A stretch of DNA of 64,000 bases. Source: a virus. This document shows, one piece after another, positions 1-64,000 of this stretch. The notes beneath the pieces were generated by a model. The model was not told the DNA's origin. It worked only from the letters and a program-made list of their open reading frames with translations, and searched no databases. The number at the start of each line of letters is the position of its first letter. Within the stretch, counting starts at the first letter, position 1. Position numbers and translations under genes: made by a program. The DNA is taken from the IMG/VR virus record IMGVR_UViG_3300020438_002794, positions 23,130 to 87,129 of that record, one strand, 5' to 3'.

Positions 1-197
1 CACATGTACATGGTGTGTAATTGTTGGATAAAGTCAGGTGTAAAGATACGTTGACAGTCGTGTAAACTTAGTTCACTATTATCTATATGGCGGTTGTCTA
101 CACCACCATTTTCATTTCTATCGCACATTGGACATGCCGCTTGACATTTTTGTGTAATTTCCAAATGTACTGTTCTAATATCTTCATAATTATACAT
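1..197 (-). CDS. Radical SAM protein, N-terminal part (cut by window edge)
   Basis: This reading frame is open to the left edge of the window, so only the first 65 residues are visible. Cysteines at residues 18, 22 and 25 form the CxxxCxxC motif that binds the 4Fe-4S cluster of radical SAM enzymes, preceded by the usual short beta strand (HLEITQKC). The start ATG overlaps the end of the upstream 74-residue gene by 8 bases, as is usual in this operon. It is the eighth radical SAM gene of the cluster. Substrate is unknown. The family call is firm; everything beyond the cluster-binding loop is out of view. Confidence 0.85.
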   Translation of the reverse strand, partial: MYNYEDIRTVHLEITQKCQAACPMCDRNENGGVDNRHIDNSELSLHDCQRIFTPDFIQQLHTMYM

Positions 198-414
198 CTA
201 ATATTAGTTTCACATCCTTACCAGGACCTGTTTTGCTGGGCAGGTCTCCGTATGTATTTACATACCATTCGATAACTGCACGGTACCATAGTTGACTGTT
301 ATGATGTGCTTGTTGATTGAATTGATGAATATTATTGTTGGTTGCCGCCATTGCACTCAATGCCCTAGCACTTTCTATTTGTAGATCCCTAAGTTTCAGA
401 TCGTCTAGATTCAT
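190..414 (-). CDS. Small hypothetical protein, 74 aa
   Basis: I do not recognise this protein. It is 74 residues, alanine and asparagine rich in the middle, with no membrane segment and no cysteine motif. It starts in an ATGA overlap with the upstream methyltransferase-like gene and its 3' end overlaps the start of the partial radical SAM gene, so it is translationally coupled to both and is probably a real gene. It could be a small partner or substrate of the radical SAM protein that follows, but nothing in the sequence proves this. Confidence 0.6.
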   Translation of the reverse strand: MNLDDLKLRDLQIESARALSAMAATNNNIHQFNQQAHHNSQLWYRAVIEWYVNTYGDLPSKTGPGKDVKLILDV

Positions 415-1439
415 TTCTTTCCAATCAGCATAAACCTATTATAAAGTTGTGTGTCTAATTCACCTTCATAGTATATTGTACGCATCGGATATTTCTTTTT
501 TGCTTCTTTAACGTTTTTTACACAATTAATATGTTGTGAATTACTAAAATAATCATTTGTTTGTAAACACACAAAAGTATCCTTAGGTAAACGCTCAAAC
601 CAAGTTTCATCCATATGTTCACAACTGGTGTTTATAACCAGGTCAGGCTGAACCCAAATTTCCACGTTGTTGCCTTCCATATTTTTAGTTCCAACTATAA
701 AACTAGCTTCATCGTCGTAGGTGATATCATCAACATCTTGCCATACACTTTTAAACTGCCATTGGTTATTAGTTTGTACATAGTTAAAATCATCTGCCAT
801 TTGTATGCACTGAACATCTTTTTCAAGACTTAAATATTTTTTAATATCAAAATTTTGAAAGAATAACTGTGCAACAGTAGCATACCAGCCTCCGTATTGT
901 ACTACTGTGCCTAACTTGGGAGGGTGTGCTATTCCTGTTTGTTCTGTTACAATTTTTTTAAGTTCATCTACCATCCATAACTTGCTACACATTTGTCCTC
1001 TGCTGAAATGCTCATTGAGATTTGCCTGTGTTTCCCATTTAATGCACCAACTGCTGATTCTTCTGATATATTCGTCGTCGATGCAGTGTGCAATATAACG
1101 AGCTATCTTTCTATGCGTGACATATTTCCAGCCTATATGATGTGACATTAGTATGTTAATAAATTCTTCACTGAATTCGATTCGTCCTCTGTTTATTTCA
1201 CCAACTATTAATCTTTTTATTTTCCAAACATTACCATGTAATACTGCTTTTTTAATATTCATAAACATATCAAGTTGAGGATGATCAATATGTGTAAGGT
1301 ATTCTTCAATTCCGTGTATCCAAAAGAAGTCTAACGTGGGTTTGTATATTATTAATTGTTCCCCGTCTTCACCTTTGATTACCTTTTCTTCACCTATTAG
1401 GAGTTTACCGTCTTCGTTTATTTCGTCAAGTTGCGGCAT
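411..1439 (-). CDS. Putative SAM-dependent methyltransferase-like protein
   Basis: A protein of 342 residues. The central part (VVQYGGWYATVAQLFF, then a strand ending LSLEKDVQC) looks like a Rossmann-type methyltransferase fold with a degenerate glycine loop; later 'INTSCEHM' and 'LQTNDYF' resemble the post-catalytic strands of phage methyltransferases that I recall from marine T4-like genomes. The N-terminal 150 residues are helical and unassigned. Start: a TTG-ATG pair is present; the ATG at 1439 has AAGGAG seven bases upstream and overlaps the preceding gene by 14 bases. Substrate is unknown; within this cluster a sugar or peptide methyl acceptor is plausible. The assignment rests on fold-like motifs only. 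Confidence 0.5.
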   Translation of the reverse strand: MPQLDEINEDGKLLIGEEKVIKGEDGEQLIIYKPTLDFFWIHGIEEYLTHIDHPQLDMFMNIKKAVLHGNVWKIKRLIVGEINRGRIEFSEEFINILMSHHIGWKYVTHRKIARYIAHCIDDEYIRRISSWCIKWETQANLNEHFSRGQMCSKLWMVDELKKIVTEQTGIAHPPKLGTVVQYGGWYATVAQLFFQNFDIKKYLSLEKDVQCIQMADDFNYVQTNNQWQFKSVWQDVDDITYDDEASFIVGTKNMEGNNVEIWVQPDLVINTSCEHMDETWFERLPKDTFVCLQTNDYFSNSQHINCVKNVKEAKKKYPMRTIYYEGELDTQLYNRFMLIGKK

Positions 1440-2130
1440 CAAATGTCTCCTTTAACCATTCAAAATCATTAATTAAATTTAATGTTTTTGCATTATTTCT
1501 ATATGTTCGACCAAAGTCAGTACCTTGTGTTGCACCTAGTATTGCGTATTCACCGTTCTGTCTATTAGCACCTTTGCTTTGCCATACTTTTAATCTATAC
1601 TCATTGTCAGTGTTGTCACCGTGTTCGATAATAGCACTGGCTAGTTTAGTACATTCTCTAAACGCACTGCGCCATGCATTAAAAGGATCTGTATTAAACG
1701 CTGTGATGTTACTGATTTGAAACTTGGGAACAAATGGACAACCTATACTTGTAGTCATATCCACATTCCAGTCTTTTGCATCTAATAGTGCTTTGCGTGG
1801 GAACAGCTTTGCACCACCATATCCGTACAATAGATCATTCACTGGATTTTGACTGCGCCATACAAACACACAATCAGTTTCGTATACGCCGGGCCATTGT
1901 TCTTTGCGAGGTCCTGGTGTAAAATTAAAATTAAACTGTTCGTCTATAATAGCATCAGCATCAATAACATAAAAGTTTCTAGTTTCTGCTAGTTTTGCCG
2001 CGGCTTTGTGTGCCGCAAAAATACCTTCAACACCCTGTACACGCTTGGCGTGGGGTGCGAACAGTTGCAGTAATTCAAAATTGTCATCAGCATATGGCTC
2101 ATGATAGCTAATCTGAATAACATCTAACAA
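1426..2130 (-). CDS. Glycosyltransferase-like protein, paralogue A
   Basis: A protein of 234 residues with an N-terminal ISYHEPYADDNF segment, an AAHKAAAKLAET helix and a YVIDADAII strand; the DAD resembles the metal-binding DxD of GT-A glycosyltransferases. It is clearly paralogous to the product of 23925-24902, which shares ISYDEPNAEQNW, AAHKAAAAIAET and ITIDADNIV, plus the W-R-(A/S)-(A/G)-FRE segment. The only start with a ribosome site is TTG at 2130, with GGAG nine bases upstream. It is the first gene after the promoter at 2155-2182 and overlaps the next gene. Transfer of a sugar is inferred; donor and acceptor are unknown. Confidence 0.55.
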   Translation of the reverse strand: MLDVIQISYHEPYADDNFELLQLFAPHAKRVQGVEGIFAAHKAAAKLAETRNFYVIDADAIIDEQFNFNFTPGPRKEQWPGVYETDCVFVWRSQNPVNDLLYGYGGAKLFPRKALLDAKDWNVDMTTSIGCPFVPKFQISNITAFNTDPFNAWRSAFRECTKLASAIIEHGDNTDNEYRLKVWQSKGANRQNGEYAILGATQGTDFGRTYRNNAKTLNLINDFEWLKETFDAAT

Positions 2131-2154
2131 GTTTTATTTCTCCATATAACTTTT

Positions 2155-2182
2155 ATTATACATGTTAATTGTAAAATGTCAA
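2155..2182 (-). promoter_or_regulatory. Consensus sigma70-type promoter inside the accessory cluster
   Basis: On the minus strand TTGACA (2182-2177) and TATAAT (2160-2155) are both exact, with a 16-base spacer. It lies in the only sizeable gap of the cluster, just after the 37-residue gene, and would fire into the TTG-started gene at 2130 and the genes beyond the left edge. It suggests an internal second transcript of the cluster. Confidence 0.75.
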
Positions 2183-2296
2183 CTACTCATATATAAATGG
2201 ATCTTTGTCCTTTAGTTCTTTCATTTTCTTTTTACGCCATTTGTACTCTTTGTATTTGGTCCAAGGTAAAAGAATAAAATCAATTATTGTTTGCAT
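2183..2296 (-). CDS. Small basic protein, 37 aa
   Basis: A short gene that a length cutoff would miss. It begins with a hydrophobic segment (MQTIIDFILLPW), continues with an aromatic and lysine/arginine-rich stretch (YKEYKWRKKKMKEL) and ends DKDPFIYE. I recall similar tiny proteins ending in 'DPF(I/T)Y' in marine T4-like phages. The start ATG overlaps the end of the epimerase gene by 13 bases and the stop falls next to the -35 box of the promoter at 2155-2182. The amphipathic start with a basic tail suggests membrane association. Function unknown. Confidence 0.7.
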   Translation of the reverse strand: MQTIIDFILLPWTKYKEYKWRKKKMKELKDKDPFIYE

Positions 2297-3228
2297 AGTT
2301 GCTCCTTTATATATTCTATAGTATGCATTAATCCCGCCTGTCTGTCAACAGTGGGTTCCCACCCTAAACAGTCACGGGCAAGTTGAATATCCGGACAACG
2401 TTTGTTGGGATCATCTACTGCACTGGCTTGATGCACTATTTCACTAGTACTATCAGTAAGTTCAACAATCTCTTGTGCTAATTCAATTAAACTAACTTCG
2501 TCTGGATTCCCTATATTTACAGGACCTGCATGGTCACTGTTCATAAGTTTTATTAATCCTTGTACAGTATCAGTTACATAACAAAAACTTCTAGTCTGTA
2601 GTCCATCACCGTGTACAGTGATTGGTTTATTTTGCAATGCTTGTATTATAAAATTACTAACTGCTCTACCATCATTCAGTGCCATGTGTGGTCCATATGT
2701 GTTGAATATTCTGGCAATAGTTGTATCAGCACTGCTGATAGTACACATGGTTTCTGCTACACGCTTGCCTTCATCATAACAAGCACGTGGTCCTAGTGTG
2801 TTTACGTTGCCCCAATATGTTTCTTTTTGTGGATGTTCAAGTGGATCACCATATACTTCGCTGGTGCTTGCTTGTAGCAATCTAGCGTCAGCTTGTTCAG
2901 CCACGCTCAACATGTTGATCACACCTTCCATGTTGGTCATCAGTGTGTTCCATGCATCGCTTTGATAGTGTACAGGACTAGCAGGGCAAGCTAAGTTGTA
3001 TATTTGTTTAAGCGGATCAAACTTTCCCATTAGTTGATAATCGTGCAAGGGAATTTTTATGTCCTGTTCAATAAAATAATAATTATTTTTTCCTCTGAAC
3101 TGTAGTAAGTTATCCGCTGATCCTGTGTAATAGTTGTCCACAGCAATTACAATCTCACCTTGTGCCAACAGTTGTTTACACAATTCAGTTCCTAATAATC
3201 CTGCGGCTCCTGTTACCAATATGGTCAT
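2284..3228 (-). CDS. NAD-dependent sugar epimerase/dehydratase, UDP-glucuronate decarboxylase-like
   Basis: An extended SDR enzyme of 314 residues. The NAD-binding TGAAGLLG lies at residues 6-13, and the catalytic pair is visible in ASTSEVYGDP followed by CYDEGKR (Tyr-x-x-x-Lys). The segments YNLACPASPVHYQ, RIFNTYGPHM, and GDGLQTRSFCYV are those of UDP-glucuronate decarboxylase (UXS), which makes UDP-xylose; related 4,6-dehydratases cannot be excluded. The ATG at 3228 gives an ATGA overlap with the upstream glycosyltransferase; an ATG three codons upstream also exists. It would supply an activated sugar to the glycosyltransferases of the cluster. Confidence 0.88.
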   Translation of the reverse strand: MTILVTGAAGLLGTELCKQLLAQGEIVIAVDNYYTGSADNLLQFRGKNNYYFIEQDIKIPLHDYQLMGKFDPLKQIYNLACPASPVHYQSDAWNTLMTNMEGVINMLSVAEQADARLLQASTSEVYGDPLEHPQKETYWGNVNTLGPRACYDEGKRVAETMCTISSADTTIARIFNTYGPHMALNDGRAVSNFIIQALQNKPITVHGDGLQTRSFCYVTDTVQGLIKLMNSDHAGPVNIGNPDEVSLIELAQEIVELTDSTSEIVHQASAVDDPNKRCPDIQLARDCLGWEPTVDRQAGLMHTIEYIKEQLCKQ

Positions 3229-3968
3229 ATATACCAATATCCCAATCGTTTTAAACTGTCGATTTTTGCTGTATCTCCTAAATACTCTTGTGTGTTATCC
3301 CAATCTTTGTATGCATATTTTCCAGTCACATGAAATATATGCCAATTTTCTGCACGTTCGTAGTTGTGTCCAGTGGGAAACAATGTAGGCTCTAATAAAT
3401 CTATTCGTGTTTTTGTGTGTTTGATGTGGGTATTAACAAATAATTGACAGGTACTATCGTAACCGTTAGCATACAAGTAATCTGTATCACACATACTTAT
3501 GTTTATTGGAGTTGCCCTCATTCCGTACATGCCTGTACCACAGTTGTAATCACCGTGTGCTTTTATGGGGTCGCCCAGCCAAGCATACTGCTTGACACTT
3601 TGACATATTTGTTCTGCACCATTGTTAAACATTTGTCTTATGTGAACTGTGTAATCTTTTTGTGCAACACAATCAACATCAGTATAAAACCAATTTAATC
3701 CACACTGCATAATTTGTTGACCTACAATAAATTTATATACAAACACATGATGATCACCTTGTGGTATGTATACTGTGGGAACACGGCTTTGCATTGCACT
3801 ATAACTTAGTGAGTCCAATGCTACATACAATAAATCGATACCCAACTGTTTGCAGTTTTCAACCCAGTTCATAGCCAATGGTAATACTGTTTGGTCTCCC
3901 ATACACCAGAACACTGTGTCTGTACCATATTTTAATTGTGTGCAATATTCTTCAATTGACTTTGGCAT
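3225..3968 (-). CDS. Glycosyltransferase, nucleotide-diphospho-sugar transferase type
   Basis: A protein of 247 residues. The segment VLPLAMNWVENCKQLGID, then LYVALD, an AMQSR element, and NWFYTDVDCV fit the GT-A type nucleotide-sugar transferase family that includes GT77-like proteins; DVD is the likely metal-binding motif. The start at 3968 is chosen because AAGGAG sits six bases before that ATG; a longer frame would overlap the upstream gene by 77 bases. It overlaps the UXS-like gene downstream, which fits a donor-supply and transfer pair. Donor and acceptor are not deducible. Confidence 0.75.
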   Translation of the reverse strand: MPKSIEEYCTQLKYGTDTVFWCMGDQTVLPLAMNWVENCKQLGIDLLYVALDSLSYSAMQSRVPTVYIPQGDHHVFVYKFIVGQQIMQCGLNWFYTDVDCVAQKDYTVHIRQMFNNGAEQICQSVKQYAWLGDPIKAHGDYNCGTGMYGMRATPINISMCDTDYLYANGYDSTCQLFVNTHIKHTKTRIDLLEPTLFPTGHNYERAENWHIFHVTGKYAYKDWDNTQEYLGDTAKIDSLKRLGYWYI

Positions 3969-6264
3969 TTCGATCTCCTTGATAAAATGCTTGCACACTA
4001 ACAGTGTCTTGACTTTGTGCTTTAGCACGAATAGGACCCATGCCGTTGGGTATGCCTGCTTGTTGATCTGCTACAGTTTGATTTATTATTAAACTTATTA
4101 TATGTTCATAACTGTCCATAAACTCTGTGTCACCCGCTTGTATATCAATGGGTTTGCCTTCTGTTATCCATGTTTGCACAACTTGTTCAAGTGTTGTGCG
4201 TTCATCTACTTTGCCAATAATATATCTATCGTTGTTTGCTCTATCCAAAAAGCCTGCTTCTCTACACAAGTAAACCAATCCATATGCATCAACTACTAGG
4301 TCAACTTGTGGAAATCCTTTGGGTAGCATTTCTTTTTCTGTAATACAATGCATAGTGGGTGCATCTATTCCCTGACTTAATGCATTTAATGCATAGCCAT
4401 AATCAATATGCAATTTATTCAACAGTTCGCCTTTGCGTCTTTGTTCTACTAGAGCAAACACTTGTTTAAGTTTTGTTCTATCTCCAAATGTTGAGGTATC
4501 AGTTGGCTCTCTGAAGTTCTCTCTCAGTGTAATAAAGTCAACTTGGTTACCACTGTCATGATTAATTTCTTCAATAAAATCTAGAACTTGTAGTAAATCT
4601 TCTTCTAGTCCTGGCAGTATAACATAATTAAATCCAAATCGCAATGTTTTATTATTCAATTTTTTATAACGCAAGAAGTCTGTTGCATTTTGTTTTATGC
4701 GTTCAAAGCCTTTCTTGTGTTTGGTCACTTGTTCATATACCGTCTGATTGCTTCCATACAAACTTATACGCAACACTTCAAGTTTAAACAAATCTGGGTT
4801 TGCATCAACAAACTTTTCAGTTAGCATGAATCCATTTGTATACAAGCTAAACTTGAATCCTCTTGCATGTCCAGCACTAATTAATTTCATTAAATCAGGA
4901 TTGGTAAGTGTTTCTAACCCGCCACTCAAATAAAACTTGTAAGGGTCGTCGTTAGGTGCAGTGTTTAACAGGTTAACCAAATGAGGAGTAGCTTCCTTTA
5001 GTTGTGTCTTTTTGTATGCGGCATTTGTATCCATGTTACGACCACAAAACGTACACCAGAACATACAACTTTGTCCAATGTGTAGACCTATTCTATGTGG
5101 GTATCCGTATTGATTGTTTAATACTTTTTGTATAGTACCTGATTGATTTAAAGGTATTATTGTATTATTCCAATATTGACTGTTTCTAATATCATCAGTA
5201 ATTACCTGTTGCACAAAGTCACTGTTTCTTAATATTCGATTAATTTCAATAATTTTAGGTTGACTTAGCTGTAACTTTTGTTGTATACTTGCCTGCTTTA
5301 CAAATGGATCAGCACTGTAACAGTCAATTACACCCAAACATTTTTCTAATGTCCAGTCCAACTGTTGGTCATATCTACTATGTGCTATCCCACTAGCAAT
5401 TATATCACGACTCAAATAAAGTCCTAGTATCTGTTTACGGTCAAACTCCGTGTGATGTCTAATAATATCCAAATGTTGTTCGTGCAGTTGTTGTACACTT
5501 TTAACTATAGTTTCAGTTACCCAACGAGTGTTGTCTGCGGTATTCAATTGCACAATACCATTGACAAATGCTTCAAGTTGTCTATCTAAAGTTTTACCAT
5601 CATCTTGGCTGAAGTCATACTCAACTCCATCTATGCTGATCGAACGTTTGTTCACACTGTCACGTTCAAAACTAACATTGACTACAGTACCAGCAAAGTC
5701 TAATAACCAAAGTATACCCTGACTGGTTTGTTGTGTTTGTAAAACTGTGCAGGTTTGTTTGCTGATTATTTTTCTTAATATGGTCAATACATGCGGACCT
5801 ATATCTTCTAATACACTGATAGTAGGATCACTTACATATGTGCTTCCGTGTCTTTGAACATTGTTTGCACTGTTCCATGTTATATCTATTGTTTTGGGTT
5901 GTTCAACTGTAGCGTCAGCTATCTCTTGTATGCGATTGCTGTATTCTAATTCTAACCCAACTACCAGTTTACATTTGTTTTTGTGTGCTAGGTCAACCAA
6001 TTGATCATGTTGCTCCACGGAGCGAACAAACGGTTTTTCAACCAGCAAGTGTCTACCATCTGCAAGTAATTCTACTGCACTAGCATAGTGATCATCTGGT
6101 AAGTTGGCAATCCACACATGTTTGCCTGTGAGATTGAGCAAGTTATCCACACTCGCTAGTTTTGTGTTATGAGTATAATACTCGGTTTGATATTGATTGT
6201 TTGTTGCAACACGATCTATTATTTGAGCCCAACGTCCACCGCCTACTATTCCGAGGGTACGCAC
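3952..6264 (-). CDS. Gfo/Idh/MocA oxidoreductase fused to a radical SAM enzyme
   Basis: A two-domain protein of about 770 residues. Residues 1-330 look like a Gfo/Idh/MocA sugar oxidoreductase: a GIVGGGRWAQ Rossmann loop at 5-14 and the family motif EKP at 76-78. From about residue 385 on there is a radical SAM domain with CMFWCTFC near residue 400, SGGLETL in the SAM-binding position, and YTNGFML. The radical SAM half recalls sugar-acting enzymes such as DesII, but that is inference. GTG at 6264 is preferred because GGAG lies seven bases upstream; a TTG at 6291 is the alternative. Both overlap the carbamoyltransferase gene. A single polypeptide joining sugar redox and radical chemistry is unusual. 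Confidence 0.85.
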   Translation of the reverse strand: MRTLGIVGGGRWAQIIDRVATNNQYQTEYYTHNTKLASVDNLLNLTGKHVWIANLPDDHYASAVELLADGRHLLVEKPFVRSVEQHDQLVDLAHKNKCKLVVGLELEYSNRIQEIADATVEQPKTIDITWNSANNVQRHGSTYVSDPTISVLEDIGPHVLTILRKIISKQTCTVLQTQQTSQGILWLLDFAGTVVNVSFERDSVNKRSISIDGVEYDFSQDDGKTLDRQLEAFVNGIVQLNTADNTRWVTETIVKSVQQLHEQHLDIIRHHTEFDRKQILGLYLSRDIIASGIAHSRYDQQLDWTLEKCLGVIDCYSADPFVKQASIQQKLQLSQPKIIEINRILRNSDFVQQVITDDIRNSQYWNNTIIPLNQSGTIQKVLNNQYGYPHRIGLHIGQSCMFWCTFCGRNMDTNAAYKKTQLKEATPHLVNLLNTAPNDDPYKFYLSGGLETLTNPDLMKLISAGHARGFKFSLYTNGFMLTEKFVDANPDLFKLEVLRISLYGSNQTVYEQVTKHKKGFERIKQNATDFLRYKKLNNKTLRFGFNYVILPGLEEDLLQVLDFIEEINHDSGNQVDFITLRENFREPTDTSTFGDRTKLKQVFALVEQRRKGELLNKLHIDYGYALNALSQGIDAPTMHCITEKEMLPKGFPQVDLVVDAYGLVYLCREAGFLDRANNDRYIIGKVDERTTLEQVVQTWITEGKPIDIQAGDTEFMDSYEHIISLIINQTVADQQAGIPNGMGPIRAKAQSQDTVSVQAFYQGDRNAKVN

Positions 6265-7727
6265 ACTTCTACTCCGTACTGCTTGGTCCAACGATCAGCA
6301 TCTTCTCTTGTGTTAACTAAAGGTTCTCCCTTTATGTTTAAACTTGTATTCAATAACATAGGACAGCCTGTGTCTGCATACCAACGTTCTAGCAGTTTTC
6401 TGAATCCGCTATTATCAGTAGTAGATACTGTTTGAACTCTGCTGGTGTCATCGTAGTGGACGATTGCTGGAAATTTGTCAGGTCTTTTACACGTTGAAGT
6501 ATATTGCATGTATGGGCCTGTGTAACCTGTGAAATAATCTCCGGCATGTTCAGCGAGTATGGCTGGGGCAAAGGGTCTGAAACTTTCTCTGTGTTTGATA
6601 GTGTTAACAAGGTCTTTGACATCATCTCCGCGGGGATCAGCAAGAATACTACGGTTGCCAAGAGCCCTAGGACCAAACTCAGCACGACCACTGGCAACTG
6701 CTGTAATTTTCTTTGACTGTAAATTTTTGAGTATGTTTTCAACTGGATACTCTCCTTTAATATTATGTCCCAAATAAGGACCGGGCCATTCAATATGATG
6801 TCCCCAATGTGCTAGTACACAACCTACTGCACTGCCACTATCACCTGGGTTTGGCATAATCCAAACATCTTTAAAGTACTTATATGCAATACTGTTGGCA
6901 CTACAATTTAATGCACAGCCTCCCATCAGTACTAGGTTTTCTTTTTGAGTTGCATATTTTGTATACATAACTAAACCATCAAAAATTTCTTCGTATATAC
7001 GCTGTACTGCGGCGGCAATGTCAGCATAGTCTTGTGGTGTGTTTAGATCAGGTCTCCAATCTAAACAACCTCTATGACAGTTGCGTTTGAATAGTGTATA
7101 AGGGCTCCAACGTGTAGGTGAAAATTCAATAAAATCATTCTTTATGTCCTGGTACAACCTATCTGGATCGCCCACAGCCGCCATGCCCATGAGTATGTAT
7201 TCATGTTCTTGTGGCTTTAGTCCTATACGCTGTGTCATAGCACTGTACCATATACCTATACTGTGTGGATAACGTTGACTCCAAGTTTTTTTAAGACTAT
7301 CACCTTCGCCTGTCCATATACTAACAGTATCCCATTCACCTATACTATCTATATTCAATATAGCCGCATCAGTATAAGGTGATGTATAATATCCTGCGCC
7401 AGCATGGGCATGATGATGACTAGTTGTAGTGCATTTAGGCGCATCTTTTAGGAACTTGCGTACATATGTAGTAGGTGATTCTTTGCCTAGTAGTGCGTAT
7501 TGCTTTGAATACAGTTGGCGTGTCTTTTTAAGTAATGGTTTCTCATAAAAATATATTTTGTATGGCTCGCCATAATCAAGAGCTTCATCGATTAAGTCTT
7601 GATTTAAGTTTTTATCATTCTTAACTCTACTGTAGCGTTCTGCATGTGCCGCAAACACTAGTTTTTTATCTCCAAATACTGCTAGGCTGGCATCATGTGC
7701 CATGCCTGTCCAGCCCCATGTGATCAT
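6246..7727 (-). CDS. Carbamoyltransferase, NodU/TobZ family
   Basis: A protein of 493 residues that transfers carbamoyl groups onto hydroxyls of sugars or secondary metabolites. The N-terminal ASKHA/Kae1-like domain shows HHHAHAGAGYY near residue 105, the metal-binding histidine cluster, then ILNIDSIGEWDT and GGCALNCSAN. The C-terminal YrdC-like part shows GRAEFGPRALGNRSILADPR and HRESFRPFAPA, both highly typical. It starts in an ATGA overlap with the 62-residue gene. Carbamoyltransferases occur in other marine T4-like phages; here the gene sits amid sugar-modifying genes, so O-carbamoylation of a glycan is the likely role. Confidence 0.95.
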   Translation of the reverse strand: MITWGWTGMAHDASLAVFGDKKLVFAAHAERYSRVKNDKNLNQDLIDEALDYGEPYKIYFYEKPLLKKTRQLYSKQYALLGKESPTTYVRKFLKDAPKCTTTSHHHAHAGAGYYTSPYTDAAILNIDSIGEWDTVSIWTGEGDSLKKTWSQRYPHSIGIWYSAMTQRIGLKPQEHEYILMGMAAVGDPDRLYQDIKNDFIEFSPTRWSPYTLFKRNCHRGCLDWRPDLNTPQDYADIAAAVQRIYEEIFDGLVMYTKYATQKENLVLMGGCALNCSANSIAYKYFKDVWIMPNPGDSGSAVGCVLAHWGHHIEWPGPYLGHNIKGEYPVENILKNLQSKKITAVASGRAEFGPRALGNRSILADPRGDDVKDLVNTIKHRESFRPFAPAILAEHAGDYFTGYTGPYMQYTSTCKRPDKFPAIVHYDDTSRVQTVSTTDNSGFRKLLERWYADTGCPMLLNTSLNIKGEPLVNTREDADRWTKQYGVEVCVPSE

Positions 7728-7912
7728 AATTCGGTCTCATTCATATTAATACATATAGCCTGTTGTCCTGCTTTGAAGTATCCTGCACCTCTGCCTACTT
7801 CTTCACTGAGAGCTTCTCTTGCATAAAAACATTCGTTCATATCTCTATGTTGACTTACTTTTTCTACATAAGGAGTTGCATCATAAAAATATACAAATAC
7901 CAATACCCACAT
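7724..7912 (-). CDS. Conserved small protein, 62 aa
   Basis: It begins with a hydrophobic strand (MWVLVFVYFYD), then PYVEKVSQHRDMNECFYAREALS, a glycine-rich turn, and GQQAICIN. I recall close relatives of this 60-residue protein with the same N-terminal strand and the C-x(2)-AREQL element in marine T4-like phages, always without a function. The TAATG overlap with the nucleotidyltransferase stop and the ATGA overlap with the carbamoyltransferase start support expression. The N-terminal hydrophobic stretch is too short for a confident membrane helix. Confidence 0.7.
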   Translation of the reverse strand: MWVLVFVYFYDATPYVEKVSQHRDMNECFYAREALSEEVGRGAGYFKAGQQAICINMNETEL

Positions 7913-8304
7913 TAAAGGTCGCCTCGCTCTCTCATTTCAGCACGAATTTTTGTAGCACTTATGTTGTGTACACGTTCGCCCAAGTCATGCTCAGTAAAAG
8001 TATAACCTACTCCTCTGCCATAACTGATATCCACAATATTAGGAACTAGCATTACTTCAAAGTCTTCGCCAATAATATAACCTTTTGTATATAGACTACC
8101 AGCAATATCATTTTCTACTTGTTTAAAATCAAACGGATTATCTACGTTTCCCATTCCGGCATCAGCACCTTGTACATCACGAACCATAATTAATACTTGT
8201 CCTGTAATCCCTAGTGCCTTTTCAAAAAGTATTGTATGCCCTTCATGCCAAGGTTGCCATCTTCCTAGTAGTTGTACTGTTGGTTTTTTATAATCAAATA
8301 CCAT
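7912..8304 (-). CDS. Nucleotidyltransferase, HxGH type, possible ATP-sulfurylase-like
   Basis: A compact cytidylyltransferase-superfamily protein of 130 residues. GRWQPWHEGHTIL at about 14-26 carries the HxGH nucleotide-binding motif and ISATKIR near the C-terminus matches the ISxTxxR motif. The superfamily includes NMN and CTP transferases and ATP sulfurylase, whose equivalent segment is RNPVHxGH. The gene overlaps the APS kinase gene by 11 bases, so generation of adenylyl sulfate (APS) is an attractive inference, but the protein is far smaller than cellular ATP sulfurylases and another nucleotide transfer remains possible. Confidence 0.75.
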   Translation of the reverse strand: MVFDYKKPTVQLLGRWQPWHEGHTILFEKALGITGQVLIMVRDVQGADAGMGNVDNPFDFKQVENDIAGSLYTKGYIIGEDFEVMLVPNIVDISYGRGVGYTFTEHDLGERVHNISATKIRAEMRERGDL

Positions 8305-8719
8305 TACGTTTTCTCCATCTTTCGACTACAGGTTTAAGTTGCTCAGCTGTGTCTGTAAACCATTGTGCTACATGGTAGTCACATGCAGGCGGTTTTTCAA
8401 ACATAGCATTTGTATCCGCATAGCGTCCTTGTTCAATAGTATCCATCCACACTGTGTAGTCAGGTGCAAATTCTTGTCTTGCACGTTCTGTTGGACAAAC
8501 AAAGTCTGCCACAGCTATTCCACCTTTAGCAACAACACCATCTGCTAAGTCTCGCATACGTTTTGCTTGACGCATTCTACCTTCGGGTGTAAAGTCCCAA
8601 TCGTTAGCTTGTTCTCTTACTCGATCAGCATTGATCCATACTGCGCCAATTAACTCAGCAAAGGGTTCTGCTAGTGTGCTTTTACCACTACCTGGTAGTC
8701 CAAATATCAATATTTTCAT
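8294..8719 (-). CDS. Adenylylsulfate (APS) kinase-like P-loop kinase
   Basis: A protein of 141 residues. The Walker A loop GLPGSGKST is at the N-terminus, followed by WINADRVREQANDWDF, where CysC enzymes have the conserved LDGDxxR-N-DLGF region, and VWMDTIEQGRYADTN MFEKP near the C-terminus, which matches the CysC region that closes over APS. The product would be PAPS, the sulfuryl donor used by the sulfotransferases at 17134-19248. ATG at 8719 has AAGGA eight bases upstream and is preferred over an ATG three codons earlier. Other small-molecule kinases of the same fold are the alternative. Confidence 0.8.
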   Translation of the reverse strand: MKILIFGLPGSGKSTLAEPFAELIGAVWINADRVREQANDWDFTPEGRMRQAKRMRDLADGVVAKGGIAVADFVCPTERARQEFAPDYTVWMDTIEQGRYADTNAMFEKPPACDYHVAQWFTDTAEQLKPVVERWRKRNGI

Positions 8720-9233
8720 CTTGTACATCCTTTATTAGTTTGTATGGTATTCCAATACTTTCTAATAATCGTATGAGTCTTATCTCACTGCCTTTCATTA
8801 TTGTATCTATAGAGTTATTATCTATAAATCTTTCTAAGTATTTTATTTGTCCATCGGTTAAATTCATATCCCATCTTTTTTGTATGTTATCACCTAGCTC
8901 AGTTTCAAATATGCCATTGGCCCATAACAAATCATCCTCTACTGCATGATTGCAGTAGTAGAATTCAAAATTCTCTTGCTCAAGTCGCCACAAATGTTCT
9001 TTCCAGTCAAACTTGTAAAAACAAAGATCTTGGACATTTGCACCTTGTATAACAATATGTTCATACTTCTTTATTATATCATCTTTATGTAAATGTGTCA
9101 AGATATCATAATAGTTGATGTAGTTTCCGTAATCCAAAGTATACACAGTATATAGATGTTCATCAGACAACTTTTCTAACCAAGTTGATCCTGGTTTGCT
9201 TGCACCGTCACCAATTATCAGTACATCTTTCAT
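8688..9233 (-). CDS. Hypothetical protein, possibly SGNH-like without the serine
   Basis: A protein of 181 residues that I do not recognise with certainty. It opens with a hydrophobic strand and a GDGASKPGSTWLEKL turn (residues 8-22), in the place where SGNH hydrolases carry GDSxSxG; the third residue here is Gly. A later strand HIVIQGAN also fits that fold. The rest (DLTDGQIKYLERFIDN and similar) is helical. It starts in an ATGA overlap with an SGNH-like gene and overlaps the APS kinase gene. It could be an inactive paralogue of the two hydrolases upstream or an unrelated Rossmann-like protein. Confidence 0.55.
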   Translation of the reverse strand: MKDVLIIGDGASKPGSTWLEKLSDEHLYTVYTLDYGNYINYYDILTHLHKDDIIKKYEHIVIQGANVQDLCFYKFDWKEHLWRLEQENFEFYYCNHAVEDDLLWANGIFETELGDNIQKRWDMNLTDGQIKYLERFIDNNSIDTIMKGSEIRLIRLLESIGIPYKLIKDVQDENIDIWTTR

Positions 9234-10075
9234 CTCAGTTTTTCCAATGCTTTGCGTACAGCCTTTCCAACTTTTTTATTACCTGCTTTATTAAAATGTC
9301 CAATAAAAGTATCTTTACCATCTCTGCTTATTTTAGGATCTATAGGAGCAAATATATGATACTTTTTATTGAGGAACATGTTCATACTACCTTTACCTAC
9401 TCCCCAAGGATACGGAATATCTAAACATATACCGTGTTCAAATTGAGGTGTGACTTCTTCAGCTTCTTCTACCCATTTAAAATAATACAGTGGTGTTTCA
9501 GTTTCTCTGCATCTTTCATCTATTAGTGTAGCACAACTTTGTATCACATGTTTATTGGTCATGCCATGAAACATCATTTTTCGCCATTCAATAGCTTCGT
9601 TTATGTTTCCTCCAAAGTCACCTTTGCCGTTAGCACTAATAAAATTAAAGTATCTAGCAGTGCCTTTACCTTGATATAAATCAACGTTTTCTGCTTGCAC
9701 TTCATACTCATGCCAAAATCTATCACCTATATGTCCTGGTTCATTCCATGTGAGTCTAGGTTCATATGTTAATTGTACTAATACATAATCGAAATCTTTG
9801 AGACGATTTTTATTGTAATAGTGTTCGAGTACTGTAGCATGTTGTACTATGCCTCCACCACTAACTGCATAAAGTGTGTGATAGTTTTTTGGATCTAAAC
9901 TCTCAACCCAACCGCCATTTACATCAAGTGTTTCTCTGCCTAGTCCGTTGTCTACTTTCTTTGTAGTGCCGTCAGGTTGTAGCACATCACTATACATAAT
10001 ATAGTTTGGATCATATGTATAGCTTCCTGCACTAAAACTACAGCCAAACACCAATACATTTTCATTGTAGTCCAT
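9230..10075 (-). CDS. SGNH/GDSL-type hydrolase-like protein, 281 aa
   Basis: The N-terminus has VLVFGCSFSAGSY, with the serine in the position of the GDS nucleophile; SGGGI near residue 73 supplies the block II glycine, and the C-terminus carries FIGHFNKAGN, the position of the catalytic histidine. These are the landmarks of SGNH esterases and acyltransferases. Catalytic Asp is not obvious, the usual DxxH being replaced by IGHFN. Its neighbour at 10062-10721 is a shorter paralogue with the same opening. Acylation or deacylation of a glycan is a plausible role. Confidence 0.7.
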   Translation of the reverse strand: MDYNENVLVFGCSFSAGSYTYDPNYIMYSDVLQPDGTTKKVDNGLGRETLDVNGGWVESLDPKNYHTLYAVSGGGIVQHATVLEHYYNKNRLKDFDYVLVQLTYEPRLTWNEPGHIGDRFWHEYEVQAENVDLYQGKGTARYFNFISANGKGDFGGNINEAIEWRKMMFHGMTNKHVIQSCATLIDERCRETETPLYYFKWVEEAEEVTPQFEHGICLDIPYPWGVGKGSMNMFLNKKYHIFAPIDPKISRDGKDTFIGHFNKAGNKKVGKAVRKALEKLR

Positions 10076-10721
10076 CGCCTAAACCTTTTTTAATCATCTG
10101 TCCTAAAACAGTGTTTCCTTTTTGTGTAAAGTGTAAATCCGGATTGTGTAAATCTTTTTTGTAAAACAGTTGTTCAGTTGCAGGCTTTACATCTAAGTAT
10201 TTAATATATTTATATGGGTACTTAACTCCAGTAAAACTGTAGCTGTATGTGGGCAATCCTGTTTGTTGGGCTAGACGATCCAAGTGACTTGCACATGCTT
10301 TAGTTAGTATATTCCAACTGTTTTCCATTTGCCAAAACCAATCACTCATTCCTTGTTGCCATTTGAAATTATATTGGTTAGCAATTTTGTTTTGCACTTT
10401 AGGTAATCCTCCTAGTCTATTATGAAATGCATTATCTATTGTCCATGCAAAAACATTGAGTCTAGATGTATAATACTCAAGTTGTTTCTGTATTACAATT
10501 CTAGGTTCCCATGTCTCTTGTATAATTATAGCACTATATTTTTTTATGTCAATTGATTCTAAACATGCACAGTAGCTCATAATGCCACCTCCTGGATGTG
10601 CATAAACTTGATATGGCCGATCAAGTTCATCATACCAGCAATAGTCTGTGTGTAGTGTTTCTGTTGTATTGTCGTAGCTGTACCAGCCCATACTAAAACT
10701 ACAACCTAATATTAATATCAT
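10062..10721 (-). CDS. SGNH/GDSL-type hydrolase-like protein, 219 aa
   Basis: This protein starts MILILGCSFSMGWYS, carries HPGGGIMSY near residue 63, and ends with NPDLHFTQKGN, an intact D-x-x-H followed by the usual GN. Thus all SGNH landmarks are present: Ser in block I, Gly in block II, and the Asp-His pair in block V. It is paralogous to the adjacent 281-residue protein (GCSFS, GGGI and the C-terminal F-x-x-(K/A)-GN shared). It starts in an ATGA overlap with the upstream radical SAM gene. Substrate unknown; esterase or O-acetyl transfer on a sugar is inferred. Confidence 0.75.
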   Translation of the reverse strand: MILILGCSFSMGWYSYDNTTETLHTDYCWYDELDRPYQVYAHPGGGIMSYCACLESIDIKKYSAIIIQETWEPRIVIQKQLEYYTSRLNVFAWTIDNAFHNRLGGLPKVQNKIANQYNFKWQQGMSDWFWQMENSWNILTKACASHLDRLAQQTGLPTYSYSFTGVKYPYKYIKYLDVKPATEQLFYKKDLHNPDLHFTQKGNTVLGQMIKKGLGDGLQ

Positions 10722-11992
10722 GCGTTAGCCTGTTCAACCAGTGTTTTCATATTTCCAAAGTTTACACTTTTATGATTTGCATTTGCTACTCTAGGATCAC
10801 GTAGCACTTGTAAAAAGTTTTCGTATTCAGGATGATCGGGTTTCCAAATAGCTCTAATATTAAAGTCAATCATGTGTCCCCAATCAACAATAAGTGTAAA
10901 TGTTGCTCTACTATACTTTCCAGGTCCTGACCAACGATCTGTTACCATTTGTATAAAGTCTGGTATCTCTTTATAGTTACATGTTTGTACAACAAAGTTA
11001 TGACTCATTGCTCCGCTGAGTAGATTACCTGTATTGTAACTATTTTTAGTTTTTGTAAAACTAGGTATTTGACTGTAAACATAATCTACATTACTGACTA
11101 GTTGATCCCAGTGACCTCCTAGTCTTGTTTCTTTTTCATATGTTTCTTTTTTACCAGCATCAAAACTAAAAACAATTTGTTTAATTTGTTTATGAACTTT
11201 GCTTATACTATCCCAAACCTTAGGAGTAAGCATTACACCGTTTGTTTGAAAGTTAAGCCATGTGTTTGGTCTGTCAGTAAGATCCATTTCTTGTAAACGT
11301 TCTCTAAATATTTTACTACCAAAAGGATCACCACCACCTGTTATCCATATATCAAATTGATAATCTTTAGGTGCCTTCATTATTTCATCAAATAACTTAT
11401 CTGTAAGTGATTTTCTTTGATCATATTTTTCACCTTTAGAATGAATAATTTTACTATTTCTACAGCTAGGACAATATAAGTTACAACTTTCATCTGTACC
11501 AACTTGTATATCGTGTGGCAAGTAACTGGCTTGCGTACTACGGTTTTTTAATGACTCAATAATAATTGGATCTACATTATATTTTTTAGGATTATCTATT
11601 ACATTAGTTATTAGTGGCAATGCTGTTTCTGCATACTGAATTTTAGGACAAGTGTTGTGTTTGCAATGGGGCCAGTTCGCTCCGTCATACAACTGGTTAC
11701 GAATTTCCTGCGCCTTAGATCCATTCCATATCTCTTCCATTGTGTTTACATTTAGATCACCTATGACTACTGGTAGCCAAAAAGGACAACACATGAAAAC
11801 CAAACCCATGTTATTGATTTCTGCTCTATTAAAAAAATAACTGCAATATCTTCCGTTAAGATCTTTTTTGGTACCCGCAATAAGACTATCGTCTTGGTGG
11901 AAACCTTTGGGCTTCCATCCCTTAGGTTTACCTTTTATTACAATGTCAGGCGTTGAAGACTGCACTGCATCTACTACAGAGGTCAATGTCAC
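10718..11992 (-). CDS. Radical SAM protein with N-terminal cysteine-rich (twitch-like) region
   Basis: About 424 residues. The radical SAM motif CNLYCPSC lies near residue 170, followed by the SAM-binding ITGGGDPFGS. In front of it, CSYFFNR, FMCCPFW, IGDLNVNTMEEIWNG and HCKHNTCPKIQ resemble the auxiliary Fe-S binding SPASM/twitch module, here placed N-terminally as in the twitch-type proteins of marine phages. The frame overlaps the previous gene by 47 bases with a GTG start at 11992; a GTG at 11965 would give a shorter overlap and is equally possible. Substrate unknown. Confidence 0.85.
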   Translation of the reverse strand: MTLTSVVDAVQSSTPDIVIKGKPKGWKPKGFHQDDSLIAGTKKDLNGRYCSYFFNRAEINNMGLVFMCCPFWLPVVIGDLNVNTMEEIWNGSKAQEIRNQLYDGANWPHCKHNTCPKIQYAETALPLITNVIDNPKKYNVDPIIIESLKNRSTQASYLPHDIQVGTDESCNLYCPSCRNSKIIHSKGEKYDQRKSLTDKLFDEIMKAPKDYQFDIWITGGGDPFGSKIFRERLQEMDLTDRPNTWLNFQTNGVMLTPKVWDSISKVHKQIKQIVFSFDAGKKETYEKETRLGGHWDQLVSNVDYVYSQIPSFTKTKNSYNTGNLLSGAMSHNFVVQTCNYKEIPDFIQMVTDRWSGPGKYSRATFTLIVDWGHMIDFNIRAIWKPDHPEYENFLQVLRDPRVANANHKSVNFGNMKTLVEQANA

Positions 11993-12740
11993 AGCGTTTT
12001 CCTTTTGCTAATAATGATTTATAGTCATTGTACTTTTTGCTATTCCAAACGTCTACAGGACTTGTATTCATGTCAACTTTGCCCACAGGATTGCGTTTAC
12101 CAAAGTCCCATGGACACAAATACATTGTACCGTCGATATATATAAATGCTTCATTTTCAACTTTTTTACAAGGCAAGTTTAAACTTTCGGTCTGATCTTC
12201 CCAAGGATGAGAATACAGTTCAGTAATTTTAGCACATCCTGGTCTTACATTATTCCAATAATCTAAAAACATTTCCTGTTCAGCTTCGGTATCTGGCAAG
12301 TTAATCATTCTCACCTCACAATCTATTTCAGGATGATTGTCTACAAATCTAGTTACGTTTTCATATACTCTATCAAAGCTAATACCTCTTGTTTCATCAA
12401 AAGTTTTTTTAGTAAATCCATCAACACTAAAACGCATTATGTCAACAAACGGTGCAATCTTTCGTTCTGTTTTCAGCGTCATGGGTTCACCATTGCTGTT
12501 GAGTTCTACTTTGGCTGTAGGATCTTCTTTGATATATCTTGCTATGTCCGGAAGTCTTGTATCAACTAGCGGCTCGCCTAGTCCAAAAGGTCTATACGTT
12601 ATGCCTAGGTCTCTTGTATCATCTATAATTTTATAGATCAATTCAGGTTCCATGTGTTCTTTAGGAACCAAATGATTTGGACAAAACCAACAAGTTGCAT
12701 TACAAAATGTAGTTGTTTCTATTTGGAGGTATTTAAACAT
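11946..12740 (-). CDS. Radical SAM/SPASM protein, 264 aa
   Basis: The cluster-binding CNATCWFC occupies residues 13-20, directly after the first beta strand. FGLGEPL stands at the GGE SAM-binding site, with SNGEPM and FSVDG farther on. The C-terminal part has LPC, then MYLCPWDFG, IGK-type VGKVDMN, VDVWNSKKY and LCSRCSAVF, the cysteine pattern of a SPASM domain that holds an extra Fe-S cluster. SPASM enzymes often act on peptides, but also on sugars and aminoglycosides. The start overlaps the aminotransferase gene by 22 bases, suggesting the two act together. Confidence 0.92.
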   Translation of the reverse strand: MFKYLQIETTTFCNATCWFCPNHLVPKEHMEPELIYKIIDDTRDLGITYRPFGLGEPLVDTRLPDIARYIKEDPTAKVELNSNGEPMTLKTERKIAPFVDIMRFSVDGFTKKTFDETRGISFDRVYENVTRFVDNHPEIDCEVRMINLPDTEAEQEMFLDYWNNVRPGCAKITELYSHPWEDQTESLNLPCKKVENEAFIYIDGTMYLCPWDFGKRNPVGKVDMNTSPVDVWNSKKYNDYKSLLAKGKRCDIDLCSRCSAVFNA

Positions 12741-13744
12741 ATTAGTTTCTCAAATTGATCCTTGGGCAATGTAGTTAATCTGATAGCTGTGCTACTAAAT
12801 TCTGGTGCTTTGCCATACAGTATCTTTTGAGAATCTAATCTACTGATTATTTCGTCAGTTGGCTCAAACACAACATGATTGATCGTTGGCTCGCTATATA
12901 TTTTACAATTACTAAAATATTTATGTGCAAACTCAATACCTTCTCTATTGCGTTCCAAGCTCTTTTCTACTATATAATGATGTTTGTGCAGGTATTCTGC
13001 AAGTCTAAGTGTAATACTGCTTACACTCATAATTGGTCTTATCTTTGTAATTTGACTAATTGTATTTGCATGTCCTTGTAGTATGCCAAGTCTAGCACCT
13101 GCAAGTCCCCAACTTTTGCTATAACTAAATGCTAATAAACAATTTTCATAATTGCATAAGTCAAAATAATCTTCTGTACAAAAATGTCTGTATGTATTAT
13201 CTATTAGCACAGTCATTTTTGGATATGCTCCACAGATATAATCTATAAACTTTGCACTGTAAACTCGACCACTTGGATTATTTGGACTACAAATGTAAAA
13301 TACATCTGGTCGATGCTGTTCTATACTAGCTGTGATACTATCTTCATCTTCGTTGCATTCAATTATATTTGTAGTAAGGTCTATTGCATTTGTAACACTG
13401 CCTCTGTATGTTGGTGCTATTGTTAAGAACGTTTTACTATTATCAAGTGTTGCTTCAAATGTTAAACGTATTGCTTCGTCACAACCTCCAGTAATTAATA
13501 TATTGTCCATTGTTGTGTTGTAGTAGTCGGCAAATATTTCATAGTACCTATAGTAATCTTCATACTTCATTGAACTTGACAAATCCAAAAAGTGTTTTAT
13601 AGCTTTTTGTATATGACCACACAGTACTTCGTCTTGGTTTTCATTTCTATCTAAGTTTATGTAGCCAGCTTCGATCTTTTCTACTCTATTAAGTAAGCCA
13701 CTCCAATGTGGTCTTTGTAGTTGTTTTATACTATCTCTAATCAC
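12719..13744 (-). CDS. PLP-dependent aminotransferase, class I/II (HisC-like)
   Basis: About 341 residues. ILITGGCDEAIRL is the start of the PLP domain, CSPNNPSGR the conserved NPSG region, LIDNTYRHF the aspartate/tyrosine pair that contacts PLP, and FSYSKSWGLAGARLG contains the Schiff-base lysine. These are hallmarks of fold-type I aminotransferases close to histidinol-phosphate aminotransferase and threonine-phosphate decarboxylase. GTG at 13744 overlaps the upstream stop by 8 bases and has GAGG upstream; the longer frame to 13819 would overlap by 83 bases and its N-terminus shows no family match. An amino group donor step in the pathway is inferred. Confidence 0.88.
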   Translation of the reverse strand: MIRDSIKQLQRPHWSGLLNRVEKIEAGYINLDRNENQDEVLCGHIQKAIKHFLDLSSSMKYEDYYRYYEIFADYYNTTMDNILITGGCDEAIRLTFEATLDNSKTFLTIAPTYRGSVTNAIDLTTNIIECNEDEDSITASIEQHRPDVFYICSPNNPSGRVYSAKFIDYICGAYPKMTVLIDNTYRHFCTEDYFDLCNYENCLLAFSYSKSWGLAGARLGILQGHANTISQITKIRPIMSVSSITLRLAEYLHKHHYIVEKSLERNREGIEFAHKYFSNCKIYSEPTINHVVFEPTDEIISRLDSQKILYGKAPEFSSTAIRLTTLPKDQFEKLICLNTSK

Positions 13745-15080
13745 TGAACACAACCTCAGCCTCAGCTTTTTGCTCTTCAGTTCTTTCAAAATAATATTTG
13801 TGTTCAATGTCTCTACCATAGATAGGATAGTAAAAAATATCTTTATCTTTGGGTATTATTTTTTGCACTTTTTCAGCAAAAGGTGTATCTTCAAAACTCA
13901 TACACTTAACATTAATTTGATCTTGTGGATAGTCTGCAACTAAATTGCTAACTTTTTGTAACACTTTATCTATTGTAAACTCTACATGAAAACTAAATTC
14001 TAAGAACACACCTTTGTCTAATAGATCTCTATATTTTTTCTCACTGCCTGTTCCGTTTGTGCTTATTCTAGTTTCATATCCTTTTTTAAACGCTATGTCT
14101 ACTAGGTCTGCTATCTGTGGATTGAGTGTTGGTTCTCCTCCGGTAATATAAAGTCGTCGACTGGGTTTTTTAGGAACATAAGGATCAACTAAATTTAATC
14201 CATGTGTAAACTCATCTACAGTCATATGTGGGCTTGCGTTATCATGTACACCATTTATTAACTTGCCTGTATCATCAAAAGTTGGTCCAGGACAATATGC
14301 ACAATCATAATTGCAACGTAATCCAATATGAAAATGTACTTCAGCCATTGGCATTGCCATACCTCTACCCATTGCTACAATGTTATCATCTGTTTTTGCA
14401 ACTGGTAATTCTTCTAACTGCCAATGATTAAACTGTTTATTTGTAGTAAAATATTCTAACAATTCTTCTGTTTTTGCTTTTGGTTGTAGTAAGTCAGCAT
14501 CACAAAAACATGCTTTGGTTTTACACAAAGTTTCTGTATTAAGATCTAACTTGTTATAATCTTTCCAATGTCCTTCGTGACTTGCAATATGTCTCACATT
14601 TGCACAAACACCACTACAAATTTCACCAACTGGATTAATACTAAAGTTAGTTTTATATATAGGACAATGCCAGCCTCGCATGTCCATTTGACGCATTTTT
14701 AAGTCTACCATGCTTATGCGTTTGTATTCCATTTTGTCTGTTAATACATAAACTGGATTCTCTACATACACAGGCTTTTTATAACCAATAGTGCCATCAT
14801 CTCGTATTAGTATGCCGGTATTACCTGTACCAATCCATACGTTACCATTCATATTTCTTGTTACAAGTTGTTCAACAATTTGTCCATCTTCGTAACGGTT
14901 AATATTACGAGTAACTTTGCTTACAGCATAACCATGTAACTTGTCGTCTTTATACTGTCCTGCATATGTTTTGTCAACACCCAATCCGTTGCGTTTACCG
15001 TCAGTATATTCAGCAACCGAATCTTCCATCTCGCCCGGACCCGAGTAACCATTTCTAAGCATTTTTTTAGTTACTTTCAT
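13737..15080 (-). CDS. MORN-repeat protein fused to radical SAM domain
   Basis: About 447 residues. The N-terminus has MORN-like repeats (YTDGKRNGLG and TYAGQYKDDKLHGYAV, residues 25-55), then a cysteine-rich middle (CPIYKTNFS, CSGVCANV, CKTKACFCD) like a SPASM/twitch module, and finally the radical SAM domain with CNYDCAYC near residue 256 and ITGGEPTL. FHVEF fits the later strand of the barrel. The ATG at 15080 overlaps the FkbM gene by 14 bases. MORN repeats bind lipids or proteins in eukaryotic and some bacterial proteins; a fusion to radical SAM is unusual and may tether the enzyme to a complex or membrane. Confidence 0.85.
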   Translation of the reverse strand: MKVTKKMLRNGYSGPGEMEDSVAEYTDGKRNGLGVDKTYAGQYKDDKLHGYAVSKVTRNINRYEDGQIVEQLVTRNMNGNVWIGTGNTGILIRDDGTIGYKKPVYVENPVYVLTDKMEYKRISMVDLKMRQMDMRGWHCPIYKTNFSINPVGEICSGVCANVRHIASHEGHWKDYNKLDLNTETLCKTKACFCDADLLQPKAKTEELLEYFTTNKQFNHWQLEELPVAKTDDNIVAMGRGMAMPMAEVHFHIGLRCNYDCAYCPGPTFDDTGKLINGVHDNASPHMTVDEFTHGLNLVDPYVPKKPSRRLYITGGEPTLNPQIADLVDIAFKKGYETRISTNGTGSEKKYRDLLDKGVFLEFSFHVEFTIDKVLQKVSNLVADYPQDQINVKCMSFEDTPFAEKVQKIIPKDKDIFYYPIYGRDIEHKYYFERTEEQKAEAEVVFSD

Positions 15081-15711
15081 GGTACTCGCTTCCTTGTCTG
15101 AAGAAATCATATTCTGGGTATCCAGTAACTTCTTTTAGTATAAAGTTATCCTTTTTAAAAACCAGATCAACCTGGTGCAGGTTTCCACGTTCATAATCCA
15201 TGTTTACAATATCCCACAAGTGAAAACCTATATCTTCTAGTTCTATTTTTATAAAACCAATAGTGTCTAATTGACTTTCTACTACTATCAGATTAAATTT
15301 AGCCAGTGTCTCTAATCCGCCAACTATTACATCTAATTCATAACCATCGACGTCAATTTTACACAAACTATGCAAAGGTGGGTCAATACCTAAACTATCC
15401 AAAGTTTTTATGTTAGACTTTATATCAAAAGTTTCGCCTTCGTGTACGCACCTTAAACTTGCTTGTGTTTGATTAGTGTTACCAACTGCTACATTTATAA
15501 GTTCATAACTGTAGTTTTTATAGTTTTCGTATATTACATTATTATGATTTGTATCTGGTTCAACTAAAACATAATGTGCTTTAGGAAAACTATACTGTAA
15601 CCACGGAGTTCCCGAATGTACTCCAATATCCAAACAATATTCAACGTGACAACCCGACTCTTTTAAAAATTGCAAGCTATCTTTTATTCTAGGAATACGA
15701 TGTCTAATCAT
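15067..15711 (-). CDS. FkbM-family methyltransferase
   Basis: About 214 residues. YCLDIGVHSGTPWL is the SAM-binding motif I, LVEPDTNHN the acidic ribose-binding strand, IKTLDSLGI and LCKIDVDGYELDVIVGG the very characteristic FkbM segments. FkbM enzymes O-methylate hydroxyls on sugars and polyketides, so methylation of the cluster's glycan product is the likely role. The ATG at 15711 has GAGG six bases upstream; an ATG at 15723 in the same frame is possible. It lies between two MORN-containing genes and overlaps both. Confidence 0.92.
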   Translation of the reverse strand: MIRHRIPRIKDSLQFLKESGCHVEYCLDIGVHSGTPWLQYSFPKAHYVLVEPDTNHNNVIYENYKNYSYELINVAVGNTNQTQASLRCVHEGETFDIKSNIKTLDSLGIDPPLHSLCKIDVDGYELDVIVGGLETLAKFNLIVVESQLDTIGFIKIELEDIGFHLWDIVNMDYERGNLHQVDLVFKKDNFILKEVTGYPEYDFFRQGSEYHESN

Positions 15712-17137
15712 TTCCGACCTCATATAATCCTAGTTCGTCAGCTTCAAAGTTTTCCGGCTTGGGAGACCATATTCCTATTAGTGCATTTTTATATTGCCAA
15801 TAGCTCTGAGGACGCATGTCCCATATTCTCCATTTACCCTTTCTTGCAAGATCCAGTTGTGGTTGATCTAATGTTTCATGCGAGTATATGTCAGGAGTGC
15901 AACACATTTCTTCACTAACTAAAATTCCTCTTTGTGGATTCATTAGGTTCTTTACAGCATGTAATTTCTTCCATGCTGTGACTCCGTGTGTTGCATCATG
16001 TATTGCAAAATCTACCGGACCATACTTGTTCATTAACTGTTTACAAGTATTAGGTGAATAGCAATTTACACCAAGCTCTAGTTTTACTCCTTCAATTTTA
16101 CTAGCAATTTTTAAATCTTCTACTTGCTGTCTCTCTAGTGCATTTTCAGGTATACTAGTTGGTGTTAGTTTATCAACTCCGATTATAGTTGCTTGTGGAA
16201 ATAATTTTTGTAAAAACTGTAAATGTTCGCCTCTACCAATTCCAAGTTCAACAATAGTATAATTTTCATTTAATCCAAATATTTTATTTGTTCTTTTAAG
16301 ATGTTTAACTATCAAATCATATACTGCACAGTATCTTCTTTGCATTCTGCGTTCAACACTTCTAGTAGTATTGTCTACCATATCAAATGCAATGCTACTA
16401 TATGTTTCAAAGTCTACCGGAGTGCCTAGTAAAAAGTTGCTCTCATAATCTCCTTGCCCTAACTGTTGAACTTGTATTCTTCCATGGTGTCTCCCACTTA
16501 AGAAATGTCCTTTTGCAGTTCTAATCCAATCTCCGTAGTGTGTTGTATCTCTTTTTCCTTGTATAAAGTTATATGGAGGTACATGTTTAGTTTCAGTAAC
16601 AAAGTTTTTCTCTTCATGCCTAGTTACATCAAACTCTTGTTCATCTTTATAAGTTGTAGTTCTACCACCTACTGCATTTACTATTGTGCCATCATCGAGT
16701 GTTCTACAACCTAAACCATCTATGTTGCATTCTTCTAATCCACATGGTACATCATTTAGATACCACTGTCCTTCTCTTGGTTCAGCAATCATTCCATCTA
16801 CACGACCTATAAACTTTACACCTTCGTGTACTGTTTCAAGTACACCGTAGCCGCAAGGTTTGTTATTACTAAACTGTCCATAATATCTTGCACCAGTGGG
16901 CCATACATGCACACCATATCCTTGTTTTTTATCCAACAAGTATTGTCCTACATAAGTTTCACCATGATCCCATTCTTTAGAGGCCATGCCAGTAACTTTA
17001 CTGTGATCAAAATCAGCCGCACACTTGCCTGTCAATGGCAGATTATAAAATCCTAAGCCATGTTCAAACTGTGTTCCATGTCGGTCTTGCACGACTTGTC
17101 CTATGTATGTTCTAGATGGCTTATAGTAGTCCCTCAT
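15704..17137 (-). CDS. MORN-repeat protein fused to a SAM methyltransferase-like domain
   Basis: About 477 residues. MORN-type repeats are visible at roughly 9-31, 60-83 and 83-103 (TYVGQYLLDKKQGYGV, YYGQFSNNKPCGYGV). A middle part with more tyrosine/glycine turns follows. From about residue 290, IVELGIGRGEHLQFL and TIIGVDK are motif I and the acidic strand of a class I methyltransferase; AIHDATHG suits the catalytic region. The preferred ATG at 17137 gives an ATGA overlap and has AAGGA upstream; a TTG at 17155 is possible. The methyltransferase partly resembles cephalosporin hydroxylase-like/rhamnosyl O-methyltransferase folds. Confidence 0.82.
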   Translation of the reverse strand: MRDYYKPSRTYIGQVVQDRHGTQFEHGLGFYNLPLTGKCAADFDHSKVTGMASKEWDHGETYVGQYLLDKKQGYGVHVWPTGARYYGQFSNNKPCGYGVLETVHEGVKFIGRVDGMIAEPREGQWYLNDVPCGLEECNIDGLGCRTLDDGTIVNAVGGRTTTYKDEQEFDVTRHEEKNFVTETKHVPPYNFIQGKRDTTHYGDWIRTAKGHFLSGRHHGRIQVQQLGQGDYESNFLLGTPVDFETYSSIAFDMVDNTTRSVERRMQRRYCAVYDLIVKHLKRTNKIFGLNENYTIVELGIGRGEHLQFLQKLFPQATIIGVDKLTPTSIPENALERQQVEDLKIASKIEGVKLELGVNCYSPNTCKQLMNKYGPVDFAIHDATHGVTAWKKLHAVKNLMNPQRGILVSEEMCCTPDIYSHETLDQPQLDLARKGKWRIWDMRPQSYWQYKNALIGIWSPKPENFEADELGLYEVGND

Positions 17138-17880
17138 GCAAAATGTTCCTTGCAATAATTGTAGAACTCTATGTCCTTTGTTGTTGTTTCTTTCACTAGT
17201 TGTTTCTCAACGTCTGTTAGTTCCTCATAATTTACATAGTCAATACCATGTTGACTTAAATTAAACTTTGTATTATGCTCATAGCTAATACTTAGATTGG
17301 GTTTCAGATCATACTGCTTGGCTACTTTATCAAACTGTTTTAAGTAATTATCCTCCATAAAGAACATATGATCTAGTTTTTGTATATTCTCAATAGCTTG
17401 ATCATATAGTTCTTGTTCATAAACGGTATCAATTTTCCTTCCGTAATCAATACGCAAACATTGTTCATTACTGAACTTCTGATATTGTGCATATACAGGA
17501 GTTGGATGTAATCTACTACAATTAATAATCCAAGTTGTAAAGTCAATATCAGTAATACAACTATGCACGTTAATTATTTCTAACTTGAAATAATTGTATG
17601 CACTCATGATCCGTCTGACAGGATCTCTTAGTATAGTAGCATACTTTACAGGATTTTGCAAGTGTTTATCTAAATCAAAGCTAACGCCATGTCCAATTAT
17701 CAAACTAACCTTTTGATCTTTGCAATCTTCTATTAGAACTTTATACTGATTGGGTTGTCTAAAATTAAACACTAGTTCTTGAGCAACACGTTGATAAGCA
17801 AATGTACTATTTGTTCTATATCTGTTTACTAGAGTGGTTCCTCCATTTTTAAGTATATGAAATACTGCTAGTGTTTCCAT
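17134..17880 (-). CDS. Sulfotransferase-like protein, 248 aa
   Basis: The N-terminus VFHILKNGGTTLVNRY fits the 5'-phosphosulfate-binding loop (KxGGTT) of carbohydrate sulfotransferases, and ILRDPVRRIMSAYNYF near residue 85 is the 3'-phosphate-binding motif (RDPxxR-x3-S-x-YN). It is paralogous to the 278-residue protein upstream, which it overlaps by 13 bases. The donor would be PAPS, which the APS kinase at 8294-8719 could provide. No signal peptide is seen, so transfer in the host cytoplasm is expected. Acceptor unknown. Confidence 0.88.
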   Translation of the reverse strand: METLAVFHILKNGGTTLVNRYRTNSTFAYQRVAQELVFNFRQPNQYKVLIEDCKDQKVSLIIGHGVSFDLDKHLQNPVKYATILRDPVRRIMSAYNYFKLEIINVHSCITDIDFTTWIINCSRLHPTPVYAQYQKFSNEQCLRIDYGRKIDTVYEQELYDQAIENIQKLDHMFFMEDNYLKQFDKVAKQYDLKPNLSISYEHNTKFNLSQHGIDYVNYEELTDVEKQLVKETTTKDIEFYNYCKEHFA

Positions 17881-18704
17881 TTGTCTTCACACCTTTTGAA
17901 AAATTCTATGTCTGCTTGTAAATCTAATTCAACAAGATATTTTAAGTCTTCGTCTAGTTGATGATACTTAACATATTCTAAATTGTGTTTGCTTAAATCA
18001 TGGCTTGTTTCATTTGTATAAATCATTTCTTCCCATGCATCTAAATCTAATTTATAGTGTGCTAGTAAATCGTCAAACCTTTCAACTATGTCGTCTTCTT
18101 GGAAAAACACATGATCCATTTTACTCATTACTCTTTCCCAAGTGATATTCATATTGTGTGTTTCAATTTGATTTTTTTCTTTTATCTTCTGCTGTATTTT
18201 TGCGTTGTCAACATAGCTTGTGTCTTTTTCAACGTCCCATGTAAGCACTGTGTTTAGATACATGTCGTTCATTGTAAACGTATTTTTTAACGTTCCGGCG
18301 TCGAACCAATCAGTGTGTTCTACATGTTGATACAAATAGTATTCGTACTGTTTTGTAACTGGCATTGGACGTAGCACATCTTTGTTTATAAACCACATAT
18401 AAAAATCAATGTCAGGACTGTCTGGGTTCATATACAGCATTTGTGTACGATAAAAATTGTACATGCTCATTATTCTACTGATAGGATCTCTCACACAAGT
18501 TATATAAACTAAGTTGTTAGAAAGTTTTTCTTCGTAGTATCCTATTTGTACACTGTGTCCAAAAACTACACTTGCTTGTTCTGTAACTTTATCACCAAGG
18601 TCAGTAATTCTAAAACTACTGTTGGTATTTCTGTATCTTTCTTTGAGTGTTGTTCCGCCTGTTTTAGGACAATGAGGAAAGATGATAATATTACTTTGAT
18701 TCAT
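17868..18704 (-). CDS. Sulfotransferase-like protein, 278 aa
   Basis: FPHCPKTGGTTLKERY at residues 9-24 is the PAPS 5'-phosphosulfate loop, and ITCVRDPISRIMSMYNFY near residue 90 the 3'-phosphate-binding motif. VFFQEDDIVERFD near residue 210 is shared with the paralogue downstream (MFFMEDNYLKQFD), as are the C-terminal D-LSKHNLEYVKY and I-(E)-F-(F/Y)-K elements. Two complete paralogues in tandem suggest two different acceptor positions. The start overlaps the preceding sulfotransferase-like gene by 14 bases. Confidence 0.9.
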   Translation of the reverse strand: MNQSNIIIFPHCPKTGGTTLKERYRNTNSSFRITDLGDKVTEQASVVFGHSVQIGYYEEKLSNNLVYITCVRDPISRIMSMYNFYRTQMLYMNPDSPDIDFYMWFINKDVLRPMPVTKQYEYYLYQHVEHTDWFDAGTLKNTFTMNDMYLNTVLTWDVEKDTSYVDNAKIQQKIKEKNQIETHNMNITWERVMSKMDHVFFQEDDIVERFDDLLAHYKLDLDAWEEMIYTNETSHDLSKHNLEYVKYHQLDEDLKYLVELDLQADIEFFKRCEDKWKH

Positions 18705-19248
18705 TGTACACTCCGGTTTGTATTTTTCTTTTACACTTTCTTAAAAAATTATAATCTATACTGTTAGCTACTTGATAGTCTCCTCGTAGTGCAGTGTCGA
18801 GCTCATTACTTTCAAATCTAGTGTTAAAGTTCAAAAGTGGATAATCTGTTTTTAAATACTTGCTGAGTCTTTGTGAAAGAATTTCCAAAGTAAAATCATC
18901 ATGATTCATAACTTGTTCTTTTGGATAAAGAGATCCTTTAGTAGGGTTCCATGTGATATAATTAATAAACCCTATAAATTTGTAATTTTTTTCTTCAATT
19001 TCTTTAGTTTCACTAGTGTGTATATCTAAACTTGTAGTAATTACATTTCTTTCTTGAAACACTAACTCTTCAAAAGTTTTACCCTTAGAATCTCCTCCAC
19101 TGTCTAAAAAATCCATTGTTTGTTCTATAGCTCTATCAAACGGATCTCTGAATATTAAAATGTCAGCATTTTCTGTTACTAGCTCTAAGTTGTATATGTT
19201 TGCAATCTGTTCATGCCAGCAGTTTGGAATATAATGTAATTTATTCAT
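18691..19248 (-). CDS. Degenerate sulfotransferase-like protein, 185 aa
   Basis: This protein lacks the N-terminal K-x-GGTT loop that both neighbours have; it starts MNKLHYIPNCWHEQIANIYN. It keeps ILIFRDPFDRAIEQTMDFLDSGG near residue 32, which resembles the 3'-phosphate-binding RDPxxR segment of sulfotransferases. It may be a non-catalytic paralogue, a member of a divergent subfamily in which the cysteine-tryptophan-histidine opening replaces the loop, or only superficially similar. It overlaps neighbours on both sides (ATGA with the radical SAM gene upstream). Confidence 0.5.
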   Translation of the reverse strand: MNKLHYIPNCWHEQIANIYNLELVTENADILIFRDPFDRAIEQTMDFLDSGGDSKGKTFEELVFQERNVITTSLDIHTSETKEIEEKNYKFIGFINYITWNPTKGSLYPKEQVMNHDDFTLEILSQRLSKYLKTDYPLLNFNTRFESNELDTALRGDYQVANSIDYNFLRKCKRKIQTGVYNESK

Positions 19249-20282
19249 ACAGCTACCGCTTCTTTAAACTTGCTTAGTATCAAATCAGTATTGCAAAAAC
19301 AACTTGTCTTTTCACATGTGTATGCATAAGCAGGCATTCTAAAAGTCCTAAGATTCTCTATATGTCCAAGCCACCTTATAGTACCATTTTCATCTTTACC
19401 TTCAGGTAAACATGCGGCTCCACTAATATATCCAAGTTCATTGACAAATAAACCATCTATACCAGCATTACACTTCCATCCTTTGAATTGATTTTTCTTT
19501 GAAGCATATAGTCCGTTTGTATCTAATATAGTTTCTTCTTTGTATCTGCCATCAGCCATTTTATAAACTGCTGTAGCATCAATTGGCATACTGTACTGTT
19601 CAAAACTAACATCTGGGTTACCAGTTTTTCTTTTGAATGCTAGTTTCTCATCAATCTTTGCTTGCTGTTCTTTTGTGTATACATGTGGTCTTTCTTTCTC
19701 TGTTAACCAATCAGCAACAATAGGAACTTTCTCTACAAAAAACTGTCCCATATATGGTTGTGTTTTTAGTATTTCAAAAAACTCAATACACTTATCAAAG
19801 TATACTTGTTGTGGGTGCATCATAATACGCACTCCTAATAGTGTATAAGGCCAAAGTGTATCAATAACTTTAACACAATGTTTTAAACTTGTTTTCTCAC
19901 TGTGAAAACTAAAACTTACCCAACGAAAACTTTCTTTGTGCTTTTCCCAAAATTTAAGACTTTTGCTTCCGTTTGTTGTCAATCCAATTTGTACCTTTTC
20001 TTCTACTAACCAGGTTAGGAAATCATCGAATACAGGCAATGCTGTAGGTTCACCGCCAGTAAAACTTATAACAAGTTCTTCATCTTCATTGAGATAACTT
20101 TTAATTTTAGTTACAAATGCTTTGTATACTTCTAAGTCAAAAGCAGGACTACTACCTTCGTAATTGTAAGGGTGGCAGTATGCACAACTGAAATTACACT
20201 TGTTGGTCAAGTTCCAGTTTACATGAAAGTATTTGTTATACTTTTGTTTGATCTCAATAAGTTCTGCACTATCCGACAGCAT
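19245..20282 (-). CDS. Radical SAM protein with C-terminal cysteine-rich domain, 345 aa
   Basis: Cysteines 29, 33 and 36 (CNFSCAYC) form the cluster motif, followed by ISFTGGEPTAL and TTNGSKS. SFSFHSEKTS is a typical later strand. The C-terminal part has WKCNAGIDGLFVNELGYISGAACLP and TCEKTSCFCN, a SPASM/twitch-like pattern. The arrangement of the C-terminal 'CFCN' resembles the cysteine block in the MORN-radical SAM protein at 13737-15080 (CKTKACFCD), so the two may be related. The start overlaps the upstream unknown gene by 14 bases. Substrate unknown. Confidence 0.92.
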   Translation of the reverse strand: MLSDSAELIEIKQKYNKYFHVNWNLTNKCNFSCAYCHPYNYEGSSPAFDLEVYKAFVTKIKSYLNEDEELVISFTGGEPTALPVFDDFLTWLVEEKVQIGLTTNGSKSLKFWEKHKESFRWVSFSFHSEKTSLKHCVKVIDTLWPYTLLGVRIMMHPQQVYFDKCIEFFEILKTQPYMGQFFVEKVPIVADWLTEKERPHVYTKEQQAKIDEKLAFKRKTGNPDVSFEQYSMPIDATAVYKMADGRYKEETILDTNGLYASKKNQFKGWKCNAGIDGLFVNELGYISGAACLPEGKDENGTIRWLGHIENLRTFRMPAYAYTCEKTSCFCNTDLILSKFKEAVAV

Positions 20283-21282
20283 CTACTTTTCCCTCGGTAA
20301 GTTTATAGCCGCTAACTTGATTAAAGTCTGGATCTGGAACTATATCAAAACTTCCAACTTTTAACATTCCCCAGGTTAGCATATCAAATTTGTTACGAGT
20401 ATCAGTCTTTTTAATTTTATAACCACCCCAGTAGTTGTCTAAACTATAATTTAAATGATCTACTGCTTCTTCATGTGTTCTTGGATCGCCACACCAAAAC
20501 ATTAGTTGACTGGTGTAACAGCAACATTGTTCTAGTAAATCAAAACTACTACTGGTCATTTTGATAGCATTGTATTTGTCATCATCATACATTTCGATCA
20601 TCACGTTATCATAATCGTACCCTATTTGTGTAGGATATAAAAATATCTCGCCTGGATTTCGTTCCATACTAAAACGATCAACCCATTCATCTTCTAAATA
20701 ATGAAACTGTTCACCAAACTTCAATCCAAAATTTTGTAGATTTGTTTCTTGTGTAACAGTTGTTGTTACGTCTCTTAATACTTTGAGTGAATGGAAAATA
20801 TCAACCAACTTTTCAATATGTCTCGTAAGTCCTTGGTCATTTAGAACACGATAGATTAGTATACATTGTGTTTGCATAGGATTAAGTATATCCTGGTGTA
20901 CTATTAGCCCCCATTGGTGATCTATTTTTCCAGCATCCATTTTATACCATTCTTGTAATGGAATAAACTTTTGCAAAGTATTATCAATCTTAGTAAATGC
21001 TTGTCCACTACTCATTACGGTGTGTCCTAGTATGTCACTCAACGGTATGTTGTCAGTTTTGTATGCATCTGCAATTTCATTCCATTCTTCTATTTTATCA
21101 TTGAGAGCAGGAATGATTTCGTATAATCTTTCTAATGCTTGATGAACCAGATACACATTCCAATGTGTTATATATGGTTTACCGATAATATCTAACTCCA
21201 ACTCAAACCAGTCTGCAAAGATATCGCATTTGATTAGTTGTTTTTCTTTTTTATCGTTTTGTAATTCAAGCTCAAACTTCAT
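20269..21282 (-). CDS. Unknown protein between radical SAM genes, 337 aa
   Basis: I do not recognise this protein. It has a beta-rich start (MKFELELQNDKKEKQLIKC), a helical centre, and a segment LLEQCCCYTSQLMFWCGD near residue 250 with three consecutive cysteines and a fourth nearby. No signal peptide or membrane segment is visible. The ATG at 21282 has GGAG five bases upstream and overlaps the preceding radical SAM stop by 11 bases, so the start is well supported. Lying between radical SAM genes and overlapping both, it may be a partner protein or carrier for them. Confidence 0.75.
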   Translation of the reverse strand: MKFELELQNDKKEKQLIKCDIFADWFELELDIIGKPYITHWNVYLVHQALERLYEIIPALNDKIEEWNEIADAYKTDNIPLSDILGHTVMSSGQAFTKIDNTLQKFIPLQEWYKMDAGKIDHQWGLIVHQDILNPMQTQCILIYRVLNDQGLTRHIEKLVDIFHSLKVLRDVTTTVTQETNLQNFGLKFGEQFHYLEDEWVDRFSMERNPGEIFLYPTQIGYDYDNVMIEMYDDDKYNAIKMTSSSFDLLEQCCCYTSQLMFWCGDPRTHEEAVDHLNYSLDNYWGGYKIKKTDTRNKFDMLTWGMLKVGSFDIVPDPDFNQVSGYKLTEGKVDAVG

Positions 21283-22570
21283 ACTTGCTCCATAGTTTAT
21301 AAAGCTCTGCAAAGTCAGAATTGAAGTCTGTTTTACGCATTGTATCTATACTGCGAATATATTTGTTGAGGGCGGGCCACTTGTCGCTCCAATCCTCGCT
21401 ATTCATAAAGTTTGTCATATTCTTTAATTCTTGCACTTTATTCTTTTCTGGGTATTTCAGCATGAAGTTATCAATTTTTTCTGTTATAATTTGTTTCATT
21501 TCCTTAGGTAATACTTTAGCACACATGTACTGTGGATAGTGTAACACGCCAGGATGAAACATTCCTTGGTGATCATGTATTCCAATTTTTTTATAGTTTT
21601 GATCAAACAAAAACTGTGCAAAGTCTGGCAAATACCAAATGTTTAATGCACTTACAGTACACAATACTTTACCAACAATATGGTCAGCCGCGTTTTCTAC
21701 TTTGTCCAGTGTTTCGTGTACAGTTTTCCAATTAGTTGGATAGCGTAACCATTTGTTCATTTCGCCTATGCCATCTATACTAAGCATAAGTTCTACAAAC
21801 TTAAAGTGACCCCAAAGTTCTAATATATCATCTGGCATAATAGTACCATTGGTATGATAGCGTAGTTCTATATGTTCAGCATGTCCACTTTCGACACATT
21901 TCTTTAAGAAACGTCTGTGGTTCTTTAAATATAAAGGCTCGCCGCCTGCAAATATAAAGTGACGCATTCCGGCTAACAATGGATCTATCTCTTGTTCCCA
22001 AAACTCATCATCAGCGGCCCAGTCATATTTGTTGTTGCAATGGTCTTGTATTTTCCAATCCCAGTCACCTTTTACTTCAGGATTGTCGTGACTTAGATCT
22101 CTAATCTTTTCTGCATCTTTGACCCATTTACTAGAGTCAGTTGGTCTACACATAACACATTGTACATTACAAGTATTACCTAACCGTAAATCTAATGTAA
22201 TAACATCTTGATCCAAACTGCCATCTTCGTTAGTGCTGGCTATTAGTTCGTCAACATATTCTCTTGTTAATTTCTTTACCCATAGATTGTTTTCATTCAT
22301 TCTATGACTACGAATACCTGCCGCTTCTTCTTTCCAGCAATGCATACATGCTTTTAGTGCTTTGCCGTTGAGCATATCTTTTCTAGCATTTTTCCAATAG
22401 TAACTGTTCCATACTGCATTTATATCAGCATTGTTTAAGTTAATACGTTGGTCTTGTGTAGGCTGAGCTAGACAGCAAAGCAAAGCTGTGCCGTCTGTAT
22501 AAGTTGCCATGTGCATCCATGGAAGAATACAAAATTTCTTTCCATAGTCTTCCAAAAAATCTTGTGCCAT
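21272..22570 (-). CDS. Radical SAM protein with N-terminal twitch domain (copy 2)
   Basis: About 432 residues. The N-terminal domain reads KFCILPWMHMATYTDGTALLCC, then NAVWNSYYWKNARKDML and ACMHCWKEE, the twitch-type Fe-S module found at the N-terminus of a family common in marine phages and metagenomes. The core motif CNVQCVMC lies near residue 143, with IFAGGEPLYL, HTNGTIMP and LSIDG following. It is a diverged paralogue of the product of 22570-23922, which sits directly upstream with a TAATG junction. Substrate unknown; the pair may act in sequence or as a heterodimer. Confidence 0.93.
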   Translation of the reverse strand: MAQDFLEDYGKKFCILPWMHMATYTDGTALLCCLAQPTQDQRINLNNADINAVWNSYYWKNARKDMLNGKALKACMHCWKEEAAGIRSHRMNENNLWVKKLTREYVDELIASTNEDGSLDQDVITLDLRLGNTCNVQCVMCRPTDSSKWVKDAEKIRDLSHDNPEVKGDWDWKIQDHCNNKYDWAADDEFWEQEIDPLLAGMRHFIFAGGEPLYLKNHRRFLKKCVESGHAEHIELRYHTNGTIMPDDILELWGHFKFVELMLSIDGIGEMNKWLRYPTNWKTVHETLDKVENAADHIVGKVLCTVSALNIWYLPDFAQFLFDQNYKKIGIHDHQGMFHPGVLHYPQYMCAKVLPKEMKQIITEKIDNFMLKYPEKNKVQELKNMTNFMNSEDWSDKWPALNKYIRSIDTMRKTDFNSDFAELYKLWSKYEV

Positions 22571-23922
22571 TATTCTACCAACTTTCTAACATTTTGATAC
22601 AAGTCATCATCAACAATACTAAAGTTGGTATTACGCTGTCTGTCCCATACTTCTGTCATCTTCACAAAGTCTTGTAATTGTTCTTTCCAATTATCTAACT
22701 GTGGTTGTTCCAAATATCCTACGATACCATCTACACTATTCTTAATTAACCAGTTCTTCTCATATAATATATTACACTGTTCTTTAAATTCAAGCAATCT
22801 ATTTTTTGCATTCTGTCTCATTTCAACAGGAAGATTTCTCACATCTAAATACGGAGGATGTGTATTAATTAATATGTCAACACCAATACTTTTCCATTCT
22901 ATTTCTGGCTTTCCTGCATAAAATTCTTCGCCTAACTCGTGTGCAAGCCATAGTATTTCGTGTATTCGATTTATGTTGTAGATTTGTAGTACAGGACTTA
23001 TATTGCTAGAAACGTTTGGTAAACTTAATATGCTTCTATAGTTTCTAAGTATAATGTCCCAACTCTTAGTGCCTCGTATAAATTCATTTACAACGCCTAC
23101 ACCATCTAAACTAGCATTGATGTCTACACTTTCAAATTTACCAATACTATCCAAAAACTTTTGATTAGCATTTGTACAGTTGGTATTCATAAACACATTA
23201 ATATGTTTACTATGACCTTGTTCAGCGGCATAGTTTAAAAACTGCATGTTGTTTTGAATCATAGTTGGCTCACCACCTGTCATGTAAACTTTTCTTAGTT
23301 TAGGCATCCATTCGTATATGTCTTTCCAAAAATCATCAGCATCAAACTTTTCTCTGTATTCTTTGCTGTTGATCCAGTCTGGACGTTTGCCGTATGTTTT
23401 CTCTTGTATTCTGGTATAGTCCTCTTCAACATCTGTGAGCTTGGCATCTTCTTTAGCAATAGTACTACTGTTAAAACTGTTGCACATTCTACAACTAAGA
23501 TTACACAAGTTACCCAAACGCAGGTCCAAGTAAAGAGGATCGTGTTCTGGTAATGCAAAGTCATTATTATAGCTTGCTTCAATGCGTTCATGAATAGCTT
23601 CTTCGCCTATACGGCGTTCCCATTCCTCATTGTGCATTTGTCTGAAACTTTTTTTACCTACTTCTTCTTGCAGGTAACAGTGTTTACAACTACTAACTTG
23701 TTCTCCTTGAATCATAGTCATGCGTATATCACGCATGTCTTTATCATTCCATGCTTGCTTTAGTGTTGTACTATTGATATCTAAAATTTTGCCATCATCG
23801 CCACGTAGTACACTGGGTTTGGCAATACAGCAAAAGTCAATACTTCCACTGGTATTCACCATCATGCTTAACCAAGGGTAAACACAAAATGTTTCCCCGT
23901 ACAATTCATCCCAGTCTGCCAT
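22570..23922 (-). CDS. Radical SAM protein with N-terminal twitch domain (copy 1)
   Basis: About 450 residues. FCVYPWLSMMVNTSG-SIDFCC, LKQAWNDKDMRDIR and CKHCYLQEE make up the N-terminal twitch module; CNLSCRMC near residue 148 is the radical SAM motif; YMTGGEPTMI, NTNCTNAN and ASLDGVG follow. Shared with the next gene are DLRLGN-x-CN-x2-C-x-MC and the general layout. The gene begins three bases after the glycosyltransferase-like gene's stop. Identity as a twitch-type radical SAM protein is firm; function is not known for this family as far as I am aware. Confidence 0.94.
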   Translation of the reverse strand: MADWDELYGETFCVYPWLSMMVNTSGSIDFCCIAKPSVLRGDDGKILDINSTTLKQAWNDKDMRDIRMTMIQGEQVSSCKHCYLQEEVGKKSFRQMHNEEWERRIGEEAIHERIEASYNNDFALPEHDPLYLDLRLGNLCNLSCRMCNSFNSSTIAKEDAKLTDVEEDYTRIQEKTYGKRPDWINSKEYREKFDADDFWKDIYEWMPKLRKVYMTGGEPTMIQNNMQFLNYAAEQGHSKHINVFMNTNCTNANQKFLDSIGKFESVDINASLDGVGVVNEFIRGTKSWDIILRNYRSILSLPNVSSNISPVLQIYNINRIHEILWLAHELGEEFYAGKPEIEWKSIGVDILINTHPPYLDVRNLPVEMRQNAKNRLLEFKEQCNILYEKNWLIKNSVDGIVGYLEQPQLDNWKEQLQDFVKMTEVWDRQRNTNFSIVDDDLYQNVRKLVE

Positions 23923-23924
23923 GC

Positions 23925-24902
23925 TTACTCAATACTATCATCGACTTGATCTTCTCTTACCATAGCACCTAGTCTGTGTGGATTTTTATAAACAGTTTTA
24001 AAGAATCTACTTCCGATATGATCCATATCTGTAATTTCAAAATCTAACACACTCCTAAGTTCGTCACCTAGTTCTATAGTTTTAGCTTTGAGTTTATTCC
24101 AATCCCAACTTACACCAGTATTCACGCACATTTCTTTGCCGCCTTCAAATTGAGGGAACAGTTCTTCATTAAACATTTTGCTTAACCAATCAAAGTCTCT
24201 CACATTACGCCAATCCCATTTGCGTCTTTCTATGTTAGTCATGTGACAACCTAATCTAGCACCATATATTGCCCATAAACCATTTGTAGCATCTTCACCT
24301 ACTGTCATCCACACCAACAGTCTTTTATAGTTCTCGTAATGTATTCTTTTGATATCAGCAGGATCAACTACATCACCGCCTTCTAATCCCATTTTTACAC
24401 CTTCACGGAAACCTGCTCTCCATGCCTGTAGTGGGCTACCATTATTAGCTACATCACAATAAACATTGTTCATCTGTATATAACGTATATTCCAACAAAA
24501 GTCAACTTGTGCCGCTTTGTCACTTTCAGGAGCCGCTTCATGTGTACGCATTTTATTAACAACGTCTACGGGCCAGCACTTAATACCGCCATTTCCATAT
24601 ACCAATCCGTTTACTGCATTTTTTCCTGCCCAGCTAATTACATCAGTCGGAGTAACTCTATCCATGTTTAGTTCAGCATTAAAAAATTCTTCTCTTACAA
24701 TATTATCTGCATCAATTGTAATAAATCTATCCGTTTCAGCTATTGCCGCGGCGGCTTTGTGTGCGGCATCACTACCCCATACTCCGTGACTGCGTTTTGC
24801 CCACGGACATTTATCTTGTAAGTCTGCCCAATTTTGTTCTGCGTTAGGCTCGTCATAGCTGATATATATTATATCGAACTCTGTAACTGGCGTTAGTGTC
24901 AT
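23925..24902 (-). CDS. Glycosyltransferase-like protein, paralogue B
   Basis: A protein of 325 residues, the longer paralogue of the product of 1426-2130. Shared elements in order: ISYDEPNAEQNW, a (K/A)-R-x-x-GV-(W/E)-G turn, AAHKAAAAIAET, ITIDADNIV (DAD, likely metal site), GNGGIKCWP, and AWRAGFREG. The extra C-terminal part (about 70 residues) is missing in paralogue A. A CGGAG ribosome site lies eight bases before the ATG at 24902. Sugar transfer is inferred from the GT-A-like layout and context. Confidence 0.6.
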   Translation of the reverse strand: MTLTPVTEFDIIYISYDEPNAEQNWADLQDKCPWAKRSHGVWGSDAAHKAAAAIAETDRFITIDADNIVREEFFNAELNMDRVTPTDVISWAGKNAVNGLVYGNGGIKCWPVDVVNKMRTHEAAPESDKAAQVDFCWNIRYIQMNNVYCDVANNGSPLQAWRAGFREGVKMGLEGGDVVDPADIKRIHYENYKRLLVWMTVGEDATNGLWAIYGARLGCHMTNIERRKWDWRNVRDFDWLSKMFNEELFPQFEGGKEMCVNTGVSWDWNKLKAKTIELGDELRSVLDFEITDMDHIGSRFFKTVYKNPHRLGAMVREDQVDDSIE

Positions 24903-24905
24903 AGT

Positions 24906-25913
24906 TTACTCCGGTTGGTTAATGTAGTCGAATGTTAAGTCAACATTACTTTCTCTGCATAAAATTCCACATTTAGTTAAGTCTAAACCTGGGGTTGGTA
25001 TTTCTAAAGTTCTATCCCATCCTATGCTATTTAATGGAAGAACAATATGATCTAGTAACTGACTTGGATTACGTGGATCTGTTATATACAGTCCTATATC
25101 AGTATATATTTTACTGTCCTGTGGATTTTGGAAATTACTTTTAATTTGTGTGACATCGCCTTTCTTAATTATTGTAAAGTCTGTTGCAACGTCTTGAGTT
25201 GGTTGAGTAGGTTTAGCAAATGATCTTCTCCTACTGTATCTTGTTCTATAATCTATTCCTGTGAAGTTTGCTTTTCTCTGTAGTCTATAACTTTGAAATA
25301 TTTTCTTAGTCATAACACTCATTTCTCCTAGCCCACATATTCTTCGCAATGGCGCCATATCGAAAATCATATAACCTTCTTCGATCAGTTCTCCAGGATC
25401 AATCTCAATAGTTTTTACTAGAAAGTTTGGATCATTGTCTTTAATTAAAAAAAGTGTAATCGGATCGTATACTCCGTCTTGTTCAGGATTCAAACTTATA
25501 TTTCTAAAAAAACGTTTACCTGTCATTCTATACAGTGTGTCTTGATTAAAGTTTACTTCCATTTTCCAACTGTTGATGTACAGTATAATATTGATATCAG
25601 CTTTAGTTTTTTGATTAAGTGGAACTACACTTAATCGTCTCTCAGCTTCTTTGATTCTCAAAACTGCTGACTTCTCAACTAGTTTTAGTTCATGATTAAC
25701 ATCGACTACTGCAAATTTTTTAGGGTCAACATGACCCATTAGTATTTGTCTAGCGTCATCACTATCTGTTACAATAAAAGGATTTTTTATTTGATCCTTT
25801 TCTCTATTTGTAACCGTGACTACATCACCATTTTCGTCGTCATAATAAACACACCATTTAGGTGCAGGTTTATCGCTCTTGTAATCTCTGAGTAAGGTTG
25901 GTTCTGAAGACAT
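24906..25913 (-). CDS. Unknown protein, 335 aa
   Basis: I do not recognise this protein. It is beta-rich and soluble, without cysteine motifs, with an arginine-rich central loop (RTRYSRRRSF) near residue 230 followed by a proline-rich link. The start at 25913 overlaps the upstream glycosyltransferase by 44 bases, which is the longest overlap in the cluster, but no later in-frame ATG is near. The style (repeated NPF, DPRNPS turns) is like phage structural proteins, yet the gene sits among the sugar enzymes. It could be a virion component carried with the cluster or a scaffold for the enzymes. Confidence 0.65.
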   Translation of the reverse strand: MSSEPTLLRDYKSDKPAPKWCVYYDDENGDVVTVTNREKDQIKNPFIVTDSDDARQILMGHVDPKKFAVVDVNHELKLVEKSAVLRIKEAERRLSVVPLNQKTKADINIILYINSWKMEVNFNQDTLYRMTGKRFFRNISLNPEQDGVYDPITLFLIKDNDPNFLVKTIEIDPGELIEEGYMIFDMAPLRRICGLGEMSVMTKKIFQSYRLQRKANFTGIDYRTRYSRRRSFAKPTQPTQDVATDFTIIKKGDVTQIKSNFQNPQDSKIYTDIGLYITDPRNPSQLLDHIVLPLNSIGWDRTLEIPTPGLDLTKCGILCRESNVDLTFDYINQPE

Positions 25914-26784
25914 CTACTATTTCATCTGTTAAAAACGTTTCATCACTATAATGAATAATTCCACTGCTGATAACGCTATTTTCTATTTGTATTTTCTTAT
26001 TATTAGTTACCCAATAGTTTAACATATCAGTCCAGTTACCCGGAGCTTCTTCTGGATTGTTAAACACACCATGTGATAATGTATGTAAGTCATAATGATT
26101 ACTAAGTTTTACACCAATGTCGTCTGTGTGATCAACAAAGTGTGTAATTACATTACCTAAAACATTTTTTTGAAAATACTCTGGTTTCTTATTTGGAAAC
26201 ACATGATTGTATACGTCTCTCCAGTTTTGCAATACAGGGTCAGCCATTTTAAACCATTCTGCAACTGTTTCATCTTTTTTATCAAAATACATCAAGTTAT
26301 AAAAATATTTAGGTAACTTGTATTGTATTTCGTATTCGAATCGATTAACTCTTGGAATAGGAAAGTTTCTATAAGCAAGTGCGTCATTCGGAACACTAAT
26401 GCCGTTCTTAGATGACATTACCGCCCAAAGATCATTTATATCAACATTTACAAATAGTGTATCATAATCAACATATATTGTTTCTTCGTAAGGAGTTGCG
26501 TGATAAACTTGCCATAAGTTCATGCCATGAAATCCGTCTTTGTGAGCACTGTTTCCGTATGGTAATTCTATCATATAGTCAAAAGCATGTTCATAAAAAC
26601 TTTGAACATTACCTAATTGACCTTTATCTACAATCAGTGTAATACTTGCATCTGGGTCGCATACTTTTATACTACATGCAAGTGCATAACAATATCGAAT
26701 ATTGTCTTCGCCTGTATTAATACCTAAGGTTACAAAACCTCTATTAGGTGCATCATTGTTTTCAATTTCAATTTCTTCAGACAC
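25870..26784 (-). CDS. Glycosyltransferase, GT-A/GT8-like, 304 aa
   Basis: GFVTLGINTGEDNIRYCYALACSIKVCDPDASITLIVD is the opening of the nucleotide-sugar binding domain in GT8-like enzymes; YEETIYVDYDTLFV near residue 105 carries the D-x-D metal motif. The C-terminal part has HYSDETFL, matching the late histidine region of the family. Starts at GTG 26784, overlapping the upstream paralogue by 8 bases. It and the 303-residue protein upstream share the layout (TPYE-T-(I/L)-(Y/L)-(V/L)-D-(Y/T)-D). Sugar donor and acceptor unknown. Confidence 0.8.
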   Translation of the reverse strand: MSEEIEIENNDAPNRGFVTLGINTGEDNIRYCYALACSIKVCDPDASITLIVDKGQLGNVQSFYEHAFDYMIELPYGNSAHKDGFHGMNLWQVYHATPYEETIYVDYDTLFVNVDINDLWAVMSSKNGISVPNDALAYRNFPIPRVNRFEYEIQYKLPKYFYNLMYFDKKDETVAEWFKMADPVLQNWRDVYNHVFPNKKPEYFQKNVLGNVITHFVDHTDDIGVKLSNHYDLHTLSHGVFNNPEEAPGNWTDMLNYWVTNNKKIQIENSVISSGIIHYSDETFLTDEIVDVFRTNLTQRLQER

Positions 26785-27688
26785 TGGTTTCTTCTTTCGC
26801 TAAATTTAACAAAGTTTGATAGTGCCTATCTAATGCACGTTTGTTCATAATATGTAAGTTTTGATCTGTATGTCTACACAATATATTTTTCCATTGCTCT
26901 GCTCTATTGTGTTTTAAAAACACAACATCATTCAATCCATTTACTTGTGCAATATCATCTTTTTGATCCATGTTTAGCAACGGCTGTCCCATAAAATCAT
27001 GTATAAAGTCATCATTGTTCATACCATTCATTAGGTGTGTTGCAATGCTAACACAAAAGTCTGTTCTAAATAACATTTTAGGAAATTGGTAAAGCAGGCT
27101 ATAATATTCCCAATTCTCTTTTACATGAGCCCATATATCAAAAAATAACTTGCTTTCTTCACTTTGATCAAAATAAACTATTGTACTCCACCAATGATGT
27201 ATTCCTGCTTCATTCAAAGTAATTTCGTTTGTGTAAGGCATTTCTCCACCCACATACTGTGCGTATCTATGCATTGCAATAGGTAAATCAGTTTCAAAAA
27301 TATAATTGTAAAAGTCGTTCATTAACAAATAGTCAGTGTCTAGTAACAGTGTACGCTCGTAAGGCGTATGATTGAAAACTGTGTGTTTGTTACTATTCCA
27401 AAAAGGTGCATTAAATTCACTCCACGGACTATCCATGTGCCTTCTTATATTAGTTCTCTTTTCTGTTACACTACCGTCGATAACAACGTTATCAAATGAA
27501 TCATTGACTAAACCTTTATCATGGCTTTGATTCATCCATTCCATTGTGCCTTCGTCAGTAATAAGTGTAACAGGCATGTTTAGTTGCTTTTTTGCATAAT
27601 GCGATGCTAGTATAGCAAACTTAGCATAATCTAGTTCTTCATTGTTATAGCAAAATAAACAAATGCCATTTCCTTGTTTTTCTGACAT
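26777..27688 (-). CDS. Glycosyltransferase, GT-A/GT8-like, 303 aa
   Basis: The protein opens GICLFCYNNEELDYAKFAI, continues with VTLITDEGT, and has TPYERTLLLDTDYLL near residue 112 with the D-x-D motif. HHWWSTIVYFDQSEESKLFF resembles the substrate-binding part of GT8-like enzymes. It is paralogous to the next gene. It starts two codons after the stop of the 115-residue gene. Role in glycan assembly is inferred from family and context. Confidence 0.78.
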   Translation of the reverse strand: MSEKQGNGICLFCYNNEELDYAKFAILASHYAKKQLNMPVTLITDEGTMEWMNQSHDKGLVNDSFDNVVIDGSVTEKRTNIRRHMDSPWSEFNAPFWNSNKHTVFNHTPYERTLLLDTDYLLMNDFYNYIFETDLPIAMHRYAQYVGGEMPYTNEITLNEAGIHHWWSTIVYFDQSEESKLFFDIWAHVKENWEYYSLLYQFPKMLFRTDFCVSIATHLMNGMNNDDFIHDFMGQPLLNMDQKDDIAQVNGLNDVVFLKHNRAEQWKNILCRHTDQNLHIMNKRALDRHYQTLLNLAKEETSV

Positions 27689-27691
27689 TCA

Positions 27692-28039
27692 CTACCAATC
27701 CATTAAACTTTTAATATTTCGAGCTTTCTTAATTTTTTCTGCTTGTACTTTGTAGGCATTACTTGCCTCGGTATACGCACTTACCATTGTTTCTAAAAAT
27801 TCACTAAGATTATCTATTAATATTGGATTCTCTTTGGTGTCTATTAGAATAGCTTCTTTCCTGTCCATATCAAGTAAAGTCTTTACGAAGCTAATGGTAA
27901 CTGCATCAGCGAAAAATACGCCCTTTGCATAATGCACGGTTTGCAAAACTTGAGTTCGTTGTTTTAGAGTGCGTTTTTGATTACCTAATGTAATTCGATA
28001 ATTTGCAAACTCTAACGCTTTTTCGAGTCTCTCGTCCAT
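27692..28039 (-). CDS. Conserved phage protein, 115 aa
   Basis: The protein has LEKALEFANYRITLGNQK near the start, a SFVKTLLDMDRKEAILIDTKENPI core, and a lysine-rich helical end (KIKKARNIKSLMDW). I recall the same protein in cyanophage and pelagiphage genomes, without a known role. It is the first gene behind the promoter at 28067-28096 and has AAGGAG upstream of its ATG. It precedes the glycosyltransferases and may be a phage core protein rather than part of the modification pathway. Confidence 0.8.
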   Translation of the reverse strand: MDERLEKALEFANYRITLGNQKRTLKQRTQVLQTVHYAKGVFFADAVTISFVKTLLDMDRKEAILIDTKENPILIDNLSEFLETMVSAYTEASNAYKVQAEKIKKARNIKSLMDW

Positions 28040-28066
28040 ACTGAGTTTCTCCTTTAGTTATATACT

Positions 28067-28096
28067 ACTATAACTTATTTATGTGAGTTTTGTCAA
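28067..28096 (-). promoter_or_regulatory. Promoter of the 28-kb accessory cluster (sigma70-type, with late-like element)
   Basis: On the minus strand TTGACA (28096-28091) and TATAGT (28072-28067) are separated by 18 bases. Inside the spacer lies CATAAATA (28083-28076), one base from the T4 late motif and 37 bases before the start codon. This is the only promoter seen between the tail operon and the gene at 28039, so it is likely to drive the cluster. The sigma70-type reading is strong; the late-like reading is tentative. Confidence 0.72.
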
Positions 28097-28103
28097 CAGT
28101 TTT

Positions 28104-29261
28104 TTAGTAATCATCTATACTTGTGAAATCATTTACAATAGCAAATGTCGGAGCAGGTGTTACATCAAAACTAGTTGTGCCAATGGTAAGTGTATCAGGC
28201 ATCAAATAACTTACAGTAGGTGTTATTGTACCGTCAACAAAGTTGTTGTGTGTAGTGTCATCTAGTACCATTTTAAATTGAACACCAGCTCCGTTATTAA
28301 TATACTTTCCGTATATTTTAAATTTTAACTGTTGATAGGTGCTATAAGCACTGTATGCACTAACATATATTGTGCTACTGTATGATCCGCCGATAATTGC
28401 AGGATCTGCCCAACCAGGATAGTTTCCAGGTCCAGTAATATATCCGTAGCCATATCCATAAGATCCATATCCATATGTACCAACTTTTCTACCTAGTGTA
28501 ACGCCACTAGATGTAAACAATAGTCCTTCGTTAGTGTTTGTGTCTGATCCATCACCGTAATTTGCAGTGAGATCATAAAAGCCTTTGCCTTCACTAGTTC
28601 CACTTGTTGTTGCGGCACTTTGCGTCATAGTGTCCCAATTAAAGTTTAGTACACCCATTTCGTTAATGACATCACTCCAGTTGTAGTAACCAGCAGTCGA
28701 ACCGCTTGTCATGTTTAGTGCTACTCGTAATTGCCCACCGCCATTGAAAAAATACCTAGCTGAGTTATAATCAGCCCATTCAAATTTATGTTCACCATTC
28801 AGCTGATTATTCCAAGTTGTTGTTCTTTCATATCCTGTAGAAGTGGCGTTAAAAGCACTTGCATTGGTCGCATCTATTGTTAAATGTTTGTTGTTTAGTA
28901 TAACAGTGTTAAACTTTGTTCTAACTAAGTTTAAATCTTCAGCTCTAATAGCTGTACCTGCAGAAATAGTAGTTCTATTAGCTGGTATTGCAAAAACTAA
29001 AACGTTGTCTGTCAGATCTGTGTGATTAATACTAATATTTGTTCTAGATACTAGTTCTTGTAGTCTTTCTGCTGTAATAAGAGTACCGTCAACTAGTGCA
29101 TCAGCTATATTAACTGCACCCCAGCCAAATTTATGTGTTGCTATTCTATTAGCATCAGTAACAGCCGCAGTCGGATACTTGTCGCCAAAAACTTTGTTTA
29201 CATCAACGGCTACAAGATTGTATTCTTCGTTTGTTACTAAATCACCAACAGCACCAACCAT
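28104..29261 (-). CDS. Virion structural protein with YG-rich segment (tail fibre-like)
   Basis: A protein of 385 residues. The helical N-terminal part (EEYNLVAVDVNKVFGDKYPT, ITAERLQELVSRTN) is followed by a beta-rich domain: WADYNSARYFFNGGGQLRV is an element I recall from marine T4-like tail structural proteins. Near residue 265 a run of YGYGSYGYGYGY-type repeats forms a flexible or glycine/tyrosine-rich loop. It is the last gene of the late operon. The fibre or baseplate-periphery role is inferred from composition and position. Confidence 0.65.
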   Translation of the reverse strand: MVGAVGDLVTNEEYNLVAVDVNKVFGDKYPTAAVTDANRIATHKFGWGAVNIADALVDGTLITAERLQELVSRTNISINHTDLTDNVLVFAIPANRTTISAGTAIRAEDLNLVRTKFNTVILNNKHLTIDATNASAFNATSTGYERTTTWNNQLNGEHKFEWADYNSARYFFNGGGQLRVALNMTSGSTAGYYNWSDVINEMGVLNFNWDTMTQSAATTSGTSEGKGFYDLTANYGDGSDTNTNEGLLFTSSGVTLGRKVGTYGYGSYGYGYGYITGPGNYPGWADPAIIGGSYSSTIYVSAYSAYSTYQQLKFKIYGKYINNGAGVQFKMVLDDTTHNNFVDGTITPTVSYLMPDTLTIGTTSFDVTPAPTFAIVNDFTSIDDY

Positions 29262-29262
29262 C

Positions 29263-30174
29263 TTACTTCGATCCTACTACTACTTCTATTGTACCTACTT
29301 CTTCGGTAGCTTTTTCTTCTAAGGATCTACCTACTACTTCTTTCCAACTGTAGTCGTCTGGTGCAACCATTCCAACTCCGTCTGTGCCACTAGATACTAC
29401 TCTATCGCCTTTACCAATTTTTCCAATAATTTTACATGGAACTCTACCTGATAGTGCTACAAATGGATGTGTAGCGTCTGTACCTGCGGAAGCATTCATT
29501 TCAAAGCCTGGTGCTGTACTAATAATTCCAAAAACTTTGATATCGCTTGCTTCTGTTGTTTGTGTAATTTCTTTTGTGCCGCCAATTTTTACTATTGTTC
29601 CAGCCTCATATTCTGCATCTGCTTCATAACGCTCTGCAAGGTCAGCATATTCTGCACTTGTAGCAATACCTCTAAATTTATAATGTGTTGTATTGTTCAT
29701 TGTTACACCGGATTGAATAGTGGGAAACTGTGTACTGAGTGCAGTAGTACCATCTTCTAGTTTTTCATCTATATGAGGTGTCCAAGCTGTTGTATCATCG
29801 CATGTGATTGTTACAATATTGCTATCAACAATCATTTCTATTGTTTTATGGAAATTTCCGCCAGTGTCTTTTCTGTTGCGGAATTCAATTTTTGTTGTAC
29901 CTGCGCCACTTAACAATACACTCCAAACACCATTGTCGTAAACTTTCATTTGACTATTAGCTGTATCGTACCAAAGTTGACCTTCAGTTGGATTGCTTGG
30001 AGCAGTTCCATTGGCAAAATGTTCTAATAGGTGCAACATATTTTCGTTTAATGTTTCTCCAAAGCGTGTGTAGTTTTTACCAATCAATCCAATACTAGTA
30101 CTGGTATCAATTGTTCCGTCGTTTACAACTATTGCTGTTTTACTACTTTGACTATAATCTATTGTATATGGCAT
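29263..30174 (-). CDS. Virion structural protein, tail fibre/baseplate type, 303 aa
   Basis: It opens with YTIDYSQSSKTAIVVNDGTID, STSIGLIGKNYTRFGE and LNENMLHLLEHFA, then EGQLWYDT and a W at the end of a beta motif; this block recurs in fibre-like proteins of marine T4-like phages. The C-terminal half (YADLAERYEADAEYEAGTIV, VFGIISTAPGFEMNA, GRVPCKIIGKIGKGDRVVSS) resembles the self-cleaving or trimerising C-terminal domains of tail fibres (peptidase G2-like). It is one base from the next gene. Exact position in the virion unknown. Confidence 0.65.
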   Translation of the reverse strand: MPYTIDYSQSSKTAIVVNDGTIDTSTSIGLIGKNYTRFGETLNENMLHLLEHFANGTAPSNPTEGQLWYDTANSQMKVYDNGVWSVLLSGAGTTKIEFRNRKDTGGNFHKTIEMIVDSNIVTITCDDTTAWTPHIDEKLEDGTTALSTQFPTIQSGVTMNNTTHYKFRGIATSAEYADLAERYEADAEYEAGTIVKIGGTKEITQTTEASDIKVFGIISTAPGFEMNASAGTDATHPFVALSGRVPCKIIGKIGKGDRVVSSGTDGVGMVAPDDYSWKEVVGRSLEEKATEEVGTIEVVVGSK

Positions 30175-30184
30175 ATCTTATTCC

Positions 30185-30787
30185 TTACAAGTCTGCAAAA
30201 CTTGATCTAATTCTTAATGTATAAATTACCTGTATCTTTCTATTTGCACTTTTTTGTACAGGATGAAATACTACATGAGTTAACAAATCGTTGTTACCAC
30301 TGTAAATTCCAAGTTCGTCAAAAACGTAATCACCGTTCATACTTGTAGCTGTATCTGTTGAATCTTGTCCAGTTACGCTACCATAATCTAATGTGCATGT
30401 TGTAACTACATCACTGAAAGTGTTAGGCGCTGTGTGAGCGATCTCTGTGCCATTTGTAGCACTTCCGCTTACAGATTCGTCAACTGCTTGACTAAATGTT
30501 TGATTGTATAAAACACCGCTAGCAGTATTAGTATTGGTTGCTTTATATGTTACTGTTCCTAATCCGTCAATGGTTGTACCGCCATTGCCAAATCGCATTG
30601 TAGCGATGTGATGTGTTCCGGAGTTACCCGCTTCGTTTGCAAGCAAACTAGCAATAGCAATACTCATATTTTCATAATTAATTGCATTTCTTCTGCGTAC
30701 TAATACTTCGCCAGATTCGGGATCCCATATTTTAATATGTCCCTCGATTCCTATTAGTGATGTATCATTTAAATTATCTAGACTCAT
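30185..30787 (-). CDS. Virion structural protein, about 200 aa
   Basis: A beta-rich protein with IWDPESGEVLVRRRNAINYENMS, MRFGNGGT, a threonine/asparagine-rich centre, and DELGIYSGNN near the end. The ATG at 30787 is preferred: it has GGAAAG upstream, whereas the earlier ATG at 30799 lies only eight bases after the TATAAATA late motif and would be essentially leaderless. I know related cyanophage proteins only as structural or hypothetical. Baseplate or fibre attachment is inferred from the operon. Confidence 0.62.
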   Translation of the reverse strand: MSLDNLNDTSLIGIEGHIKIWDPESGEVLVRRRNAINYENMSIAIASLLANEAGNSGTHHIATMRFGNGGTTIDGLGTVTYKATNTNTASGVLYNQTFSQAVDESVSGSATNGTEIAHTAPNTFSDVVTTCTLDYGSVTGQDSTDTATSMNGDYVFDELGIYSGNNDLLTHVVFHPVQKSANRKIQVIYTLRIRSSFADL

Positions 30788-30806
30788 TGTTCTTTCCATT
30801 ATAATG

Positions 30807-30814
30807 TATTTATA
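30807..30814 (-). promoter_or_regulatory. T4-type late promoter TATAAATA
   Basis: On the minus strand the exact octamer lies at the very 3' end of the giant gene (overlapping its stop), 20 bases before the preferred start of the next gene. It would be read by host RNA polymerase carrying gp55 and gives the three distal structural genes their own late transcript. Confidence 0.7.
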
Positions 30815-33800
30815 TCGTTCCTTTGCCTACATTTCTAATGAAAGCATGTTCTGGCGTAGTTCCTGTTGCTGATAGGCTTATGCCACTATCATTATATGCT
30901 AGGCGTAGTCCATCACCATAATGTGAGAACTTATCTACTGTTGGAATTTTTGTTGTTTGTCCACTGTTGATAACACTTGCACCGCTAGTGTGTTCTACTG
31001 CACTTGTGCCTAATGTGCCTCTTGTACAGAATAACAAGTTATTTCCGTCTACTGCATTGTATTCGATTCTTTCATTTCCAATATATACTACTCCGGGATT
31101 TGCACCTAAGGTAATATTTGGATCATCTAGTACAGTTGCATCTGTCACTGGTATTGTTGTATCGGTTGTATTAATATCAGCAGTAGTTGTTGTTTTTTGT
31201 GCATCTACAATAGCATTACTTTCTTGTATGTTTGTTGGCATATAGTAAGCCATTCTAAACGCTCTACTATCAGATGTCACTGTACTACCACTAGCATTTG
31301 TTTGTACTAGTATGTTGATATTCTCTGTGAAATCTGTAGCTACTAGTTCTTCGCCAAAGCCTTCTAATACAGCTTGTTGGAATACATTACCGTTGTAATC
31401 ATCTGAGAAACTTGCATTTGCAGTTGTAAATTCTGATTGATCAATATCACCGGTCGGTGTGCTGGTAAAGTCACCGCCAAGTAGTATAGTGTCACCTTCC
31501 CAACTTCTAATACTGTGATCTTCATAGTTGAGTGTAATAACACTGTTTCGTTCAATATCTTCTATTTCAATATTTGTAGATTCGCCATGTGTATTGCTTT
31601 CCATACTGCTTAATAATTTAGTGTGGAAAGGTTTGATACTGTTTACATATTCTTCTACAACATTTATATCGTATGATTGATACTTGTCTTTGTTTATTAG
31701 CAATGGTCTCTTAATTCCTAAATGTGCAAATGTAGTTTTGAAAGCAAAATCGTCTGCTGTATTTTGTAATATTGCTGTAAATAATAACTTAAACCACATC
31801 TGATTATACTTAACATGATGTGTTCCAATAAAGATTTCACTTCTAAGTAGATCCATTAGTCTGCTTATAACGTTGTCGCTACATGCATCAAATGGTGTTA
31901 CATCTAATCCAATAGCATCAAATCCGTTGCCAAACTTTGACTGATTCCATATCTCTTCACTTAGTTGTACAGTTGCTTTTTCTTTAAACACAAGTTTGTC
32001 TTCACCATTGATATAATAATACATTTCACTTCTGTCTATGTCTGCTCCTGGGCTTGTACTTTTAACTAAAATATAACTACCATCAACTGGATCTCCAGCA
32101 TTGACATAGTCTGTTCTAGTATTGTACACAATATCAGCTACTGTGTTTGGATTAAATCTAAATGTTTCGTTTCCGTCTGTATCTGTTTCGACCAAGTGCC
32201 AGTCTACTAAGTTAGTATAATCTTTAATTTTATAGGTTACTACTCCTTCTGTAAATGCGTCGGTAAATGCATTTTCCCAATTATTAATCTCGTCAATAAC
32301 ATTTACAGTACTCAATAATGAGTTTACACTATGTACAAAGTTTTGTCTAGCCTCTTTTACATCTCTGAACAAACTTTGTCTTGGACGAGTTTGAAATCCA
32401 TATCTGTTGTATTTGTGCAGTTTAAGATCAGGTACTGGTTGACCTCTCCAAACACTGATGTCATCAGCTTGTGTATCTTCTATAAAGTTATAATCATATA
32501 CTCTACTCCAGTGACTCATATCTGTGTCTAAACTAGGTTGATTGCCTTGGTTGTTTGCTTGTAGACTTATGTAAAAGTCTGTGCCTTCTTTTACTACTTG
32601 ATCATCAGCATAAACTGTTGTATTGTTCCAAGTTGTATAAGGTTTATCGACACTAAATCTATTAAATCCAGCTAAACTATCTCTAATCTTTACATGCAAA
32701 TATTCGGGTATAGTTATGTTAGGATCTTTTTCAGCAAGCATTACCCAGTCTTGCATTGGTAATGCAAGGTCAACATTTTTCTGATTAAGTTGTGCTACTG
32801 TATCTTTGTTAACGAAATTTCTAATGTTTGCCAATAATAAAGTATCATCGCCTGCTTGTGCCGACCAACTTAGGTCAAATGCATTTGGATTAAGCATTAT
32901 TTGTGCTAGTTGGAAAACATTGTAATTGCTATTTCTAATACTGTTAGTTTTGTTTTTAATCCAGAAATAGTAAACAGTTTCAGTTTGTTTACTTGCTTCG
33001 TTGTAATAATTTTCTTCAGTCCAGTTGTATACGGTTTGTCCGTTTATTGTAACACTATATGCTTCACCGCTAGCTTCTTTATTATCAACTATCGCTTTTT
33101 GTGTTACTAACTCGCTCCACTGTTCTGGAGGTACAGGACTTGCTGTCCATTCGTAAATGTCTATACTTGATCCATCAAACAGTTTTCCCCAGTTATTTTG
33201 TTGATAATCTACTGTACTTTGCTCGTAGTCTAAATACACTGCGGTGCTGGTATTCCACCATCTTGCACCCAAGTATTCTCTTCCCCACTGCTCGTCATTT
33301 GTAATACTACCATCTATGTTATTAAAATTATAGTTTGCAATATCGTTTGTAATTTTATAGTCAATCTCTTTGTCAACAAAACCAAATATAATTCCTTTAG
33401 CTGGATCGAAAACTTCTAATGTTGTGATAGTGCTTTGTTTCTCTGCATCATATAATTTAATATTTTCTATTAGATCATTTCTCGCTTGTGCAATACCTGT
33501 TCTCACTTGCTTCCAAGAACCAATGTGACCATTGGTATCACTCCAAGTACCAGTCCAACTGTATACTGCACTTTGTCCGGTTCCATCATCATCTACATAA
33601 GCATAAATTGGATTTGCTGATAATGCTTGCCTAACTCCTGCAAAATTGTATTTGTAAACATCATTTATTTTAATTTGTCTATCAGCTTCTAGTGCGGCAT
33701 AAGTTGGGAAACGCATTTTTCTTAAAGGATAAATGTTACCAGTACTGCCGTTCTGTTCAATAAATTCATCAATGTAAAACTTGTTAGTTTGATTTGATAC

Positions 33801-36800
33801 TTTGGTTACTTTGTGTATTCCGTCAATATTAGGAACGCTGTTACTTCCTCTTATTAAAATATAATCTCCAACACTCAAGTTATGTGCTTGCACATCACCT
33901 GTTTGTCTATTAACTTTTATCTCTGCATCATCTCCAGCGTCTGGACCTGCACAAATATCAAATGTGTATATACCAAAGTCCATTGTTTGATAAACTTGAT
34001 ATCCTAAGTTATAACTGCCAAATTCACTGTCATCTGCAACCCATATCGCAAAAATATTTGGATCATTTGTGTCTTTTGTAAACACTGGATTGCCATTTGA
34101 ATCTACTATTGCCTCAAATACTGCACTAGTTGCACTTTGCGTTGCACTCAGCGTTTGTGCAGTTATACCCACAGTTGTGTTTGCTGTACCTGCACCAATT
34201 ACCATTGTACTATTTGTACTTGTAAGTCTTAGTTTGTTGCTGGCATTTGTTGCACTTACTCCGATAATGTTTGCATTATTAATTTTCTCTACAATATCAA
34301 TAATATTCAACCCTACATTACTTGTAGCAGTTGTTGTACTGGCTGGTACAAGTCCACTTGGTAAACCTATTGGACTATTTGCTGTTCCTATGCCAATGAA
34401 CAAGTTAGCCAGCGTTGAATTAATTTGTAGTACGTTAGTATTACTTGTTCCCGCCGATGCAGTAATACCTGATATGCCTGCATCATTGATTTGATCTATT
34501 GTTTGTTGTAGTGATAAAGGTAGTTCTAAGTTTTGTGTATTTGATGATGAACTTATACTTTCAGTTGCTGTGCTAAATCCAACATTTGCATTTTCAGTTC
34601 CAACACTTATTGTTAATGTAAACGTTACTGCTGGAGTGTTTGTTGTTTTAGTAATTTTTAGTCTACTACTAGCATCAGCACTTGCTGTTACATTACTAAT
34701 TCCTGCATCATTTATTTCTTGTACTATATCAGTTAGTGTATACAATTTAAAGCCGGGTGTAGTTATACTTACTACTACTGTGCTTGGTGCAAATGTAGTT
34801 GATGCATTTGCACTATCTTTGAGATATGTTGCAATATCATCAGTATATGTACCGTTGTTCATTGCGCCTTGTGAATCAGTAATATCACTGGATCCAACAA
34901 TTTGAGCTCCTGATATAACTTGTGTACCTACATAGCTCGTACCTTTTATATTATTAATAATAACTAAGTCCTGGTCTAACAAAAACTCTGCAGGTTGTTG
35001 TGTACTACCGCCACCTTGAATAAGTGTAAGTAAATGACTTATATTCAATCCTGCATTATTTGTATAGTATGTTGTAATCCAAGTTGTCCATGCCGCCGCA
35101 CTATTAGATGCAATGTATGCCGCTCTTAAGCCTTCTATTCTTTGTATTCTAGTTGTAGCTGAACTTGATATAGATGATTGATTTTGTATCCAACTAGTAT
35201 TAAAACTATTTTCGTATGCCTGCTGGGCCGTAATGTTTGTATTTGCACTCTGTGGATCATTGAAGTTAACTGTAGTACCATCAATAATTAGTGTAGCAGT
35301 TGCACTACCTTGTATAGTTGGATTAATAGTTGACCCTATTTTTTCAATGTCTACAAAAGTAGTTGTAGAGACAATATTAGAAAAAGTAACTGTAGTATTG
35401 ATAGTAGAACTAGAACCTAGTATTAATGTTGAACCGTGTGGCACCACATTGGTACTAGCAATGTTTACTGTACCTGGCACTTGTATAACATTTGTAGTTG
35501 TACTGGTAGCACTCTTGCTTAATGTTATAGTGTTACCATCAATAACTAAAGTTTGCCCTGTACTTGGAATTACCGGTAATTGCACTGTACCTTTCAGTTC
35601 AATAGGATCACTAGCAGTTGCTATTCCACTGGCGCCATCTTCATCTATCATTGACCAAGTCTTACCTTTATGTAAAACTTTTTCGTTAAACTTGTAACTT
35701 ACATTACTATCCCATATACCAATGTCCTGCCAGTCACCACTGTGGTCATATGATTCTTTTACTTCCTCTGGAAACTGTTCAAAATCTTCTTTGTTTATAA
35801 CTTTGTAGTCTGCTTCACTCAGCAACGGTAAACCAGCAGTTGTATAATCTTGTGCAAATAGTTCGTCACTTGAATCTTTAAAAGTGTTTACTGGTCTTGT
35901 TAAGAAGTTATTTTCAGTACTATCATGTACTTTAAGAGGACTAGTTGCATCAATATCAATTACGATATCACTGAGTACATCAAACTTTTGTCCTGCACTA
36001 ATCCTGACAGGCTGTGGACTTGTTTTTAGTAAATCAGGAGTAATTTGAAATTCTAGTGTGCCTCTAGTAGATGTGTCTCCAAAGTCAGCAGTTCTGATTG
36101 CCCATTGCTCTAGTAGCTCTGCACTTGCTTGACCGTCAAATAATTCTTGGTTACGCATAAATGCAGTAAGTGCATGATCTGTACCTCTGTATTTGTAACT
36201 GCCTTTGACAAATTCGTAAAGAGTGTCATCGTCAAAGTCTAAATTTTTGCTCCAGTCTGGTTTGTTATATCCTGCATTGAATCTTGCAATATCACTTAAT
36301 TGTTTATTGCTTAGTGTATTTGTTCTACCTAAGTATTGATCCACTTCTCTAGCAACGGTATCATAGTTTGGTATTACAGTATTCTCATCGACAATATAAC
36401 CCGGTGAATATAATTTACCATTCCAATCTTTAGTTCTACTACCTCTCCAAACTATTCTGTTGTGTCTTTGTGCAATACTAGAATCGTATATTACATCATC
36501 AAAGTTAGTAATATTATCAAATACAAATGCATGTTCTAGTTGTACTTTGTACAATCTTATTCCGTATAATCTAACACTGTCGGCGTCTTTAACTTGAAAT
36601 ACAGTTTCGCTATCAGGCTCCATGCTTTTACGATCAATTATTAAATCTGTGCTAGATATTTGCTTGCCTTTTTCGTTAATAATATTATACACACCGTCAT
36701 ATTTCTTGTTAATATTATCAAAGTATCCGTCTGCTCCGTCGTTAACTATTATTTTAGTATCGTTTGGAATAAGTGTGATATCAGTTGTACTGTTTCCTAT

Positions 36801-39800
36801 TGCCCAAGTTACAAAGTTAGCCGCTGAACTTCTCCATTGCTGTGTGAAGCCTAAGTTGTTTAAATAATGACCATACCCGCTTATAAAGTTATAAACTTCT
36901 TGAATTGATCTAAGTTCTGTATTGTAATCCAACTGAGTTGTAATTTCTTCAAACGTCCTATAACGTAAAACTGTTATTTTATTAGTTCCCTGAAACTGTA
37001 CACTAATACCTGGTGTTGCTGTTTTTGGTTTGTTATATACAAAATACGATAAACTATTATCAAATCCATTTAAGGTATAACCGTTTGCTGTTTTGCTAAT
37101 TTTAATGCCGCCAAAGAAAAACTCTACATCTGGTTTGCTAGTGTACATAACAGTTGAAATATTTTCCTCAGGAACAAATACTCGACCTTTGTCCTGACTG
37201 CTTTCTAATATAAACTGATTGTTTCTGTTTACAAAGCCGCCTGCTTTGATCATTGGTTGAAAACTTAAATTTTCTAATCTATTTCTTAAAGTATCTGCAC
37301 CAGTTCCATACAAATTACTAAATTCAATAACTGCATTGCTAAGTCCATTATAATAGTGTGTGGCATTTTCAGCAAGTATAGGATCTAGTTCTGCACCACC
37401 TGTTGCAATGCCTAGTAATGGTCTGTTAAAATACTGTTCTCCTTGCTTAGTTACACTAGCACTGCGAATACTACCATTTTCTACAAATACTGTTACTTCA
37501 CCATTAATTCCAAAGTTATCATTTACTGTAACATCAGGTGCAATGGTATAACCACTACCAGGATTAATAATTTTAATGCTTTCAATAATCTTTCCTGTAA
37601 TTGAGCTTCCGCTAAGATTAGTGTTTTTCCAACTATCTAATTTAAGTTTATCTGTATCAATTTCTTGTGGATGATCATATCCTGCTAGATTTTTTACTTG
37701 TCTTCTAGCTGTTCTAAAATAGTTGTTCAGCACAATTAGTGGTCTTGTTCTTAAAAATGCAAGTACAAGTGCAAGTTTACCTGCACTTGATCTGCGCCAT
37801 TCAGCTTCTACTGGTCCGAAGTCACCATAAACAAAATCTTCAGATGCCTTATCTGAACTAGGCGTTGGCACAACATTTGCTGTGTCTGGATCGTTCATTA
37901 CACCACCAGTTGTTACAAGTGTATTGTTATTCCAATCATAGTTTTTATATGCGTAATTGATATCATAAGTTTGATTGTTAGCACCCAATGCAGGATCACT
38001 TGTTTGTCCATCTTGTAGCGCCAATAACAGTGCCGCACGTTTTGTTAAGTCTATCCAGCTGTAGTTTGCGTCCCACCATGTAGGTTTTGAGTTGTGACCT
38101 AACATTTCCCATGGATGGGTATGTGGTCTTTCTGTATTAAAGTAATAGGTGTATATTCCTCTCCAGCCGCCAATGCCAGGACCTACACTGCTATAATTCC
38201 AAGTCCATTTGTCATTGATGTCATAATATGTGCTACTGTTCAACACTGTAATATTGTTTTCAGACTTATATTTGTTGAACTCACTTCTAATAGAATTGTT
38301 TAGTTCATCCCATGTGTACACTGCTGGTCTGTGTGCATTAGGAAAGTATGTGCTAACATTAACAGTTTGAGATAGATCTGCTCCTAAATTATTATAGATC
38401 CTATTCTCAAGATCCCATATTCCTGCATCGACAGGATTAAATCCTGCTTGCTGTCTATTATACATTTCTGTACCTTGTCTGACATACACACTTCCGTCAT
38501 GTCCTAAGACTACATTACCAGTAAATGATCCGTCGCTATCAACGCTGTAGTCTGCTCTAAGTTCTGGTACATATGGTTTAATCAATCCTAATTTAACTGC
38601 ACTAGGAGGAACAAAGCTAACACTATTTCTCTTGTACCATCTTATGTGTGCATTATTCAAACCTGTGCCTGGAAAACTATTAATGCCTGGTGCAATAATA
38701 GTAACTCTATTTTGATTGATAAGATAATCTAAACCTTTAACAAGTGACTTCCAGGAGTGATTACCATTACTGTCTGGAATTTGAATCCAAACTTGTACAT
38801 GATTAAATGTGTCATCATAATTATTAACTGCTTCTGGTAAATCAAAAACTGGTGTTTGATCTAGTATCCAGCTAACATCTATACTTTTATAATCTCTATA
38901 CATAGCCATTTCACTGTGTGCAAATGAACTGTCTGCATTTTTACCTAAGTTTAGTGCTTCTAGTGTTTTATCAACTAGAGTATAAATTGGTAGTGTTTGA
39001 TCTAAACTTTCATGTAGTTGTACAATTTTACGTTTAAATTTTTCTTTGAATTGTTCATAGTTCGAACTTGCAAATTGTAATGCACTGTATGGATTGGTTG
39101 ACACATCTACTAGTAACTGATTTAACAATTCAGTACTGTAAGGTTGTTGTCTAATTGTACCGCCTATATCATTTACTTGTACTATGTTTCTATAGTTGTT
39201 TGTTCCATACCAATTACCAGTAAACAATGGATTACTAGTCATCTGATTACTAAAGTGTTGAATTAAATCTCCGTAACTTATTTTGCTAAAATCTAAATTT
39301 TGTGCATTATGTACTTGTGTATGTGCTGGTTCAAAATCGCCTTCACCTGTTGTTCTGTAATTTTTCTTTGAAAAGAAACTAAATTCGTATATGTCATCTT
39401 TAGTTAACCCACTAGTAATACTGATAATGTCTCCAGTATGACTGAAGTTTGTAAATGGCTCACCATTTTTTAGTACAGTAACGTTTGTCTCACTTGGATT
39501 ATCATTTAAAAATATTACACCAAAGTTTGTTGGGTCAGCGACAAGTCTATACTTGATACTGTTAACTGTAGGAGTTCCTACTTGTATTTCAAATTTATTA
39601 TTAGTTCCAGCTGTCCTAGTAAGTCCTGTGCTGATCGCTGTACCGTCCATGTTTACAAATTCTATTTCAGCTTGCGGAAATAGTGTGTTTATTGTGTAGG
39701 TGTTGCTGTAGTGAAAGAATAGTGTAGGTAATTTACCACCAATTCTTTGTACTCTGCCAGACAACACAGACGAACTTGGTTGACTGCTTACTCCTAACAA

Positions 39801-42104
39801 TCCAAATTCTTTGAATATATTATAGTATCTATCACCAACAAAACTTTCATGTCCAACATCTACCCTCAGAGGTACGCTAGAATCACTAATTACTTTTCTA
39901 ATTTGTTTGCTTATTTGTTGTCCATTTCTCAGAGGTGTCCAACCATTATGATAACGACTATTTGTAAAGTATTTGTAATAGTAATAGCCTTTAATTTCTT
40001 CTTGGTTACTCTTAGATAAGTCTGTGCTTTGATTTACATATGTAAATCTTTTGTTTAGTAAATCTGCATCAAAGTTAAGTCCTGGATTATTTCCATAGTC
40101 AACATATTCTGGAACAAAACCCAATGCATCATCATAGCTTCCAGTATCACTGTGTACAAAGTCAAATATAGTACTACCAAAAAAGTCACTGTTTGGATAT
40201 GTGTTATCATCATCTAGTTTAACTAGATTAGTATCATATAGCTGTACTTTCATACCTTGACTTCTATGTTGTTTTTGTTGACCGTAAATCCATGTTGTGC
40301 CATTCCAAAATATTTCAGAGCCGCTAAACGGAAAAGTTCGATCACTTATACCACCGTCAGTGTCTTCGTAATTATATCCGTTTAATATTACAATTTTATC
40401 TCCACTGAGTAACTGTGTTGCACTGTTAGTTCCATCATCATTATATCTTTCAGTGAGAACAATACTTGTTCCTACACCAGATACTTCAAATATTTTGTCT
40501 TTGTATGCGTTGTTTGTGGATTCTAAGAACAATATAAAATCGCCATCTTCTAATTCAACTGGAACAATTTGTTCCCAAAATTGTCTGTTTTCTCCATGTA
40601 TTGGATTGCGTAATTCACCATGTGCTTGTACACATTCCCAGAATGTAATTACTAAGTTAGGTGCTACACCACTAGTAACTTTAACTTTGTCTCTGAAACT
40701 ATAACCTTTGTTGGACCATTCTTCAGTAAATGATCCGGGTTTTAAATTGTATGATGTTTTTCCTACTATAAGTGTTGCAGGATCAATGTCGTCATTTAGT
40801 ACATGATCTACATTTAAAATATGCCTTGTACCTGTATTATATTTTTCTAATCCAGCTTTGTATTCAATAATAGGTCTTACTGCTCTATATCTGTCTAGTG
40901 CATAAAGATCGTCCTTAACATTTGCATAGCCATCGTATATTAAACTATTAGCAATAGTTTGTTCATGTACCCAAAGATTTGAACGTGACCATGCATTCTT
41001 GTCTGGACCAGTACGCTGTTCACATGTATAATCTCTAGTGGTCATTCTATGTTCTCTGAGATCGTACTTTTTAAAGTCAAATGCAAATTGGTCAGCATCA
41101 AAGCCAGCCGGTTCTTGGCTACTATAAGTTGTTATATTAGCCCATACTCTTTTTCCTTGTGTTCCTTCATATTGTCCTGGTTCAAACTGTTTTGTTAATT
41201 GAATACCGTCGGGATCACCTACTCCGTCTACAATATAAATTGCATCGTTCAAATAATCGCCTGATGTAGAGAACGAATAGAATGTGTGTATTTCTACTTC
41301 TTCATTAAGTGCCGGAGCAGTTGTCAATGTTACTACACCAGTTACTGAATTATATGTATATGCACTTGTTGGTTGTCTTACGTTATTAACATATACTTTG
41401 TTTCTAACGGCACCAGTTACCGAGGCTGTAAAAGTCTGATTACCTAATACAGTTTGTATAAATCTGTCAACGGTGTGTGGATTAAATCTAATACGCATGC
41501 CATTTTCAAACGCAAGTGCTCTACCATTTTTCTGTATAGGAGTTGTATATGTAGTTTCTCCAATAATAGTATCAATATCAAATGAGCTTGTATAATGTAA
41601 AGGACTTGGGGGTAGCACGTCTAATACCCAATAATACCTATGATGATTTATAAACATATCTAAGTTAATTGGTAAGTCAAGTGTAAATGCAGTTTCATTT
41701 AGTATTTTGTTATGATTATTTGTATTGACTTCATTGTACTTTAAACTGCGAATTAAATCATCATAAGCTAGTGCTTGGTCAATACTAGAATCGTCATTTT
41801 TGTTAATCATACCTGGAGTAAATTGATAAGTGTCATTGCTTCTACCATCAACTAGATAGCTATCATCTAAACTAGGAGTAAATTTATCATTACCTACAGT
41901 TTTACCAACAAAATGTTTGACAGGTTCTAAGCTACCACTTGCCATCAACTGTTCAAATGTACTATCAAAAAATTGCTTGTTTACGGTTGTTTGTAAAATA
42001 TCAGGTAATAGTTCACTTACTCTTCTACTTCCAGTTTTTTGTAAACTTTCTCCAGGTCGAGTAATTTTAGGAACTATAGTTGGATTAGTTTTGCGTTCGC
42101 TCAT
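30810..42104 (-). CDS. Giant baseplate/tail structural protein, 3764 aa (gp7 position)
   Basis: This single frame is 3764 residues, by far the largest here, against 1032 for T4 gp7. It follows gp6 at a TAATG junction with a perfect GGAGG ribosome site, so it holds the place of T4 gp7/gp8. Visible modules: many Tyr/Asn/Trp-rich beta segments; two carbohydrate-binding-like WxxxxxYxxxxxVxxxGxxW modules near residues 2125 and 3155; a GSGYTIAPDVTV glycine-rich element near 1515; three tandem flagellin-IN-like modules near 2453-2655; and a C-terminal helical part (LLFTAILQNTADDFAFKTTFAHLG) I recall from giant cyanophage tail proteins. Likely a wedge plus host-contact protein. Confidence 0.75.
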   Translation of the reverse strand: MSERKTNPTIVPKITRPGESLQKTGSRRVSELLPDILQTTVNKQFFDSTFEQLMASGSLEPVKHFVGKTVGNDKFTPSLDDSYLVDGRSNDTYQFTPGMINKNDDSSIDQALAYDDLIRSLKYNEVNTNNHNKILNETAFTLDLPINLDMFINHHRYYWVLDVLPPSPLHYTSSFDIDTIIGETTYTTPIQKNGRALAFENGMRIRFNPHTVDRFIQTVLGNQTFTASVTGAVRNKVYVNNVRQPTSAYTYNSVTGVVTLTTAPALNEEVEIHTFYSFSTSGDYLNDAIYIVDGVGDPDGIQLTKQFEPGQYEGTQGKRVWANITTYSSQEPAGFDADQFAFDFKKYDLREHRMTTRDYTCEQRTGPDKNAWSRSNLWVHEQTIANSLIYDGYANVKDDLYALDRYRAVRPIIEYKAGLEKYNTGTRHILNVDHVLNDDIDPATLIVGKTSYNLKPGSFTEEWSNKGYSFRDKVKVTSGVAPNLVITFWECVQAHGELRNPIHGENRQFWEQIVPVELEDGDFILFLESTNNAYKDKIFEVSGVGTSIVLTERYNDDGTNSATQLLSGDKIVILNGYNYEDTDGGISDRTFPFSGSEIFWNGTTWIYGQQKQHRSQGMKVQLYDTNLVKLDDDNTYPNSDFFGSTIFDFVHSDTGSYDDALGFVPEYVDYGNNPGLNFDADLLNKRFTYVNQSTDLSKSNQEEIKGYYYYKYFTNSRYHNGWTPLRNGQQISKQIRKVISDSSVPLRVDVGHESFVGDRYYNIFKEFGLLGVSSQPSSSVLSGRVQRIGGKLPTLFFHYSNTYTINTLFPQAEIEFVNMDGTAISTGLTRTAGTNNKFEIQVGTPTVNSIKYRLVADPTNFGVIFLNDNPSETNVTVLKNGEPFTNFSHTGDIISITSGLTKDDIYEFSFFSKKNYRTTGEGDFEPAHTQVHNAQNLDFSKISYGDLIQHFSNQMTSNPLFTGNWYGTNNYRNIVQVNDIGGTIRQQPYSTELLNQLLVDVSTNPYSALQFASSNYEQFKEKFKRKIVQLHESLDQTLPIYTLVDKTLEALNLGKNADSSFAHSEMAMYRDYKSIDVSWILDQTPVFDLPEAVNNYDDTFNHVQVWIQIPDSNGNHSWKSLVKGLDYLINQNRVTIIAPGINSFPGTGLNNAHIRWYKRNSVSFVPPSAVKLGLIKPYVPELRADYSVDSDGSFTGNVVLGHDGSVYVRQGTEMYNRQQAGFNPVDAGIWDLENRIYNNLGADLSQTVNVSTYFPNAHRPAVYTWDELNNSIRSEFNKYKSENNITVLNSSTYYDINDKWTWNYSSVGPGIGGWRGIYTYYFNTERPHTHPWEMLGHNSKPTWWDANYSWIDLTKRAALLLALQDGQTSDPALGANNQTYDINYAYKNYDWNNNTLVTTGGVMNDPDTANVVPTPSSDKASEDFVYGDFGPVEAEWRRSSAGKLALVLAFLRTRPLIVLNNYFRTARRQVKNLAGYDHPQEIDTDKLKLDSWKNTNLSGSSITGKIIESIKIINPGSGYTIAPDVTVNDNFGINGEVTVFVENGSIRSASVTKQGEQYFNRPLLGIATGGAELDPILAENATHYYNGLSNAVIEFSNLYGTGADTLRNRLENLSFQPMIKAGGFVNRNNQFILESSQDKGRVFVPEENISTVMYTSKPDVEFFFGGIKISKTANGYTLNGFDNSLSYFVYNKPKTATPGISVQFQGTNKITVLRYRTFEEITTQLDYNTELRSIQEVYNFISGYGHYLNNLGFTQQWRSSAANFVTWAIGNSTTDITLIPNDTKIIVNDGADGYFDNINKKYDGVYNIINEKGKQISSTDLIIDRKSMEPDSETVFQVKDADSVRLYGIRLYKVQLEHAFVFDNITNFDDVIYDSSIAQRHNRIVWRGSRTKDWNGKLYSPGYIVDENTVIPNYDTVAREVDQYLGRTNTLSNKQLSDIARFNAGYNKPDWSKNLDFDDDTLYEFVKGSYKYRGTDHALTAFMRNQELFDGQASAELLEQWAIRTADFGDTSTRGTLEFQITPDLLKTSPQPVRISAGQKFDVLSDIVIDIDATSPLKVHDSTENNFLTRPVNTFKDSSDELFAQDYTTAGLPLLSEADYKVINKEDFEQFPEEVKESYDHSGDWQDIGIWDSNVSYKFNEKVLHKGKTWSMIDEDGASGIATASDPIELKGTVQLPVIPSTGQTLVIDGNTITLSKSATSTTTNVIQVPGTVNIASTNVVPHGSTLILGSSSTINTTVTFSNIVSTTTFVDIEKIGSTINPTIQGSATATLIIDGTTVNFNDPQSANTNITAQQAYENSFNTSWIQNQSSISSSATTRIQRIEGLRAAYIASNSAAAWTTWITTYYTNNAGLNISHLLTLIQGGGSTQQPAEFLLDQDLVIINNIKGTSYVGTQVISGAQIVGSSDITDSQGAMNNGTYTDDIATYLKDSANASTTFAPSTVVVSITTPGFKLYTLTDIVQEINDAGISNVTASADASSRLKITKTTNTPAVTFTLTISVGTENANVGFSTATESISSSSNTQNLELPLSLQQTIDQINDAGISGITASAGTSNTNVLQINSTLANLFIGIGTANSPIGLPSGLVPASTTTATSNVGLNIIDIVEKINNANIIGVSATNASNKLRLTSTNSTMVIGAGTANTTVGITAQTLSATQSATSAVFEAIVDSNGNPVFTKDTNDPNIFAIWVADDSEFGSYNLGYQVYQTMDFGIYTFDICAGPDAGDDAEIKVNRQTGDVQAHNLSVGDYILIRGSNSVPNIDGIHKVTKVSNQTNKFYIDEFIEQNGSTGNIYPLRKMRFPTYAALEADRQIKINDVYKYNFAGVRQALSANPIYAYVDDDGTGQSAVYSWTGTWSDTNGHIGSWKQVRTGIAQARNDLIENIKLYDAEKQSTITTLEVFDPAKGIIFGFVDKEIDYKITNDIANYNFNNIDGSITNDEQWGREYLGARWWNTSTAVYLDYEQSTVDYQQNNWGKLFDGSSIDIYEWTASPVPPEQWSELVTQKAIVDNKEASGEAYSVTINGQTVYNWTEENYYNEASKQTETVYYFWIKNKTNSIRNSNYNVFQLAQIMLNPNAFDLSWSAQAGDDTLLLANIRNFVNKDTVAQLNQKNVDLALPMQDWVMLAEKDPNITIPEYLHVKIRDSLAGFNRFSVDKPYTTWNNTTVYADDQVVKEGTDFYISLQANNQGNQPSLDTDMSHWSRVYDYNFIEDTQADDISVWRGQPVPDLKLHKYNRYGFQTRPRQSLFRDVKEARQNFVHSVNSLLSTVNVIDEINNWENAFTDAFTEGVVTYKIKDYTNLVDWHLVETDTDGNETFRFNPNTVADIVYNTRTDYVNAGDPVDGSYILVKSTSPGADIDRSEMYYYINGEDKLVFKEKATVQLSEEIWNQSKFGNGFDAIGLDVTPFDACSDNVISRLMDLLRSEIFIGTHHVKYNQMWFKLLFTAILQNTADDFAFKTTFAHLGIKRPLLINKDKYQSYDINVVEEYVNSIKPFHTKLLSSMESNTHGESTNIEIEDIERNSVITLNYEDHSIRSWEGDTILLGGDFTSTPTGDIDQSEFTTANASFSDDYNGNVFQQAVLEGFGEELVATDFTENINILVQTNASGSTVTSDSRAFRMAYYMPTNIQESNAIVDAQKTTTTADINTTDTTIPVTDATVLDDPNITLGANPGVVYIGNERIEYNAVDGNNLLFCTRGTLGTSAVEHTSGASVINSGQTTKIPTVDKFSHYGDGLRLAYNDSGISLSATGTTPEHAFIRNVGKGTI
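34140..34745 (-). repeat. Three flagellin-IN-like repeats inside the giant protein
   Basis: The minus strand encodes three tandem modules of about 65 residues: each has I(V/D)-x-(E/Q/K)-INDAGI-(S/I)-(N/G)-(V/I)-(T/S)-A, then a short strand with L-x-(I/L)-(T/N)-(K/S)-T, then (V/I)-G-x-(G/E)-(T)-(A)-N and (V/I)-G-(F/L/I). The pattern is that of the IN motif domain of flagellar hook and cap proteins, also found in phage tail proteins. Such modules often mediate surface binding. Confidence 0.65.
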
Positions 42105-45100
42105 TAGTAACCTCCGCCGGATGAAGAACCAGAACTGGATGTTGATGAAGTATTACCAGTAATATTTTCACCTATTGTTGTTAGGTTTGCTATACTAGTA
42201 CCAGTTACTGAAATATTATTTGATTTTACAACTGGAAGAAATAGTTCATCACTGCTACTGCTTATTTCAAATAGTGCAATACTATTATTTGGATTAGCAA
42301 CACTTTCGATTGTAATTTGACTGATCTCGCCGATCATGTTATTGTGAATAAATGCCGCCATTTCAGTAAAGTAAAAATCTTCTCCAAAGTCCCAATTATC
42401 AATATTAAAGTATGTATCAATTAAATTGATTACTCTTTGTTTAATTTCTGTATCACTAAGTGTAGTGTTTGAAGTTTTAGTTACATTAAATTTAGCTTGT
42501 AGTTCTCCACTTGCTAAATCTCCAAACAGTATTTTATATTTAACAGGTCTGTATATCACTTGATCACTGATACTCTTTTTGCTGTTTAAGCTGTCAAATG
42601 TATCAGTAAGTTCACTTATAGTTGGTGCATTAGGTCTAGTTTCAGGTCTAGTATCATATAACGCCCAATTTCTAAATCTAGTATTATAACTGTCTAATAA
42701 CACATAGGTATCTATAATATTAGTTGTGCTTGGGTCAATCAATTGATTGATGTCGGCTATTCTATTATACTGTGTATGCAAACTACCTACGCCACTTACA
42801 ACTGTGGTTCCATCTACTTCATCTTGCACAGTATAATTAAAACCATCTACAGTTTTAGTACCCAGCTTAATTGTCTGTGATCCTACAATTTTTTCAAATG
42901 CTTCTGGGTCATTTGGGTATCCGTCATTGTTCGGATCTGAAAGTGTAACTCTTAAATTGTGAGGATCCGAATATCCGTCTGCGTATGTAAAGTATCCATA
43001 AGCATTAAATTGAAAATCTCTACCAATTGGATTGGGATCTATTTCACTTGTAGGATTGATACTTAATATTTTTACGTTATCTCTGAGAGGTTTAAGTGTT
43101 TCGCTACTAAATGTTTCTGAAAAATTTAAATTAGTAAATTTAAGTTTCTTAGGACTTCCAACTACAAACTGTGTTTTTCTAGTTAGCATTTCCCATTCGT
43201 TTACACCATAGTTAAGTCTAATTACCCAGCTGTTATCAATACCAGTACTGCTTCCATCACCTGCGTATTGTAAACTAAAGTTAGATGCATCATTTAATAA
43301 TTCACTGTTAACTGATAAGTTAGCACTTTCAATTATAATCCATTTTTGACTTGCCGCATTATAACGCAACCCAAAACTATTGTTGCTGTTAATCTTAGCA
43401 ATAACATTTGTTCTTGTTGTTGCATCTAAATCTGTACTGAGTCTCGGAACTAGTCGGCGTATTCTACTGCCACTTCCTACTACTTCACTTAAAACAATAC
43501 TACCTTTTCCTGTATTGTCAATACCTGTTGGAGTACCAGCACTATCATCGTCTCCTAATCCATCTTTATAAAGTCTATCTACTTTAACCCATTTTGTTTT
43601 TGCATCAAGTATTGTACCTTTTATAGTTGCGCCTGTTCCGCCGCCGCCTGTGATACTAATATTAGTACTTTGATCGTATCCACTACCAGCGTCTGTAATA
43701 GCTACAGTAGTTACTGCACCATTTGCTATTGTGCAAGTTGCTGTAGCACCTGTACCTTTACCAGTAATAGTAACTGTTGGTGTGCTGGTATATCCACTTC
43801 CTCCGGAGGTTACACTAGCACTACTGATATATCCTATCTTATATGGTGCATCGATAAATTCTACCAATCCGTTAATGTCTGCTTTTTTAAGTACACTGGT
43901 AGTTGTTTGTCCTATTCTTTGAATAATACTGTTATAAGTTATATAACCACTACAAGTCCCGCTTCCTTTTGTTATTTGATTCCATCGGTATACATTATTG
44001 TCAGTGCCATCATTATTAAAAAATACTATACCGTCGGTAGTATCATTAAAGTCTTTAAATGCATTGTGCGTTGCTGAACTATATCCTTGTCTATTGTAAT
44101 AAAAATTAAATATTTCTGGATCAGCTAGTACTGGTTTAACAAACTTGTCATATATTTGTGTGCCGTTTAAACTTGTAGGCAAACTTACAACACTTCTAGT
44201 TGTAGCTCCTTTATCATAAAGATACACATCATCAGCATACTGTGTTGCATCACTATATGTTGCTGTAGGATCATATATGTCACGGAATCTGCTGTGACCG
44301 CTGTGTACTCTGTTTACACTTTTAATTTTGCGAATGTTTTCACTAGCTGTAAGAGGAGCAATAGAATAATCATCTGCTGTTACCATTCTATCTTGTGTTG
44401 TAAAGAAGCGAGGAGCGTTTGCTTTAATACTAGCAAGACTTTCTCTTTCACTTGCGTTACTTACTACACTTTTCAAACTACATTTAAATTTTGCTTGATG
44501 TGTATTTCCACTTCTGCTAAGATATGTAACATTAAATCCAATACTGTTAAAACTGTCAGGTGTTAGATTGTATGTTCTGTTTAATCCTGTTCTATACCAA
44601 ACTCTGATAATTCCACGTGGAATATTACCAAATCTACCATCTGCAAAGAGTATGCTAATCTGATCATTCTCTCTGCTACTGATACTGTAAATATCTCTAA
44701 TTTTATTTTGTCTTGCATTAAACAATGTGTTAGCGCCAAACAGTCTATCAACTCTACTCCATGTTTTTAATACTTGACCTACTTCGTCTACAGTCTGAAC
44801 CCACACTTCACCGTTAGCAACATTATCACTGTTAATATCAACTGCTAAATTTGGTAGTCCGTTGTCAATTTGAAAGTCTTTAAAGTTTAGTGTTCCTTGT
44901 TTAAAGCCTACAAAGAAACCAGTGTTTGGTGAACCAAACCCACTATTGTCATTTCTATAAAGTAAGTCAACGTTTGTGTAAGGATCAGGATCTTTTTCTA
45001 TCACTGCATTTGTAGTACTGTTGATAGTTGGATTGTACAAACTAAATGTTGCATTAGCATTATTAATTTTATTTGAAAACTCTCTATTGATTTTGTTGTT

Positions 45101-45676
45101 TGTACTATTTGTTCTATAGACTTCGTTTGAGATTCCTTCAATTATTGTTTTACTAAAAGGCGATCCAAACTGACTACTGCTTTGAAAAATGCTGTTCATA
45201 ATAGCTAAAAAGTTTTGATAGCTTGCAGGGTTTGTTACATCTTCAAATTGTGTAACAACATTTGCAAGACTTTCTCCAGTAGCGTCAAATACTTGTTCGT
45301 CTGTTTGTACACTATCAATCTTTAAAAAGCCATTTGCAACAACATTTCTAGTAGGAGTATAACCTAAAAATTCAGCAATACGCAAGGCGCTTTCTCTACG
45401 TTCTGCTGTACTTAGATAATTTTCTCTTTGACCTAAATCTGCTCTAAATGCTAGGTTGTGTCCTAGGAATGCAATCAATTCAATGAGAGCTATAAATTCA
45501 CTACTATTAATATAGTCATTAAAGTTTTCTGGATAGTTTGTGCTGATGTAATCGACCATTGCTGATCTGATTGTTTCAAAATCATATGCTTTGAGATTTG
45601 CTTGAGCAAAACTTTCGTATGCTACTGTAAAATCCTCTGCGGCAAATAAACTACTTTGACGTGCGCCTTGTGCCAT
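42104..45676 (-). CDS. 6: Baseplate wedge protein gp6-like, 1190 aa
   Basis: The N-terminal 150 residues (YDFETIRSAMVDYIS, NDYINSSEFIALIELIAFLGHNLAFRADL, NYLSTAERRESALRIAEFLGY) are diagnostic of T4 gp6 and related J-type wedge proteins. At 1190 residues it is nearly twice T4 gp6 (660). Extra length includes a glycine-rich module near residues 625-700 with GGSGYTSTPTVTI and DAGSGYDQ repeats and a TYSDPHNLRVTL-like segment. The start has a 1-base overlap with the gp25 stop. It forms the wedge dimer ring that triggers sheath contraction. Confidence 0.9.
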   Translation of the reverse strand: MAQGARQSSLFAAEDFTVAYESFAQANLKAYDFETIRSAMVDYISTNYPENFNDYINSSEFIALIELIAFLGHNLAFRADLGQRENYLSTAERRESALRIAEFLGYTPTRNVVANGFLKIDSVQTDEQVFDATGESLANVVTQFEDVTNPASYQNFLAIMNSIFQSSSQFGSPFSKTIIEGISNEVYRTNSTNNKINREFSNKINNANATFSLYNPTINSTTNAVIEKDPDPYTNVDLLYRNDNSGFGSPNTGFFVGFKQGTLNFKDFQIDNGLPNLAVDINSDNVANGEVWVQTVDEVGQVLKTWSRVDRLFGANTLFNARQNKIRDIYSISSRENDQISILFADGRFGNIPRGIIRVWYRTGLNRTYNLTPDSFNSIGFNVTYLSRSGNTHQAKFKCSLKSVVSNASERESLASIKANAPRFFTTQDRMVTADDYSIAPLTASENIRKIKSVNRVHSGHSRFRDIYDPTATYSDATQYADDVYLYDKGATTRSVVSLPTSLNGTQIYDKFVKPVLADPEIFNFYYNRQGYSSATHNAFKDFNDTTDGIVFFNNDGTDNNVYRWNQITKGSGTCSGYITYNSIIQRIGQTTTSVLKKADINGLVEFIDAPYKIGYISSASVTSGGSGYTSTPTVTITGKGTGATATCTIANGAVTTVAITDAGSGYDQSTNISITGGGGTGATIKGTILDAKTKWVKVDRLYKDGLGDDDSAGTPTGIDNTGKGSIVLSEVVGSGSRIRRLVPRLSTDLDATTRTNVIAKINSNNSFGLRYNAASQKWIIIESANLSVNSELLNDASNFSLQYAGDGSSTGIDNSWVIRLNYGVNEWEMLTRKTQFVVGSPKKLKFTNLNFSETFSSETLKPLRDNVKILSINPTSEIDPNPIGRDFQFNAYGYFTYADGYSDPHNLRVTLSDPNNDGYPNDPEAFEKIVGSQTIKLGTKTVDGFNYTVQDEVDGTTVVSGVGSLHTQYNRIADINQLIDPSTTNIIDTYVLLDSYNTRFRNWALYDTRPETRPNAPTISELTDTFDSLNSKKSISDQVIYRPVKYKILFGDLASGELQAKFNVTKTSNTTLSDTEIKQRVINLIDTYFNIDNWDFGEDFYFTEMAAFIHNNMIGEISQITIESVANPNNSIALFEISSSSDELFLPVVKSNNISVTGTSIANLTTIGENITGNTSSTSSSGSSSGGGY

Positions 45677-46038
45677 TATTCTTCACCTGTAAAGTTAAGC
45701 AACAGTTCTTCTGCTGTTCCTGTATCAATGTATTCTAATCTAACCTTTATCTCTAAACTATGTTCAGTGGGTTTGCTTAATAGCGTTTCCAGCACATTCC
45801 AACGTGGATCATTATTAACTATTTTGTCAACATCATCTTTTGCTTCTTGCTCGGTTATTTCATCTAAGGGTTCAAATACTAATTCAGGTAGTATACTACC
45901 AAAAGTAGGATTACCTACTCTTTCTCCACGACGAGTATAAAAGTGATTGAGTAAATCACGCTTTGCAAGGTCAGCATCTGTAAGTGTTTTTGCACCGCTG
46001 ATACTGTCTATTGTGCTATATCCGATATAGGTTACCAT
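45676..46038 (-). CDS. 25: Baseplate wedge protein gp25-like, 120 aa
   Basis: A lysozyme-like fold wedge protein without lysozyme activity, conserved in all contractile tails. TRRGERVGNPTFGSILPELVFEPLDE at residues 36-60 is the family signature (RxGE-x-x-x-P-x-FG). The length (120) is close to T4 gp25 (132). It is followed by gp6 with a one-base overlap, the order used by many contractile phages and type VI secretion loci. A CATAAATA late-like motif lies six bases before the start, too close to be a clear promoter. Confidence 0.95.
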   Translation of the reverse strand: MVTYIGYSTIDSISGAKTLTDADLAKRDLLNHFYTRRGERVGNPTFGSILPELVFEPLDEITEQEAKDDVDKIVNNDPRWNVLETLLSKPTEHSLEIKVRLEYIDTGTAEELLLNFTGEE

Positions 46039-46070
46039 ACTATTATTTATGGTAAAATTAAGTACTCAGT

Positions 46071-46967
46071 TTATATTTTTATTGTAGTTTTTATCATATC
46101 ACCTGTATTCATGCTTTCAGTGATCGTAAGTGTAGTTCCATCAACAGTAAAGTCAAATAAATGCTGTTGAATATTATCATTTATGGTTACTGTAAGTTTT
46201 TCTATAGGAGTCATACTAGCAGATTTAGACAGTGTAAACGTATTAGTACCGCTGTATACAAAATTTTGTACTATAAGTGTATCATTATAGTCTTTAACTA
46301 TTTGTCTTTGCTTTCCTTCTGGTGTAAACGGTAAAAACTTCAATGTTTCAGCATAATAAGAAAATCTCGCTCTTCGAAGCTGATCTGTATTGAGTATGGC
46401 TTTTTCATTAACCTCTCTCATATTAAAAACGCCTCTACTTCTATACCAGGCTCTAGTTTTTGGATTTCCATAGTCTGCTAATCTTAATACAGTTGCAATT
46501 TTTATACATAATTCTTTATTAATGGTACTGTTTACTATCATGTTTGCAACAGTATCATAATCAAGTAATCTCAAGGGTTTTAGCAAATTGTATTCAATAG
46601 CGCCTTGTATACTTTGAAATAATTTGCCTGTTGCCCAATGATACAATATTATTGCGTCATATGCACTTCTACTCATAGTAGTAACATTATTAGCTATTAA
46701 CTGACTTTTAGCAAGTAACTCTTGTTTATTATACGCTTCTTGCCAAAGATCAAATGCTTGCTGTTCTGTTAGTCCTATATCATATTCACCTTCGCCGTAT
46801 GCTGTAGTATCAAATCCGTTGTAACTACTGAAAAAACCTAATGCTAATAATCTTGCATTTTCACTAGAAGTAACATTTTCTAAAGACAGTTGTGTACTGT
46901 ATGCTGTTTCATCTTTAACAGTAAAATCATTCCATATCTTTTTAAATTTGTTTTCAACTGTATCCAT
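46071..46967 (-). CDS. Hypothetical baseplate-associated protein, weakly lysozyme-like, 298 aa
   Basis: I cannot assign this with confidence. The region LTEQQAFDLWQEAYNKQ, RSAYDAIILYHWATGKLFQ and later YGNPKTRAWYRSRGVFNMRE is laid out like the helical lobe of GH24 (T4) lysozymes, but a clear catalytic Glu-Asp-Thr triad at the start is not visible. The C-terminal 80 residues form a beta domain (TFTLSKSASM, LFDFTVDGTTLTIT). It is between gp5 and gp25, and the T4 gp5 lysozyme domain is missing from this phage's gp5, so a separated lysozyme-like partner is an attractive but unproven idea. Confidence 0.45.
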   Translation of the reverse strand: MDTVENKFKKIWNDFTVKDETAYSTQLSLENVTSSENARLLALGFFSSYNGFDTTAYGEGEYDIGLTEQQAFDLWQEAYNKQELLAKSQLIANNVTTMSRSAYDAIILYHWATGKLFQSIQGAIEYNLLKPLRLLDYDTVANMIVNSTINKELCIKIATVLRLADYGNPKTRAWYRSRGVFNMREVNEKAILNTDQLRRARFSYYAETLKFLPFTPEGKQRQIVKDYNDTLIVQNFVYSGTNTFTLSKSASMTPIEKLTVTINDNIQQHLFDFTVDGTTLTITESMNTGDMIKTTIKI

Positions 46968-48376
46968 TATGTAAATGTTCCTGCTTTTCTCGGATTAACT
47001 GAACTTGCATTAGAGCTTGTGGCTTTTGCACTTGAGTTAGGAGATTGATTGTTGTTTATTTTACTCATATCTATATCTTTAGCAGTAAATTCAGTAGTAG
47101 CACTTGCAACCTGTGGCAACATTTCTTGTTCTTCTGCATGTCCTCCCCAAGGTTCAGCTTCTGGAACTCGACTGTTTATACTTTCTTTAACTGAGTTATT
47201 CACTGTTAAATTATTTGCTACAGTTTTAGTTGCCTCGGTAGCTTCCGGGCCGTTCAAATCAATTAATGCCGCTGTAGTCCTCATATTACCTTTAGCTCTG
47301 ATATGTCCATTTAAATCTGTCGTTAATTTAATATCTTTGTTGGCATGCAAATTAAACTCACCTGTTGCAGTTTCTATTGTTGCGCCATCTTCTCCTCTTG
47401 CTTTCATGGTAATTTTATCTGCATCTAAATTAAAATCTCCTTCACAATACAGATTGAAATCTGTTTTAGTATGCATACTAACAGCTTCTTCGGCATATAT
47501 GTCTATTTTACCATCGTTGCTCATTTGAATCCAGCTACTTCCACTTTGATTGATTATATAAATCATTCCAGTGCCGTCATGCATTAGTATTTGTGCGCCG
47601 CCTTGACTTGCAAGTCTTACTAAATTACTCAGCCCACCTTTTCTCTCCTTGTCTGGTGTTAAACAAGTATCGCTATTCGGAAGTGTTCCGTCATCCATTA
47701 CAAAACTATGTCCACCGGGCGTGTTAAATCCAAAAACCTGGGTTGGGCTTTCTCTTCGTTGACTACTACTGCTTAATCCTCTGAGGCTATCTATGCCAAC
47801 ACCTTGTCCAGTAAGAGCTTCTCCGTCTTTGGTTTTATCACTTTGTTCTTCACTGTTTTTAACAGTCATACTAGATGCTCGAGGTCTTTTATTTTTATCT
47901 TGTACTTTCTTAACACTAGGGTCTAGTGTAGGTCCTATTGTATCCGCTTCGCTGTCTACAAATGCCGCCGCATTACTAGGCACACTAGCATTCCTGGTAA
48001 CGTCAGGAAGCACACCTACCATTACACCTACATCACTGTTATTAGGAAAAGCCACTAGTATTTGACTTCCTGGTGCAGGAGGATGACTGCTCATACCGTA
48101 ACTATTTGTAGCGTTTGCGTATTGATATGATCCTCCGTATGGAGTTGCACGTCTTATACGATGATATTGCTGTCTTTCATCTTTACTATCAACGTCACCT
48201 GCATAGTTTTCACCAACAAGTTCAACATACATAAACCCTTCATATCTATCATCTACAGTATCAATAACTTTTGCGATAAACAAACCTGTGTACTTTTGAA
48301 GGCCGTTTACAGATTTAGACATATCATAACCTTTTTCAAAAGTTTGATTTATGTCGTTCATTCCTTTATATCTCAT
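46967..48376 (-). CDS. 5: Central spike protein gp5-like without lysozyme domain, 469 aa
   Basis: Residues 30-130 are the OB-fold (GLFIAKVIDTVDDRYEGFMYVELV, RRATPYGG, PAPGSQILVAFPNNSDVGVMVGVLPD). A long low-complexity linker follows. From about 220 come the entry to the beta-helix (GFNTPGGHSFVMDDG, GAQILMHDGTGMIYIINQSGSSWIQM) and repeated beta-helix rungs (GDFNLDADKITMKA, GEFNLHANKDIKLTT). T4 gp5 has a lysozyme domain between OB-fold and beta-helix; none is seen here. The C-terminal 80 residues are serine/asparagine rich. It forms the trimeric cell-puncturing spike. Confidence 0.88.
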   Translation of the reverse strand: MRYKGMNDINQTFEKGYDMSKSVNGLQKYTGLFIAKVIDTVDDRYEGFMYVELVGENYAGDVDSKDERQQYHRIRRATPYGGSYQYANATNSYGMSSHPPAPGSQILVAFPNNSDVGVMVGVLPDVTRNASVPSNAAAFVDSEADTIGPTLDPSVKKVQDKNKRPRASSMTVKNSEEQSDKTKDGEALTGQGVGIDSLRGLSSSSQRRESPTQVFGFNTPGGHSFVMDDGTLPNSDTCLTPDKERKGGLSNLVRLASQGGAQILMHDGTGMIYIINQSGSSWIQMSNDGKIDIYAEEAVSMHTKTDFNLYCEGDFNLDADKITMKARGEDGATIETATGEFNLHANKDIKLTTDLNGHIRAKGNMRTTAALIDLNGPEATEATKTVANNLTVNNSVKESINSRVPEAEPWGGHAEEQEMLPQVASATTEFTAKDIDMSKINNNQSPNSSAKATSSNASSVNPRKAGTFT

Positions 48377-48380
48377 ACTG

Positions 48381-51134
48381 TTATCCTAACATAATATCTT
48401 TTAAAAATTGTGGTGCATTTTTAGCTCTTATTCTACCACTAGCATCTGGTAGTCCGCCCCAATAAGCACTACCTCCTGGTGCTTGTCCAAATTGTTTAGC
48501 AATGTCTATATGAAATCCATTATTTCCCATATATCCATTACCAGCACCTATGCCAGTTGCGCCTGCACGTTTAGCTTCAGCTAAAAAGTTTTGTATTAGT
48601 GGAACGTCTGCCGGATTGCTTAAACTTAAATTTCTACCAGAGGCATTTTGTATTCTAATATCAGCCGCCGCTCCGTTGTCGTGTCGTCTTGTACCTGTTC
48701 TATTTCCACCAGAAGCTATATCAGGTTGTCCTCCACTGTATACAACTACACTTAGCCCGCTATTATCAGCCGCAGTTTGTAATATACTTTTAAGTTCAGG
48801 TTTGATTTCTTGATTTCGTATTGTACCACTAGAATTAATTTGAGATTCTATTACATTAGGATTAGCTACATCACCATCTTCTACTTCACCTAAGCTAGAC
48901 CCGGGTTGCTGTTCTGTTTCTGAACCTGATTGTTCGCCTTCACCTTGCTCTTCTGGAGTTTTCAATGCTGGTCTTTGTTTTTCTTGTTCCATATCTATTT
49001 CACCAGAATTCAAATACTCCCACATCATACCTACATTTGTATTTGTATCTCTGTAACTTTGCAATGTCATTGTAAACTGTCCTTCAGAATAACTTGCATC
49101 TACTGTGTGAACTCTAAATAATCCTACGATACCATAGTTTGCTTCTGGTATACGCATAAGACCTGTGTCTTGGTCTGGATAAGTTGGAAAATCTAAATTT
49201 AAAAAGTAACTAACACCTCCTCTAGTATAGTCTGCGCCTTCTAGTGTTGCTTTTCGACTTTTAGGTCTACCTAACCAATAAGGATCTCCTCTTACTGTAA
49301 TTTGTTGTTGTACTAGATCACCTAAACTTTCTAAATTCAGTTCTACCGCCCCTAAGAATACTGCACCAGCTGTATCACCTTCATCTGGCCCATTGGTTGC
49401 TTTACTATTAATAGGCGCAATATCGTGTGTAAGAGGAAAATTAGTATATTCTTCATTATTTTTATTAACACCAAATAGCTCGCTTTGTGTTAAGTATCTT
49501 CCAGTCTGGTTATTAAATGCTCCGTTGTTTACACGATTCTCTGCTTTTATTTGTTGTTCAAGTGCTATAACTTGATCTTCTATTGGACCTTTACTAGCTT
49601 CTAGTGATTTTATTTCGTCCTCTGCACTTTTAATATCTTGCTGTACTGATTCAATTTTAGCTTCGCCTCTTTTTGCTTCATTTGGATTAAGTAGTACAAG
49701 GTCATCTTGGAAATTTTTAAGTTGACCTTGGTTTTCTCTGATGAGAGCTTTTTGTGCATCAATTTGTTCATTAATCTCTAATAGTGCAGTTTTTTTAATA
49801 TTAAATTCACTACCAGGTGTACCTTCTCCGCCGAATGTATTAGCTACAAATCTACCAGCACCTTGATTCAATGCTTGTATTTGATAATAAGTTGTGTTGA
49901 GATAGATATCTAAATTTAAAACTTCAGTATTAAGACCTGTATGATAATAATCAAATCGTTTCTTTAAAAGATCTTTTCTAATAATATTTTGTAAACGTTC
50001 TTTTTGTATACTTCGACTTTTAATAACTTCTTCGTATGAATCAACATCGTGATGAAGTTCAGGTACAGCAATAGCATGTACATTAATTGTTATTTCTTTA
50101 GCCCAATCTCTTGATATTGGATCGTACATTTGATACACAGTATCGGTATCGAACACAATCCATTGACTTAAATCTTTCCATGTAGTTGCTTTAGCTTTTG
50201 GATCATCGGGATTGTCTTTGTGAAAGCCTCCTTCATCTGTTGGAAGTTTTCTGTATTCTGTTGTTTGAAATAAAGCCATTACAATAAGGTCAGTAAGTCT
50301 TGTACCTTTTGGTATAGTAAAAGTTAAATTTCCAGTACCAGTTACACTAACATTTCCTAAGTCAACATTACCTGCACTTGAATTTTGACCAGCTGGTCCT
50401 TCAGATGAGTCTGGACTTGCTCCAAAAGACCATTCTAAGAATGGGCTAGCTTTTTCAGTAACACCAAATACATAGTCATGTGATAAAGATCTACCTGAGC
50501 TATTTGCAACTTGTTTATCTTCTTGAAGATTAACTTGTTTTTGCAGTCCTTCTAAGAATCCTCCAAAAGTACTTGCCGCTACAGTCATATCTTGTTTTGT
50601 AGTAAGTATTAGTTTTTTGAAAGCATCTTGTGTTGTTTCAATTAAATCTGCTCTATACTGTGTAGCGCCTTCACTGTATGCAAAGTCTAAAGCTGTCATC
50701 GTACACATCCAATAGTAAGGAGGTGTAATATTCTGTGTCGGTGCTCCGTCTTGTTCGTATCCTATAAACTTTAGTTCTAACAAATATGCGGCTTTTAAAT
50801 GATTTACAATTCCTAAGTCTTGAGCGGCTTGAGCAATTCTTGTATATAGTGTAGCACCACCTGGTTCAACTAAATTAAAACTAAAAACATTTGCTACTGC
50901 TTCTCTGTTAACAGCTTGTTTGTTAAATGCTAGTTTTAGATTTTGTTGCACACTTTGGATATTAATCTCAGCTTCTACACCGCTTTGAGCAATTATTTTT
51001 ACATTGTTCGAGTTAATAACTTGATCATACTTGTTCACATCTTCTGGACGTACCATATACATGGTCCAGTTATAAGTTACATTGTCATACCCATTGAGTA
51101 TATTATCTTCGTAAAATTGAACTTTTCCAGCCAT
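48381..51134 (-). CDS. Baseplate hub protein with C-terminal M15-like peptidase domain, 917 aa
   Basis: The N-terminal 400 residues are beta-rich (VTYNWTMYMVRPEDV, LKLAFNKQAVNREAVANVFSFNLVEP, LKAAYLLELKFIGYE) and fit the hub position next to gp5 (T4 gp27-like). Residues 450-530 are a charged coiled coil. After a glutamate/serine-rich linker, the C-terminal 140 residues show RRHDNGAAADIRI (near 815) and GFHIDI (near 873): the H-x(6)-D and H-x-D zinc ligands of M15/LAS-type D,D-peptidases. The domain would cut peptidoglycan during injection. It starts at the gp53 junction with a one-base overlap. Confidence 0.8.
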   Translation of the reverse strand: MAGKVQFYEDNILNGYDNVTYNWTMYMVRPEDVNKYDQVINSNNVKIIAQSGVEAEINIQSVQQNLKLAFNKQAVNREAVANVFSFNLVEPGGATLYTRIAQAAQDLGIVNHLKAAYLLELKFIGYEQDGAPTQNITPPYYWMCTMTALDFAYSEGATQYRADLIETTQDAFKKLILTTKQDMTVAASTFGGFLEGLQKQVNLQEDKQVANSSGRSLSHDYVFGVTEKASPFLEWSFGASPDSSEGPAGQNSSAGNVDLGNVSVTGTGNLTFTIPKGTRLTDLIVMALFQTTEYRKLPTDEGGFHKDNPDDPKAKATTWKDLSQWIVFDTDTVYQMYDPISRDWAKEITINVHAIAVPELHHDVDSYEEVIKSRSIQKERLQNIIRKDLLKKRFDYYHTGLNTEVLNLDIYLNTTYYQIQALNQGAGRFVANTFGGEGTPGSEFNIKKTALLEINEQIDAQKALIRENQGQLKNFQDDLVLLNPNEAKRGEAKIESVQQDIKSAEDEIKSLEASKGPIEDQVIALEQQIKAENRVNNGAFNNQTGRYLTQSELFGVNKNNEEYTNFPLTHDIAPINSKATNGPDEGDTAGAVFLGAVELNLESLGDLVQQQITVRGDPYWLGRPKSRKATLEGADYTRGGVSYFLNLDFPTYPDQDTGLMRIPEANYGIVGLFRVHTVDASYSEGQFTMTLQSYRDTNTNVGMMWEYLNSGEIDMEQEKQRPALKTPEEQGEGEQSGSETEQQPGSSLGEVEDGDVANPNVIESQINSSGTIRNQEIKPELKSILQTAADNSGLSVVVYSGGQPDIASGGNRTGTRRHDNGAAADIRIQNASGRNLSLSNPADVPLIQNFLAEAKRAGATGIGAGNGYMGNNGFHIDIAKQFGQAPGGSAYWGGLPDASGRIRAKNAPQFLKDIMLG

Positions 51135-51433
51135 TAGTTTGTCCCGGTAGGTCTGTAATTCTTAGGTACAACTATCCTAGTTCCTGAGATAAAATCCATG
51201 ATCGGGTCAGTGAGTTTATCTCTATTGTAATGTGCAAACACCCACCATAGTCTTGAACTTCCATACATATCAAACGCTAACAAATCTGGTCGTTTATTGT
51301 ACTTTGGTTGTATTATCAAAGTAGTTGTTTCTTCTGTCAGATTTTCAATAGTCAATGGAGGTTGATACAAGTCAAGGTACTTTTTATTGACAGAAGTTAA
51401 AGCATAGTTACTTTTATTATCGTATCTCTTCAT
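51134..51433 (-). CDS. 53: Baseplate wedge protein gp53-like, 99 aa
   Basis: DLLAFDMYGSSRLWWVFAHYNRD and DPIMDFISGTRIVVPKNY are the signature of the gp53/LysM-like wedge family: a WW pair followed by a short beta motif of ISGTxxxVP. T4 gp53 is 196 residues; the short form is usual in cyanophages. It abuts the hub gene and the upstream gene with one-base overlaps. It links adjacent wedges into the baseplate ring. Confidence 0.88.
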   Translation of the reverse strand: MKRYDNKSNYALTSVNKKYLDLYQPPLTIENLTEETTTLIIQPKYNKRPDLLAFDMYGSSRLWWVFAHYNRDKLTDPIMDFISGTRIVVPKNYRPTGTN

Positions 51434-52035
51434 TAAATAAATCCATTTTGATATGCACGACCGCTAATAAAATCGTTAGTAGTAAACTTACTTTTTTGTC
51501 TGTCTGGGTTTTGTTGTACTGCTAATCCAACAAACATGTTCATCATTACAGGTATTTGTGTATCTCCATCAAATAATTTTAAATCTACATTACTATCATA
51601 TGTTGTACTAAACTGTGTTACTACGACCGGAATATTATTAAACTGTTTCTGTCCAAATGCACTAAAATTTAATACTGGAGGAGGAGTACCTGCTACAGGT
51701 GAGTTTTGATTAAGCCCAAAAAACATTTTTGAAACACTTCTCAAAAAATGTAATACAGCATATGTATATCTAGCTTCGTCGTCTGTAACACTAGCAAATT
51801 GACAAGTCAATTGTATGTCTGGACTTGGCGTATTTCTATACGCTTGGTATGTATAATTTGTGTGTGTTAGATCATATGCTGAATATGATACACTTTGCGA
51901 ATATGTAATATCAGGCTGTATAGGGAACATGATACCTCTATGTACCTGTAATGGAGCCGCAGGTCCATTAAAGTAAAGCGAAGGAGCATTTCTTTTTAAG
52001 GTCAATTTAACACGGTTTTTACTTAGCACTGTCAT
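51433..52035 (-). CDS. Baseplate tail-tube cap-like protein (gp48/gp54 type), 200 aa
   Basis: The beta-rich core has TPSPDIQLTCQFASVTDDEARYTYAVLHFLRSVSKMFFG, then GTPPPVLNFSAFGQKQFNNIPVVVTQFSTTYDSNVD, which resembles tail tube initiator proteins gp48/gp54 of T4-like cyanophages (HFLR, PPPVL and N-x-P-V-V elements). The start overlaps the nucleotidyltransferase gene by 17 bases. Whether it corresponds to gp48 or gp54 cannot be told from sequence alone; a single protein may serve both. Confidence 0.6.
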   Translation of the reverse strand: MTVLSKNRVKLTLKRNAPSLYFNGPAAPLQVHRGIMFPIQPDITYSQSVSYSAYDLTHTNYTYQAYRNTPSPDIQLTCQFASVTDDEARYTYAVLHFLRSVSKMFFGLNQNSPVAGTPPPVLNFSAFGQKQFNNIPVVVTQFSTTYDSNVDLKLFDGDTQIPVMMNMFVGLAVQQNPDRQKSKFTTNDFISGRAYQNGFI

Positions 52036-52612
52036 TAAGTTTGTCCTTTATAAATTCGTACATTTTGGGCTCAATAGTGCCAAAAAATTCTCTAAAAATC
52101 ATCATCTTTTGATTGTCATTTAGGTTGTCCATCTTCATTGCATTCCTAAAATCAGTAGCACTCATGCCGCCTTCTTGTATCCCTACTTCTAGTATATAAG
52201 CGCCTTGGTCACTGGGTACCATTTCTTGTCCTACAACGTAATCTCTGAGAAAACCACCTCGCTTTAGTCTACCTGCATCTTTAGCACTAAACACTAATAC
52301 CACCGCTGTATCATCAGGGTTTTTGCCTGTTAGTTTTACATCTGGTCTGTATGGTTGTGTTTGTACAACTTTGTCCATTGGTATATTAAACATGCCATTC
52401 ATAATCTGTTTCTTCTCATCAAAGCTAAATGGATCACGTTCTGGAGTAGCAGTCTTGCTAACTGTAGTAGCGATAAATACGTTAGAGGAACCAAACTGTT
52501 CCACTAGATCCATATACACTTTGTGATGACCTTTATGCATTGGCTGAAATCTTCCACCATAAAATACAGCAACGTCTTTTGCTATATCTTCTGTCAGTTG
52601 CGTTAATCTCAT
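52019..52612 (-). CDS. Nucleotidyltransferase (cytidylyltransferase-like), 197 aa
   Basis: YGGRFQPMHKGHHKVYMDL at residues 18-36 has the HxGH motif of the cytidylyl/adenylyl-transferase superfamily; MSATDFRNAM near 150 stands where the ISxTxxR motif does. VVLVFSAKDAGR fits the central strand. Proteins of this type sit beside baseplate genes in several marine T4-like phages. It is first in the late operon behind TATAAATA at 52631-52638, so it is expressed late. Substrate may be NMN, a sugar phosphate or another phosphate; not decided. It is distant from the small homologue at 7912-8304. Confidence 0.82.
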   Translation of the reverse strand: MRLTQLTEDIAKDVAVFYGGRFQPMHKGHHKVYMDLVEQFGSSNVFIATTVSKTATPERDPFSFDEKKQIMNGMFNIPMDKVVQTQPYRPDVKLTGKNPDDTAVVLVFSAKDAGRLKRGGFLRDYVVGQEMVPSDQGAYILEVGIQEGGMSATDFRNAMKMDNLNDNQKMMIFREFFGTIEPKMYEFIKDKLNDSAK

Positions 52613-52630
52613 GGTCTTCTCCTATAGTTG

Positions 52631-52638
52631 TATTTATA
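52631..52638 (-). promoter_or_regulatory. T4-type late promoter of the tail operon
   Basis: On the minus strand the sequence CTATAAATAC contains the exact late octamer, 19 bases before the ATG at 52612, with AGGAGA in between as ribosome site. It drives the tail and baseplate operon (52612 down to 28104 region). Confidence 0.85.
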
Positions 52639-52659
52639 GAATAATTATATGTGTAGTTA

Positions 52660-52688
52660 TTGACAAGTGTACATTAATTGTGTATACT
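52660..52688 (+). promoter_or_regulatory. Consensus sigma70-type promoter of gp55
   Basis: TTGACA (52660-52665) and TATACT (52683-52688) with a 17-base spacer, 22 bases before the gp55 start. It faces away from the late promoter at 52631-52638, forming a divergent early/late control region. Confidence 0.82.
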
Positions 52689-52709
52689 AGCTTTAGATAA
52701 GGAATTAAA

Positions 52710-53588
52710 ATGAGGAAACAAAATTATTTAAACAACAAAGATATGCTTAAAGAAATTCATAAAAGTAAACTTAGTTACTGTTATGTATTAGATGACGAAT
52801 ATAGTAGATTTGATACAATCGTTGAAGACATTGAAGATGTTAAAAAACCTGAAGTTATTCAAACAGCAAAAGAAAATAGAGCCAGACAATTAAGTATTCA
52901 AGCATATGAAACTGCTTATTTAGACTGGTACGATAATACCAGTAGAAAACAAAGTCAAAAACCCAAACAAGTAAATTATAAAATTGATCCAAACACAATA
53001 GACGAAAAAAGTCTAGTGTTTAGAGTAATGACCTACGAACATGTTCCGCTAGAACCTGGTAGAAAAAACAAACCAAAAACTGTAGCAGATCATCATAGTA
53101 AATGTAACTTTCCTCCATTTAAACATTATGCATATGTTAATGATGAAATTAAAGAATGTTTGCGTAGTCATTGGGAAGGTGGTATTGATAATGGAAAATT
53201 TAATACACAACACGGAACTATTACAAATAACCTAGCAAAAATGTATATCAAACTGTGCGAACGTTATAGTATGCGTAGCAACTGGCGTGGATATACATAT
53301 GTAGATGAAATGCGTAGTCATGCACTATTGCAACTATCGCAAATTGGATTACAGTTCAACGAACTAAAAAGTGAAAATCCATTTGCATATTATACAGCCG
53401 CAGTTACTAATAGTTTTACAAGAGTACTAAACCTTGAGAAACGCAATCAAAACATAAGAGATGACCTACTGCAAGAAGCAGGTCAAATGCCTAGCTGGAC
53501 CCGACAAATTGAACATGAAATGGCAGAAAGAGCTAAGTGGGACGAAAAAACCGACAAAGAACGTAAAGAACATGGTTACAACGTTTAG
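52710..53588 (+). CDS. 55: Late-transcription sigma factor gp55-like
   Basis: The C-terminal half is diagnostic: RYSMRSNWRGYTYVDEMRSHALLQL, NPFAYYTAAVTNSFTRVLN and EKRNQNIRDDLL match gp55 of marine T4-like phages and sigma region 2 (core binding and melting). At 292 residues it is longer than T4 gp55 (185); the extra N-terminal 120 residues include LNNKDMLKEIHKSKLSY, which I recall from cyanophage gp55 proteins. It directs RNA polymerase to TATAAATA promoters, several of which occur here. An AAGGA ribosome site lies seven bases upstream of the ATG. Confidence 0.93.
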   Translation: MRKQNYLNNKDMLKEIHKSKLSYCYVLDDEYSRFDTIVEDIEDVKKPEVIQTAKENRARQLSIQAYETAYLDWYDNTSRKQSQKPKQVNYKIDPNTIDEKSLVFRVMTYEHVPLEPGRKNKPKTVADHHSKCNFPPFKHYAYVNDEIKECLRSHWEGGIDNGKFNTQHGTITNNLAKMYIKLCERYSMRSNWRGYTYVDEMRSHALLQLSQIGLQFNELKSENPFAYYTAAVTNSFTRVLNLEKRNQNIRDDLLQEAGQMPSWTRQIEHEMAERAKWDEKTDKERKEHGYNV

Positions 53589-53591
53589 GCG

Positions 53592-53637
53592 TTGACAAGG
53601 TATAGTTATGAAGCTATACTAAGTGAAAGTTTAAACT
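53592..53637 (+). promoter_or_regulatory. Consensus promoter of gp47/gp46 with inverted repeats
   Basis: TTGACA (53592-53597) and TATACT (53615-53620) are 17 bases apart. GTATAG and CTATAC (arms 53600-53605 and 53614-53619) form an inverted repeat across spacer and -10 box, and AGTTTAAACT (53628-53637) is a perfect palindrome near the start of transcription. Either could be an operator for a repressor. The gp47 ATG follows at 53654. Confidence 0.78.
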
Positions 53638-53653
53638 GAGTGAACGGAGTTCC

Positions 53654-54670
53654 ATGACATTCTTTAACCGTGCGGCTTGTTTTACGGATATACATTTCGG
53701 AAACAAGAATAATAGCAAACAACACAATCGTGACTGTGTAGACTTTATTGATTGGTTTGTTGAGCAAGCCAAAGAAAAAAACTGTGAAACTTGCATATTC
53801 TTAGGAGATTGGCACCATCATCGTGCCAGTGTAAACGTGAGTACACTTAACTATAGTGTGGAAAACGTAGCAAAGCTCAGTAAAGCATTTAAACAAGTTT
53901 ATATGATTACTGGCAACCATGATTTATATTACAGAGAAAAACGTGACTATAACAGTTTGCCTTATGCAGAACTTTTTGATAATGTGCATCTTATAAACGA
54001 GCAAACACTAGTACAAGATGATGTAGCACTTGTTCCTTGGTTAGTTGGAGATGAGTGGACACAAGTAAGCAAGACCAAATGTAGATATATGTTTGGTCAT
54101 TTTGAATTGCCTTACTTTAAGATGAATGCCATGGTAGAAATGCCAGATCACGGACAACTGAATGCAGAACACTTGCAAGGGCCTGAGTATGTGTTTACTG
54201 GACACTTTCACAAAAGGCAAAACAAAGGCAATGTACACTACTTAGGATCACCTTTTCCACACAACTATGCTGATGCTTGGGATGATGAGCGTGGCATGAT
54301 GGTATTAGAATGGGGAGGTAAGCCTGAGTATATTGACTTTGCAGGTCCACGATATAGAACTGTACCATTGAGTAGATTGATTGACGAACCAGATGTAATA
54401 CTTAATGATAAAACTTATTGTAGAGCTACATTGGATATTGCAATAAGTTACGAAGAAGCAACTTTTATTAAAGAAACGTTTAGTCAACAGTATGGTGTAA
54501 GAGAGATAACACTTATGCCTACTAAGAAAGAAGAACATGCACAAGACTGGCGGGTAGTAGACGATATTGAAGTTGAAAATGTAGACCAGATAGTGTATAA
54601 TAGCTTAAATGCTGTGGACAGCGATTTAATAGATAAGAAACTGCTAGTGGACATATATAACAACTTATGA
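53654..54670 (+). CDS. 47: Recombination nuclease subunit gp47 (SbcD/Mre11-like)
   Basis: A metallophosphoesterase of 338 residues (T4 gp47: 339). Motifs in order: FTDIHFGN (residues 10-17), FLGDWHHHRA near 50, ITGNHDLYY near 90, YMFGHFE near 150, and TGHFHKRQ near 180: the metal ligands of Mre11-type nucleases. Together with gp46 it resects DNA ends for recombination-dependent replication and degrades host DNA. CGGAG lies upstream of the ATG. The stop overlaps the gp46 start (ATGA). Confidence 0.97.
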   Translation: MTFFNRAACFTDIHFGNKNNSKQHNRDCVDFIDWFVEQAKEKNCETCIFLGDWHHHRASVNVSTLNYSVENVAKLSKAFKQVYMITGNHDLYYREKRDYNSLPYAELFDNVHLINEQTLVQDDVALVPWLVGDEWTQVSKTKCRYMFGHFELPYFKMNAMVEMPDHGQLNAEHLQGPEYVFTGHFHKRQNKGNVHYLGSPFPHNYADAWDDERGMMVLEWGGKPEYIDFAGPRYRTVPLSRLIDEPDVILNDKTYCRATLDIAISYEEATFIKETFSQQYGVREITLMPTKKEEHAQDWRVVDDIEVENVDQIVYNSLNAVDSDLIDKKLLVDIYNNL

Positions 54671-56436
54671 TTACAATTAAAGACTTAACAGTTAAAAACT
54701 TTATGAGTGTCGGCAACGTTACACAGGCTGTACGTTTTACTAACAATGGACTAACACTTGTACTTGGAAACAATGTAGACTTAGGCGGAGACGGCAGTCG
54801 TAATGGTACTGGCAAGACTACTATTATCAATGCACTTAGCTATGCTATCTACGGAAATGCACTTACAAATATAAGAAAAGATAATTTAATAAACAAAACC
54901 AACGGCAAAAGTATGTTAGTTACACTGGATTTTGTTAAAGATGGTATACAATACCGCATTGAACGAGGTAGAAAGCCTAATGTGCTTAAATACTATGTCA
55001 ACAATGAAAATGTTGAAGAAGATGAAGCACAAGGTGAGAATCGTCAAACTCAAGCACAAATAGAAAAACTGTTTGGTATGAGTCATGACATGTTCAAACA
55101 CATTGTTGCACTCAATACATACACAGAACCTTTTCTCAGTATGCGAGCAAATGACCAGCGAGCAATTATTGAGCAGTTACTAGGTATAACAATGCTTAGT
55201 GAAAAAGCAGAGGTTCTCAAAGAACAACAAAGGTTAACGAGAGATGCAATTAAAGAAGAAGAGTATCGAATTAGTGCAGTTGAAGAGGCAAATTCCAGGA
55301 TTGAGAAAAGTATCAGTGATTTGGAACGCAGGCAGAAAATTTGGAGGGATCAGCAAAAAATTACTATCGAAGAACTCCAACAAAAAATCAACACACTAGA
55401 GAAAATAGATATCCAAACAGAACTTAACAACCACACACAGTTAAGTGATTACCTAGAGAAGAAAAAGCTGAAAGACGAAGCAGAACGTTGGTTATCTAAT
55501 ATTCAAACTGACAATACAAAGCAAGAAAAACTTATTACAAAGTTAGATAAAGAGCTTGCACTACTAGAAGATCACAAGTGTCATGCATGTGGACAAGAAA
55601 TACATGATACTAAACAAGAAGAGATACTGTCTAGTAAACAAAGTTTGCGTAAAGAAGCTAGCGAGCAAATAGCAGTGAACGCTTTAGAAGAACAAGAATG
55701 GGCAGATGCGTTAGAGTCATTAGGCGAGTTAGGTCAAATGCCAGTAACACACTACAATACTGAAACTGAAGCACACAAACATAATATGGAATTGGAAAAC
55801 TTGCGTAGTCAAGTAGACACCAAGGAAAAAGAAAGTGATACATACCAGGAGCAAATAGATAGTCTGCGTGAAACTGGTGTACAAGAAATAACCTGGGATA
55901 CTATTAATCAGTTGAACACGGTAAAAGACCATCAGGACTTTTTATACAAACTGTTGACAAACAAAGACAGTTTTATTAGAAAACGTATTATTGAACAGAA
56001 CTTACAATACTTAAATAGCAGACTAGCTTATTATTTGACCAAGTTAGGATTGCCACATGAGGTTGCATTCCAACCTGATTTAACTGTTGAAATTACAGAG
56101 CTTGGCAGAGATTTAGACTTTGACAATCTTAGTAGAGGAGAACGCAATAGATTGATACTAGGATTGAGTTGGAGTTTTAGAGATGTATTTGAAAGTATGA
56201 ACACACCTATAAACTTTTTAGCAATAGATGAACTTATAGACAGTGGTATGGACACTAATGGTGTTGATGGTGCATTGGGTGTTCTTAAAAAGATAGAACG
56301 TGAACGCAACAAAAACATCTTCTTAATCTCACACAGAGATGAACTAGTAGGTCGTGTAAACACAATACTACAAGTTATTAAAGAAGGTGGCTTTACTACG
56401 TTCAGTACTGATACGGAGTTTGTAGATGCCTCCTAA
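54667..56436 (+). CDS. 46: Recombination ATPase subunit gp46 (SbcC/Rad50-like)
   Basis: An SMC-like ATPase of 589 residues (T4 gp46: 560). Walker A GSRNGTGKT lies at 43-51, two coiled-coil arms surround a zinc hook CHAC near residue 304, the ABC signature LSRGERN is near 487, and Walker B FLAIDEL near 517, then ISHRDEL. It partners gp47. The end overlaps the next small gene by 11 bases. All expected catalytic residues are present. Confidence 0.97.
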   Translation: MITIKDLTVKNFMSVGNVTQAVRFTNNGLTLVLGNNVDLGGDGSRNGTGKTTIINALSYAIYGNALTNIRKDNLINKTNGKSMLVTLDFVKDGIQYRIERGRKPNVLKYYVNNENVEEDEAQGENRQTQAQIEKLFGMSHDMFKHIVALNTYTEPFLSMRANDQRAIIEQLLGITMLSEKAEVLKEQQRLTRDAIKEEEYRISAVEEANSRIEKSISDLERRQKIWRDQQKITIEELQQKINTLEKIDIQTELNNHTQLSDYLEKKKLKDEAERWLSNIQTDNTKQEKLITKLDKELALLEDHKCHACGQEIHDTKQEEILSSKQSLRKEASEQIAVNALEEQEWADALESLGELGQMPVTHYNTETEAHKHNMELENLRSQVDTKEKESDTYQEQIDSLRETGVQEITWDTINQLNTVKDHQDFLYKLLTNKDSFIRKRIIEQNLQYLNSRLAYYLTKLGLPHEVAFQPDLTVEITELGRDLDFDNLSRGERNRLILGLSWSFRDVFESMNTPINFLAIDELIDSGMDTNGVDGALGVLKKIERERNKNIFLISHRDELVGRVNTILQVIKEGGFTTFSTDTEFVDAS

Positions 56437-56662
56437 ACAATTCTGGGAACATTACTGTGAGTATCAGCAAGATATTATGGGATTTCCATTAGGCAAAGAA
56501 TGTGATTGGTGTGGAGAAACAGAACCTACATATAATCATAAACAACACAAGCGAGAAAAATCTGCTTATGAAAAGTTATACGGATATCACCCGCAAGAAT
56601 TATTAACAAAGAAGATATTACCTGTAGACGTATTTTATAAACTTTTTGGAAAAAAACTATGA
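56426..56662 (+). CDS. Small CxxC protein, 78 aa
   Basis: The centre has CDWCGETEPTYNHKQHKRE, a C-x-x-C followed by H-x(3)-H, which could hold a zinc ion as a half zinc finger. The C-terminus KKILPVDVFYKLFGKKL is echoed by the next protein's KKLPIDLLYKWYPEQ. It overlaps gp46 by 11 bases and the next gene by ATGA. Unrecognised; the setting after gp46 suggests a DNA or recombination role. Confidence 0.7.
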   Translation: MPPKQFWEHYCEYQQDIMGFPLGKECDWCGETEPTYNHKQHKREKSAYEKLYGYHPQELLTKKILPVDVFYKLFGKKL

Positions 56663-56982
56663 AAGATCACAACGAAGACCAATACACAATACACATTGAT
56701 AGCTTTAATAACAAAGGTCAAAAAGGTGACGATGATTTTGAAACATGGTTAGAGCACGAAGCACCTCTTGTTTCTCCCTCTACTATTACAGCAATTGATA
56801 ACTCATATTCAGTTGATTTATCACAACAGGCTACATGCACAAGTACAATAATGTCATCAAATGTTGGAACTATAACTTTAACAGGAACAGGACATCATGC
56901 ATTAAGAAAACAAAAAAAGTTGCCAATTGACTTACTATACAAATGGTATCCTGAACAAATGAAAGAACAAAATGAAGAATAA
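56659..56982 (+). CDS. Hypothetical protein, 107 aa
   Basis: Unrecognised. The acidic N-terminus (EDQYTIHIDSFNNKGQKGDDDFETWLEHE) is followed by a threonine/serine-rich beta segment, and the C-terminus ends KKLPIDLLYKWYPEQMKEQ. The last motif, K-(I)-LP-(I/V)-D-x-(L/F)-YK, is shared with the preceding 78-residue protein and may be a docking peptide for a common partner. Coupled by an ATGA overlap upstream and an 11-base overlap downstream. Confidence 0.65.
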   Translation: MKDHNEDQYTIHIDSFNNKGQKGDDDFETWLEHEAPLVSPSTITAIDNSYSVDLSQQATCTSTIMSSNVGTITLTGTGHHALRKQKKLPIDLLYKWYPEQMKEQNEE

Positions 56983-57664
56983 AATTTTTATGTTCGATGT
57001 TGACGGCACACTTACAGACCCAAGACGTACAATAGTACCAGAGTTTAAGGAGTTTATGTTTGACTTTGTTGCAAACAATACATGTATGATTGTAACAGGA
57101 AGTGATAGACCTAAGACTGTAGAACAAATTGGGGAAGATCTCACTAACAGTTTTGCAAGAGTATATCATTGCAGTGGCAACCATGTGTTTGTTAGCGGTG
57201 AGGAAGTATACAAAAGCGATTGGACATTAACAGAAGCTCAACAAACTTTTTTACAAACTATACTACCTAGTTTTGGTTATCCTGAAATGACTGGTAATCA
57301 TATCGAACAGCGTACAGGAACCGCAAACTTTAGTATAGTAGGGCGTAATGCTGATTGGGATCAACGTGCTAGATATGCTGATTGGGAAAAGTCTAATCGA
57401 GGTAGAGATACAGTAGCAATGTATTACAATCAAGAATTCGATGATAGCATTGCTCAAGTAGCTGGACAGACCAGCATAGATATTTTTAAGAAAGGCTGTG
57501 ACAAGAGTCAAGCTATAAGAGAACATGAAGGTACAACAATTTATTTTGGTGACCATTGTAACCCAGGCGGTAATGATTTTACAGCCGCACAAGCAAGCAC
57601 AAGTTTTCATCAGATTGACCAAGGATATAAACAAACTTGGGAAATCTTAAAAAACATGTACTAA
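56972..57664 (+). CDS. HAD-superfamily phosphatase, phosphomannomutase-like, 230 aa
   Basis: IFMFDVDGTLT at residues 5-15 carries the DxDGT nucleophile, IVTGSDRPK the second motif, and IYFGDHCNPGGND the final acidic motif. Between them, QRTGTANFSIVGRNADWDQRARYADWE matches the cap of eukaryotic-type phosphomannomutases (RxGxxNxSxxGR). The product could make mannose-1-phosphate for GDP-sugars and thus feed the sugar cluster. The start overlaps the preceding gene by 11 bases. Phage HAD phosphatases are the alternative. Confidence 0.85.
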   Translation: MKNKIFMFDVDGTLTDPRRTIVPEFKEFMFDFVANNTCMIVTGSDRPKTVEQIGEDLTNSFARVYHCSGNHVFVSGEEVYKSDWTLTEAQQTFLQTILPSFGYPEMTGNHIEQRTGTANFSIVGRNADWDQRARYADWEKSNRGRDTVAMYYNQEFDDSIAQVAGQTSIDIFKKGCDKSQAIREHEGTTIYFGDHCNPGGNDFTAAQASTSFHQIDQGYKQTWEILKNMY

Positions 57665-57669
57665 ACCGG

Positions 57670-57699
57670 TTGACAAAGGGTAGAAAAGATATATATAAT
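57670..57699 (+). promoter_or_regulatory. Consensus sigma70-type promoter before the endonuclease gene and RNA
   Basis: TTGACA (57670-57675) and TATAAT (57694-57699) are exact and 18 bases apart. The next gene begins 19 bases downstream. No other promoter is seen before the candidate RNA at 58171-58408, so both may be on one transcript. Confidence 0.8.
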
Positions 57700-57717
57700 T
57701 GTTGCTAATAAACAAAT

Positions 57718-58146
57718 ATGCAATGGACTTATCAAGGCAAAATAGTAGAAGAAATAAGTGAGGAATACATAGGGTTTGTATATCTTATTACTAATCTCAC
57801 AAACGGCAAAAAGTATATTGGCAAAAAACTAGCAAAGTTTAAAGTAACTAAAAAACCACTCAAAGGCAAGAAAAATAAAAGACGTTCAACTAAAGAAAGT
57901 GACTGGAGAACTTATTGGGGAAGCAGTGACCATTTAAACGCAGATGTTGAACAATTAGGCCCAGAAAACTTCACAAGAGAAATACTGTACTACTGCACCA
58001 GCAGAGGCGAACTAAGTTACTTAGAAGCCAAAGAACAGTTTGACCGTGAAGTTCTTAAAACTGATGAATACTATAACGGCATTATAAACGTAAGAGTTGG
58101 CAGTTCCAAGGCACTTGTAGAATCACTAAACAGACACCAGTCGTAA
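57718..58146 (+). CDS. GIY-YIG family endonuclease-like protein, 142 aa
   Basis: GFVYLITNLTNGKKYIGKK at residues 19-37 is the GIY-YIG core (here GFVYLI...KYIG). The arginine/lysine segment KKNKRRSTKESDWRTYWGSS and the glutamate in SYLEAKEQFDREVL complete the catalytic layout. It resembles Seg-type free-standing homing endonucleases of T4-like phages. It has its own promoter and is followed by a GC-rich RNA-like region, a pairing seen with mobile introns and homing loci. Confidence 0.85.
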   Translation: MQWTYQGKIVEEISEEYIGFVYLITNLTNGKKYIGKKLAKFKVTKKPLKGKKNKRRSTKESDWRTYWGSSDHLNADVEQLGPENFTREILYYCTSRGELSYLEAKEQFDREVLKTDEYYNGIINVRVGSSKALVESLNRHQS

Positions 58147-58170
58147 CATACCCTCTTTGTTAAAAGCATT

Positions 58171-58408
58171 GAGATTGTTCGCAGTAATGCGGGCCGTCGG
58201 AACTTGCTCGAGGGAAACAAACCAAAAGAGTGGGCTCTACTGTGCCATTGTAACCCACGGATAGCTCAAAAGTCGGCGTTATGGCTTAGAGTGTTTCTGC
58301 GTTTTAAGCAGTATGTAAAGGGGTATAGCAAAACCGCCTCTGCCTAGCAATAGGTTATACTATAACGATGCGAACTGTAGACGGGGTAATGACCGTTTCT
58401 TTTTTTTG
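58171..58408 (+). ncRNA. Candidate structured noncoding RNA
   Basis: No open frame of note covers 58147-58538. The stretch 58181-58260 is about 55 percent GC by my count, much higher than its surroundings. GTTCGCA (58177-58183) is perfectly complementary to TGCGAAC (58369-58375), so a 7-bp helix could close a domain of nearly 200 bases. Inside are hairpins with GNRA tetraloops: CGCA-GTAA-TGCG (58180-58191, alternative to the closing helix) and CCTA-GCAA-TAGG, plus GTGGG...CCCAC and CTGC...GCAG. An intrinsic terminator follows directly. It matches no RNA family I can name; a group I intron or tmRNA core was not found. Confidence 0.6.
58379..58407 (+). terminator. Intrinsic terminator (forward)
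   Basis: AGACGG (58379-58384) pairs with CCGTTT (58393-58398) around an 8-base loop, and eight Ts follow at 58400-58407. It would end the transcript that carries the GIY-YIG gene and the candidate RNA. Confidence 0.72.
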
Positions 58409-58433
58409 CACTTGGCTGTAACAAGCTAAGTGC
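58408..58433. other. Strong hairpin between convergent terminators
   Basis: GCACTTGGCT (58408-58417) and AGCTAAGTGC (58424-58433) form a 10-bp stem with one G-U pair and a 6-base loop. It follows the forward T-run, so it is not that terminator's stem. It may protect a 3' end or belong to a longer form of the RNA. Confidence 0.55.
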
Positions 58434-58474
58434 GACTGAAAACAAGGTAATAACGTATCATATAAAATATGTTT

Positions 58475-58529
58475 AAAAAAAATTATCATACGAAATGAAA
58501 TGAGTATGACGATGAGCTTTAGCTCTTCG
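58475..58529 (-). terminator. Intrinsic terminator of the gp26 operon (reverse)
   Basis: On the minus strand TCATAC and GTATGA (58509-58504 and 58491-58486) form a 6-bp stem followed by TAA and eight Ts (58482-58475). Just before it is another hairpin, arms at 58510-58517 and 58522-58529, with one mismatch. It stands right after the gp51-like stop codon at 58539, as expected for the end of this operon. Confidence 0.68.
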
Positions 58530-58538
58530 AAAGAATGT

Positions 58539-58802
58539 TTAAAATGTTCTACGATTAGTACCTTTTGCACTTTCTAAAGCTTCTTTCTGCTTTTCATTCT
58601 TGGTTTGCATAGCATCATTAATATCACTAATCAATCGCATAGGATATTGTTCTAAGTTAGAATAGTTAAATGCTCCTTCTGAGTAAAGCACAATATTCAA
58701 TAAAGCTAATCTGATTTCTTTAGATGCATTTTCGTAGCGTTTTACGAGGTCATTTATCTCATCGCTGGTTTTCCTTCGACGGAGGGTGTTGTGAAAAAAA
58801 AA
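58539..58802 (-). CDS. -1 frame extension of gp26 (gp51-like; tail chaperone T-like)
   Basis: This frame is open from the T-run inside gp26 to a TAA at 58539-58541 and encodes about 85 residues, including DEINDLVKRYENASKEIRL, ALLNIVLYSEGAF and YPMRLISDINDAM. It is helical, protein-like and ends close to a terminator, but has no ATG, GTG or TTG at a sensible place after gp26's stop. The likely expression route is -1 frameshifting at 58794-58802, which would give a gp26-extension fusion as in the G/GT tail chaperones of other phages. T4 gene 51 neighbours gene 26, so this may be the gp51 counterpart. Initiation at a rare ATA is the alternative. Confidence 0.7.
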   Translation of the reverse strand, partial: FFFHNTLRRRKTSDEINDLVKRYENASKEIRLALLNIVLYSEGAFNYSNLEQYPMRLISDINDAMQTKNEKQKEALESAKGTNRRTF

Positions 58803-59620
58803 CTTGGGTTAAACTCTACTAGTGAACTAAAGCCTTTTTGGCAGTCCTCTATACCACATGTAAATTTAAATTCTTTAGGTATTCCATTTGAGTTTAATTT
58901 AAATTGTTGCCCGCTTAATATTTCGATAGTTCTGCGATTAGAGTTGCTTAACCAATCTATAATATGTTGATTTTCGCTAACTATTTGTCCGTCTGGCATT
59001 GTAACTTTAACAATAGCATCTGCTACTAGTACTAGATTTGCCGCCGCAATTTGTTGTATGTTTTCGCTGTATCTACCTCTGAGGTCTTCGGTTATATCTT
59101 GTTTATCTGCTCTAATACCTTGTAGTATTCTTCCAGTTTCGCTGGTCACAATGTTATTTGCATTTACAGCTGAAAGTGTATTAGGTTTCATTTCAACTAC
59201 AAGACCATCTACTTCTATTTCTACTTGATCTGTTACTGATACAATTTGACCTAATACTTTTTGTAAATCGATATCAAACATTTGTGAATTTTCACAATGT
59301 GGACATGTGGCTTCTACTGGATAAGTTTTTTCATAACTGGTTGCCCTACTAGCAAGCATTACTACATCTACATCAGGTAAACTCATATCACTAGCATCTG
59401 TGATATCTGGGCAGATGCTTTCTATTAATTCGAAGATTGATTGCCCGTTGTATAGTGCATCAGGAATGTTAAGTAACAATTCATCTCTAACATTCATTGC
59501 TCTTACACCTATTTCACCGTCTTGTGACAGTTTAGGTGGAGATTTCATCCATCTGCCTTTAGTAGGAAGTTTAACGTAGATATCTTTGGTTCTATAATAC
59601 CCCTGAAGTGGATTTTCCAT
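58754..59620 (-). CDS. 26: Baseplate hub assembly protein gp26-like, 288 aa
   Basis: The N-terminal domain (VKLPTKGRWM, GEIGVRAMNVRDELLLNIPDALYNG, ESICPDI) is that of the T4 gp26-like baseplate family of cyanophages. Cysteine pairs CPHC near residue 110 and CGIEDC near 265 suggest a zinc site. It is longer than T4 gp26 (208). Near the 3' end it carries the T-run described at 58794-58802. The divergent tape-measure-like gene 61 bases away is consistent with a tail assembly chaperone role. Confidence 0.82.
   Translation of the reverse strand: MENPLQGYYRTKDIYVKLPTKGRWMKSPPKLSQDGEIGVRAMNVRDELLLNIPDALYNGQSIFELIESICPDITDASDMSLPDVDVVMLASRATSYEKTYPVEATCPHCENSQMFDIDLQKVLGQIVSVTDQVEIEVDGLVVEMKPNTLSAVNANNIVTSETGRILQGIRADKQDITEDLRGRYSENIQQIAAANLVLVADAIVKVTMPDGQIVSENQHIIDWLSNSNRRTIEILSGQQFKLNSNGIPKEFKFTCGIEDCQKGFSSLVEFNPSFFFTTPSVEGKPAMR
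58794..58802 (-). other. Slippery T-run, probable programmed -1 frameshift site
   Basis: On the minus strand the gp26 frame reads AGT TTT TTT TTC, a run of nine Ts that contains T-TTT-TTT and T-TTT-TTC heptamers of the X-XXY-YYZ type. It lies 13 codons before the gp26 stop. Slippage by one base leads into the open gp51-like frame. Polymerase slippage on the run could act instead of ribosomal slippage. Confidence 0.68.
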
Positions 59621-59630
59621 ATTTTTTACC

Positions 59631-59638
59631 TATAAATA
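59631..59638 (+). promoter_or_regulatory. T4-type late promoter of the tape-measure-like gene
   Basis: CTATAAATAC contains the exact octamer TATAAATA, 43 bases before the ATG at 59682. It lies inside the leader of the divergent gp26 gene. Confidence 0.82.
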
Positions 59639-59654
59639 CAATATATGTTAAAGT

Positions 59655-59662
59655 TATTTATC
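59655..59662 (-). promoter_or_regulatory. Late-like promoter of gp26 (GATAAATA)
   Basis: On the minus strand GATAAATA differs from the late consensus in the first base and is 34 bases before the gp26 start. With the plus-strand octamer at 59631-59638 it makes a face-to-face pair in a 61-base gap. Confidence 0.55.
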
Positions 59663-59681
59663 ATAGTTAAGTGAGTAGTTA

Positions 59682-61535
59682 ATGTCAATAATTACAATTA
59701 ATATGGGCGGTAAGCCAATGGTAGTAGATGTTCCAGACTTTGCAATGGAACAAACACAACAGGATATTCGTAATATTATGAGTGATTTGCAAGCTACTAT
59801 GTCGGGTGTTCAAACAGCTACTCAGCAAGGCACTGTTGGTGATCAACAAATAAAACAAGCTATTGCAAACTTACAAGCTAATGACAACAAATTAGATTCA
59901 AAAGAAGATCGAAGACAAAGCAAGTTTGCTGAAGGTGTAGGCAAAGCTAGTGCTTTAGGTATGATGCAAAGTGTAGCTAAACCCGGAATGTTGACTAGTT
60001 TTATGAAGTCGATCGGACTAGGCACAATGGGTGTTGCCTTAGGTATGGTTACAGGTCTTGCTAAAGAACTTAGCAGTACTTTCAGTTTTGCTGGAGACGT
60101 TGGTGTTAGTTTTGGCGGTGACATAATGAAGACCAGTGAACGTTTAGCAACAATAGGTTTACAGTTAGATCAATTCGGAGATGTAATAGCACAAAATACA
60201 GGAATGATGTTTGAGCTTGCAGGTAATGTTGAAGACGGCAGTCAACAGTTCATTGGTATAGTTGAAAATTTTAGAAAAGGATCTGAAGAGTTTGGTTATT
60301 TTGGATTAGCCAGCAGTGAAATGGCACAGTTTATGGCAGAAGAACTGGACATTAGAAGAAAAAGTATGAATGCAGAACAGCTACGTTTGTTTATCCAAAA
60401 TGATCTAAATGATGCAATGGTCAAAAACTTTAACGAGCAAACAAAAATGGCTCAAATTACAGGACAAAATGTTAGAGATAGAATTAGAGCTCAGATGGCG
60501 GCAAAAGAAGATGCTAGATTACAAGCCGCAATGATTGGAATGACACAAGACCAGCGTACAGCTATTGACGGAGTGTTTTCAAATCTCACTGAAAACTTAG
60601 GCAGTGCAGGTAAAGAAATTACGAATGCTATTATTCAAGAAGTTGCAGTTGAAGGAACTGGACTAGCAACTGCTGGTGGTAGAATGGCACAGCTAGATAC
60701 AAGTGGAAACCTAATGAGAATAATACAACAAGGTGCCTCTATGATTAGAAGTGGAGCAACTCAAGAAGAAGCCAATAATGCTATAGCTCAAGCGTTACAA
60801 GACTTTAAGCAGACTGCTGATTTAAGTACTTTCCAAATTCAAGCATTTGGGGGAAATGAAGATGCAATGAAACTAATGCAGATGGCACTTGGTATAAATG
60901 AAAAGACCAACACCATAGCTGATGCTCGTAATGAATTAATGAACGAAGAGAATCAAGAACGTAGAAAATACATAGACTTTATGAGAGGGCTAAATGCTGA
61001 TTTAGATGTACAACAAGCAACAGCCGCTAATTTGACTCTTAGATCTATTTTAAAACTAGGTGGAGCTGATGCACAAGATGTTGTAAAAGGCATGAGAGAT
61101 TTTACTAAAAACATGACTGGGGCTTTAAGCAGTGATTTTACAAAAGGTTTATTTGAAGGACTTGGTGCAATTATGAATCAACTTACAATAAGTCCACTAT
61201 TGAATGCTATAAATGGTGATGCAAATAAATCTGAGATGGCTTTCCTTATAGCAGAAATTATGAAAGCAACTGGTGTATTTCCTAGTTTAATGACCAGTGC
61301 AATGCAATTACCACAACAGGGTGTAGCGGCATTATACGGAGGTGAAACATTCTTAAAACAAGCCTTTGGCGACCAATATATGAAATCGAGACCAGATGGT
61401 GCAGGAGGGCGTGAACAATACTTTGATTATGATGCATTTGCTAAAGACCAAGGACAGATGCTTATTAATGGTTCTGAAAATTTCTTTCTTAGGATGGAAA
61501 GCATATTCAAAAGAGCAGTTGACAAAGAAACTTGA
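59682..61535 (+). CDS. Putative tail tape-measure-like protein, 617 aa
   Basis: Long, mostly helical, methionine/glutamine-rich protein. A hydrophobic glycine-rich segment at about 100-130 (SIGLGTMGVALGMVTGLAKEL) resembles the membrane-spanning part of tape measures. The length is close to T4 gp29 (590), which suits a tail of about T4 size at one helix pitch per residue. It is divergent from gp26 and precedes gp20. A minor capsid or internal virion protein is the alternative. Confidence 0.6.
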   Translation: MSIITINMGGKPMVVDVPDFAMEQTQQDIRNIMSDLQATMSGVQTATQQGTVGDQQIKQAIANLQANDNKLDSKEDRRQSKFAEGVGKASALGMMQSVAKPGMLTSFMKSIGLGTMGVALGMVTGLAKELSSTFSFAGDVGVSFGGDIMKTSERLATIGLQLDQFGDVIAQNTGMMFELAGNVEDGSQQFIGIVENFRKGSEEFGYFGLASSEMAQFMAEELDIRRKSMNAEQLRLFIQNDLNDAMVKNFNEQTKMAQITGQNVRDRIRAQMAAKEDARLQAAMIGMTQDQRTAIDGVFSNLTENLGSAGKEITNAIIQEVAVEGTGLATAGGRMAQLDTSGNLMRIIQQGASMIRSGATQEEANNAIAQALQDFKQTADLSTFQIQAFGGNEDAMKLMQMALGINEKTNTIADARNELMNEENQERRKYIDFMRGLNADLDVQQATAANLTLRSILKLGGADAQDVVKGMRDFTKNMTGALSSDFTKGLFEGLGAIMNQLTISPLLNAINGDANKSEMAFLIAEIMKATGVFPSLMTSAMQLPQQGVAALYGGETFLKQAFGDQYMKSRPDGAGGREQYFDYDAFAKDQGQMLINGSENFFLRMESIFKRAVDKET

Positions 61536-61544
61536 AGTTGATGG

Positions 61545-61572
61545 TTGACAAATCCTATAAATACGTTATAAT
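61545..61572 (+). promoter_or_regulatory. Composite early-type and late promoter of gp20
   Basis: TTGACA (61545-61550) and TATAAT (61567-61572), 16 bases apart, frame an exact TATAAATA (61556-61563) inside the spacer. The gp20 ATG is at 61594. Both host-type and gp55-directed polymerase could start here. Confidence 0.75.
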
Positions 61573-61593
61573 AAAACAAGAATCGAGTACTCA

Positions 61594-63273
61594 ATGAGTT
61601 GGAAAAAACATTTTACCGCATACGGAGCACAGGGCACAGATAGTATGAAGCCTAGTAGTGCTAGCCGTTTTCAAAGCTGGTTACCTGAAGTCTACAGTGG
61701 TCAACCCAATCGTGTTGAAAGATACACACAGTATGACCAAATGGACATGGACAGCGAAATCAATGCGGCCCTTGACATTATAAGTGAATTTAGTACACAA
61801 GTAGATGAAAACGGTAATGTTCCGTTTAAAATTGAATACAAAGAACAATCTACTGAAAGTGAAACAAAAATCCTTGAGCAAACATTACGACAATGGTGTG
61901 CATTGCAAAATTGGGATAAACGTATTTTCCGTATGTTTAGAAACACAATCAAATACGGGGATCAATTTTTTATCAGAGATCCAGAAACATGGGAACTATA
62001 TTATGTTAATCCTGCTGATGTGACCAAAGCAGTTGTTAATGAAGCAAAAGGTAAAAAGCCTGAGCAGTATATTGTTAAAAACATTGACGTAAACATGCAA
62101 GAAAAGACTGTGAGTAAACCTGTACAACATGCACAAACATATGGTACGGTTAACAGTATGATGCGTGGGCAAACAATGGATAGAAGTGCATATGGAGGAG
62201 CACCTGGAGATTATGGTGGTAACTTAGGCAACATACAAGAATATACTGTAGATGCTGAACATATAGTACACATGGGTATGACAGAAGGTATGGACGGTAA
62301 TTGGCCTTTTGGTAGCAGTATACTTGATCCTATTTTTAAAACATACAAGCAAAAAGAACTGCTTGAAGATTCAATTATTATATACAGAGTACAACGTGCT
62401 CCAGAACGTAGAGTTTTTTATGTTGATGTAGGTAATATGCCTCCTAACAAAGCTATGGGTTTTGTAGAGCGTGTTAAAAACGAAATTCATCAAAAACGTA
62501 TTCCTAACAAAACAGGTGGTGGCACAACTATTATGGATGCGGCTTACAATCCGTTGAGCATTATGGAAGACTACTTTTTTGCACAAACTGCTGAAGGCAG
62601 AGGCAGTAAAGTTGAAGTTCTTCCTGGCGGAGAAAACTTAGGTCAAATTGATGACCTACGTTATTTTACAAATAAAATGCTAAGAGCATTGCGTGTACCT
62701 AGCAGTTACTTACCAACAGGTCCAGATGATGGAACGGCTAGCTATGTAGACGGTAGAGTAGGCACAGCATTTATACAAGAATACAGATTTAATCAATACT
62801 GTATGAGATTACAAAATGCAGTTGCTCCTGTAATGGACAAAGAGTTTAAACTGTTTATGAAAAACAAAGGCATTAATATTGATGCTGGATTGTTTGATCT
62901 AAAATTTGTAGAACCACAGAGCTTTAGTCAATACAAAGAAATTGAAGTACATGCCGCAAGGGCAAATGTGTTTAGTGGACTCGAAGGAGTTCAGTATATG
63001 AGTAGACGTTTCTTAATGGAGAAATATCTAGGACTAACTGAAGACGAAATCCTTAAAAACGAGCGTATGTGGGAAGAAGAAAACACAAGTGGTACAACAC
63101 CAAACTCAGATAGTATACCTGGATTAGGTAATATTGGTGTAAGAGGATTTGACGTTCCAGATGGCGGAGCAGACTTGGATATTCCAGATGTAGACGGCAG
63201 TGAAGGAACAGAAGAAGGTGCAAGCCCAATTAGTGGTGCTGAAGCGGCACCTACGGGAGATGAAAATGCGTAG
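61594..63273 (+). CDS. 20: Portal protein gp20
   Basis: SRFQSWLPEVYSGQPNRVERYTQYDQMDMDSEINAALDIISEF, QYGDQFF-like YGDQFFIRDPETWELYYVNP, and YRVQRAPERRVFYVDVGNMPP are portal signatures of T4-like marine phages, as are EYRFNQYCMRLQN and SQYKEIE. At 559 residues it is slightly longer than T4 gp20 (524). It forms the 12-fold ring at the head vertex for packaging and tail joining. The glycine/aspartate-rich end (DVPDGGADLDIPDVDGSEG) is typical. Confidence 0.97.
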   Translation: MSWKKHFTAYGAQGTDSMKPSSASRFQSWLPEVYSGQPNRVERYTQYDQMDMDSEINAALDIISEFSTQVDENGNVPFKIEYKEQSTESETKILEQTLRQWCALQNWDKRIFRMFRNTIKYGDQFFIRDPETWELYYVNPADVTKAVVNEAKGKKPEQYIVKNIDVNMQEKTVSKPVQHAQTYGTVNSMMRGQTMDRSAYGGAPGDYGGNLGNIQEYTVDAEHIVHMGMTEGMDGNWPFGSSILDPIFKTYKQKELLEDSIIIYRVQRAPERRVFYVDVGNMPPNKAMGFVERVKNEIHQKRIPNKTGGGTTIMDAAYNPLSIMEDYFFAQTAEGRGSKVEVLPGGENLGQIDDLRYFTNKMLRALRVPSSYLPTGPDDGTASYVDGRVGTAFIQEYRFNQYCMRLQNAVAPVMDKEFKLFMKNKGINIDAGLFDLKFVEPQSFSQYKEIEVHAARANVFSGLEGVQYMSRRFLMEKYLGLTEDEILKNERMWEEENTSGTTPNSDSIPGLGNIGVRGFDVPDGGADLDIPDVDGSEGTEEGASPISGAEAAPTGDENA

Positions 63274-63469
63274 TACAGACATTTTAAATGAATATTATGA
63301 TGCAGAAAATGACAATTATAACAATAGAAAAGCAGATGATGTGCGTAAGCAAAGACTTACTTTAAAGCATATAAATCGTCTTAGAAAGCAAAGAGAAGTA
63401 CATAATATTGAACATGCTACTAGAGTTGAAAAGATCAAACAGATCTACGCAAAACCACCTGCACAATAA
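63266..63469 (+). CDS. Small basic protein after gp20, 67 aa
   Basis: Start at the ATG at 63266, which overlaps the gp20 stop by 8 bases (ATGCGTAG). The sequence (STDILNEYYDAENDNYNNRKADDVRKQRLTLKHINRLRKQREVHN) is charged and helical with no cysteines. In cyanophages a small gene lies between gp20 and the gp67-like core gene, and this occupies that place. Function unknown; prohead assembly is inferred from position. Confidence 0.72.
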   Translation: MRSTDILNEYYDAENDNYNNRKADDVRKQRLTLKHINRLRKQREVHNIEHATRVEKIKQIYAKPPAQ

Positions 63470-63510
63470 GTTTTACAACTAAGATTTACTTATCTCAGAG
63501 AGATATTCAT

Positions 63511-63536
63511 AAAATACCCATTTTTTAGGGTATTTT
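63511..63536. terminator. Bidirectional-type terminator hairpin after the small gene
   Basis: AAAATACCC (63511-63519) and GGGTATTTT (63528-63536) form a perfect 9-bp stem with an 8-base T-rich loop. Arms end in A/T tracts, so termination in either direction is possible. The rest of 63470-63614 holds a second possible hairpin (TGGTTT/AAACCA, 63552-63579) and no gene. Confidence 0.72.
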
Positions 63537-63614
63537 AGCAGTGAAACGTCTTGGTTTTGTAAATATAGATGTAAACCATCTTGGTAAGCCTGTAAATTTT
63601 TTAAGGAGAATGAT

Positions 63615-64000
63615 ATGAGCGAACATAAGGAATCTTTAGTAAAGGTCCTCGAGTATATCGTTAATGATGAGCAAGATAAAGCGGCTGATCTACTTCACAA
63701 CGTGTTTGTAGAAAAAGCTAAAAATCATTGGTCATCTCTACAAGAAACTGATGAAGTTGTAGAAGACGATATTAACGAAGAAGACCTAGACGAAACTATC
63801 GATCTGGACGAAGCTGACGATGATTCTGAGGACGACACTGAAGTAGAAGAAGCGATTGACGCCTCTGATGCTGAAGAAGATTTCTTAGACGACATTGAAA
63901 CAGCTGAAGAAGAGATTGACCAAGAAGAAATCATGGACGATGAGGACATGGACGAACCAGAAGCTGAAATGGATTTAGCTATGGACATGGAACCAGAAGC
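63615..64000 (+). CDS. Acidic prohead core protein, gp67-like (cut by window edge)
   Basis: The frame is open to the right edge; 128 residues are visible. The N-terminal 40 residues (VKVLEYIVNDEQDKAADLLHNVFVEKAKNHW) resemble the helix of T4 gp67, and the rest is overwhelmingly Asp/Glu (DDINEEDLDETIDLDEADDD-like). T4 gene 67 follows gene 20 and encodes an acidic scaffold core protein. AAGGAG lies seven bases before the ATG. gp22-type scaffold is the alternative. Confidence 0.78.
   Translation, partial: MSEHKESLVKVLEYIVNDEQDKAADLLHNVFVEKAKNHWSSLQETDEVVEDDINEEDLDETIDLDEADDDSEDDTEVEEAIDASDAEEDFLDDIETAEEEIDQEEIMDDEDMDEPEAEMDLAMDMEPE

Follow-up and report, generated by a model that had tools for sequence, protein, structure and literature searches.

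The window analysed here is a 64,000-nucleotide stretch (positions 23,130 to 87,129) of the IMG/VR virus record IMGVR_UViG_3300020438_002794, an 87,129-base linear fragment from a large, uncultured aquatic virus of bacteria. One end of the window holds a dense, minus-strand array of radical SAM (rSAM) genes, interspersed with genes for carbamoyl-, sulfo-, methyl-, glycosyl- and aminotransferases or proteins resembling them, and lying just downstream of the tail genes (Table 1). Eight rSAM genes fall in the window. The whole record holds 18 matches to PF04055, 17 of them over the Pfam cut-off, and 17 of the 18 rSAM genes lie in one same-strand block of 36.7 kb and 38 genes.

Table 1. Features of the island and of its tail-side border (window coordinates; Pfam and TIGR scores in bits; G002, G003, G004, G039 and L140 are our labels for other sequences compared)
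Position	Strand	Feature	Support
1..197	-	5' part of a radical SAM gene (CQAACPMC), cut by the window edge; complete in the record (22244-23326, 360 aa); member of the core triad shared with other phages and Bdellovibrionota	PF04055 over cut-off (37 bits) for the complete protein
190..414	-	small conserved 74-aa protein before the radical SAM gene	70-96% identical in relatives, 57% in L140
411..1442	-	unknown protein, recurrent partner family	in 40 of 70 viral rSAM loci; no Pfam or PDB match
1426..2130	-	glycosyltransferase-like, same family as 23925-24902; first gene of module A	GT-A-like fold of its relative
2155..2182	-	perfect sigma-70 promoter TTGACA-16-TATAAT, 25 nt before gene 1426-2130	position conserved in four relatives
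2284..3237	-	NDP-sugar epimerase/4,6-dehydratase-like SDR	PF01370 142; TIGR01181 109, below its cut-off
3225..4028	-	nucleotide-diphospho-sugar transferase-like protein	PF03407 23.3, cut-off 22
3952..6291	-	radical SAM: Gfo/Idh/MocA oxidoreductase fused to a DesII-like domain (CMFWCTFC)	PF01408, PF04055 over cut-off; TIGR04426 352; PDB 8hzv E 6e-73
6246..7727	-	NodU-type carbamoyltransferase	PF16861, PF02543; phrog_1601
7912..8304	-	nucleotidyltransferase-like half of phrog_10255	
8294..8728	-	kinase half of phrog_10255, AAA_33/APS-kinase-like	
9073..9101	-	perfect sigma-70 promoter sequence	one also at the matching place in G002, G039, G003 and G004
9230..10075	-	SGNH-hydrolase-like protein	inferred from the GCSFSxG motif only; no Pfam match
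10062..10721	-	second SGNH-like protein (GCSFSMG)	sequence; no Pfam match
10207..10214	-	T4-type late promoter core TATAAATA	also at the matching place in G002, G039, G003 and G004
10525..10552	-	perfect sigma-70 promoter sequence	also in G002
10718..11992	-	radical SAM with N-terminal SPASM/twitch (CNLYCPSC)	PF04055 over cut-off; NF033640 70.5, cut-off 170
11946..12740	-	radical SAM with C-terminal SPASM (CNATCWFC)	PF04055 over cut-off; 79-93% identical in relatives
12719..13819	-	HisC-type PLP aminotransferase	PF00155; TIGR01141 135, below its cut-off
13737..15110	-	radical SAM with MORN-like N-terminus and a permuted (N-terminal) auxiliary Cys domain (CNYDCAYC)	PF04055 over cut-off
15067..15723	-	FkbM methyltransferase	PF05050
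15704..17155	-	MORN repeats plus methyltransferase-like domain	
17134..17880	-	sulfotransferase-like protein (KNGGTT, RDPVRRIMSAY)	Pfam below cut-off; sequence
17868..18704	-	sulfotransferase-like protein (PKTGGTT, RDPISRIMSMY)	Pfam below cut-off; sequence
18691..19248	-	shorter protein with an RDPxxR motif, possibly sulfotransferase-related	sequence only
19245..20282	-	radical SAM with C-terminal auxiliary Cys domain (CNFSCAYC)	PF04055 over cut-off
20269..21312	-	unknown protein found only in this phage lineage	
21272..22570	-	radical SAM, N_Twi family NF033640 (CNVQCVMC)	PF04055 over cut-off; NF033640 384, cut-off 170; model pLDDT 89
22570..23922	-	radical SAM, N_Twi family NF033640 (CNLSCRMC)	PF04055 over cut-off; NF033640 356, cut-off 170
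23925..24902	-	glycosyltransferase-like protein, invariant DxD motif in alignment, recurrent partner family	model pLDDT 89; weak GT-A matches TarS/TarP/WrtF
25870..27688	-	two glycosyltransferase-like proteins (25870-26784, 26777-27688) between the tail genes and the island	sequence; no Pfam match
29263..30799	-	two tail-fibre-type genes that anchor the island	relatives of the same two genes precede the rSAM cassettes of phages Phosso and Atu_ph07

A first-pass annotation, made from the sequence alone, had reported eight rSAM genes in 24 kb, several of them with SPASM or twitch cysteines, and this observation is confirmed, although it is an undercount for the record as a whole. All eight reading frames are open and carry the CxxxCxxC motif. 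Elsewhere in the window the exact motif occurs in only one other ORF, a spurious antisense one, so the array is not a product of chance; the profile scores, the conservation and the selection described below all agree on this point. SPASM domains pass the Pfam cut-off in four of the eight proteins. Two start coordinates differ slightly from those first given, and the conserved start of the gene at 13737-15110 is Met11 of the long ORF. Of the accompanying genes, the carbamoyltransferase, the aminotransferase, the FkbM methyltransferase and the epimerase are solid assignments. The sulfotransferases score below the Pfam cut-offs but carry (P)KxGGTT and RDPxxRxxSxY motifs, while the glycosyltransferase calls are weak by sequence.

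To place the virus, we examined its portal, which falls in the PA5oct/121Q/Atu_ph07 group of jumbo T4-like phages, in agreement with the presence of a T4-type late sigma factor. The island is conserved in its relatives. Every gene from record position 10337 to 47051 has a match in the same order in a sister phage contig, and partial blocks in the same order are found in five more. The ratio dN/dS is about 0.04-0.4, indicating purifying selection, and every readable CxxxCxxC motif is kept; an apparent loss of the motif in two sister genes was rejected, as the gap consists of ambiguous bases. The absence of such co-occurrence had been set beforehand as an outcome that would refute a pathway, and the opposite was observed: the genes behave as one co-inherited block. 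Thirty of 30 other virus records found through one island gene carry 4-22 rSAM genes.

Nine proteins of the record pass the cut-off of the N_Twi_rSAM family, for which the sources we used give no tested function. Simple tandem expansion within this phage was rejected for most of these, since the nine copies do not form one clade in the tree (which has several long branches) and have separate relatives in other phages and bacteria, apart from one recent pair (13829/15021). An alignment of all ten twitch proteins was too diverse for a pattern scan, and orthologues of one gene with one paralogue were used instead. A core of three rSAM genes (record 20822, 22244 and 10337) is shared with chromosomes of Bdellovibrionota, which hold similar rSAM arrays. 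The bacterial loci do not appear to be hidden T4-like prophages, as the two Bdellovibrionota genomes checked have no T4-like portal, and the neighbours of the bacterial core gave no functional clue. In deposited phage genomes the core family is nearly absent (3 of 50,697 records).

Sugar chemistry is well supported for one enzyme only, the fusion protein at 3952-6291. Its C-terminal half aligns along 384 residues, including the cluster motif, with DesII, an NDP-amino-sugar ammonia-lyase (PDB code 8hzv). The profile score (E 4.5e-105) remains below the DesII equivalog cut-off of 450 bits, so the protein is DesII-like and is not filed as DesII; fusion to a Gfo/Idh/MocA domain also sets it apart, and no match was found in 50,697 deposited phages. 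A second enzyme of interest, at record 11602-12150 within the rSAM run, is an MTA/SAH nucleosidase homologue, with a PNP_UDP_1 domain over cut-off (PF01048, 64 bits, cut-off 25) and ME and SD motifs that align with solved enzymes. The NCBIfam equivalog cut-offs were not reached, so at the enzyme level it is only nucleosidase-like. 5'-Deoxyadenosine is a known inhibitor of radical SAM enzymes. A viperin-type antiviral enzyme was rejected, as no island protein scanned scored above 51.6 bits against NF038283 (cut-off 180). A DNA-modification pathway was also considered, but no base-modification enzyme was seen.

Structural comparison points in a less certain direction for the twitch enzymes. The structures nearest to the model of the N_Twi enzyme at 21272-22570 are led by RiPP maturases, among them CteB, SkfB and SuiB, with viperin, BlsE and DesII also present, all at low TM-score. 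Twitch and SPASM rSAMs often act on peptides, and these enzymes could instead install crosslinks, epimerisations or C-methylations on the tail-fibre or giant virion proteins of the phage, or on a ribosomal peptide, with the sugar genes forming a separate pathway that shares the locus. Module A, which is mostly rSAM, has its own promoter and a wider distribution, separate from the sugar module. Furthermore, the cultured relatives Sinorhizobium phage Phosso and Agrobacterium phage Atu_ph07 carry 3-4 rSAM genes, at most distantly related to these, together with unknown proteins at the same position, downstream of the giant virion gene and of two homologous tail genes, with no evident sugar genes and no obvious glycosyltransferase. 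On the other hand, the similarity to peptide maturases is at superfamily level only, and the recurrent partner families of the rSAM loci include a GT-A-like one. No precursor peptide with a conserved leader and variable core was recognised; the small conserved ORFs, seen without a dedicated search, are a 74-aa and a 37-aa protein, neither of which looks like leader plus core. We consider this alternative doubtful.

We favor, with no more than even confidence, the reading that the island is a phage-encoded pathway for an unusual surface glycoconjugate, placed at the host-recognition locus. Its position downstream of the giant virion gene and two tail genes, the same place as in cultured Phosso and Atu_ph07, speaks for this reading, as does a published host-recognition cluster of marine T4-like phages that also holds glycosyltransferases and rSAM cassettes. 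What the analysis itself establishes is that the rSAM genes are real, conserved, under purifying selection and inherited as one ordered block with sugar-type tailoring genes, and that one of them joins a DesII-like domain to a Gfo/Idh/MocA oxidoreductase; the ammonia-lyase activity of that domain, the substrates of the other rSAMs, the existence of a single product, and its target are inferred. In this view, the SDR would make a keto-deoxy NDP-sugar, with the aminated form supplied by the host or another enzyme. No C4 aminotransferase of the DegT type was seen, which counts against this reading. The DesII-like domain would remove the C4 amino group through a 5'-deoxyadenosyl radical to give a 3-keto-4,6-dideoxy sugar, and the fused oxidoreductase would reduce the 3-ketone. 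Glycosyltransferases would transfer the sugar, and sulfo-, carbamoyl-, methyl- and aminotransferases would decorate it. The twitch rSAMs (N_Twi and relatives) would be further tailoring enzymes that change unreactive C-H positions of the glycan or of its polypeptide carrier, and the nucleosidase would remove 5'-deoxyadenosine and S-adenosylhomocysteine, both inhibitors. Only one of the 18 rSAMs has a sugar-specific relative, however, and the glycosyltransferase and sulfotransferase calls rest on weak scores and motifs. The first-pass interpretation, a full pathway for a heavily decorated glycan or peptide-glycan on the host or virion surface, is supported in part: the block and one deoxysugar-type rSAM surrounded by sugar-tailoring genes bear it out, but action of the other rSAMs on a glycan remains inference.

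The most likely carrier would be the phage's own tail or virion surface, with the host envelope second. Remodeling of the host O-chain or capsule during infection, to exclude other phages, would be in line with the perfect sigma-70-type promoters that head module A and lie before the sugar module at conserved positions, and with the published view of glycosyltransferases in pelagimyophage host-recognition clusters. But a sigma-70-type match also lies before the portal gene, so the promoter type does not prove early timing, and the block runs on from late tail genes; we regard this alternative as unlikely. A diffusible small molecule (inhibitor or signal) or a modified nucleotide is very unlikely. 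The size and enzyme diversity of the island resemble a secondary-metabolite cluster, and similar rSAM arrays occur in Bdellovibrionota, but no carrier proteins, condensation enzymes or exporters were seen among the Pfam matches of the island.

Multiple rSAM genes in a marine phage are not without precedent. The first-pass statement that single twitch-type genes are known in marine phages is out of date, as the T4-like marine genome TARA_ERS488813_N000010 was reported in 2017 to hold 12 rSAM genes together with Fe-S assembly genes (PMC5332604). That set was not reported as a co-inherited block or pathway; here 18 genes, ordered conservation, a shared core and a jumbo-phage lineage are seen, and no A-type Fe-S carrier was found in this record. 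The host-recognition cluster of pelagimyophages (PMC7029224) is likewise a variable island by the tail fibres with glycosyltransferases and rSAM cassettes. Those phages are relatives of HTVC008M, while the present phage falls in the jumbo T4-like group by portal and its island is dominated by rSAM genes.

Radical SAM enzymes do chemistry that few other enzymes can, and phages are not usually thought to encode whole radical pathways. Here a widespread group of large aquatic phages devotes tens of kilobases to these enzymes, beside the genes that decide host range, and the chemistry has been largely overlooked for lack of cultures. It is possible, though we put it forward only tentatively, that uncultured jumbo T4-like phages carry at their tail locus a modular radical-enzyme system, with a mobile three-rSAM core exchanged with predatory Bdellovibrionota, that builds a class of surface glycoconjugate or modified protein not made by any characterised pathway. 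The small rSAM cassette at the same locus of the cultured phage Phosso, which grows on a harmless rhizobium, makes the question testable now. If the product is a surface decoration, it would open a route to new deoxy-sugar or peptide chemistry and could explain how these phages manage recognition or avoid defences.

All eight radical SAM (rSAM) genes described in the first-pass annotation are present, so its observation holds. Seven of them pass the Pfam cut-off, while the eighth is cut by the window edge but is a full 360-aa rSAM gene in the record. The cluster is larger than had been claimed. The window is bases 23130-87129 of an IMG/VR record; over its 87,129 bases, this record has 18 matches to PF04055, 17 of them over the cut-off. 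Seventeen of the genes lie in a single run of 36.7 kb and 38 genes, all on one strand with few gaps, and this run continues from the tail genes.

The right half of the window has T4-type genes, among them tail and baseplate proteins, a late sigma factor, an SbcC-like protein and a portal. By its portal, the phage falls with the jumbo T4-like phages PA5oct, 121Q, Atu_ph07 and Phosso, far from the T4-like phages of Pelagibacter and the cyanophages. As the ends of the record are open, we infer that it is probably a fragment of a larger genome.

Comparison with related contigs provides insight on how the block is inherited. A 108-kb contig binned with a gammaproteobacterial MAG (MED685) is a sister phage, in which every gene of the block has a match in the same order, at roughly 37-93% identity; only the far left part of the island is replaced. 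This contig (L028, NZGL01000008.1), filed in a gammaproteobacterial MAG, is a phage contig with the whole island, and the contigs behind loci L043 and L045, filed as Acidimicrobiaceae and Chloroflexi, may be phage too. Five IMG/VR contigs carry parts of the block in the same order, one of which (G007) has diverged to 34-79% identity, and a sixth reaches only the edge of the block. The dN/dS values are about 0.04-0.4, and the CxxxCxxC motif is kept wherever the sequence is readable. The absence of the genes as a co-occurring block in other phages, which had been set beforehand as grounds for rejecting the pathway idea, was therefore not what we found.

The island is organized as two modules. 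Module A, mostly to the left of the window, consists mainly of rSAM genes. Its core is three rSAM genes plus a glycosyltransferase-like family and an unknown family. Homologues of these families occur in many of the 70 other viral loci examined, with one core rSAM gene (10337) at up to 87% identity, which points to exchange between phages. The same core lies on Bdellovibrionota chromosomes at 41-66% identity. In a sample of 114 genomes of that phylum, 30 have matches to NF033640 over its cut-off, often a dozen or more; the Bdellovibrionota genomes represented by loci L029-L041 hold a dozen to about thirty N_Twi rSAM matches each, some in dense arrays of their own. Module B, inside the window, holds the sugar-type genes and is so far found as a set only in this lineage.

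Coordinates of the features of the rSAM island and its surroundings
Feature	Coordinates	Strand
rSAM island (17 rSAM genes)	record 10337-47051	minus
Module A	record 10337-25259	
Module B	record 25413-47051	
Far left part of the island, replaced in the sister phage	record 5663-10340	
B12-binding-type rSAM gene at the variable left end of the island	L001 5663-7144	opposite
Core rSAM genes of module A	record 20822, 22244, 10337	
Glycosyltransferase-like family of the core	record 24555/47054	
Unknown family of the core	record 23540	
Nucleosidase of the MTA/SAH type	record 11602-12150	
rSAM gene cut by the window edge	window 1-197	
37-aa ORF (MQTIIDFILLPWTKYKEYKWRKKKMKELKDKDPFIYE)	window 2183-2296	minus
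Gfo/Idh/MocA oxidoreductase fused to a DesII-like domain	window 3952-6291	
Two adjacent genes, the halves of phrog_10255	window 7912-8728	
rSAM enzyme with MORN-like repeats and auxiliary cysteine domain before the rSAM domain	window 13737-15110	
Methyltransferase-like protein with MORN-like repeats	window 15704-17155	
N_Twi enzyme (modelled)	window 21272-22570	
Recurrent partner, glycosyltransferase-like (modelled)	window 23925-24902	
Virion-type gene, 3764 aa	window 30810-42104	
Perfect sigma-70 promoter before the portal gene	window 61545-61572	

The chemistry suggested by module B rests chiefly on one protein, the fusion of a Gfo/Idh/MocA oxidoreductase to a DesII-like domain. It scores 352 bits against TIGR04426, below the cut-off of 450, and matches PDB code 8hzv with an E value of 6e-73. 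Beside it are an SDR of the 4,6-dehydratase/epimerase type, a nucleotide-sugar transferase-like protein, a NodU-type carbamoyltransferase, a HisC-type aminotransferase, FkbM and other methyltransferase-like proteins, and sulfotransferase-like proteins. A kinase and nucleotidyltransferase, which form one phage protein family (phrog_10255), also lie beside it, split here between two adjacent genes. DesII makes a 3-keto-4,6-dideoxy sugar, and by inference the fused oxidoreductase would plausibly reduce that ketone. The nucleosidase inside the rSAM run fits removal of 5'-deoxyadenosine, a known inhibitor of these enzymes (PMC8102628).

Structural models were obtained for two proteins, each at pLDDT 89. 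The best PDB matches of the N_Twi enzyme are sactipeptide and other RiPP maturases, BlsE and viperin, with DesII and anSME further down, all at low TM-scores. The superfamily fold is clear, but the substrate class is not. The recurrent partner weakly resembles the GT-A glycosyltransferases TarS, TarP and WrtF, and presents an invariant DxD motif. In one rSAM enzyme the auxiliary cysteine domain lies before the rSAM domain, while in its relatives it lies after it, although the pairwise score is weak. MORN-like repeats are found at the N-terminus of both this enzyme and a methyltransferase-like protein.

We next searched for promoters. The record has five perfect sigma-70 promoter sequences, against 0.2 expected. 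One is 25 nt before the first gene of module A, and a promoter at the same place is seen in four relatives, perfect in two and with one mismatch in two. The 37-aa ORF ends just before this promoter; its end is conserved in four relatives, and it has no match in deposited phages. T4 late promoter cores (TATAAATA) are fewer than chance overall, but four of five sit 8-44 nt before structural genes, and the one inside the island recurs at the same place in four relatives. A sigma-70-type match also precedes the portal gene, so that timing is not settled by these sequences; this perfect promoter has the late motif TATAAATA inside its spacer, and the sister phage keeps the same arrangement.

All of the 30 other viral records found through island genes have 4-22 rSAM genes (median 12), a sample that is biased towards rSAM carriers. 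Thirteen of the 21 that were tested hold a T4-like portal, and those fall in several lineages of the jumbo group. Among the controls, the counts were 0 for PA5oct, 0 for P-SSM2, 1 for 121Q, 1 for HTVC008M, 4 for Phosso, 4 for Atu_ph07 and 6 for Vibrio phage K566. In 50,697 deposited phages the core N_Twi gene has three matches and the DesII fusion none. In Phosso and Atu_ph07 the rSAM cassette lies downstream of the same two tail genes and the giant virion gene, so the position is ancestral or a hot spot. The window has a single 3764-aa virion-type gene, and the giant virion genes at the matching place in these two phages are about 13.5 kb.

A 2017 study reported one T4-like marine genome with 12 rSAM genes and Fe-S genes (PMC5332604), and a 2020 study noted rSAM cassettes in the host-recognition cluster of pelagimyophages (PMC7029224). 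No paper found in our literature search, which did not cover most subscription journals, describes rSAM islands as a conserved pathway.

The first-pass interpretation, a full biosynthetic pathway for a decorated glycan or peptide-glycan, is supported in part. The presence of the genes and their conservation as an ordered block are shown by the analysis, whereas the product of the pathway and its target are inferred. The glycan nature is supported by one strong enzyme and several neighbours, and as a genetic unit the pathway idea is well supported.

Follow-up and report, generated by a model that had tools for sequence, protein, structure and literature searches.

A T4 gp26-type gene with a probable programmed −1 frameshift in a virus genome from IMG/VR

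In T4-like phages the short and the long tail assembly chaperone (TAC) appear to be gp26 and gp51, an assignment attributed to Vladimirov, Gautam and Davidson (2022) and taken here from papers that cite their work (PMC10885494, PMC12846349). As these citing papers present it, some T4-like phages have separate genes for the two forms and do not use frameshifting, and the TAC-N genes of T4-like phages can contain poly-T slip sites. T4 gp26 and gp51 are also listed as hub assembly chaperones (PMC3004832). The gp51 of cyanophages is only about 20% the length of other gp51 proteins, and the T4-like phage Aeh1 was listed as lacking gp51 (Sullivan 2010, PMC3037559).

The window, by which we mean the whole stretch of 64,000 nucleotides that was analysed, corresponds to positions 23130–87129 of an 87-kb virus record. 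It holds a gp26-type gene for which a programmed −1 frameshift and a chaperone pair had been predicted, and conservation now strongly supports both. Judged from the sequences, it is very probable that −1 frameshifting gives a short (TAC-N) and a long (TAC-NC) tail assembly chaperone from this gene, where T4 uses a duplicated gene.

The gp26-type gene and its −1 frame

The gene lies on the minus strand at 59620..58754, and its short product, TAC-N, has 288 aa. It matches PF12322 (T4_baseplate; E 5e-16) and phrog_150, 'baseplate hub' (E 1e-19). The PF12322 domain covers residues 33–263 (58832..59524, minus strand) and scores 59.5 bits against a curated cut-off of 24.5, which places the protein in the T4 gp26 family; there is one PF12322 copy in the window's record. 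The AlphaFold model of the protein has a pLDDT of 87, falling below 50 only at residues 278–288, the 0-frame end past the slip position, and viral baseplate hub proteins match it with a TM of 0.8. This 0-frame end (TTPSVEGKPAMR and the stop; 58754..58792, minus strand) is predicted to be disordered and is not conserved among relatives.

Directly before it stands the slippery run TTTTTTTTTC (58793..58802, minus strand). Nine Ts near the end of gp26 had been pointed out in the original prediction, and a direct reading of the sequence finds them at 58802..58794. No other homopolymer in the 64 kb reaches nine bases; the next longest are one A8 and one T8. In codons the sequence reads AGT TTT TTT TTC ACA, the first T of the run being the third base of AGT, and the run gives two canonical −1 heptamers, T TTT TTT (58802-58796) and T TTT TTC (58799-58793).

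The −1 frame is open over 89 codons, 58808..58539, and ends with a TAA at 58541-58539. The tail proper (HNTLRRRK...GTNRRTF, 84 codons and TAA; 58539..58793, minus strand) shows a third-position excess of substitutions past the 0-frame stop; it would add 84 residues past the slip (HNTLRRRKTSDEIND...KGTNRRTF), and the expected length of the fusion is about 360 aa. At the composition of the window, the chance of 84 open codons is about 0.001. The first start codons of the frame are TTG at 58700, GTG at 58691 and ATG at 58640; no ATG, GTG or TTG occurs for 33 codons. The original prediction was right both in its coordinates and in giving the open stretch, which lacks a usable start, a length of about 85 residues. 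AlphaFold gives a confident all-helical model of the tail (pLDDT 87), and the tail has no match among Pfam and PHROG families. A Foldseek search with gp26 and the tail against solved structures (PDB) gave no match, and hence none to a solved TAC; since both match nothing in the PDB, the fold relation to solved TACs is uninformative either way. The observation itself, a T9 run with an open −1 frame, is confirmed as real and beyond chance.

Conservation of the slip site and of both frames

Eight IMG/VR loci (100, 65 and 62% identity) all retain AGTTTTTTTTTCACA and the −1 protein, and their 0-frame residues past FFFT are unrelated. A profile search found 583 relatives; 80 of these were retained and pooled with reference loci. 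In all 93 lineage loci, the genes with their end present, T TTT TTC stands in frame close to the gp26 stop. The run is T6 in 81 of them and T9 in 12, and the T9 loci make up the window's clade, which reaches down to 45% protein identity. A −1 tail of 59–86 residues follows the slip in every untruncated lineage locus except that of cyanophage S-SCSM1. The cyanophage-type loci have the in-frame T TTT TTC in 80 of 80 cases, with 78 intact tails and 2 cut by contig ends. Altogether the slip site is identical, letter for letter, in well over 100 relatives, and as in a frameshifted TAC, slip site and −1 frame are conserved under selection across divergent relatives. Loss of the T-run with the frame kept, which would have spoken against the prediction, was never seen in close relatives.

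The deviating S-SCSM1 locus (positions 3660-3730) retains T TTT TTC, but roughly 11 bases appear to have been inserted behind the heptamer. Its gp51 tail lies in the +1 frame after the insertion and has its own ATG; the phage may have lost the frameshift naturally, or sequencing may have introduced an error.

The tail could also be a separate small protein with its own start, made by re-initiation near the gp26 stop. Database entries do annotate it in this way, as a 'baseplate hub assembly catalyst' of 45–63 aa, and an ATG lies among the first 15 codons in 71 of the 77 cyanophage-type tails that are intact. A gp51 homologue with its own start in relatives was the other observation that could have told against the prediction: close relatives keep the heptamer, and only the distant Cygsa01 and K414, and Kevin less clearly, have an overlapping start. 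Cygsa01 and K414 use an overlapping ATG with no heptamer, so such a solution exists. In the window, however, the first TTG stands 33 codons into the tail and would cut conserved sequence. An ATG within 15 codons is absent from 55 of the 62 non-redundant lineage tails, and 30 have no ATG, GTG or TTG; the 78-codon −1 frame of PA5oct has none of the three throughout. A separate start would also leave the invariant TTT TTC codons unexplained, and we regard it as very improbable.

These codons were compared with other codons of the same genes. The FF pair at the slip site is TTT TTC in 65/65 non-redundant lineage genes; ten other conserved two-fold residues in this set have a major-codon share of 0.57–0.83, and Phe elsewhere is coded by 317 TTT and 139 TTC. 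The cyanophage-type genes give the same picture: the pair is TTT TTC in 70 of 70 non-redundant genes, the major-codon share at 38 other conserved two-fold residues is 0.51–0.97, and Phe elsewhere is TTT 583 times and TTC 193 times. A second FF pair within the cyanophage-type gp26 has mixed codons, and the codon preceding the slip-site pair always ends in T in this set, though AGT and TCT alternate. The FF residues may be biased, one search pattern having contained FF, but the codon choice is free of this bias because the patterns were back-translated degenerately.

Past the 0-frame stop, substitutions at −1 codon positions 1/2/3 number 206/134/303, 458/248/770 and 627/328/997 in three clades, with the third position in excess each time; in the window's clade gene conversion may have homogenised part of this stretch, and the two other clades are free of it. 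Both frames are under purifying selection.

Such selection also speaks against a homopolymer indel from assembly or sequencing, or a decayed gene, as the origin of the arrangement. Homopolymers are indeed prone to errors, and a single additional T would fuse the two frames. An all but identical contig from a different metagenome (L002) has an identical T9, and the run is found again in L003, L005, L019, L020 and L024-L026, so T9 is not an assembly slip. The run recurs in contigs from several metagenomes and among the more distant members of the clade, and the T6 form stands in isolate genomes. An error or decay is thus refuted by the relatives, and its probability is practically negligible.

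Downstream of gp26, a segE-like GIY-YIG endonuclease gene was observed at 57718-58146, within a conserved tract at 57604-58694. The endonuclease gene, the non-coding DNA that follows it and the tail's 3' end have approximately 90–96% DNA identity to certain phages whose gp26 has only 53–70% protein identity, and the edge of the tract varies with the relative (58694, 58566 or 58544). The pattern is suggestive of gene conversion near a homing endonuclease of the free-standing kind. The non-coding stretch, about 390 bp at 58147-58538, is strongly conserved among relatives and had no match in Rfam and tRNA/tmRNA scans; it may be conserved only through homing, or it may hold an RNA element.

Proposed mechanism and downstream RNA structure

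In the mechanism we propose, most ribosomes would read gp26 to its own stop and make the 288-aa TAC-N. A fraction would slip one base back on T TTT TTC within T9, two tRNA-Phe re-pairing in tandem, and continue through the 84-residue helical tail to give TAC-NC, the fusion of about 360 aa. The role of the pair would resemble that of lambda G/GT, namely to accompany the tape measure protein and to bring in tail tube subunits, and T4 gp26 (short) and gp51 (long) would be the same two products from duplicated genes. We infer slippage itself, its rate, its ribosomal as opposed to transcriptional nature and the chaperone function from the comparisons given here.

Stimulatory hairpins, which should be stable and begin 5–9 nt past the slip site, were looked for. 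The one candidate in the window is weak and unconvincing (58760..58781, minus strand; whole-segment z −1.3), and seven sequences of the T9 clade showed no consistent downstream hairpin (mean z −0.46). The T6 groups have downstream structure above that of shuffled sequences (mean z −2.0 and −1.75); in the cyanophage group this excess is modest, as the control stretch there was also low (z −1.33). In an explicit pair count of the T6 cyanophage hairpin, 84.8% of cells were paired and 5 had both sides changed. RNAalifold gave no consensus pairs for the two downstream alignments, which leaves the pair count as the sole evidence for the cyanophage hairpin. A T9 run with no downstream hairpin is peculiar to the window's clade. 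The extended run may make up for the loss of the hairpin, or in this clade slippage may take place at transcription.

Slippage at transcription would mean that RNA polymerase adds a U on T9, and that the resulting U10 message is translated normally into the fusion. A run of nine Ts is sufficiently long for the polymerase, and the hairpin seen in the T6 groups is lost in the T9 clade. On the other hand, the other groups keep the same site and tail with only T6 and then C, which is too short for efficient polymerase slippage, and the invariable phase, T TTT TTC, is what tandem tRNA slippage predicts. Transcriptional slippage is therefore a rather improbable explanation, and the ancestral mechanism can be argued to be ribosomal because the T6 form is conserved elsewhere. 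It is conceivable, though unlikely, that the mode of recoding was switched in one lineage, from an ancestral T6C with a hairpin (ribosomal) to T9C with none (possibly transcriptional) in the window's marine clade, the pair then being made in three ways across the superfamily.

Relation to T4 gp26 and gp51 and to other tail chaperones

T4 gp26 (208 aa) and T4 gp51 (249 aa) are both members of PF12322. In the alignment gp51 continues through the slip position into a C-terminal extension, and T4 gp26 ends there. The −1 tails of cyanophages are collinear with the C-terminus of gp51 (hhalign 97.4%, 1e-11). The tails of the window's clade align with jumbo-phage tails (98.3%, 2e-14), the jumbo and cyanophage tails align weakly (46–63%), and the window-clade tail has no direct similarity to the gp51 C-terminus (0.2%) and does not match phrog_634. 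Describing the extension as gp51-like thus holds by sequence for the cyanophage tails; for the window it has the position and the weak chain through jumbo phages and cyanophages behind it. By its position, the tail of the window's clade would be the equivalent of the gp51 tail. The adjacency of genes 26 and 51 in T4 was likewise rightly noted, but the two are divergently oriented there.

Gene number was counted in 23 whole records. Two PF12322 copies are present in 6/6 T4-type records (T4, phiAS4 and four T4-type genomes from IMG/VR, G001-G004), with gp26 as the short gene and gp51 as the long one, and one copy is present in 17/17 records with no separate gp51 paralogue; every slip-site phage carries one. 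Among the 17, T TTT TTC was found in 13 (including S-SCSM1, whose tail is out of frame) and T TTT TTA AAC in one, Rhizobium phage RHph_I1_18; Kevin, Cygsa01 and K414 lack a canonical heptamer and instead have a start that overlaps or lies nearby. We read this as a single short/long pair with three modes of production, namely frameshifting, an overlapping start and, in T4, duplication, and for these modes we infer the direction of change.

In RHph_I1_18 (about 3199-3235) a −1 gp51-like tail follows the slip site T TTT TTA AAC. The heptamer U UUA AAC within it is known from coronaviruses. A −1 gp51-like tail was also seen in Cronobacter phage LPCS28 (3178-3342) and Aeromonas phage avDM6 (3205-3369), in an unannotated gap of about 164 bases that separates gp26 from the next gene.

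Reading the tail as a frameshift product offers an explanation for the truncated-looking gp51 of cyanophages: if gp51 there is the frameshift tail, a length of about 20% is expected. It would also explain why gp51 is unannotated in avDM6 and LPCS28, and the gap in these two phages may explain the 'missing' gp51 of Aeh1. Marine and jumbo phages would then be misannotated in large number at the gp26/tail gene, and one gene family would be available for comparing frameshifting, overlapping starts and duplication.

The divergent neighbour of gp26, a 617-aa structural gene (59682..61535, plus strand), had been taken for tape-measure-like. Family scans gave no tape measure protein (TMP) match, and hhalign was negative against T4 gp29 and proteins of K567, RHph, LPCS28 and avDM6. 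The gene shares its place with 'structural protein' genes of PA5oct and 121Q, and aligns with that of 121Q at 20% identity (E 1e-4). Large tail genes follow the pair in cyanophages, Vibrio phage K567 and RHph_I1_18, and in the last two a PHROG for tape measure proteins is matched among these downstream genes. Taken with the assignment of Vladimirov et al. (2022) as relayed by PMC10885494 and PMC12846349, tail assembly chaperones are the best supported reading. Ahead of the 617-aa gene, TATAAATA at 59630-59645 (plus strand) resembles a T4 late promoter, and the complement of this element faces gp26 on the minus strand.

Frameshifted tail chaperones are established, and the present case extends them with a T9 variant specific to one clade. 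Lambda gpG/gpGT (Levin 1993; Xu, Hendrix and Duda 2004) is alike in having a short tail chaperone, a −1 slip near the 3' end and a start-less C-terminal extension. It differs in that there is no sequence relation and the window's proteins match no solved TAC fold, in that the window has T TTT TTC, enlarged to T9 C, as its slip site, and in that its gene is divergent from the structural neighbour and not upstream of it. T4 gp26 and gp51 share PF12322 and the short and long forms with the window, the gp51 extension beginning at the aligned slip position, but T4 has a separate gene for each form and lacks a slip site, where the window has one gene and a slip site. The gp26 and mini-gp51 of P-SSM2, S-RIM8 and S-RIM2 come with the same layout of one PF12322 gene, T TTT TTC and a −1 tail; their run, however, is T6, often with a downstream hairpin, and their tail resembles the gp51 C-terminus and is usually annotated as a separate gene. 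The Vandenendeviridae/Andersonviridae (phage Adele, PMC12846349) also have a conserved −1 frame and a poly-T, GTTTTT, at the end of TAC-N, but they belong to another phage family with another motif, and are likened to gp26 here by their layout.
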